Positions 1 to 23,823 of a DNA stretch of 23,823 nucleotides are shown here, piece by piece (positions within the stretch are counted from its first letter, which is position 1; each line of letters opens with the position of its first letter). The stretch is from a virus, in the IMG/VR virus record IMGVR_UViG_3300047322_000100, positions 1-23,823 of that record. One strand, 5' to 3'. The notes under the pieces are model-generated. The model was not told the origin of the DNA. It worked only from the letters and a program-made list of their open reading frames with translations, and did not search any database. Position numbers and translations under genes: made by a program.

Positions 1-1
1 C

Positions 2-163
2 GGCATCGACTGGGCGAACAACCTGATCACCGTGGAGAGGTTCGTATGGACCTACGACGGCGATGCGCTGACGTTCGAAGAACCTTTCGTGTGCATCGCT
101 GAAGTGCTCACCACTGGCTTCAGCTACAACGACGTGATGAACACCCGCTTCGACGATAAATAA
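2..163 (+). CDS. C-terminal end of an unidentified protein (partial)
   Basis: An open frame enters from the left edge and stops at TAA 161-163, giving the last 53 residues of a protein that starts outside the window. The visible part is mixed hydrophobic and acidic (GIDWANNLITVERF near the start, NTRFDDK at the end) and carries no motif I recognise. It lies 14 nt upstream of the SNF2-type helicase gene in the same direction, so it probably belongs to the same replication or early operon. The stop codon lies in a weak copy (9 of 12 arm positions, 161-175) of the palindrome found throughout the window. Confidence 0.6.
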   Translation, partial: GIDWANNLITVERFVWTYDGDALTFEEPFVCIAEVLTTGFSYNDVMNTRFDDK

Positions 164-177
164 CTATCAGGGTAACC

Positions 178-1677
178 ATGACACAGATCTCGCTTGCCTA
201 TGACAGCGAGGTGCAGAAGTTGTTTCCAACTGCGCCCCTCGTGAACAATAACATCGTGCTGCCGCACGACGTGCTGACCACCAAGGTGCTTTCCAACATA
301 GGGTACGACGTGCCCTCCAGCTTGAGCCACTATCGTTGGCCGAGCCAGCGCCAGCCGTTCGACGTGCAGGTGCAGACGGTGGAGATGCTGATCCACCATC
401 AGCGCGCCTATGTACTCAGTTCAATGGGCGTCGGCAAAACCTCATGCCCGATCTGGGCGTTCGACCTGCTGAAGAAACAAGGCTACGCTAAAAAGATGCT
501 GGTGGTCGCGCCGCTGAGCACGCTCTCGTTCGTGTGGCTGCGCGAGATCTTCTACAGCGCGCCCCATCTCAAGGCGGTGGTGCTCCACGGTTCGCGCGAG
601 AAGCGTCGCGATCTTCTCAAGGCCAACGTGGACATCTACATCATTAACCACGATGGTATACCCACGGTCATCGAGCAGCTTGTCAAGCGCACCGACATCG
701 ACGTGATGGTGCTGGATGAGCTTGCCGTTTACCGCAACAACTCCAAGCGCACCAAGATGATGCGCTACCTTGCCCAGCACAAGCCGACGGTGTGGGGGAT
801 GACGGGTGCGCCGACACCCAACGCGCCCACTGATGTTTACGAGCAGGCGAAGATTATCACCCCGGATCGTGTGCCAAAGTATTTTACCCGGTTCCGCGAC
901 GAACTCATGCTGAAGGTGAGCCCCTTCAAATGGGTGGCGAAGAAAGACGCCACGCAGAAGGCGTTCGACGCGCTCCAGCCAAGCGTCAGATTTGTCCTTG
1001 AGGACGTGACGGAGTTGCCCCCCTACGTATCGCGCCGGATCGACATCCCAATGGGCAAGAAGCAGGCGCACGTCTACGAGGAGATGCGCAAGCACGCGTT
1101 CACGCTGGTCGGTCAGCATAAGATAACAGCGGCCAATGCCGGTGCCGTGCTGAGCAAGCTGCTCCAGATAAGCTCGGGGTGGGTGTATTCAAAGACCAAG
1201 GGGATCGTCACTCTCGATAACGACGACCGGGTTACCACGGTGGTAGACCTTGTGGAAGCCAGCGACAGCAAACTGATCGTGTTCGCGGCATTCAAGAGTG
1301 CGCTGGCAGGTCTGTCCGAGGCGCTGACCAAAACAGGACACGACAACATCATCGTCTCGGGTGATACTCCCGCCTCCGAGCGTGACCGGATCTTTCACGC
1401 CTTCCAAAACACGAACCAGTACAAGGTGATCGTGGCGCACCCGCAGTGCCTCGCGCATGGCATCACGTTGACGCGCGCCAACACCGTCATCTGGTTCACG
1501 CCGATCACGTCGCTGGAGATTTACGATCAGGCGAACGCTAGGATCAGGCGCGTCGGTCAAGCCACGAAACAGCAGTTCATTCACCTGCAGTCGAGCAAGA
1601 CCGAGGACAAAATTTACGGCTTGCTTATCAACAAGGGAGACATCCAGAGTGCGCTGCTGACGATGTTCGAAAGTTAA
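178..1677 (+). CDS. SNF2-type superfamily 2 DNA helicase
   Basis: This 499-residue protein has the ordered motifs of a superfamily 2 ATPase of the SNF2/RapA type. Walker A is MGVGKT at about residues 83-88. A motif Ia-like stretch, VVAPLSTLSFVW, follows. The motif II box reads DELA (about 180-183) instead of DEAH. MTGAPTPN resembles motif III, and the C-terminal lobe ends in QANARIRRVGQ (about 451-461), the arginine-finger motif VI. Family knowledge says such phage enzymes translocate on duplex DNA and help replication, recombination or removal of bound proteins; which one applies here is unknown. The length fits a bare two-lobe helicase with no added domains. The start is the first ATG after the upstream stop, preceded by AGGGTAACC, a weak ribosome site. 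It heads the visible replication block, and two copies of the dispersed palindrome lie inside it. Confidence 0.9.
   Translation: MTQISLAYDSEVQKLFPTAPLVNNNIVLPHDVLTTKVLSNIGYDVPSSLSHYRWPSQRQPFDVQVQTVEMLIHHQRAYVLSSMGVGKTSCPIWAFDLLKKQGYAKKMLVVAPLSTLSFVWLREIFYSAPHLKAVVLHGSREKRRDLLKANVDIYIINHDGIPTVIEQLVKRTDIDVMVLDELAVYRNNSKRTKMMRYLAQHKPTVWGMTGAPTPNAPTDVYEQAKIITPDRVPKYFTRFRDELMLKVSPFKWVAKKDATQKAFDALQPSVRFVLEDVTELPPYVSRRIDIPMGKKQAHVYEEMRKHAFTLVGQHKITAANAGAVLSKLLQISSGWVYSKTKGIVTLDNDDRVTTVVDLVEASDSKLIVFAAFKSALAGLSEALTKTGHDNIIVSGDTPASERDRIFHAFQNTNQYKVIVAHPQCLAHGITLTRANTVIWFTPITSLEIYDQANARIRRVGQATKQQFIHLQSSKTEDKIYGLLINKGDIQSALLTMFES
645..659. promoter_or_regulatory. Dispersed palindrome, copy 1 (10/12)
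   Basis: TAACCA-CGA-TGGTAT. The inner core ACCA-NNN-TGGT is perfect. It lies inside the SNF2 helicase gene. Read by eye against the consensus TTACCA-NNN-TGGTAA. Confidence 0.5.
1232..1246. promoter_or_regulatory. Dispersed palindrome, copy 2 (11/12)
   Basis: TTACCA-CGG-TGGTAG, with the consensus G just before it. It is inside the SNF2 helicase gene. The single mismatch is at the last arm position. Confidence 0.65.
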
Positions 1678-1705
1678 CAACTGTTTAACTAGTTCAAGTA
1701 AGTGC

Positions 1706-1734
1706 TTGACAAACCTATGTAGTTGTGCCATAAG
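1706..1734 (+). promoter_or_regulatory. Sigma70-type promoter for the replication operon
   Basis: A perfect -35 box TTGACA (1706-1711) is followed by a 17-nt spacer and CATAAG (1729-1734), which matches the -10 consensus TATAAT at four of six positions. It sits in the 117-nt gap after the helicase gene, in an AT-rich patch that contrasts with the GC-rich genes on both sides. Transcription would start near 1741 and read into the 131-aa gene and the genes after it. The motif and spacing are seen directly; activity is inferred. Confidence 0.7.
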
Positions 1735-1740
1735 AGACGA

Positions 1741-1759
1741 CCCACCAGTAATAGGTGGG
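1741..1759 (+). other. Stem-loop at the predicted 5' end of the mRNA
   Basis: CCCACC (1741-1746) and GGTGGG (1754-1759) form a perfect 6-bp stem with the loop AGTAATA. It begins about 7 nt after the -10 box, so it would sit at the very 5' end of the transcript. Stem-loops in that place are known to protect mRNAs from 5'-dependent decay, and that role is inferred here. No T run follows, so it is not a terminator. Confidence 0.5.
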
Positions 1760-1794
1760 GCCAACAAAACGACCAGATGACCAACGGAGCAACC

Positions 1795-2190
1795 ATGGCT
1801 GATGCACCAGAAGATCTCAATCGACTTGTCACTAAACGGATCGCGCTGCGGGACAAGATCAAGTCCCTCAACGATGCACACAAGGCTTCGATGAAGCCGT
1901 ATGGCGAGATGGCCGACAAGATGGACGCGCTGCTGCTCGCCCGTCTGGACGAGCTTGGCGTCGAGAGCGTTGCCACGGAGGCGGGCACGATCTTTCCCAT
2001 CGAGCGGTGGTCGGCATCCGCCGAGGATATGGAGAAGTTCCGCGAGTACCTGATCGAGCATGAAGAATGGGACCTCGCGGACATCAAGCCGAATGTCACT
2101 GCGACACGCGAGTATCTCGAAAAGAACCAGTCGCTTCCCCCCGGTGTCAAGACCAGCGTGTTCCGCGATCTTGGCCTGCGTCGTAAGTAA
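1795..2190 (+). CDS. Unidentified 131-aa helical protein
   Basis: I do not recognise a function. The start is set at the ATG at 1795 (MADAPEDLN) because CGGAGC lies just upstream; an in-frame ATG at 1723 would fall inside the promoter itself. The first 60 residues are charged and helical, probably a coiled coil (LNRLVTKRIALRDKIKSLND). An acidic middle follows, and the C-terminus is basic, SLPPGVKTSVFRDLGLRRK. From memory, a similar LPPG...R+K ending occurs in phage proteins next to replication genes, but I cannot tie it to a named family. It is the first gene after the promoter and its stem-loop, and is followed by a 24-nt gap that holds a copy of the dispersed palindrome. Roles as a nuclease inhibitor or replication accessory protein are possible and unproven. 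Confidence 0.8.
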   Translation: MADAPEDLNRLVTKRIALRDKIKSLNDAHKASMKPYGEMADKMDALLLARLDELGVESVATEAGTIFPIERWSASAEDMEKFREYLIEHEEWDLADIKPNVTATREYLEKNQSLPPGVKTSVFRDLGLRRK

Positions 2191-2192
2191 TA

Positions 2193-2207
2193 TAACCAAA
2201 GAGGTAA
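2193..2207. promoter_or_regulatory. Dispersed palindrome, copy 3 (10/12), in a gene gap
   Basis: TAACCA-AAG-AGGTAA followed by the consensus C. It fills most of the 24-nt gap between the 131-aa gene and the next gene. Its right arm contains most of the Shine-Dalgarno sequence GAGGT, so a bound protein, or pairing within the mRNA, could affect translation of the next gene. Confidence 0.55.
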
Positions 2208-2214
2208 CTTTACC

Positions 2215-3363
2215 ATGGCCAACGAGATCATGATCCCTGCAGGGATGATGCCCTCCACGAAGTTCGCCCAGTCGAGGGTGTCGCACGACGACCTTGGCGC
2301 GGGCATCGTCGCGGGCTTTGCGGTGATCAGCTACAAGGGCAAGGTGTGGCGCGTGAAGCATCGTGGCGAGGAGAAGATGCTGATGCGCCCCGACGAGCCG
2401 GGTGTGCCGCAGGCGTTCATCGAGTGCGTGATCGTCAAGGCGAGCCCTGCCATCGCCAAGATCTACTACAAGGGCACCTACGCCGAGGGTGACATGAGCC
2501 CGCCTGACTGCTGGTCGGTCAACGGTGTCGCGCCTGACCCCGCTGCGCCTTCGAAGCAGTCACCCACCTGCGCGGGCTGCCCGATGAACGCGTGGGGCTC
2601 CAAGGTGACGGCCAACGGTCGCGCCACCAAGGCGTGCCAAGACAGCAAGCGTCTGGCCATCGTGCCTGCCAACGACATGGCGAACGAGATGCACGGCGGG
2701 CCGATGCTTCTCAGGGTTCCGCCTGCTTCGCTGGCTGACCTGTCGCTCTACGGGGCCAAGCTCAAGCAGATCGGCGCGGATTATTTCTCGGTGGTCACGC
2801 GGGTCGGGTTCGACGCCAACGAGGCGTACCCCAAGTTCACGTTCGCCGCGACGCGTGGGCTCAACGACGCCGAGGCTGACGTGATCCTGCCGATGCAGGA
2901 GGATCCCCGCGTGACGCGCATCCTGCAGGAGGCTGTGGATCACGTGCGCACCGACGGGGCAGCGCCAGCAGCTACGCCAGCGCCAGCAGCCAAGCCTGCC
3001 GATGACCTGACGCCGCCCGACTTCCTCAAGCGGACGGCTACCGCACCCGCCACCAACGGGACGCAACCCACGCCACCCGTGACCAAGACGGTGGCCGAGG
3101 TGACGGCCAAGCCTGATCCCCAGCAGGCCGAGATCGAGGCGCTCAAGGCCAAGCTCGCGGCCCTGCAGGGAGGCGAGGGGGTTACCCCGGTGGTCAAGCG
3201 CACCCGCAACAAGGCGGCCACGCCCACCGTCGCGCCGCCGTCGCCTGCGCCTACGCCCGAGCCCGTCGCAGCTACGCCTGCGGCCCCGGCTGAACCTGCC
3301 CCTCCTGCAAGCGCCAGCGAGGCGCTGCAGAGCATCGAGAACGAACTCGACAACCTGCTCTAG
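2215..3363 (+). CDS. Four-cysteine phage protein with acidic tail, possible ssDNA-binding protein
   Basis: A 382-residue protein. Residues 1-240 are a folded-looking domain with cysteines at about 99, 119, 122 and 141 (PDCW, TCAGC, KACQ), a likely zinc site. After residue 245 it becomes a long Ala/Pro/Thr-rich linker broken by a short helical charged stretch (PQQAEIEALKAKLAALQGG) and a basic patch (VKRTRNKAA). It ends in an acidic, hydrophobic tip, IENELDNLL. A folded domain plus flexible linker plus acidic tip is the layout of single-strand DNA-binding proteins, and the gene sits directly before the primase-helicase, so an SSB-like or recombination role is inferred. No OB-fold signature can be confirmed by eye. 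The start ATG follows GAGGTAACTTTACC, with the Shine-Dalgarno core GAGG. A copy of the palindrome lies near its 3' part at 3182-3196. Confidence 0.8.
   Translation: MANEIMIPAGMMPSTKFAQSRVSHDDLGAGIVAGFAVISYKGKVWRVKHRGEEKMLMRPDEPGVPQAFIECVIVKASPAIAKIYYKGTYAEGDMSPPDCWSVNGVAPDPAAPSKQSPTCAGCPMNAWGSKVTANGRATKACQDSKRLAIVPANDMANEMHGGPMLLRVPPASLADLSLYGAKLKQIGADYFSVVTRVGFDANEAYPKFTFAATRGLNDAEADVILPMQEDPRVTRILQEAVDHVRTDGAAPAATPAPAAKPADDLTPPDFLKRTATAPATNGTQPTPPVTKTVAEVTAKPDPQQAEIEALKAKLAALQGGEGVTPVVKRTRNKAATPTVAPPSPAPTPEPVAATPAAPAEPAPPASASEALQSIENELDNLL
3182..3196. promoter_or_regulatory. Dispersed palindrome, copy 4 (10/12)
   Basis: TTACCC-CGG-TGGTCA preceded by the consensus G. It is inside the linker-coding part of the four-cysteine protein gene and is nearly identical to copy 2. 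Confidence 0.45.
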
Positions 3364-3370
3364 GACCCCC

Positions 3371-3398
3371 TGCCCCTGCCTGTGACGAGGCAGGGGCA
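3371..3398 (+). other. Strong intergenic hairpin before the primase-helicase gene
   Basis: TGCCCCTGCC (3371-3380) and GGCAGGGGCA (3389-3398) form a perfect 10-bp GC-rich stem with an 8-nt loop. It lies in the 58-nt gap between the four-cysteine protein and primase-helicase genes. No T run follows, so it is not a standard intrinsic terminator. It may be a processing, stability or pausing site, or may space out translation; that is inference. Confidence 0.6.
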
Positions 3399-3421
3399 CC
3401 GTCCTCAGGAGGAGGTGCACC

Positions 3422-6394
3422 GTGTTCGTTCAATCGTTCGACGACGCTGCCCAGTTCCTTGCCCGCGCACTGCCATGGCCGTTGGCGGGCGAGCCCAACT
3501 GGTTTGTGAACATCCACCACAGCTTCGTGCCGCCCAACGGGACACGCCCGCTGTTTCCGGGGCGCGCCTGCACGACTGTCAAGGAAGCCGTGGCGTGTGT
3601 TACTTGGGCGAGCACGCTGCCCAAGTCCGACATCTACGTGTGCATGAGCGCACAGTCCGAGGCGAGCCAGCGTGTCGGCAAGACCGGCAAGCCATGGATG
3701 GCAGCCAAGCGGCTGGCTGCCAACGCGATCTGGCACAAGAGCCTGTTCATCGACGTGGACGTGAAGGAAGGTGCCTACGCGAGCACGCAGGAAGCCGCAC
3801 AGGAGTTCCGACGCATCAGGACCGAGATCGGCCTACCCGAACCCAGCATCGCGATCCTGAGTGGCTCTGGCGGCTTCCACGTGCACTGGATCTTCGTCGA
3901 GCCGATCAGGGGCATGCGGTTCCTCAAGCTGGCACAGGCCCTCGTGGCGGCGCTCCAGAAGCATGGCTTCAAGGGCGACACGGGTGTCTCGATAGATGGC
4001 GCGAGACTGCTGCGCATACCTAACACGTTGAACTGGAAGCATGATCCGCCCAAGCCAGTGAAGGTAGGTACCAACTCAGGCAGCGACTATCTGGTCGAGA
4101 CCCTTGAAGATGTCCTTAGTCCTTATGTGGGTATTGTTACCACGAAGGTAATCCCCCAGCAGACCCTCGCCAACATGCCTAACTTGTTGATTTCAAACAA
4201 GTTTAAGGCTTCGAAGCTGGCCGGGGATGACCTTGCCGCAGGGTTCTCTCAGACGATCCCGTTGTCTGCCGTCGAACGAGTTTGCCCGTGGGTGGCGAAC
4301 ACAGTGGCAACAGGTGGCGCGACCAACAACAATCCTCTGTGGTTGGCCTCGACCAACCTGAGTTTGTTCTTAGACGAAAGTCGTAAGTCCTGTCACGCGA
4401 TGGCATCTGGTTACGTAAACTATTCACAGGCTGAGACCGACGCGCTCTACGACAGGCAGGAGCAGACCAAGCTCGCACGCAATCTGGGCTGGCCTCAGTG
4501 CCGGTCGATCCATTCGAATGGTGCATCCGAGTGTGCCTCGTGCCCAAATCTGGCACTGGGCAAGTCGCCGCTCAACTTCGCCACGCTGGTCGCACAGGTG
4601 CCGCCAGCGTCCACACCTGCCGTTACCAGTGTGGTAACCCCTGCCCCCATCTCAATGGTGCTGCCCGAGGGCTATGTGTACGGCGTCAATGGTATGCAGG
4701 GCATCGTCTGCAAGATCGAGACGGACGACGCGGGCGTGCAGCGCACGGTGGCGATCACCGAGCGCCCCATGATGAACGGCTGGCTGCAGGAGGACCCGAA
4801 CATCCTCCACTTTGAGACGATCTCGTCGGAGGGCAAGGGGGTCAGGCAGGTGGCGATACCCCAGAACCTGATCGGCAACGTCGATAAGTGGAGCACCCAC
4901 TGCACCGACAGCGGGTTGTTTATCCAGTTAAAGCATAGGAAGGAAGTCATGGCCTTTCATTCATCGTGGATCAGCAAGCTCAAGGAAGATCGCGCGGCGA
5001 CGATCAGCACGGTGCCCTTCGGCTGGCTGGTCGAGGATGGCGTGCGACAGGGCTTCGTTTATGGGGGGCACCTGCATACGCCCACGGGATCCAAACCGGC
5101 AGGCAAGGTCGATAGGGCGCTCGCGGAGAGGTACACACCCAAGGGAACGATCCAGCCTTACCTCGATGCGCATCAGATGCTGATCGCACAGCGGCGGCCC
5201 GCCGCCGACGCTATGCAGGCGATCAGTTTCGCCTCGCCCCTCGTGGCGCTGATCGGCCAGACCGGCTTCGTCATGAGCGTTTACTCACAAGAGAGCGGCA
5301 TCCAGAAAACCAGCGCGCTACGCGTCAACGCCAGCGTCTGGGGCCATCCATGGAAGTCGATGCAGAAGCTCGATGACACTACCAACGCAGTGTTCAGGAA
5401 GGCAGGTCAGATCCGACATCTGCCTATCGTGTGGGACGAGCTTCGCGCAGGTGACGACGCTCAGAAGTTCAGCGACTTCGTGTTCCAACTCTCGGGTGGC
5501 GTCGAGAAGGCTCGCCTCAAGGCGACGACCGAGTTCCAGAGCGTGGGCGACTGGGCGACGATCCTCGTGGGCGCGTCGAACAACTCCCTCCTGAGTGCCA
5601 TCAACAAGGCCAACAAGGCGACCGAGGCAGGTGCAATGCGCATCTTCGAATATGTGGTTCCTCGGGCCACGCAGGGGATCATCAGCACAGCCGACGCTAC
5701 CATGATGGTAAGTACGCTCGACGAGAACTACGGCGTGGCCGGTATGATGTACGCCAAGTTCCTTGGCGAGAACTTCGACGTGGTGCGCGACGCGACCTTG
5801 GCTCGGCTCAAGGACTATGAGATCCGCTGCGGCGCGCGTCCCGAGGAGAGATTTTGGTTTGCTCTTATAGCTTGCCTGCAGCAGGGCGCGACCTACGCCA
5901 ACCAAGTGGTGGGCACCAGCTTCGACCTGCTTGCGCTGGAGAAATTCCTGATCGACACCCTGCAGGGCATGCGCACGGCCAAGCTCGACACGACCGTCAA
6001 CATGAGGGATCCGATCAACCTGTCGGAGATGCTCTCTAGGTACCTCAACTTCCAGCGCGCCGAACATACAGTCGTCACCGACAGGCACATCTCGCGTCAC
6101 ATCAAGGCGACGGCAGCGATCAAGTCCGACTTCAGCCGCCTCAAGGAAGCTCACGTCCATATCACGCAGGACGACGGGCACCTGAGACTGCGGCTGGCGG
6201 CGTTCAACGAATGGCTTGACAAACAGAAACTGCCATCTACTATTATATTGAACGAGTTAAAGAACCAATTCGGCGCGACCTACACCAAGCAGTCGCGGCT
6301 GGCTTGGGGGACCAACTTTTTAACCCAACCTGACCAGTGCCTGACGTTCGACTACCGGCACCCCGGCTTCCCGCCCAACTGGGCACCCTACTAG
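3422..6394 (+). CDS. Primase-helicase (AEP-type primase plus P-loop helicase)
   Basis: A 990-residue replication protein. The start is GTG at 3422, supported by the strong Shine-Dalgarno sequence AGGAGGAGGTG just upstream. The N-terminal third resembles archaeo-eukaryotic primases: FIDVDVKE (about 109-116) carries the metal-binding D-x-D, SGSGGFHVHW (about 147-156) the nucleotide-binding motif with histidine, and SIDGARLLRIPNTLNW (from about 190) the third motif. A spacer with cysteines (ASECASCPN) follows. The C-terminal half looks like a DUF927-type superfamily 3-like helicase: a P-loop-like ESGIQKTS (about 624-631), a Walker B-like LPIVWDE (ending at about 673) and a sensor-like VGASNNS. 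The P-loop has Gln where the glycine before Lys is expected. It would make RNA or DNA primers and unwind the fork. Three copies of the palindrome lie inside, and an AT-rich patch near the 3' end may hold a promoter. Confidence 0.85.
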   Translation: MFVQSFDDAAQFLARALPWPLAGEPNWFVNIHHSFVPPNGTRPLFPGRACTTVKEAVACVTWASTLPKSDIYVCMSAQSEASQRVGKTGKPWMAAKRLAANAIWHKSLFIDVDVKEGAYASTQEAAQEFRRIRTEIGLPEPSIAILSGSGGFHVHWIFVEPIRGMRFLKLAQALVAALQKHGFKGDTGVSIDGARLLRIPNTLNWKHDPPKPVKVGTNSGSDYLVETLEDVLSPYVGIVTTKVIPQQTLANMPNLLISNKFKASKLAGDDLAAGFSQTIPLSAVERVCPWVANTVATGGATNNNPLWLASTNLSLFLDESRKSCHAMASGYVNYSQAETDALYDRQEQTKLARNLGWPQCRSIHSNGASECASCPNLALGKSPLNFATLVAQVPPASTPAVTSVVTPAPISMVLPEGYVYGVNGMQGIVCKIETDDAGVQRTVAITERPMMNGWLQEDPNILHFETISSEGKGVRQVAIPQNLIGNVDKWSTHCTDSGLFIQLKHRKEVMAFHSSWISKLKEDRAATISTVPFGWLVEDGVRQGFVYGGHLHTPTGSKPAGKVDRALAERYTPKGTIQPYLDAHQMLIAQRRPAADAMQAISFASPLVALIGQTGFVMSVYSQESGIQKTSALRVNASVWGHPWKSMQKLDDTTNAVFRKAGQIRHLPIVWDELRAGDDAQKFSDFVFQLSGGVEKARLKATTEFQSVGDWATILVGASNNSLLSAINKANKATEAGAMRIFEYVVPRATQGIISTADATMMVSTLDENYGVAGMMYAKFLGENFDVVRDATLARLKDYEIRCGARPEERFWFALIACLQQGATYANQVVGTSFDLLALEKFLIDTLQGMRTAKLDTTVNMRDPINLSEMLSRYLNFQRAEHTVVTDRHISRHIKATAAIKSDFSRLKEAHVHITQDDGHLRLRLAAFNEWLDKQKLPSTIILNELKNQFGATYTKQSRLAWGTNFLTQPDQCLTFDYRHPGFPPNWAPY
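4137..4151. promoter_or_regulatory. Dispersed palindrome, copy 5 (11/12)
   Basis: TTACCA-CGA-AGGTAA with the consensus G before it. It is inside the primase-helicase gene, just after the primase domain. The innermost pair is A opposite A, so it would not pair as an RNA stem. Confidence 0.65.
4623..4637. promoter_or_regulatory. Dispersed palindrome, copy 6 (perfect)
   Basis: TTACCA-GTG-TGGTAA inside G...C, giving perfect 7-bp arms from 4622 to 4638. This is the best copy in the window. It lies in the linker between the primase and helicase halves of the 990-aa gene, 486 bp from copy 5. Confidence 0.75.
5697..5711. promoter_or_regulatory. Dispersed palindrome, copy 7 (11/12)
   Basis: CTACCA-TGA-TGGTAA with the consensus G before it. 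It is inside the helicase part of the 990-aa gene. Confidence 0.65.
6216..6246 (+). promoter_or_regulatory. Possible internal promoter at the end of the primase-helicase gene
   Basis: A perfect TTGACA (6216-6221) lies inside CTTGACAAAC, the same ten bases that surround the -35 box at 1706. Nineteen bases later comes TATTAT (6241-6246), matching the -10 consensus at five of six positions. The spacer is long, so this is weak. The patch uses codons rare in the neighbouring sequence (ATA, TTG, TTA), as if AT-richness were kept for a reason. It would serve the 83-aa gene. Confidence 0.3.
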
Positions 6395-6403
6395 GAGACA
6401 ATA

Positions 6404-6655
6404 ATGTCCGACAACTACTGGTCGCCCGACAGCGCCTTCAAGATCAGCGAGAGCGCCGTGAAACTGACAAGGGAATACCCCCGCAACGACGCCCAGAAAA
6501 TGGCAGCGGCGATGATCACCATGATGGAGGACGTACGTCACGCCCACCCGGAGGCGGGGCGTCACGCCTCGCTGGCAATCACTGCCATCGAGGAGGCATT
6601 CATCTGGATGCAGCGCGCCATCAACGACGTGGTTATTTCTGCGCCCGATGCGTGA
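6404..6655 (+). CDS. Small helical protein, weak resemblance to Acb2-type anti-CBASS sponges
   Basis: An 83-residue protein starting at the ATG after TAGGAGACAATA, a strong Shine-Dalgarno sequence that overlaps the stop of the primase-helicase gene. It is all-helical in character. Its C-terminal half, GRHASLAITAIEEAFIWMQ followed by RAI, follows the pattern of the last helix in Acb2-like proteins, small phage proteins that bind cyclic di- and trinucleotides and so blunt CBASS defence. The N-terminal half does not show the motif I remember for that family, so the link is tentative. It is the last gene of the + strand operon, a usual place for small accessory or anti-defence genes. Its last 23 bases overlap the end of the convergent HNH gene. 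It may instead be an unrelated small helical protein. Confidence 0.75.
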   Translation: MSDNYWSPDSAFKISESAVKLTREYPRNDAQKMAAAMITMMEDVRHAHPEAGRHASLAITAIEEAFIWMQRAINDVVISAPDA

Positions 6656-6911
6656 ACTCGGGGTGCGTAGCATGACCATGCTTCATGCCCGACTTGTCGG
6701 CGCGGTTATCACCGGGATCCCTGAGACGCAGGTTGCCGGGTGCGTTGGTGCCACCTAGCGCCAGCGGCTTGATGTGATCGACATCCTTGCCCTTCACGGC
6801 AGCCTCACCCCAACGCTTGATGGCCTCGCGTCGTGCCTGCACGCGCTCGTCGGTTAGCTCGACGCGAGACTTGTCGTATGCTGAATAGTGTCTCGGGCCT
6901 TTTGCTGGCAT
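6633..6911 (-). CDS. HNH endonuclease, small
   Basis: A 92-residue protein starting MPAKGPRHYSAYDKSRVEL. The start is chosen because GGAG lies 7 nt upstream and the A of this ATG is also the last base of the upstream gene's TGA stop (TGATG). A longer reading from GTG at 7022 would run over two other genes. The nuclease core is VDHIKPLALGGTNAPGNLR (about residues 44-62), with DH, the GG turn and the central Asn of the HNH fold, then DNRADKSGMKH. No CxxC zinc knuckles are present. Small phage HNH proteins either help terminase in packaging or act as freestanding homing nucleases, and the sequence does not decide which. It is the last gene of the leftward operon and overlaps the end of the 83-aa gene by 23 bp. 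Confidence 0.85.
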   Translation of the reverse strand: MPAKGPRHYSAYDKSRVELTDERVQARREAIKRWGEAAVKGKDVDHIKPLALGGTNAPGNLRLRDPGDNRADKSGMKHGHATHPEFTHRAQK

Positions 6912-7072
6912 CACCCAACTCCATGCAGGTTGCCGGTCAACCACAGAACCAAGATGACCAGCAGTATGATACCCACCCAGCCGCCGCCCACGTGCGGGCC
7001 GTAGCTCTGGTAGCCCCACCACCCACCGCCGAACAGCAGGATCACGAGGATCAGGATGATGATCAGGGTCAT
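6911..7072 (-). CDS. Small membrane protein, DUF3309-like
   Basis: A 53-residue protein, MTLIIILILVILLFGGGWW followed by GYQSYGPHVGGG and a second hydrophobic run, ending TGNLHGVG. Two membrane segments are separated by a Gly/Tyr/Trp-rich turn, the pattern I associate with DUF3309 proteins found in bacteria and phages, whose role is not known. No good Shine-Dalgarno sequence precedes it, but its ATG overlaps the TGA of the upstream gene as ATGA, so translational coupling decides the start at 7072 over a GTG at 7141. Its own stop shares a base with the start of the HNH gene. Confidence 0.7.
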   Translation of the reverse strand: MTLIIILILVILLFGGGWWGYQSYGPHVGGGWVGIILLVILVLWLTGNLHGVG

Positions 7073-7218
7073 CCGGGGGGAAATACCTTCCACCCCAGCA
7101 AGGCGATCAGCACCAGCACGACGCCGACGCCGGGGAACCACGGTTGAACCCGGTAGTAGTACCCGCCGCCGAGGGCAGCCAAGACCAAGATCACCCAGAA
7201 CAGGATCATGAGCAGCAT
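7069..7218 (-). CDS. Small two-helix membrane protein
   Basis: A 49-residue protein, starting MLLMILFWVILVLAALGGG, then YYYRVQPWFPGVG and a second hydrophobic stretch (VVLVLIALLGWK), ending FPPG. The start follows AGGAGGATCCAGCC, a clear Shine-Dalgarno sequence. It has the same plan as the next gene (hydrophobic helix, GGG plus aromatics, hydrophobic helix), so the pair may be diverged tandem copies. It ends in a 4-nt ATGA overlap with that gene. The function is not known; a membrane role in lysis or in altering the host envelope is possible. Confidence 0.65.
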   Translation of the reverse strand: MLLMILFWVILVLAALGGGYYYRVQPWFPGVGVVLVLIALLGWKVFPPG

Positions 7219-7230
7219 GGCTGGATCCTC

Positions 7231-7458
7231 CTACTTGCGGCCCTTCATGGCTGCGTTCCTGAACCCGCCCTCGACCATGCCACCACCGCAGAACGCCTGC
7301 GACAGTTTGTTGGCCTTGATCGGCTTGGGCTTCATTGCGCCCGACTTGCTGATGCCGGGAGCCATCGTTGGTGCGGACGTATCCGAGCCGTAGCCCTCGA
7401 TAGGTCCGCCAGCGCCCTTGTTGCGGGCGGGCAGCCCGGTTCCCTTGGCGAGCGCCAT
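7231..7458 (-). CDS. Unidentified small Gly/Lys-rich protein
   Basis: A 75-residue protein starting MALAKGTGLPARNKGAGG. The start at 7458 is preferred over an ATG at 7482 because AGGAGG lies 4 nt before it. The middle is Pro/Ser/Gly-rich. The C-terminus holds KPKPIKANKLSQAFCGGGM and then VEGGFRNAAMKGRK, basic with a GGGMVEGG stretch that echoes the GGM motifs in the large virion proteins of this phage. It has no membrane segment or catalytic motif. It may be a minor virion or DNA-binding protein; I do not recognise it. It is the gene just before the small membrane-protein pair. Confidence 0.65.
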   Translation of the reverse strand: MALAKGTGLPARNKGAGGPIEGYGSDTSAPTMAPGISKSGAMKPKPIKANKLSQAFCGGGMVEGGFRNAAMKGRK

Positions 7459-7466
7459 GCTACCTC

Positions 7467-7943
7467 CTAGACGTGCTTCCACGTTCTCTTGACGTTGATC
7501 GCGCTGATCGTCGTTCTGGCGACGTTGTATTGTTTAGCGATCTCCCGATGAAGGAGACCGCTGCTTAGATCGGCGTGGATCGCGACGACAGCTTTGTCGT
7601 CCAACCTTGCGTGCCCTTGGCGAACGCCAAATGCCTGTCGGTTCTTACTCAACATGTCGTCCGTGTTCGCACGACGATTTCCTGTGAACAGATGCAGAGG
7701 GTTGCAGCAACGTTTCACATCGCACCGATGAAGCACCCACAACGGCGTAGGTCCATATGTAACTTCATATGCAACTCGGTGAGCAAGGATCTTGGCTCCG
7801 TACTTACCACCAGCACTAATGTGCCCATAGCCGTTGCGGCTGTTACAACTCCCGGTCCAAAGCCAGCAATCGTTAGGACCGCCCTTGGTGACTTTTGCCC
7901 AGAGGCGATCTGCTATTGGTCGAGGCTTCGGACCAGTTCTCAT
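7467..7943 (-). CDS. HNH homing-type endonuclease with C-terminal helix-turn-helix
   Basis: A 158-residue protein. The N-terminal domain shows CWLWTG (26-31), a Gly-rich strand GYGHI, LAHRVAYEVTYGP, and then LHRCDVKRCCNPLHLF, where His72, Asn81 and His84 are the HNH catalytic and metal-binding residues. LFTGNRRANTDDM follows. After about residue 116, LDDKAVVAIHADLSSG and HREIAKQYNVARTTISAI look like a helix-turn-helix that would give site preference. This arrangement is typical of freestanding phage homing nucleases of the HNH_3 type. The ATG overlaps the stop of the upstream 53-aa gene as ATGA. It sits among tiny genes of unrelated type, as expected for an inserted homing gene, though the overlap shows it is fitted into the operon. 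Confidence 0.9.
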   Translation of the reverse strand: MRTGPKPRPIADRLWAKVTKGGPNDCWLWTGSCNSRNGYGHISAGGKYGAKILAHRVAYEVTYGPTPLWVLHRCDVKRCCNPLHLFTGNRRANTDDMLSKNRQAFGVRQGHARLDDKAVVAIHADLSSGLLHREIAKQYNVARTTISAINVKRTWKHV

Positions 7944-8101
7944 TTCTTACCTTTACGCGAAGCCAAGAAGGATGGCATCTGTTTCTTGTCCCGCGCCATG
8001 TCGGCCTTGCCGCCTTCCTTCACGCCCTTGTCGTTGTCGAATTTGGAACGCTCGAAAGCCGCCTTCGTTCCCTTGCCCTTCGCGAACGGGTTCTTCGCCA
8101 T
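7940..8101 (-). CDS. Unidentified 53-aa basic protein
   Basis: A short gene encoding MAKNPFAKGKGTKAAFERS followed by KFDNDKGVKEGGKADMARDKK and ending ASRKGKK. It starts at 8101 after the Shine-Dalgarno sequence GGGAGATAGCC and ends in a 4-nt ATGA overlap with the homing-type HNH gene. It is very rich in Lys, Gly, Asp and Arg with almost no hydrophobic core, so it is probably flexible and may bind DNA or another protein. I do not recognise a family. The tight spacing on both sides and clear ribosome site support it as a real gene. Confidence 0.65.
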   Translation of the reverse strand: MAKNPFAKGKGTKAAFERSKFDNDKGVKEGGKADMARDKKQMPSFLASRKGKK

Positions 8102-8103
8102 GG

Positions 8104-8271
8104 CTATCTCCCTCGTTTAACTGGCTTGATGTTGATGGCTCGACCACCGTCGCTCTTGCGGGCGGTGTTCATCGCGATGGCGACCGCAACTTTCTGCGGT
8201 TTTCCAGCGGCGACCTCGGTGCGGATGTTATCCGACACGACTTGTTTGGATGTACCTTTTCGTAAGGGCAT
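8104..8271 (-). CDS. Small conserved phage protein, 55 aa
   Basis: Encodes MPLRKGTSKQVVSDNIRTE, then VAAGKPQKVAVAIAMNTARKS, ending IKPVKRGR. The pattern of a basic start, SNIR or DNIR, and a GKPQKxAVAIAxNxARKS helix is one I have met in many phages, where it is annotated only as hypothetical. The ATG at 8271 follows GTGTGGTAACC. That sequence is part of a copy of the dispersed palindrome, so the ribosome site and the palindrome overlap. The stop is 2 nt from the next ATG. The role is unknown; a minor virion or DNA-associated protein is a guess from its charge. Confidence 0.7.
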   Translation of the reverse strand: MPLRKGTSKQVVSDNIRTEVAAGKPQKVAVAIAMNTARKSDGGRAINIKPVKRGR

Positions 8272-8273
8272 GG

Positions 8274-8288
8274 TTACCACACTGGTTA
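8274..8288. promoter_or_regulatory. Dispersed palindrome, copy 8 (11/12), in a gene gap
   Basis: TTACCA-CAC-TGGTTA with the consensus G before it. It spans the stop codon of the 2392-aa gene (8286-8288) and the gap before the 55-aa gene, covering that gene's ribosome site. A further half site, TGGTAA, follows at 8290-8295. Confidence 0.65.
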
Positions 8289-11200
8289 TTGGTAAGCGTA
8301 GGTAGCTTTAGCACGCTCACCAATCTCAGGCACCTTCTTGTTGACCCGTGCCCCAGCGGGAAGTCCCTGACGCAACGCGTCGGCGTCGGACCTGCGCGCG
8401 GCGCGCTCGGCCTTGATCAGGTCGCCACGGTTAATCTTGGCATGGCTCGATCCCTGTTGGGCGTTCCAACGATCAATCGCGTCCTGCGCATCCTGCCGCT
8501 CGGCGGGCGAGGTAGCCTTCACCCAGTTGCCCTTCAACGAAGTCTCGTTCTTGCTGAAATCCTGTCCCTGACCGTAGATGGTATTCTTGGCAGCGGCAGC
8601 CTCGGCAATGCGCGAGGGCCTGAAGCCAGCCCCCTGCACGAACGCCTCGTAGCCCGTCAACTGCTCGCCCGCCTTGCGTCCTGACGGGTTGGTCTTTTGC
8701 GACATCATGTTGATCGTGCCCTTGGCGCTGTCGCCCAGCACCTTAATGGGCGAGAGCTTGGGCGCGGCGTTGGCCCAATTACCATTGGCAACATCGTGCA
8801 GTCCATCAAGGAACTCCATCACCATGCTGGGCGCAGAGCCTGCCATCCACTTGGCATAGTAGTTAAAGATGTCGTCCTGCTTGCCGGACTTCGGTGCGCC
8901 GAACGGGCTAAGCAACTGGTTCAATCCCATGCGCGAAGCCGTGTCGATGCCAAAGAAAGTATTCACCGCACCCGTCGAGACGAACTGACCCACCTCCTTG
9001 CCGAAGTGCGCGGCAAGCGTCTCGCGGAAAGTGTTGGTGAGCGTGTCGCTGGTCTCGTCGGTAAGCCCCATCGTGTTGGCGACGTTGACCGCCATGAGGA
9101 TCGGCTCGGTGGGAAGTCCCAGCGCGCCCGCCATGATGAAGTGCGTGCCCATCAGCAAGCCGAACGCCTTGGCGTTCTCCAGCTTGTTGGGTCCTTTGAG
9201 CATGCCACCACCCAGCTTACCAAGCAGGTAATACTGGCGCTGGCCGTACTTGTGAAACTGCAGAGCCAGCCTGCCCAGCGGTTTATTGAATATCGGTGGC
9301 GCGTTCCAGCGATCATACGAGCCCATTGTGTTGTCAATCGCTTCAGCCGCCTTCTCGACAGCATGCTCATGGCTCAGGCCCTTCTCCTTGGCCAGCCAGT
9401 ACGCCGTCAGCCCCACCACGGATCGGTTGATCGCTTCAATCGACTGACCCATCTGACGGGAGATATGGTCAGCACGATCAAGGGTACGGCCTGCGATGTT
9501 GGTGCTATCCGATGCCAGCTTGGAAAACTCCATGCCTGCGTCGCGACCGATCAGCCCCCTGTCTCCAAGATCATCGAGCGCCCGCTGGTCGTCGCCCTTA
9601 AGCCGGTCACGGATACGCCCGCCGAAATCCATGCCCTTGTCGCTGGCAAACGCCTTGCCAGTCTCCTTGATGCCTTGCCATGCAATGTCGCGACCACCTA
9701 TCGCAGAGTAGGCGCGACGCATCATGGTCATCGACTTCCACAGACCATGCTCGCCTGCAAGGTAGGGCAAGCCGATCATCCATGGTTCCTGCGCGTTGAT
9801 CACATGGAACGCAGGGCTGGCCAACCGCTTCATGTAGCTCACCTGCAGCAGACGGTTGATCACCCGCTGGGTCAGGCTGTCCTTGTCAGGTGGTGCCACC
9901 TGATCGCGCCGCTTGTCGAACTCGTTCATCACCGCTGAGCGCAAGTAGGCATCCTTGTCGGCAGCGTTGAGCTTGACCTGCTCCTTCATCGCATCGACGA
10001 CGCGATTGATGTGCGGGCCATACTCCAGACGGGCGACGTAGCCTGCGGTCGAGTGTGCGTACTCGGCAAGGTTGGACGACAGATCCTCGCTGGCTCCCAG
10101 CACGTTCCTGCGGGGAAGTCGCCGGGACTGGACGCGTGTACCCCCAAGCACCCGCAGCGAGTGCTGAGAGAGCACGTCACGCAGCACCTGCTGGTCAGCC
10201 GTATCCAGCTTGGAGAAGCCTTCGGATTTCTCCATGGCGTTGCGCACAGAACGTATCTCGTCAGACAAATCATCGCCGTGAGCATGCTTCTCGTAGGCGC
10301 GCTGACCGCTCTCGGTCAGCTTGAAGCCCTTCACGTCGGCCATCGAACGCTTGGCAAGCTCCAGATCGGTCGCTGACCTATGGTACTGGACCTCCTTGTT
10401 CTGAAGGGTCGTGTGGATCCGCTTGTCATAGTTGGCGGCGATGAACGCATCACGTGCCTTGATCGCGTCGGCACGATTGGCGTGAACTTCGTTCTTACCA
10501 CCATAGTTAGTTTCGTATTCGCCCTTGGCGTTTTTCTTGGGCTGAGGCACGCTCTCGGCCTTGTTGGTTTTCTTGTTGATCAGCTTCTCGCCCGTGTTCA
10601 TCGCCTTGAAGTCGCTGCCCTCGATGAACGGCTTAGCCGTGGCTTCGTCGGGAAACTCATAGGTATTGAACTCGTGAGCACGGTCGGTGTGCATCGTGTT
10701 CGTCGGATCGAACGTCTCGCCTGCCTTGTCCAAGCGTCGCACTTGACCGGGCGCGTCGGCAAGCTCGTGGTAACCAGAGAGGTAATGGTTGCCGCGCCTC
10801 ATGAGCGGCGTGTAGGGACCAGCGATCTCGGCCAGTGCCCTGATGTCCTTGAGGCGTTTGGCGGCAGGGCCTATCGCAAGGATGTTCTTGTAGAGATCGT
10901 TCAAGGGATGCGTGTCGGGACGCTTGTTACGCAGCCACTGCTTGAAGTCGTCCATGCCTGCCTTGTCATGGATGGGCGCGCCTACCGCCTTGGCCTTCTC
11001 CGTCTCGCGGATCATGTCGGTGAGTTCATCCACGGTGTTATCCGAGAGGAAGTCCGACATCGCCTTCTGGCTGCGCTCGTAATAGCTGTGTTCCTCCCTG
11101 CGCTGATCCTTGAGTGCATCAGGCAGCATGGCGTAACGCTTCTCCAACTCAGGCAGGCGCGCCAGCGACTGGGCGTGGTCGAGCTTTTTGGGATCGAGAT

Positions 11201-14200
11201 GCTTGTTGCTCTCACCGCCTATGTACGCACCGTTGACCGTCTCGTCGTGCCTCAGGTTGGTATAGAAATCCCACATCGAGCCGCCCTTGCCGTCGGGCGA
11301 GGTTCCCTCCAGACCATACTGGCGCTGAAGCTCGTAGCTCCTGCGCGTCAGATCCTCGGCACCCGTGGTCTTGAGCAGTTTCTCAGCGCGGGCGTTCATG
11401 CGCTCATGAAGCTCGTTGTACACACGCGACAGAGGCTTGTCGGCCATGCCCTTGCGAAGGTCGTCGGGCAGGAGATCCAGCGCACGAGCGGCGATCTTGG
11501 AGTTTTTCGCCAGAGCGTCGAGCCTGCCGAACAGGTGATCCATGCCCTGCGCGATTTGTTTGGTCGTCTTGGCGTTGAGCATGATCGCCTTCCAGCGATC
11601 CATGAAGGTCGATCCCGACGCCCTGCTGCGCAGCACCTGCTGGGTGATACCCCTGCGGATGCTGTCACCTGTAGGCATGTGCATGGGCAACAGGCTACCA
11701 CCTTCGGCTGCCGCGTTGACACGCCGGTCGGAGCGGCTGTCAGTGATCTCGGTGCCCCGCTGCATGGCATCTTCGTTCATGCGCATCAGCGCATCGAGCA
11801 TCGACATCTTCGGGCGCGGGATGCCCAGAGCGCGAGCGATTAAGCCGACGAAGGCGCGATACATCGACATCTTGACGGTCGGCTTGGGCAGGCCCTGCAC
11901 GTAGGCAACCACGTCGCGAGGCGCTTCCATGGTGCTTAACTCGTGCACCATCGTGTAGTTGCTCATGCCCTCGGTGAGGAACTCCCTCGGGTCGGTGAGG
12001 CCATACTGGGTCTTGTCGCCGCTCGCCTTTTTGTATGCCTCGTACAGACTGTCGGTGTGATGCTTGAAATCCACGTCCCTGTCATACGCCTGTATCGTGG
12101 CGCTGTGGCCGAACTCGTGGATCAGAACGAAGTCATGGGCTTCCGACAGGTTAGGATGCAGCAGCCGCTCGGGCATGATGATCCGGCCCCTGATCATTGC
12201 ACCGGAAGCCTCGCCTGCGTTGCGAGCAAACACGCCACCCATCTGGGTGCCGTCCCTGCCGAACGCATAGCGGGTGAACTCGTGCCAGTCCTTATCCGAG
12301 ATGTAGTCAACCGGAATGTGCGGCACGACGGAACGCATGCGTGCAACCAGTTCCATAACGTGCTTGAAGTACGCCTCGGCTTCGGGCGGATCTTCCGGCC
12401 CCAGATCCTTGAGGGTTTTCTTGAGGCTCTCGTAGAGGTTCTTCAGCGCCTCGTGACCCTTGAGACGCTTGAGCGACTTGTAGGTGAACCGCTTGTCAAC
12501 CAAGTGGTCGGGCAGGAACGGCCCGTTCTGGTTGCCCGCCCTCTCGTCGTACTTGACGCTGACCGTCGGCCCCTTCGCGCCCAGATAATCGTCGCCCTCG
12601 TCCACTGAAAAGCCGTGCTCGCTAAGATCTTCACGCTCTCCCTCTTGACGGCCTGTGCGCTCAGTCTCGTGCTCCTCATCTCCCATTCCCAAATGCTCGG
12701 CACCTGACGCGAGGTCATCCTCCCCCTCCTTCAGAGTGCCCTTGCGCGTCTCACCCGCACGCTGCTTCTCGGTACCGCCACCACTGCGTTCGTTCTGCGT
12801 GCGCTGCTTCGAACGCTCCTCACGCCGTTGGCCAAGATCTTTAGTGTTCCCTTCACGCAGGTAATACATCGTCTCAAGATGATCGACGAAGCCCTGATTG
12901 ATTTTAGCCGCACGCAAATCACGTGCCTTGAGTGAGCCGTGAACCTTGGGGTTTTCACTATGTTGCGTATCCCAACGCTTGATCAGCGCCTTGGTATCAC
13001 GCAACGCGTTCAAGACGTTCTGCTTGACCTTGCCTTCCTTCGACCACTTGGCGACACCCGAGATCGTGGAGTTGGTCTTATCCTCGATGTCGCTCACCAT
13101 CTTGCGGGCACGTTCAATTACCCGCTTGCGAGCCACGTCGCGGTTAGCATTTGAAACCAACGCAGCAGCGGCAGCTTCCTCGTCGCCGTGGGCTACGTGA
13201 TCTTCCGACAGATTTTCGATGTGCTCCTTGGCAGCGGCATGTGCCACTTCCTCAGTCGCCTCGGTCTCAGCCTTGCGCTCGGTGCGCGTCTCAGCGGCGC
13301 GCTGCAGGTTCTCGGCTTGCAGCTTAGCCGTCTCAGCCTTGTGCGTAGCCGCCTCGTGTTCTTCCTCCATCGTCCGATGGAGTTCCTCGACCGTCGGGAT
13401 GTCGGCAAACTTGACGGGGCGGCCCGCAGCTTTGTCGGCAGCGCGCTTCTCGCGATCCCGCTTGACGAGTTCCTCGCGCCGCGCCTCAGCCCGTGCCCGC
13501 AGATCCACAGCCGGTGCTTCCGCGACAGCAGCAGCGACCTTCTCCTGTTGTGCTGCTGCGTCGGCTTCCTTGGTGCGCGCCGTGGTTTCCTTAGGGGTGT
13601 CGTACTTCCTGACGAGTACCTTCTCGCCGTTACGCTCAGTCTCGGTCCACGTGAATTCCTTGCCCAGCTTGTCGGTACCCCGGTCGCCCGCCTTGGTAGC
13701 CTCCTTGGGCTGGGTACCCTTCTTCTGCAGAGCCTCGACCTGCTCGCGCGCCAGCGCCGCCGCCTTCTGGTTGGCCGTCTTGGTACCCGCCGCTGCCTCG
13801 GCTTCCAACTCGGCACCGCGTGCCGCTGACCGTGCGATGTCAGCTTGCTCCTCGGGCGATGCCACCTGTTCACCGGCAACGGGCTCTGGCTTAGGCGTTA
13901 CATCAGGTGCTTTCTTGGCAGCATCCTTCGCAGCTTTGGCAGCGACTTCCCTTGCAATTTTGATTTCCTTGACCGCAGATTGCGTCACGCCGTGGTTGGC
14001 ATGGCTCTCGCCTTCGTTGTGGGCTGCTTTCCAGAGATCGTATTCATCTTGAAACTGCTGGTGCCCGAACGCCGGATCAGCGTGGGCATTACCCACTACT
14101 CGGTCATGGAACTGCTGGTAGGTTTCACGTGGTGCGGTGGGAGGAGTTGGTGCAGTTGGTGCTGTTACTTCCGTGGTAACTGGTGGAGTAACTGGTGCGG

Positions 14201-15464
14201 CTTCACCTGTCCCTGCTCCCGCACCTGCTGGAGGAGGACCAGCAGGAGGACCAGCTTGTGTTCCTCCCGCCTGTTGCTCGCTAATCTGCTCGCCTGCCTG
14301 TTCGCCTGCTGCATGCGCCGCCTCGGTAGCCCTCTGAATTGCATCAGCATTGCCACCTCCCGTCGCCGTGGACGCCTTGAGCGCCGCTTCCTTATCCAGA
14401 TCCACCGTATGCCGGTTACCCGACACCGGATCGACCGCTGCCGTGTCAAGCGTAAGCCCCTCTGCGGGGTGCGCCACGGCGGGATAAGCACCCTCCAGTC
14501 CCTCGTTGAGCGTAGCGGTGGCGGCATCAAATTGTTCACGCGCCGTACGCGCCCTGCGCGCCGTGCGCGCGTCGGCATGCGCGCCCCCAAGCCCCGCATG
14601 CGCTCCGAATAACGCACCGGGTATGGCTCCCTCGACGCCCGACTTCAGGATCTTGAGCGGATCATAGTCCGTCGCCAAGCCCGCACTGATGTCACCCGTC
14701 TGGCGACCTGCCTCGCCAATGCCCGAACTCGCACCCAGCGCCAGCGCCTGCTCGCCCGTCATGATGCCCACGCGGGGGAGTACCTTAGGCGCGATCCCCA
14801 TGGCGAGCTTCCCAGCAGCCGCCTTGCCGATAGCTCCCGTCACGGCGTGCGTCGTGGCACCACCCGGTATGCCCCCGCTGATGGCCCCCAAGATCTCAGC
14901 CGAGTGGGGGTGCAGCGCCGTCACCAGTGCCTCGTCGGCAGCGTGATCATCACCACTCTGGGCGTAGGCGTCCTGCCACACAGGGATCGAGCGTTTCTGC
15001 TCGGGCGTCATGCCCTCGACGCGCTTGCGGGCTTCGTATTCGACAGCGCCGAAACCCTGTCCCGAACCCACCAGTGTGCCACCGACGATGCCACCGATAG
15101 GTCCACCCACGGCGCTGCCCGCCGCCGCACCCGCCAGATAGGCGGGCAGGCTCGTGCCCAAGTTCACGGCACCTCTGAGGGCACTACGAACGGGATGCTT
15201 GAATACGCTGGTCTCGCCCTCCTCGGTGGGGACGAACGCTGCCTTGGCGACTTCCTTGCCAACGTCGGAGGTTTGTTCCTCGGTGCCCTTCTCGACACCG
15301 CGCATCGCCTCGGCAAACTCCTTCGCACCGAGGCCCTGACCAATCTCGCCCGCGCTGCGCGCCAGCCCTCCTACGGCAGCGAGCCCCGTGTCACGAAACG
15401 TGTCAGCCCACGTGTCGGGTTTTTCTACTGCGCCGCGATCATAGTTGTAACCTTGGACGGCCAT
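8286..15464 (-). CDS. Giant virion/ejection-type polyvalent protein with metallopeptidase motif
   Basis: A 2392-residue protein. Residues 1-300 are rich in Gly and Ala, with glycine-zipper-like hydrophobic stretches (GAAAGSAVGGPIGGIVGG) suited to membrane insertion. A Pro/Thr linker follows (about 400-460), then a long Lys/Glu/Ala-rich coiled-coil region (about 500-900). Near residue 1115 the motif LIHEFGHSA gives HExxH, with EFLTEG about 60 residues later as a possible third zinc ligand, so this part is probably a gluzincin-like peptidase. The C-terminal 700 residues contain hydrophobic blocks (LVGLTAYWLAKEKG, FGLLMGTHFIMAGALGLP) that remind me of LPD38-type domains in large polyvalent phage proteins. 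Such proteins travel inside the capsid and enter the cell with the DNA. The start follows GGTGGTAACTG. It is third in a run of three large virion genes, and four copies of the palindrome lie inside it. Confidence 0.85.
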   Translation of the reverse strand: MAVQGYNYDRGAVEKPDTWADTFRDTGLAAVGGLARSAGEIGQGLGAKEFAEAMRGVEKGTEEQTSDVGKEVAKAAFVPTEEGETSVFKHPVRSALRGAVNLGTSLPAYLAGAAAGSAVGGPIGGIVGGTLVGSGQGFGAVEYEARKRVEGMTPEQKRSIPVWQDAYAQSGDDHAADEALVTALHPHSAEILGAISGGIPGGATTHAVTGAIGKAAAGKLAMGIAPKVLPRVGIMTGEQALALGASSGIGEAGRQTGDISAGLATDYDPLKILKSGVEGAIPGALFGAHAGLGGAHADARTARRARTAREQFDAATATLNEGLEGAYPAVAHPAEGLTLDTAAVDPVSGNRHTVDLDKEAALKASTATGGGNADAIQRATEAAHAAGEQAGEQISEQQAGGTQAGPPAGPPPAGAGAGTGEAAPVTPPVTTEVTAPTAPTPPTAPRETYQQFHDRVVGNAHADPAFGHQQFQDEYDLWKAAHNEGESHANHGVTQSAVKEIKIAREVAAKAAKDAAKKAPDVTPKPEPVAGEQVASPEEQADIARSAARGAELEAEAAAGTKTANQKAAALAREQVEALQKKGTQPKEATKAGDRGTDKLGKEFTWTETERNGEKVLVRKYDTPKETTARTKEADAAAQQEKVAAAVAEAPAVDLRARAEARREELVKRDREKRAADKAAGRPVKFADIPTVEELHRTMEEEHEAATHKAETAKLQAENLQRAAETRTERKAETEATEEVAHAAAKEHIENLSEDHVAHGDEEAAAAALVSNANRDVARKRVIERARKMVSDIEDKTNSTISGVAKWSKEGKVKQNVLNALRDTKALIKRWDTQHSENPKVHGSLKARDLRAAKINQGFVDHLETMYYLREGNTKDLGQRREERSKQRTQNERSGGGTEKQRAGETRKGTLKEGEDDLASGAEHLGMGDEEHETERTGRQEGEREDLSEHGFSVDEGDDYLGAKGPTVSVKYDERAGNQNGPFLPDHLVDKRFTYKSLKRLKGHEALKNLYESLKKTLKDLGPEDPPEAEAYFKHVMELVARMRSVVPHIPVDYISDKDWHEFTRYAFGRDGTQMGGVFARNAGEASGAMIRGRIIMPERLLHPNLSEAHDFVLIHEFGHSATIQAYDRDVDFKHHTDSLYEAYKKASGDKTQYGLTDPREFLTEGMSNYTMVHELSTMEAPRDVVAYVQGLPKPTVKMSMYRAFVGLIARALGIPRPKMSMLDALMRMNEDAMQRGTEITDSRSDRRVNAAAEGGSLLPMHMPTGDSIRRGITQQVLRSRASGSTFMDRWKAIMLNAKTTKQIAQGMDHLFGRLDALAKNSKIAARALDLLPDDLRKGMADKPLSRVYNELHERMNARAEKLLKTTGAEDLTRRSYELQRQYGLEGTSPDGKGGSMWDFYTNLRHDETVNGAYIGGESNKHLDPKKLDHAQSLARLPELEKRYAMLPDALKDQRREEHSYYERSQKAMSDFLSDNTVDELTDMIRETEKAKAVGAPIHDKAGMDDFKQWLRNKRPDTHPLNDLYKNILAIGPAAKRLKDIRALAEIAGPYTPLMRRGNHYLSGYHELADAPGQVRRLDKAGETFDPTNTMHTDRAHEFNTYEFPDEATAKPFIEGSDFKAMNTGEKLINKKTNKAESVPQPKKNAKGEYETNYGGKNEVHANRADAIKARDAFIAANYDKRIHTTLQNKEVQYHRSATDLELAKRSMADVKGFKLTESGQRAYEKHAHGDDLSDEIRSVRNAMEKSEGFSKLDTADQQVLRDVLSQHSLRVLGGTRVQSRRLPRRNVLGASEDLSSNLAEYAHSTAGYVARLEYGPHINRVVDAMKEQVKLNAADKDAYLRSAVMNEFDKRRDQVAPPDKDSLTQRVINRLLQVSYMKRLASPAFHVINAQEPWMIGLPYLAGEHGLWKSMTMMRRAYSAIGGRDIAWQGIKETGKAFASDKGMDFGGRIRDRLKGDDQRALDDLGDRGLIGRDAGMEFSKLASDSTNIAGRTLDRADHISRQMGQSIEAINRSVVGLTAYWLAKEKGLSHEHAVEKAAEAIDNTMGSYDRWNAPPIFNKPLGRLALQFHKYGQRQYYLLGKLGGGMLKGPNKLENAKAFGLLMGTHFIMAGALGLPTEPILMAVNVANTMGLTDETSDTLTNTFRETLAAHFGKEVGQFVSTGAVNTFFGIDTASRMGLNQLLSPFGAPKSGKQDDIFNYYAKWMAGSAPSMVMEFLDGLHDVANGNWANAAPKLSPIKVLGDSAKGTINMMSQKTNPSGRKAGEQLTGYEAFVQGAGFRPSRIAEAAAAKNTIYGQGQDFSKNETSLKGNWVKATSPAERQDAQDAIDRWNAQQGSSHAKINRGDLIKAERAARRSDADALRQGLPAGARVNKKVPEIGERAKATYAYQ
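9217..9231. promoter_or_regulatory. Dispersed palindrome, copy 9 (11/12)
   Basis: TTACCA-AGC-AGGTAA, inside the 2392-aa gene. It has the same A-opposite-A innermost mismatch as copy 5. Confidence 0.6.
9886..9903. repeat. Perfect inverted repeat with 8-bp arms
   Basis: TCAGGTGG-TG-CCACCTGA inside the 2392-aa gene. It differs from the dispersed palindrome and occurs once as far as I could see. It may be a chance result of coding for a Pro-Pro-Asp stretch. Confidence 0.35.
10495..10509. promoter_or_regulatory. Dispersed palindrome, copy 10 (10/12)
   Basis: TTACCA-CCA-TAGTTA inside the 2392-aa gene. It differs at one base from copy 13, which lies at the start of the same gene. Confidence 0.45.
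10771..10785. promoter_or_regulatory. Dispersed palindrome, copy 11 (10/12)
   Basis: TAACCA-GAG-AGGTAA inside the 2392-aa gene, 276 bp from copy 10. Both arms are identical to copy 3 in the gap before the four-cysteine protein gene. Confidence 0.45.
14165..14179. promoter_or_regulatory. Dispersed palindrome, copy 12 (10/12)
   Basis: TTACTT-CCG-TGGTAA inside the consensus G...C, so 12 of 14 extended positions match. It lies in the Pro/Thr linker-coding part of the 2392-aa gene. Confidence 0.45.
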
Positions 15465-15467
15465 CAG

Positions 15468-15482
15468 TTACCACCATGGTTA
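15468..15482. promoter_or_regulatory. Dispersed palindrome, copy 13 (11/12), in a gene gap
   Basis: TTACCA-CCA-TGGTTA with the consensus G before it. It spans the whole gap between the stop of the 1259-aa gene (15480-15482) and the start of the 2392-aa gene, covering that gene's ribosome site. Confidence 0.65.
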
Positions 15483-18400
15483 GTCATCTAATTTGTACTT
15501 CGGTGTATACAACGCACCAGCACCTTTCTTCAGGTTCCCGATGATCGACGTTGGCTCGGGCTGTTTCGCTTTGGACTTGCCTGCACGAATGCGCTGGGTA
15601 ATCGCCTTGTTCAACAACTCATGTTTCGTCGGGTCGATGTGGATCGGATGCGCCGTATCGAGATCCCACTTCTCAGGCTCGGGGATCTGGTTGGGCAGGG
15701 GCTTGCCGTCAGCGCCCATCTTCGGCTTTTTGAAAATAATGTTGCCGTCGTCGTCGCGCCTCGGGGTCTTGGGAATAAGGATCACGTTGCCTGCTCGGTC
15801 GTAGCCCCTGTTTTCCCACGAGCGCCAGTTAGGCCGGTCGGGATCGAACGCGGTCAGTTGAGCGAACGTATCAATGGCCCTGTCAGTGGGCATCCGGTTC
15901 TTAAGACGCAGGTCAGTGACCAGATCCCGAGTATCCTTGGGATCAACCACGAGCTTAGTCTTGGTCGTGCCACCAGACTTCACCTCGGTCGTCTGGTCGA
16001 ACACCGTCGTGCCCTTCTCGCTCTCGTCGGGTACAAACTTCTTGATCGCCTCGTCAGTGTCGGCAGCAGCCTGCTCTTGATCGCGAGTGCTGATGGTCCC
16101 ACCGTGAGCATCCTTGGCCTCTGCTTTCTGAGCTTCCGTGGCCTTGGCACGCTCCTCCTTGGCGATCCTCTCGTATTCTTTTTTGTTGGAGTTATATAAC
16201 TTCTGCGCGTCGGTGAACTCCTTCATACGCTCGTTGAAATGCTTGGTAGCTGCAGCGTAAGCGGCACCAAGCTGCTTGTTATTTTTCGCCTGCACGCCGA
16301 GCGTGTCGTAGCGTTCTCTCCAACCGGGATTGAACGCGTTATCCGCAGGGTTGTCCGAGGCAATGCGCGGGTCATGTGGCGGACGATCATCGGGATTTGC
16401 CGCCGAGTAATCCAGAACGGGTGGTTCAACAACCCGATTACCATTGTGGTAAATATCCTTGGGCGGATGCCAAGGATCAGGATCTTCGGTCGAAGCGTAG
16501 CGCGTCGGCTCGGGCTCCTGCGGCGGCGCAGTCTCAGGTGGACGATACCCTGAGGGCGGCGCATTCGCAGGCGCTGCGTCGGGCATGAGCGGCTGCGAGA
16601 ACGGCACCTGCGACGATGGTGTCAACGGCACCGCCTCGGGAGGGAGCGCAGGCGACACAGCCTCCGTAGGTGGCGTGCCACCGGGGATCAGCCCCTCAGT
16701 GTTGGTAAAAAAACCACGGCCCTGCTCCAGCCCACCTCCTTGGAAGGCGTGAACCAGCCCGCCCCTGCGGTAAGTTCCACCATCACCAGCGTCGCTGCCG
16801 CCGCTGGTGCCCGCCGCCGCGCCACCCGTACCGCTGTCGGTGCCACTGGCCGAGGCGCTGCCCACGCCACCTGAACCACCAACCGTGCCGCCCTCCGACG
16901 CCGTGCCGCCAACCGTGCCGCTGGTGTTCCCCGTAGCGGCGTTGGCACTGCCGCCAGTGGGATCGTTGACGTTTACCGCCAGCCTCAGAGGCGTCAGCGA
17001 CACTGCCTGATCAGGGGGCAAGGGATCAGCGACATCCTTCACCATGCCACCTTCAGCAAATATCTGGCTAGGCAATGGTCCAGCCGGTGCAGCGCCGCCA
17101 GCGCCACGGCGACGATCACGCTCCTCGGCGCGCTGCTCGCGCTTTTCAGCACGCTCGCCCGCCTCAATGGCACGCTGCTCACGGGCGTCGGCGCGCTCCT
17201 GCGCAAGCTCAGCCTTGTGCTGGGCTGAGTTCTGGTAACGGCTAAGCAACTCCTGATGAAACAGGGTGCCATTCTTCATGCCCGTCGCAGCGGTCCACAA
17301 ATTTTGCGGCGTATAGGACATACGTTTGACCACAGCGCCCTTGGGGTTCACGAACTCGACGCTGTTGCCCGCGCCCTTGCGCGCCGTCATGCCGTCAGGA
17401 ATGTGAAGGTTATACCCATCGAGGATGTGCTGCTCAGCGGTAATGCTGTCGCCCTTCTTGAGGGCGTCGAGCGCACCCTGACCATAATGCTGAAGCATCA
17501 TGTTGTGGTGCTGCAAAAGTTCCGCCGCAAACGCGTCAGCCTTCTTGGTGTCGCCATTCATCTTGTAAAACTGGTAACCACGTATAAGCCGCGCGGTCTG
17601 CCACTTGTCGTTCCTACTGATATTGAGCCCGTGCGCCCTGAGCCCCTGATCAATTCGATGCACCACGTCAGGTCCCGGCGCGCCGTGCCCAGCATGCAGC
17701 GCCTGCAAGCCAGCCGCCTTCTGCGGATCGGGCGCACCCGGCACCGCCGTCTGACGATTTTGATCGAACGTCTCGCGCAGGTGACGCACGCCACCTGAGA
17801 TCGCTTCGCTCAGCATGGCGTCCGGGTCATAGGGTGCCATCTGGCGCGCTTGGTTACCACTGGCGTCAGGGGCACCCAGCGCCACGGCGCTGGGCGTGCC
17901 GCTGGAGCCCGTCACGACGGTTCCGGTAGGGATGCTGCCCGGACCCTCCTTGTCAGGGTCGTAGGCTGCTGTGCGGGTCTGGGGAGGTGTAGCACCCGGA
18001 GGGGGAGGAGCCTGAGGTGCCGCACCTGTACCGCCGCCCGTGTTTGCGGGTGTCGTCACCGTCGGCGCGGTCGAAGCTGTCTGGGTAGGCGGTGGACCAG
18101 CCGGGGCTGGCATGGGAGCAACTGGCGTGCCCGGTGCCCCAAAAACTGTGCTCGGCATCCCCGCTGGCGAGGGTGTGACAGGGGCAGGAGGCGTGATAGG
18201 AGCCGCAGGCGCAGCGGGTGGCGCAGGAGGAGTGGTCGTCGCCGTAGGAGGCACGGGCACAGCCGACGGCTTGGGCGTCTCCTTCGGTGTTTCCTTCGGC
18301 TTTGCTTCTGCGTTGGTGGCAGACTGGCCATGCGACAGGCGGTAAACTTTCTCGTCGATTGCAGCAAGCTCAGCTTCCTCAGCTTTCTGCTGTTCCGCAG

Positions 18401-19259
18401 TCTGCTGGCGAAGCGGGTTACTTAACTCAGCACGCCGTTCCTGTAGTGCCTGCATTTCCTTAAAGCGAGCCTGCTGCTCGGATGCGTAACCGGGCTGATC
18501 CAACGATGCCCACCACCGGCCCAAAGCTGAAGTTGTCGCAGGCCCCGTAGATGCAACGGGTTCAGTAGGCACAGCAGATGGATCGCGCGCCCGAAAGTTC
18601 GGAGCGTTCTCAGCCGCAATGCGCGCTGTATCATCTTCGGTAGAAGGTAGGCGCGGCGCGGCAGGCCCAGACGGAGTAGGTGGCACAAGAGACTGGGCGG
18701 CAGCGCGTGCGCCTCCAACCGGCGTCGAGTAACCCGCCGCGCGCATGCTTTCTTCACGGTCGCGTGCATCGAGTTCGTCGTCAGACAAACCGGGATCGAC
18801 CTCGCCGGGTTGGCCGGGAGTGTTCTCAGCCTGAAACCTGCGCTGGTTGGCGCGCACAGCGCCTGCGCCGCTGCCACCATCACGGAAGCTACGCACGACC
18901 CCGCCGCCGTCGCGGTAATTACGAACCATGCCACCACGTGCACCACTCTGCTCAAGGGGCACGGCTTGCATTGTCGGCTGCTCGTTCCATACGTCGTTCT
19001 GAACTTCGCCAGCGGGGTCAACAGGCTCGTACGAGTGTCCGAGGATGCCGCCCGTGTTGCGATGTAACCATTCACTGACACTCCGCTTAGCACCACGAAC
19101 AGTAGCGCCGATGCCCCCGGCGTTGGGGCCAAGCACGTCGTCGATGTCAGTGTAGTCAGGCTGGTTCTGATTTCTCTTGTTGTATTTCGACATCGCGTTG
19201 CGGTTCAACGCTGTGTTCAGGCCGTCAGCGAAGCCACCGGCAAAGCCACCTATCCCCAT
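15480..19259 (-). CDS. Large low-complexity internal virion-type protein
   Basis: A 1259-residue protein with no enzyme motif that I can see. It begins with a Gly-rich segment (MGIGGFAGGFADGLNTALN). Two GG-M/V repeats follow (GGMVRNYRDGGGVVRSFRDGG spread over about 107-130), then long Pro/Ala/Thr-rich stretches (300-480) and a helical domain (about 490-720, with RNDKWQTARLIRGYQFYKM and LDGYNLHIPDG). An Arg/Glu/Ala-rich helix, a Gly/Ser/Thr-only stretch (about 760-825) with a further GGLV repeat, and a charged C-terminal region complete it. The layout suits an internal or ejection protein with flexible linkers between small domains. The ATG follows AGGAGCCTGATC, 2 nt after the stop of the 399-aa gene. 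The structural role is inferred from its neighbours and size, not from homology. Confidence 0.8.
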   Translation of the reverse strand: MGIGGFAGGFADGLNTALNRNAMSKYNKRNQNQPDYTDIDDVLGPNAGGIGATVRGAKRSVSEWLHRNTGGILGHSYEPVDPAGEVQNDVWNEQPTMQAVPLEQSGARGGMVRNYRDGGGVVRSFRDGGSGAGAVRANQRRFQAENTPGQPGEVDPGLSDDELDARDREESMRAAGYSTPVGGARAAAQSLVPPTPSGPAAPRLPSTEDDTARIAAENAPNFRARDPSAVPTEPVASTGPATTSALGRWWASLDQPGYASEQQARFKEMQALQERRAELSNPLRQQTAEQQKAEEAELAAIDEKVYRLSHGQSATNAEAKPKETPKETPKPSAVPVPPTATTTPPAPPAAPAAPITPPAPVTPSPAGMPSTVFGAPGTPVAPMPAPAGPPPTQTASTAPTVTTPANTGGGTGAAPQAPPPPGATPPQTRTAAYDPDKEGPGSIPTGTVVTGSSGTPSAVALGAPDASGNQARQMAPYDPDAMLSEAISGGVRHLRETFDQNRQTAVPGAPDPQKAAGLQALHAGHGAPGPDVVHRIDQGLRAHGLNISRNDKWQTARLIRGYQFYKMNGDTKKADAFAAELLQHHNMMLQHYGQGALDALKKGDSITAEQHILDGYNLHIPDGMTARKGAGNSVEFVNPKGAVVKRMSYTPQNLWTAATGMKNGTLFHQELLSRYQNSAQHKAELAQERADAREQRAIEAGERAEKREQRAEERDRRRGAGGAAPAGPLPSQIFAEGGMVKDVADPLPPDQAVSLTPLRLAVNVNDPTGGSANAATGNTSGTVGGTASEGGTVGGSGGVGSASASGTDSGTGGAAAGTSGGSDAGDGGTYRRGGLVHAFQGGGLEQGRGFFTNTEGLIPGGTPPTEAVSPALPPEAVPLTPSSQVPFSQPLMPDAAPANAPPSGYRPPETAPPQEPEPTRYASTEDPDPWHPPKDIYHNGNRVVEPPVLDYSAANPDDRPPHDPRIASDNPADNAFNPGWRERYDTLGVQAKNNKQLGAAYAAATKHFNERMKEFTDAQKLYNSNKKEYERIAKEERAKATEAQKAEAKDAHGGTISTRDQEQAAADTDEAIKKFVPDESEKGTTVFDQTTEVKSGGTTKTKLVVDPKDTRDLVTDLRLKNRMPTDRAIDTFAQLTAFDPDRPNWRSWENRGYDRAGNVILIPKTPRRDDDGNIIFKKPKMGADGKPLPNQIPEPEKWDLDTAHPIHIDPTKHELLNKAITQRIRAGKSKAKQPEPTSIIGNLKKGAGALYTPKYKLDD
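16438..16452. promoter_or_regulatory. Dispersed palindrome, copy 14 (perfect)
   Basis: TTACCA-TTG-TGGTAA, a perfect 12 of 12 with A on both flanks. It is inside the 1259-aa gene. Confidence 0.7.
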
Positions 19260-19261
19260 GA

Positions 19262-20461
19262 TCAGGCTCCTGCGTGCGCGTGGTTACCGAGAGGCACAGC
19301 TTGTCCGTGCAGCGATCCCGGTGAACGATAAGTGGGTGGCAGGTCAAGCGCCGGTTTGGCTTCCGGCTTGGCGGGCTTACCATCAGGGTTATGCTGGGCA
19401 GCACGCGCCTTCATGATCTCTTTCTGCGCCCACTCCTCGCCCTTCCAAGCCATCACGTCCTTGGGGAAAATAAACTCTCCCGGCTGCACGCGCGCAGGCA
19501 CATCGTCCTCGACGGCACCACGTGAAGGGGAGGCGCTCAACGGCACCGCCGAACCCGGTGACGGAGCGCCTCCCGCGCCGCCAGCCGTATCCCCGCCGTC
19601 GCTGAAGCTGGGGATCATGCCGCCGTCGGCAGCCATCATCATAGACCCTGCCGCACCGATCACCGAGCCCGCGAGCTTGCCCCACCCCGCGTTCTCCGCA
19701 GCGGTAGCTTGGTTACGAACGTCAGCATTGTGCGACGCATCCTGAAAAGCTGCCTGCGTGGTGTTCACAAACCCACCGAGGGCTTGGTTCCCGCCACCGA
19801 ACCAACCCAACGAATTACCCAGCATGGGCGACTGGGCAGTCATCGTGTTAATGCCTGCCCCAAGAGCCGAGGTATCCGCACCGACGCCGCCCGCGTAGGC
19901 TTGCTGGGCTGTACCGGCGACCTGCTGGCCTGTGCCGATGGCTTGGTTGATCAGGCCCTGACCTGTGGTCTCGGTGGCCCGTCGAGCGTTGTCCATGGCA
20001 CCCGCCTTGGCGGTAGCCTCCTTGAGCTTGATGCCTAGATCGAGCGCGCCGCCGCGACCCACTGAGGGATCCACGCCGTAGCGTTCCAAGTCACGGTTGG
20101 CTGCGTCACCTGCCGCCTTGAAGGCGTTGCTCACGCCAGCGCCAGCCTCGGCCTGCGCCTGCTTGATGCGCTCGGGCGACGCGTAGTTCATCGCGTACTT
20201 GGCCTGCGCTTCCTGCAGGGGGCCGTACATATCTTGGTACTTCTGGAATAGCTGCTGGCCGATGCCCAGTTGGCCTGCACCCGCTGCCAGCATCTGGGGC
20301 TGGATTTGCTTGAGCGCCTCGTCGAGCGTCGTGCCGTGGTCCTGCGCCCACTTCAGCGCAGTCCTCATGTTTTCATTGGCAGTGTTAAGCTGGGTTCCCC
20401 ACTGGGTATTCGCCCAAGTCATGTCGGGAGGTTTGGCGGTCTGGCCGCTATCACCGGACAT
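19262..20461 (-). CDS. Internal virion-type protein with C-terminal PGEF motif
   Basis: A 399-residue protein. The start at 20461 (MSGDSGQTAKPPDMTW) is preferred over a GTG at 20488 because GAGG lies about 8 nt upstream and overlaps the stop of the GNAT-like gene. Residues 1-200 are helical and Ala/Gln-rich (ALKQIQPQMLAAGAGQLG, PLQEAQAKYAMNYA), resembling small internal virion or ejection proteins of podoviruses. A Gly/Ala stretch follows (KLAGSVIGAAGSMMMA) with a GGM repeat, DGGMIPSFSDGG, at about 277-288. After a Pro/Ser linker comes VQPGEFIFPKDVMAWKGEEW, a PGEF-type motif that I associate with many phage structural proteins. It is the first of three adjacent large virion genes and has 2 nt before the next one. 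Confidence 0.8.
   Translation of the reverse strand: MSGDSGQTAKPPDMTWANTQWGTQLNTANENMRTALKWAQDHGTTLDEALKQIQPQMLAAGAGQLGIGQQLFQKYQDMYGPLQEAQAKYAMNYASPERIKQAQAEAGAGVSNAFKAAGDAANRDLERYGVDPSVGRGGALDLGIKLKEATAKAGAMDNARRATETTGQGLINQAIGTGQQVAGTAQQAYAGGVGADTSALGAGINTMTAQSPMLGNSLGWFGGGNQALGGFVNTTQAAFQDASHNADVRNQATAAENAGWGKLAGSVIGAAGSMMMAADGGMIPSFSDGGDTAGGAGGAPSPGSAVPLSASPSRGAVEDDVPARVQPGEFIFPKDVMAWKGEEWAQKEIMKARAAQHNPDGKPAKPEAKPALDLPPTYRSPGSLHGQAVPLGNHAHAGA
19377..19391. promoter_or_regulatory. Dispersed palindrome, copy 15 (10/12)
   Basis: TTACCA-TCA-GGGTTA, near the 3' end of the 399-aa gene. The left arm is perfect. Confidence 0.4.
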
Positions 20462-20465
20462 AGGA

Positions 20466-20915
20466 TTACCTCGTGCGTTCGACCCCACAGCTTTGGTGGA
20501 GGGTTAGCCAACGGCAGCCGTCAAGGTACATCGAAAGGACTACCAAGTCACCTCCGGGTACCGCATCTCGTAGGATGGCCTCGGGCTTGAACCCCAGCCC
20601 TGTGGCAAACCTGATCGTCTCAGGTCGGGTGCCGTCGATCTGGGCGAAAACCTTCTCAACTCCTAGTTGAAGAAATACGTATCCAAAGCTCGCCACTAGG
20701 AGGTGACGGTTGAGCCAGCGCGGATGGAACTTGGCAGCGTGAATACAGATCGAGCGCCGCCTGTAGCGATCAAACAAGAACCCTCCCATGAGGCCCTGCT
20801 TGTTGACCCTCGCAATGCAATGGTCCCAACCCTCCACGAAGGGCGCATCCAAGTTGCCTTGTGAGATCTGAACCGCGAACGCCTTCCCATGGAACGGGTC
20901 GTCGATTACCACCAT
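20466..20915 (-). CDS. GNAT-like acyltransferase of phage type
   Basis: A 149-residue protein starting MVVIDDPFHGKAF. Its C-terminal half, LGVEKVFAQIDGTRPETI, ATGLGFKPEAILRDA, GGDLVVLSMYLDGCRW, follows the order of GNAT N-acetyltransferases: the strand leading to the acyl-CoA site, an Asn/Thr helix, the LGF turn, then the last strands. Similar small GNAT-like genes sit among virion genes of many podovirus-like phages; their target is not established. The usual pyrophosphate loop (Q/RxxGxG/A) is not obvious, so catalysis is uncertain. The start codon lies inside copy 16 of the dispersed palindrome, 6 nt after the stop of the M15 peptidase gene, and the ribosome site is weak. Confidence 0.75.
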   Translation of the reverse strand: MVVIDDPFHGKAFAVQISQGNLDAPFVEGWDHCIARVNKQGLMGGFLFDRYRRRSICIHAAKFHPRWLNRHLLVASFGYVFLQLGVEKVFAQIDGTRPETIRFATGLGFKPEAILRDAVPGGDLVVLSMYLDGCRWLTLHQSCGVERTR

Positions 20916-20920
20916 GGTAA
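20906..20920. promoter_or_regulatory. Dispersed palindrome, copy 16 (perfect), at a start codon
   Basis: TTACCA-CCA-TGGTAA followed by the consensus C. The start codon of the GNAT-like gene (20913-20915) is inside it, and it covers most of the gap after the peptidase gene. This is the rightmost copy seen; none was found from 20921 to 23823. Confidence 0.75.
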
Positions 20921-20921
20921 C

Positions 20922-21356
20922 TTACTTGAACCCGTTAAACGTCCCACTGTTGTCGATGGTCAGGCACTGGTGCCGGGGCGTACCCGTAGTCAAACCCAGA
21001 TGCACCCAGTCTGTGAACTCGTAGATAAGCTGATCAACCGCGAGCGTACCCAGATGTGGCTCCAGAGCTTTACACACAGCAAGCGGGTCACCGAAGTCAG
21101 GCACGATAAAATCGCACGCCAGCCCATACAGGTGCGCGCTGCTGATCGCACCGCCCACGGCTTTGTTCACGTCGGCGCAGCGAAACCCTGAAAGCACCGT
21201 CACGGCTTTGTTTCCCAAGAACGTGCGTACTTGCTCCATCGTCTCGGCAAGACGTTTAAGATTTTCGACTTCCTCCCACGATGGATAGTTGTTGATCCCA
21301 AGATCGTCGGCGGTGTCGCTGTTGAGAAACTCTGGCAAAGTAAAATGCGCAGACAT
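20922..21356 (-). CDS. Zinc peptidase of the M15 family, candidate endolysin
   Basis: A 144-residue protein starting MSAHFTLPEFLNSDTADDLG. The start at 21356 is set by AGGAGATCCCCG; an upstream ATG at 21395 has no ribosome site. The family motifs are complete: SGFR at 56-59, AHLYGLACD (His75 and Asp82, zinc ligands of the HxxGxAxD motif) and DWVHLG with His119. M15 peptidases of this short type cut peptide cross-links in peptidoglycan. In phages they serve as endolysins or, when virion-bound, help DNA entry. There is no signal peptide, so release would need a holin. The two-helix membrane protein two genes upstream is a candidate. It lies between the Tyr/Gln-rich protein and GNAT-like genes. 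Confidence 0.88.
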   Translation of the reverse strand: MSAHFTLPEFLNSDTADDLGINNYPSWEEVENLKRLAETMEQVRTFLGNKAVTVLSGFRCADVNKAVGGAISSAHLYGLACDFIVPDFGDPLAVCKALEPHLGTLAVDQLIYEFTDWVHLGLTTGTPRHQCLTIDNSGTFNGFK

Positions 21357-21366
21357 CGGGGATCTC

Positions 21367-21672
21367 CTACCTACCGACACCGACACGCACACCACCTCGG
21401 GGTCCGACAGCTACGCTTATGCCCCCGAAAGGGTTCTGGTAGCCGTACCCGCCTCCTCCACCGTAGTAGGGCTGAGCGATGGGCTGGGCGACGTAGACGG
21501 GCTGAGGGTAGTAATACACCGGCTGGGGGTAGTAAACCTGCTGCTGCGGGTAGTATGCCTGCTGCTGGTAATACCCCTGCGCGTACTGCTGAGTGTAGCC
21601 TTGCGCCGTGACGTAGTAGCCCTGTGCAGGGACCTGACATAGTGCGAACGCGAGGATCAGACATCCGATCAT
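21367..21672 (-). CDS. Exported Tyr/Gln/Pro-rich low-complexity protein
   Basis: A 101-residue protein starting MIGCLILAFALCQVPAQG at 21672, after GGGAGGAAGTC. An upstream in-frame ATG at 21693 would add seven residues and weaken the signal. The N-terminus is a signal peptide with a likely cut after VPA. The mature part is almost only Tyr, Gln, Pro, Val and Gly: YYPQQQVYYPQPVYYYPQ, then a GGGGGYGY stretch and a basic Gly/Val tail (GPRGGVRVGVGR). Such stretches tend to self-associate, so it could act at the cell surface or in the periplasm, but no function is known. Its ATG overlaps the stop of the membrane-protein gene by 4 nt (ATGA), so the two are probably translated together. Confidence 0.75.
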   Translation of the reverse strand: MIGCLILAFALCQVPAQGYYVTAQGYTQQYAQGYYQQQAYYPQQQVYYPQPVYYYPQPVYVAQPIAQPYYGGGGGYGYQNPFGGISVAVGPRGGVRVGVGR

Positions 21673-21917
21673 GACTTCCTCCCGGTGGCCCATCCACCTG
21701 CGAAAGCTAGCGCCGCACTGAGCGCCTGCGTCAAGAGTTCATAGACCTTGCTCTCGGCGTCGCACTTGAACCGGCCCGCCATGATCTCGTCGGCATGCAC
21801 CCAGCAGAACGCAAGGTAGGCATATGCCACTACGAGATAGGACACCAAAACCATCCCCACCAAAAAGAAAGCCGCCCTGATCACGTCAAAGGGCGGCTTA
21901 GGAACGGGGTCGTCCAT
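21669..21917 (-). CDS. Two-helix membrane protein, candidate holin
   Basis: An 82-residue protein, MDDPVPKPPFDVIRAAF, then a hydrophobic helix (LVGMVLVSYLVVAYAYLAF), a polar loop (HADEIMAGRFKCDAESK), a second helix (LLTQALSAALAFAGGWA) and a basic end TGRKS. Two membrane segments, small size, a charged tail and closeness to the M15 peptidase fit a class II holin; this is inference. The start at 21917 has only a weak ribosome site (GGGG). Codons 7-20 encode a hairpin followed by a T-rich run that resembles a terminator, so some transcripts may stop inside the gene. A start at Met22 is possible but would cut into the first helix. It ends in a 4-nt ATGA overlap with the Tyr/Gln-rich gene. Confidence 0.7.
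   Translation of the reverse strand: MDDPVPKPPFDVIRAAFFLVGMVLVSYLVVAYAYLAFCWVHADEIMAGRFKCDAESKVYELLTQALSAALAFAGGWATGRKS
21860..21899 (-). terminator. Terminator-like hairpin inside the candidate holin gene
   Basis: On the - strand AAGCCGCCC and GGGCGGCTT form a perfect 9-bp stem around a 13-nt loop, directly followed by TTTCTTTTTGG counting the last stem bases. It lies within the first twenty codons of the gene, 32 nt past the T run of the strong terminator upstream. It may be an attenuator. Confidence 0.5.
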
Positions 21918-21930
21918 CCCCGACTATAGC

Positions 21931-21981
21931 TCAAAAAGAACCCTGCCGGTTCAGGTTTTGGGGGAGATCAACCGGCAGGGT
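21931..21981 (-). terminator. Strong intrinsic terminator
   Basis: On the - strand a perfect 12-bp stem (ACCCTGCCGGTT at 21981-21970 with AACCGGCAGGGT at 21951-21940) closes an 18-nt loop and is followed by TCTTTTT. It lies 5 nt after the stop of the 55-aa exported protein gene and ends transcription coming from the right, so the lysis genes downstream need read-through or their own promoter. Confidence 0.85.
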
Positions 21982-21986
21982 GTCGC

Positions 21987-22154
21987 CTAGTTGCGACGAA
22001 TGACAGTAACCATAGGGTGCATCGTCAACACAGGAACGCTGTAGTACGCCGCGTAATTCCAGACAACAGGCGATGGCTGCGGCGCATAGGCGACGGGACC
22101 GGGCACGTGCTGGATGCCTCCACACAGCAGGGCACCGACGATGCAGAATATCAT
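21987..22154 (-). CDS. Small exported protein, 55 aa
   Basis: Encodes MIFCIVGALLCGGIQHVPG, then PVAYAPQPSPVVWNYAAYY and ends TVIRRN. The start at 22154 follows AGGAGGAACCACACC, a strong Shine-Dalgarno sequence that overlaps the stop of the 85-aa gene. The N-terminus is a short signal peptide. ALLC-GG resembles a lipobox but lacks the usual small residue before Cys, so a lipoprotein is possible and not certain. The mature part is rich in Pro, Tyr, Val and Ala, similar in style to the 101-aa Tyr/Gln-rich protein two genes downstream. An intrinsic terminator begins 5 nt after its stop. The function is unknown. Confidence 0.65.
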   Translation of the reverse strand: MIFCIVGALLCGGIQHVPGPVAYAPQPSPVVWNYAAYYSVPVLTMHPMVTVIRRN

Positions 22155-22167
22155 GGTGTGGTTCCTC

Positions 22168-22425
22168 CTAGTCCATCAGTGTCGGGTATCTGGCCATGAT
22201 CATCCTGCCGAGGATGACCATCTGTCGTGCGGTCTGCTGTGCTATGACGGTGGTGCCGTCGGGCAACTTGAGTTGGAACATCACTGAGGGCAGTCCGCTC
22301 TCCATGCCCTCGTCGAGGATCGCCACGTCCTTGAGGATGCCAGCGTCAATGACATTTTTAACGGAAGGGACACCCCACAAGGGTGGATCGCCCTTCAGGT
22401 GAACGACGACGGTCATCGGGATCAT
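22168..22425 (-). CDS. Conserved hypothetical protein, 85 aa
   Basis: Encodes MIPMTVVVHLKGDPPLWGV, an acidic middle (DVAILDEGMESGLPSV), and LKLPDGTTVIAQQTARQM followed by VILGRMIMARYPTLMD. The start at 22425 is 2 nt after the stop of the 111-aa gene, with AGGA as the ribosome site; Met4 is an alternative start. The LPDG-T-VIAQ-T plus helix ending resembles small phage proteins annotated only as hypothetical, found near virion genes. It has no signal peptide, unlike its neighbours on both sides, so it probably acts in the cytoplasm. I cannot assign a function. Confidence 0.75.
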   Translation of the reverse strand: MIPMTVVVHLKGDPPLWGVPSVKNVIDAGILKDVAILDEGMESGLPSVMFQLKLPDGTTVIAQQTARQMVILGRMIMARYPTLMD

Positions 22426-22427
22426 GG

Positions 22428-22763
22428 TCAGTCCTGACGCGGCTGGAAGCCGTACTGCTGGGCTTGGTAAGGCTCCAGCATCGGCAATACTTGGGTGGGC
22501 GGCGTGACGGTGGTACCAGCCCCGACGAACGGCCCACCCGTGGCGGGGTTGATCACGATGCCCGAGCCCTGCGCGGTGGCATTGGGATCGCTTATGCCAT
22601 TGCCCATGAAGATGTCACCCTCAGGTGTGATCGTCTGCCAGTAGCCGTTGGCGCACTGCACGGTGTTGTTCACCCCGTTGGGCACATACCAGCACGGCAC
22701 GACGTTCTGGGCGTGTGCCGACGTACCTAGAAGCACGATGGCCAGCCCTGCGATTACTCTCAT
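22428..22763 (-). CDS. Exported protein, 111 aa
   Basis: Start at 22763 (MRVIAGLAIVLLGTSAHAQ) after TGGAGTTAACT. A longer reading from 22901 would run through a terminator. The first 19 residues are a classic signal peptide with an AHA-Q cut site. The mature protein has two Cys (VPCWYVPNG, VQCANGYWQ) that could form a disulfide in the periplasm, then TITPEGDIFMGNGISDPN and a Gly/Pro/Thr stretch, ending QQYGFQPRQD. No enzyme motif is visible. It sits between two strong terminators with the 85-aa and 55-aa genes, so these three may form one small unit. It may alter the host envelope or be a minor virion part. Confidence 0.75.
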   Translation of the reverse strand: MRVIAGLAIVLLGTSAHAQNVVPCWYVPNGVNNTVQCANGYWQTITPEGDIFMGNGISDPNATAQGSGIVINPATGGPFVGAGTTVTPPTQVLPMLEPYQAQQYGFQPRQD

Positions 22764-22773
22764 AGTTAACTCC

Positions 22774-22832
22774 AAAAAAGCGCCCCCGCCTCCCTGTTGC
22801 AAGTCTCTGGGGGGAGACGGGAGGACGGGGGC
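22774..22832 (-). terminator. Intrinsic terminator after the 237-aa gene
   Basis: On the - strand GCCCCCGTCCTCCC (22832-22819) pairs with GGGAGGCGGGGGC (22794-22782) with a single bulged base, and a TTTTTT run (22779-22774) follows. It ends just before the ribosome site of the 111-aa gene. Confidence 0.8.
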
Positions 22833-22834
22833 TA

Positions 22835-22870
22835 TTGAGGCACGAGGGCTTGGGGAGCTTCGTGCCTCAA
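22835..22870 (-). other. Hairpin across the stop codon of the 237-aa gene
   Basis: TTGAGGCACGA (22835-22845) and TCGTGCCTCAA (22860-22870) form a perfect 11-bp stem with a 14-nt loop that takes in the stop codon (22867-22869). No T run follows it. It lies 2 nt from the terminator hairpin and may protect the mRNA 3' end. Confidence 0.65.
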
Positions 22871-23580
22871 CCGCTGATGCAGTTATCCGTGATGCCCGCA
22901 CGCGGGTTGCAGCGAGGATACTGTTTGCTCACGCTCTGCACCACAGGCGTGGGCGTGATCACCGTGGGCTGCTGCTGAACCATCGGCGGCATCGGCGTGC
23001 CCTGCGGTTCGAACGCCTGACGGAAGGCGCACGGCGTCGCTGAGCCACGGAAGGCAATGTAAGTCGCCTGATCGTTGCACATCAACTCACGCGCCGCCTG
23101 CGCGTAGCCAGCGTTGTGGATCATGGCGATCTTCTGGCGCGTGGCGCAGTCCTGATCGACGAACGTTCCGCCAGCGGCTGCGCCCCATCCGATCACCGAC
23201 ACACCACCCGAGACGGCAAGGGTACAGGGGTTGCCGCCTGACACGGGCGGAGCGTAGACGGTAGGGGTGGTGCGGACGGTCACATCTCCCGACGTATGGC
23301 CCGACTGCACGTTGTTCAGCGTCTGCGTGCCGGGCACGTTAGAAGTTTGATTGATGGTCGCCCCGGACGAGGTACCAACACTAGTGCCCTGTGTGGCGTT
23401 AGTCTGAGCGTTGCCGCCGCGCGCCGACGCACCCGAGTTGGACGAAGAACCCGAGACCGCGCCCGAGCTAGAGTTAGCCCCGCTGCTGGAACTTGCAGTC
23501 GGAGAAAGTACCTGCGCCTGCGCCGTCGCCGCCACCATGGCGAGCGTACTGACGAGACCGATAAGAGCCTTGAAATTCAT
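22867..23580 (-). CDS. Exported Ser/Gly-rich protein, 237 aa
   Basis: Start at 23580 (MNFKALIGLVSTLAMVAATAQ) with AAGGA upstream. A signal peptide ends near ATAQA-Q. Residues 25-80 are nearly all Ser, Gly, Ala, Asn and Thr, an unstructured stretch. From about 115 there is a small domain with four or more Cys (NPCTLAVSG, DQDCATRQK, LMCNDQAT, ATPCAFRQ), consistent with disulfides outside the cytoplasm. A Pro/Gln/Val stretch and a final Cys pair (YPRCNPRAG, DNCISG) complete it. The function is unknown; exported phage proteins of this look are often found beside tail-fibre or virion genes. It is followed by two stacked hairpins, so its transcription is largely kept apart from the next genes. Confidence 0.8.
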   Translation of the reverse strand: MNFKALIGLVSTLAMVAATAQAQVLSPTASSSSGANSSSGAVSGSSSNSGASARGGNAQTNATQGTSVGTSSGATINQTSNVPGTQTLNNVQSGHTSGDVTVRTTPTVYAPPVSGGNPCTLAVSGGVSVIGWGAAAGGTFVDQDCATRQKIAMIHNAGYAQAARELMCNDQATYIAFRGSATPCAFRQAFEPQGTPMPPMVQQQPTVITPTPVVQSVSKQYPRCNPRAGITDNCISG

Positions 23581-23734
23581 AGTCTGTAATCCTTAGGAAT
23601 TGTTTACCCACGACACGAAACCAAGGAGGGTGGAGGCTGGCCGTGGGGACCAGCCTCCTTCCCCTCGGAAGGGGAACCTCACGCTTTCTAGCTTACCCGC
23701 AGGGCGGTAGGGCCATAGGCGCGAAGCAGTTAGA
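23581..23734 (-). other. Noncoding gap with two hairpins
   Basis: No gene is seen here. GGAGGCTGG (23632-23640) pairs with CCAGCCTCC (23650-23658) in a 9-bp stem, and TTCCCCT (23659-23665) pairs with AGGGGAA (23670-23676) with a 4-nt loop. The two stems are adjacent. No clean T run follows on the - strand, so they may be a weak terminator or processing site. I see no convincing promoter. Confidence 0.5.
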
Positions 23735-23823
23735 TCACGGGCTGATCTTGAACGTGATGAACGAGCCCGAGCCAGTGCCCGCAGCCGTCGAACCCCCCAA
23801 CGCGCCGCTGGTGTTGACCGTGC
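23735..23823 (-). CDS. C-terminal end of a structural-like protein (partial)
   Basis: An open frame enters from the right edge on the - strand and stops at TGA (23737-23735). The visible 28 residues end SGALGGSTAAGTGSGSF followed by ITFKISP. The Gly/Ser/Thr-rich run before a short beta-like ending is common at the end of phage tail or decoration proteins, but this is too little to name it. Confidence 0.5.
   Translation of the reverse strand, partial: TVNTSGALGGSTAAGTGSGSFITFKISP

Follow-up and report, generated by a model that had tools for sequence, protein, structure and literature searches.

Sixteen copies of a 15-bp palindrome, TTACCA-N3-TGGTAA, are dispersed over the 23.8-kb viral fragment analyzed here (the window), and the array is shared by a large environmental group of phages with kinship to the HMO-2011-type podoviruses. 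A few temperate phages are known to have dispersed operators; in the present case an entire group, integrase-free members included, keeps 18–93 palindromes in each of 24 records. Sequence comparisons suggest that the palindromes are read by a phage-encoded, sequence-specific DNA-binding protein, probably of a family of unannotated phage proteins of about 245 amino acids termed A3. That the palindromes are A3 binding sites, and that A3 is an early, self-repressing protein serving as a distributed brake on early transcription, is a proposal to which we give an even chance.

The palindrome array in the window and in related phages

Every one of the 16 copies listed in the original prediction is present at its position (Table 1), and the mismatch classes given there are exact, with three perfect copies, six with one mismatch and seven with two. 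Dinucleotide-preserving shuffles of the fragment contained a mean of 0.21 copies and a maximum of 2. The codon-preserving shuffle proposed along with the prediction, in which synonymous codons were permuted per gene, did not reproduce the count either (mean 5.4, including copies in unshuffled DNA, and maximum 8 in 300 runs). The two types of shuffle rule out chance and codon usage as the origin of the 16 copies. A genome-trained weight matrix retrieved a 17th, weaker copy just 5' of the helicase gene; further weaker candidates, at positions 22754 and 17854, are uncertain.

Table 1. Palindrome copies and selected genes in the window, with counterparts in the sister phage G002
Feature	Position	Strand	Context	G002
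weak extra copy TAACTATCAGGGTAA	161..175	.	2 bp before helicase-gene ATG; three mismatches	15838, equal distance from same gene
copy 1	645..659	.	within helicase gene	identical, 16355
copy 2	1232..1246	.	within helicase gene	16942
copy 3	2193..2207	.	intergenic	17949
copy 4	3182..3196	.	within gene 2215-3363	not found
copy 5	4137..4151	.	within primase-helicase gene	identical, 20079
copy 6	4623..4637	.	perfect; within primase-helicase gene	20562
copy 7	5697..5711	.	within primase-helicase gene	identical, 21639
copy 8	8274..8288	.	overlaps stop codon of 2392-aa gene	24637
copy 9	9217..9231	.	within 2392-aa gene	version with three mismatches
copy 10	10495..10509	.	within 2392-aa gene	identical, 26889
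copy 11	10771..10785	.	within 2392-aa gene	none found
copy 12	14165..14179	.	within 2392-aa gene	arms perfect despite flanks 38% identical
copy 13	15468..15482	.	at gene junction	none found
copy 14	16438..16452	.	perfect; within 1259-aa gene	perfect, 32902
copy 15	19377..19391	.	within virion protein gene	35841
copy 16	20906..20920	.	perfect; gene junction, overlaps start codon	perfect, 37322
SNF2-type DNA helicase gene	178..1677	+	Pfam and PHROGs; far end of early operon, judging from TM27A and G002	
primase-helicase-like gene (DUF927)	3422..6394	+	Pfam and PHROGs	

Comparison of the fragment with phage records revealed no nucleotide similarity; relatives were found via the DUF927 primase-helicase-like gene. 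Twelve of the 16 copies have a counterpart in G002, defined as a site whose fixed TTACC/GGTAA arms have no more than two mismatches and which lies no more than 40 bp from the aligned position, compared with 7.8% of random positions. Within the arms, all 20 third codon positions are identical, as against 63% elsewhere (four genes; Fisher p = 1e-4). The cultivated Rhizobium phage RHph_TM27A (TM27A) carries 62 copies.

Group-wide, the site takes the form GTTACC-N5/6-GGTAAC. The only spacers are 5 and 6, and with either the centres of the half-sites are 10 or 11 bp apart, which is one helical turn. In some genomes GTTACC is replaced by GTTACT, GTTACA, GCTACT or GTCACT, and phage G009 has an array of a shorter palindrome, with 23 sites of the form TTACTCC-N-GGAGTAA. 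Left and right arms vary independently in the 1167 sites compared; because the arms do not co-vary, the palindrome is taken to be a DNA dimer site and not an RNA hairpin. The preference for a DNA-protein site expressed in the original prediction is thus borne out by arm independence, by the failure of codon shuffling, and by the persistence of the sites in related phages although the flanks diverge. Two Bradyrhizobium host genomes (7.9 and 8.7 Mb) show no enrichment: exact hits number 4 and 1, and the reversed control gives 1 and 2. A host site was rejected on this ground. GGTCC/GGACC and ACCGG palindromes occurring in some genomes were set aside as probable, unproven coding repeats. A search of the literature on palindromes and phage spacing, which fell short of most subscription journals, retrieved no description of such an array.

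A3 as candidate reader

The search for a phage-coded binder led to A3, which is suggested by co-occurrence, by the loci fetched with it, and by co-variation with the site. The A3 gene is not on the 23.8-kb fragment, is present in G002, and corresponds to EVB29_028 in TM27A. A3 occurs in 14 of 14 largely complete genomes compared that have GTTAC palindromes and is missing from all four of the compared relatives that lack the palindrome, and all 15 loci fetched by A3 alone have dense sites. A3-positive and A3-negative phages differ by clade as well. Site types (GTTACC, GTTACT, GTTACA and others) differ among related phages with matching co-variation of A3, the sole family of nine tested that co-varies with the base after TTAC (p ≤ 0.01 in its own set; others, 0.17–0.85). 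The co-variation always maps to a single segment, GGKKANVSKLR, located where a predicted helix (residues 93–110) starts, a pattern resembling that of a recognition helix. It drops to p = 0.1 without phages G006 and G023, and a preference for C persists in some of the A3 proteins whose key residue is K or V. G009 has no detectable A3 homologue despite its own palindrome array.

The A3 structure model (mean pLDDT 88) ends in a long C-terminal helix. Structure libraries returned no known DNA-binding fold and no clear match to any known fold, the two good matches in the viral library being uncharacterised or unnamed proteins, and Pfam returned no domain, HTH included. In 15 of 17 genomes, the 150 bp preceding the A3 start contain a site.

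From these patterns we infer that A3 might bind directly, as a dimer spanning two GTTACC half-sites separated by one helical turn, and that the N-terminal portion of one helix might read the bases following TTAC. A3, which heads the presumed early operon and has a site just ahead of its start codon, would be made early in infection and would repress its own operon. It would act through many weak transcription brakes genome-wide, early transcription falling as A3 accumulates. Lambda Cro has six clustered operators; both Cro and, putatively, A3 are early-operon products, self-repression being likewise presumed for A3, whereas the sites described here number 18–93 and are genome-wide. If the proposal is true, it would assign a function to a protein family without annotation and provide site-reader pairs for learning how A3 reads DNA; since TM27A is cultivated and near-identical isolates exist, binding, expression and knockout tests are feasible.

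Distribution of the sites along the genomes

Copies amount to roughly one per kilobase of genome. Site density is 2.65/kb just upstream of A3 and 1.8–2.7/kb over the next 6 kb, declines to 1.1/kb, and is about 0.5/kb on the other side. Sites follow one another along the early operon at intervals of roughly 300–1000 bp and are thinner through the late genes. Looser coding constraint in the early operon could account for part of the excess. In most genomes the spacing is much more regular than random placement would give (local variation 0.23–0.62 versus about 1), with a 2- to 5-fold depletion of gaps under about 200 bp, and gene structure does not explain the even spacing in TM27A. In that phage 21 of 62 sites are intergenic, above the intergenic fraction of 9.4%, and the majority are intragenic. 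Ten genomes have 7–15 of their 59–93 sites ending 1–25 bp 5' of a called gene start, where about 2 would be expected, and many junction copies include a stop codon and a GAGG motif. The array combines a minimum spacing with a changing recognition code, tracked by a single unannotated protein family.

A tentative extension, which we rate well below the transcription brake, is that A3 represents a new DNA-binding fold and forms an early, evenly spaced nucleoprotein array along the whole genome, with a recognition code diversifying among relatives, as a kind of lysogeny-independent phage chromatin. We regard as unlikely an architectural role proper, in which evenly bound A3 would organise, compact or shield the infecting phage DNA in a chromatin-like manner and regulation would be secondary. 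The sites in late genes, the even spacing with its depleted short gaps, and the long C-terminal helix of the A3 model would fit such a role, but density is strongly biased towards the early operon and declines away from A3, whereas a purely structural role predicts uniform density.

Strict stoperators seem equally improbable; in that reading, the dispersed sites would let an immunity repressor block stray transcription and so keep the prophage silent. In Cluster A mycobacteriophages (L5 gp71, Bxb1 gp69), tens of short operator copies are enriched at gene junctions, and their consensus varies among relatives (PMC3029335). The palindromes are likewise dispersed, enriched between genes and of varying specificity; a tyrosine integrase is encoded by about half of the genomes, and a whole 60.6-kb relative resides within a Bradyrhizobium isolate assembly. 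However, mean site density is 1.06/kb in genomes without integrase and 1.05/kb in those with it; because density is independent of integrase, lysogenic silencing alone is unlikely. Moreover, A3 heads the presumed early operon and does not lie in a separate immunity region, and phage G014 encodes an XRE-type HTH protein of its own. As a precedent, stoperators had been put forward in the original prediction, and the likeness holds for the many dispersed copies and for a consensus that shifts with the candidate reader. It does not extend to site structure or placement: stoperators are asymmetric, 13 bp long and in one orientation, whereas the sites described here are palindromes of 15–18 bp with equivalent arms and two spacers, mostly intragenic, evenly spaced, and present in integrase-free phages as well. 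The stoperator reader is an HTH immunity repressor; the candidate A3 has no recognised HTH domain, though its co-variation resembles that of a recognition helix. The C1 operators of phage P1 are also many repressor sites around one genome, but with asymmetric sequences and at a much lower number per kilobase.

Other candidate readers and precedents

A reader other than A3, either host-coded or one of two co-occurring phage families, is likewise improbable. Families represented by TM27A 30500-31273 and by the 72-amino-acid product of 8356-8574 have presence patterns identical to that of A3, but the former shows no co-variation with specificity (p = 0.34), the latter is low-complexity and glycine-rich, and the host genomes are without enrichment. 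A winged-helix protein encoded beside the DNA polymerase was rejected, as it is missing from four site-bearing genomes (G002, G005, G008 and G020). An XRE/HTH_3 repressor was rejected as common reader, scoring above the cut-off in G009 and G014 only, and so were the terminase small subunit-like and other core proteins, which show no co-variation with specificity. No serine recombinase was found in the genomes examined.

Dispersed centromere sites are known from phage N15, and this precedent, raised in the original prediction, would suit partition sites of an extrachromosomal prophage, as would the one whole relative on its own contig in the Bradyrhizobium assembly. The precedent found no support, and we deem the reading very improbable: a search of 18 genomes found no ParB_N-domain protein (PF02195), no A3 relative was found on 72,556 plasmids, and 20–90 sites per genome far exceed partition needs. 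RNA hairpins controlling translation at ribosome-binding sites would accommodate the excess of sites before gene starts and the junction copies with stop codon and GAGG, but are least probable of all and were dismissed, given absent arm co-variation, mostly intragenic sites, and spacers of 5 and 6 only. In Cluster K mycobacteriophages, the start-associated sequences are asymmetric repeats of 13 bp that occur in 11–19 copies at gene starts and include a ribosome-binding motif (PMC3203893), whereas the sites at gene starts described here are a minority.

Nature of the palindromic site

All 16 copies of the palindrome TTACCA-NNN-TGGTAA originally predicted in the window were recovered, as compared to a mean of 0.21 expected from dinucleotide-preserving shuffles; when synonymous codons were shuffled within each gene, the mean was 5.4 (maximum 8 in 300 runs). 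A weaker 17th copy lies directly 5' of the helicase start codon, with a counterpart at equal distance in G002, the sister phage of the window.

No phage record closely matches the window, an IMG/VR virus fragment, at the nucleotide level. Its primase-helicase gene led to G002 (62.5 kb, 82% identity), the cultivated Rhizobium phage RHph_TM27A (37%), and the genomes G003 and G004 (both 35%). Since matches of the major capsid protein include Puniceispirillum phage HMO-2011 and Roseobacter and Pelagibacter phages, the group is placed near HMO-2011-type podoviruses. G002 contains 63 copies of the pattern; G003, G004, and TM27A share the half-sites, with mostly 6-bp spacers. A further 160 loci were collected by capsid and terminase alignments; many close relatives among them contain the site, where the spacer measures 5 or 6 bp, but not 3, 4, 7, or 8 bp. 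The half-site centres are thus 10 and 11 bp apart, i.e., one helical turn. Untargeted palindrome discovery ranked the site first in most complete genomes and revealed the variants TTACT, TTACA, CTACT, and TCACT; weight matrices, one trained per genome, detected 18–93 sites per record in 24 records. Pseudomonas phage Rollin and the related genomes G010–G012 lack the site. Palindromes of the type ACCGG-N5-CCGGT or GGTCC-N4-GGACC, very frequent in L069, L064, L072, L075, L128, and L191, possibly derive from Gly-Pro repeat proteins.

When the window is compared with G002, all 20 third codon positions within the arms are identical, as compared to 63% elsewhere (p = 1e-4). Two sites are retained even though their flanks show 38% and 54% identity. 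Across 1167 sites, arm complementarity was no higher than for independent arms, which argues against an RNA hairpin and agrees with the DNA site proposed originally. The site is a property of the phage: exact copies in two Bradyrhizobium assemblies with related phages (1 in 8.7 Mb, 4 in 7.9 Mb) were within the range of a reversed control (2 and 1, respectively). Three of the four are on the phage contig of the 7.9-Mb assembly, and the single copy in the other is on contig 42, taken to be its phage contig. In the Bradyrhizobium isolate assemblies L297 and L298, the related phages are seen as a complete phage contig of 60.6 kb and as late genes on a contig of 61 kb.

Distribution and a candidate reader

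In TM27A, 21 of 62 sites are intergenic, as compared to 9.4% of the sequence (p = 1e-7), and 28 sites are ≤40 bp from a gene end (10 expected). Spacing is strikingly even, with local variation of 0.23–0.62 in 19 of 22 genomes tested (about 1 in most of those genomes upon block-matched random placement; not significant in G009, G025, and G026), and gaps <200 bp are 2- to 5-fold under-represented. When sites were placed at random in TM27A, each kept to its coding or non-coding class, the evenness was not recovered.

The original prediction called for a phage-coded binder, and co-occurrence and co-variation point to A3, an unannotated protein family of about 245 residues, as a candidate. Three TM27A families, namely A3, the product of a second gene (see table), and a 72-aa low-complexity protein, are shared by all 14 site-bearing, largely complete genomes in the comparison and are missing from four relatives that lack sites. 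An IMG/VR scan using A3 alone yielded 15 loci, all site-rich. In 15 of 17 genomes, the A3 start is preceded by a site at a distance of ≤150 bp. Over 17 genomes, site density upstream of the A3 gene is about 0.5/kb and reaches its maximum, 2.65/kb, in the last kilobase before the gene; it amounts to 1.8–2.7/kb along the following 6 kb and declines to 1.1/kb at distances >15 kb downstream.

In 33 A3–site pairs, co-variation with the base that follows TTAC is concentrated in a single segment of 11 residues, GGKKANVSKLR, which accounts for 9 of the 20 highest-ranking columns (reached by no label permutation), with p = 0.01 after collapsing close relatives and p = 0.1 without G006 and G023; eight other families in comparable sets gave p = 0.17–0.85. 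The predicted A3 structure is all-helical (mean pLDDT 88), the segment forming the beginning of helix 93–110; no clear match to a known fold or domain was found. The exception is G009 (L262–L265), with no detectable A3 and 23 copies of a shorter, different, continuous palindrome, TTACTCC-N-GGAGTAA.

Possible function and known systems

Because a site precedes the A3 gene and density follows a gradient along the A3-led operon, which gene content and order suggest to be early, we favour an autoregulated, distributed brake: A3 would repress its own operon and slow early transcription at many dispersed sites. An architectural role is a possible alternative, with which the even spacing and the sites within late genes would be consistent. 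Prophage silencing is unlikely as the sole role, since density is equal with and without an integrase (1.05/kb and 1.06/kb); about half of the genomes code for a tyrosine integrase, and those tested for no serine recombinase. The centromere or ParB-like function also considered originally found no support, as no ParB_N protein is coded in the genomes tested.

The closest analogy among known systems is with the stoperators of Cluster A mycobacteriophages, which are dispersed over the genome and change specificity between phages (PMC3029335). This precedent, named originally, holds for dispersal and changing specificity. Three defining features of stoperators were tested and do not hold here: the sites are not asymmetric, have no single orientation, and are not mainly intergenic; the array may act like stoperators, but should not be classed as such. 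Likeness to the start-associated sequences of Cluster K (PMC3203893) is limited to junction copies. The published Bxb1 stoperator consensus, GTTACGWDTCAAG (PMC3029335), opens with GTTAC, as does the half-site here, which is probably a coincidence.

Coordinates of sites and genes discussed or noticed
Feature	Location	Strand	Remarks
Weaker 17th copy	window 161-175		
83-aa protein, Acb2/Tad1 hairpin domain	window 6404-6655	+	PF24729, E 1.3e-7, above Pfam cut-off; possible anti-CBASS sponge
2392-aa protein	window 8286-15464	-	Matches to DarB-like antirestriction and other giant phage proteins in the C-terminal part
A3 gene	TM27A 18372-19100		
Second co-occurring gene	TM27A 30500-31273		
Small protein adjoining DNA polymerase	L040:34663-34977		Homologues only in some relatives; resemble OmpR/PhoB-type winged helices by eye in the alignment
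Putative integrase by annotation in RHph_TM27A	L040:42248-45331		Homologous to primase-helicase-like DUF927 protein of window; probably misannotated
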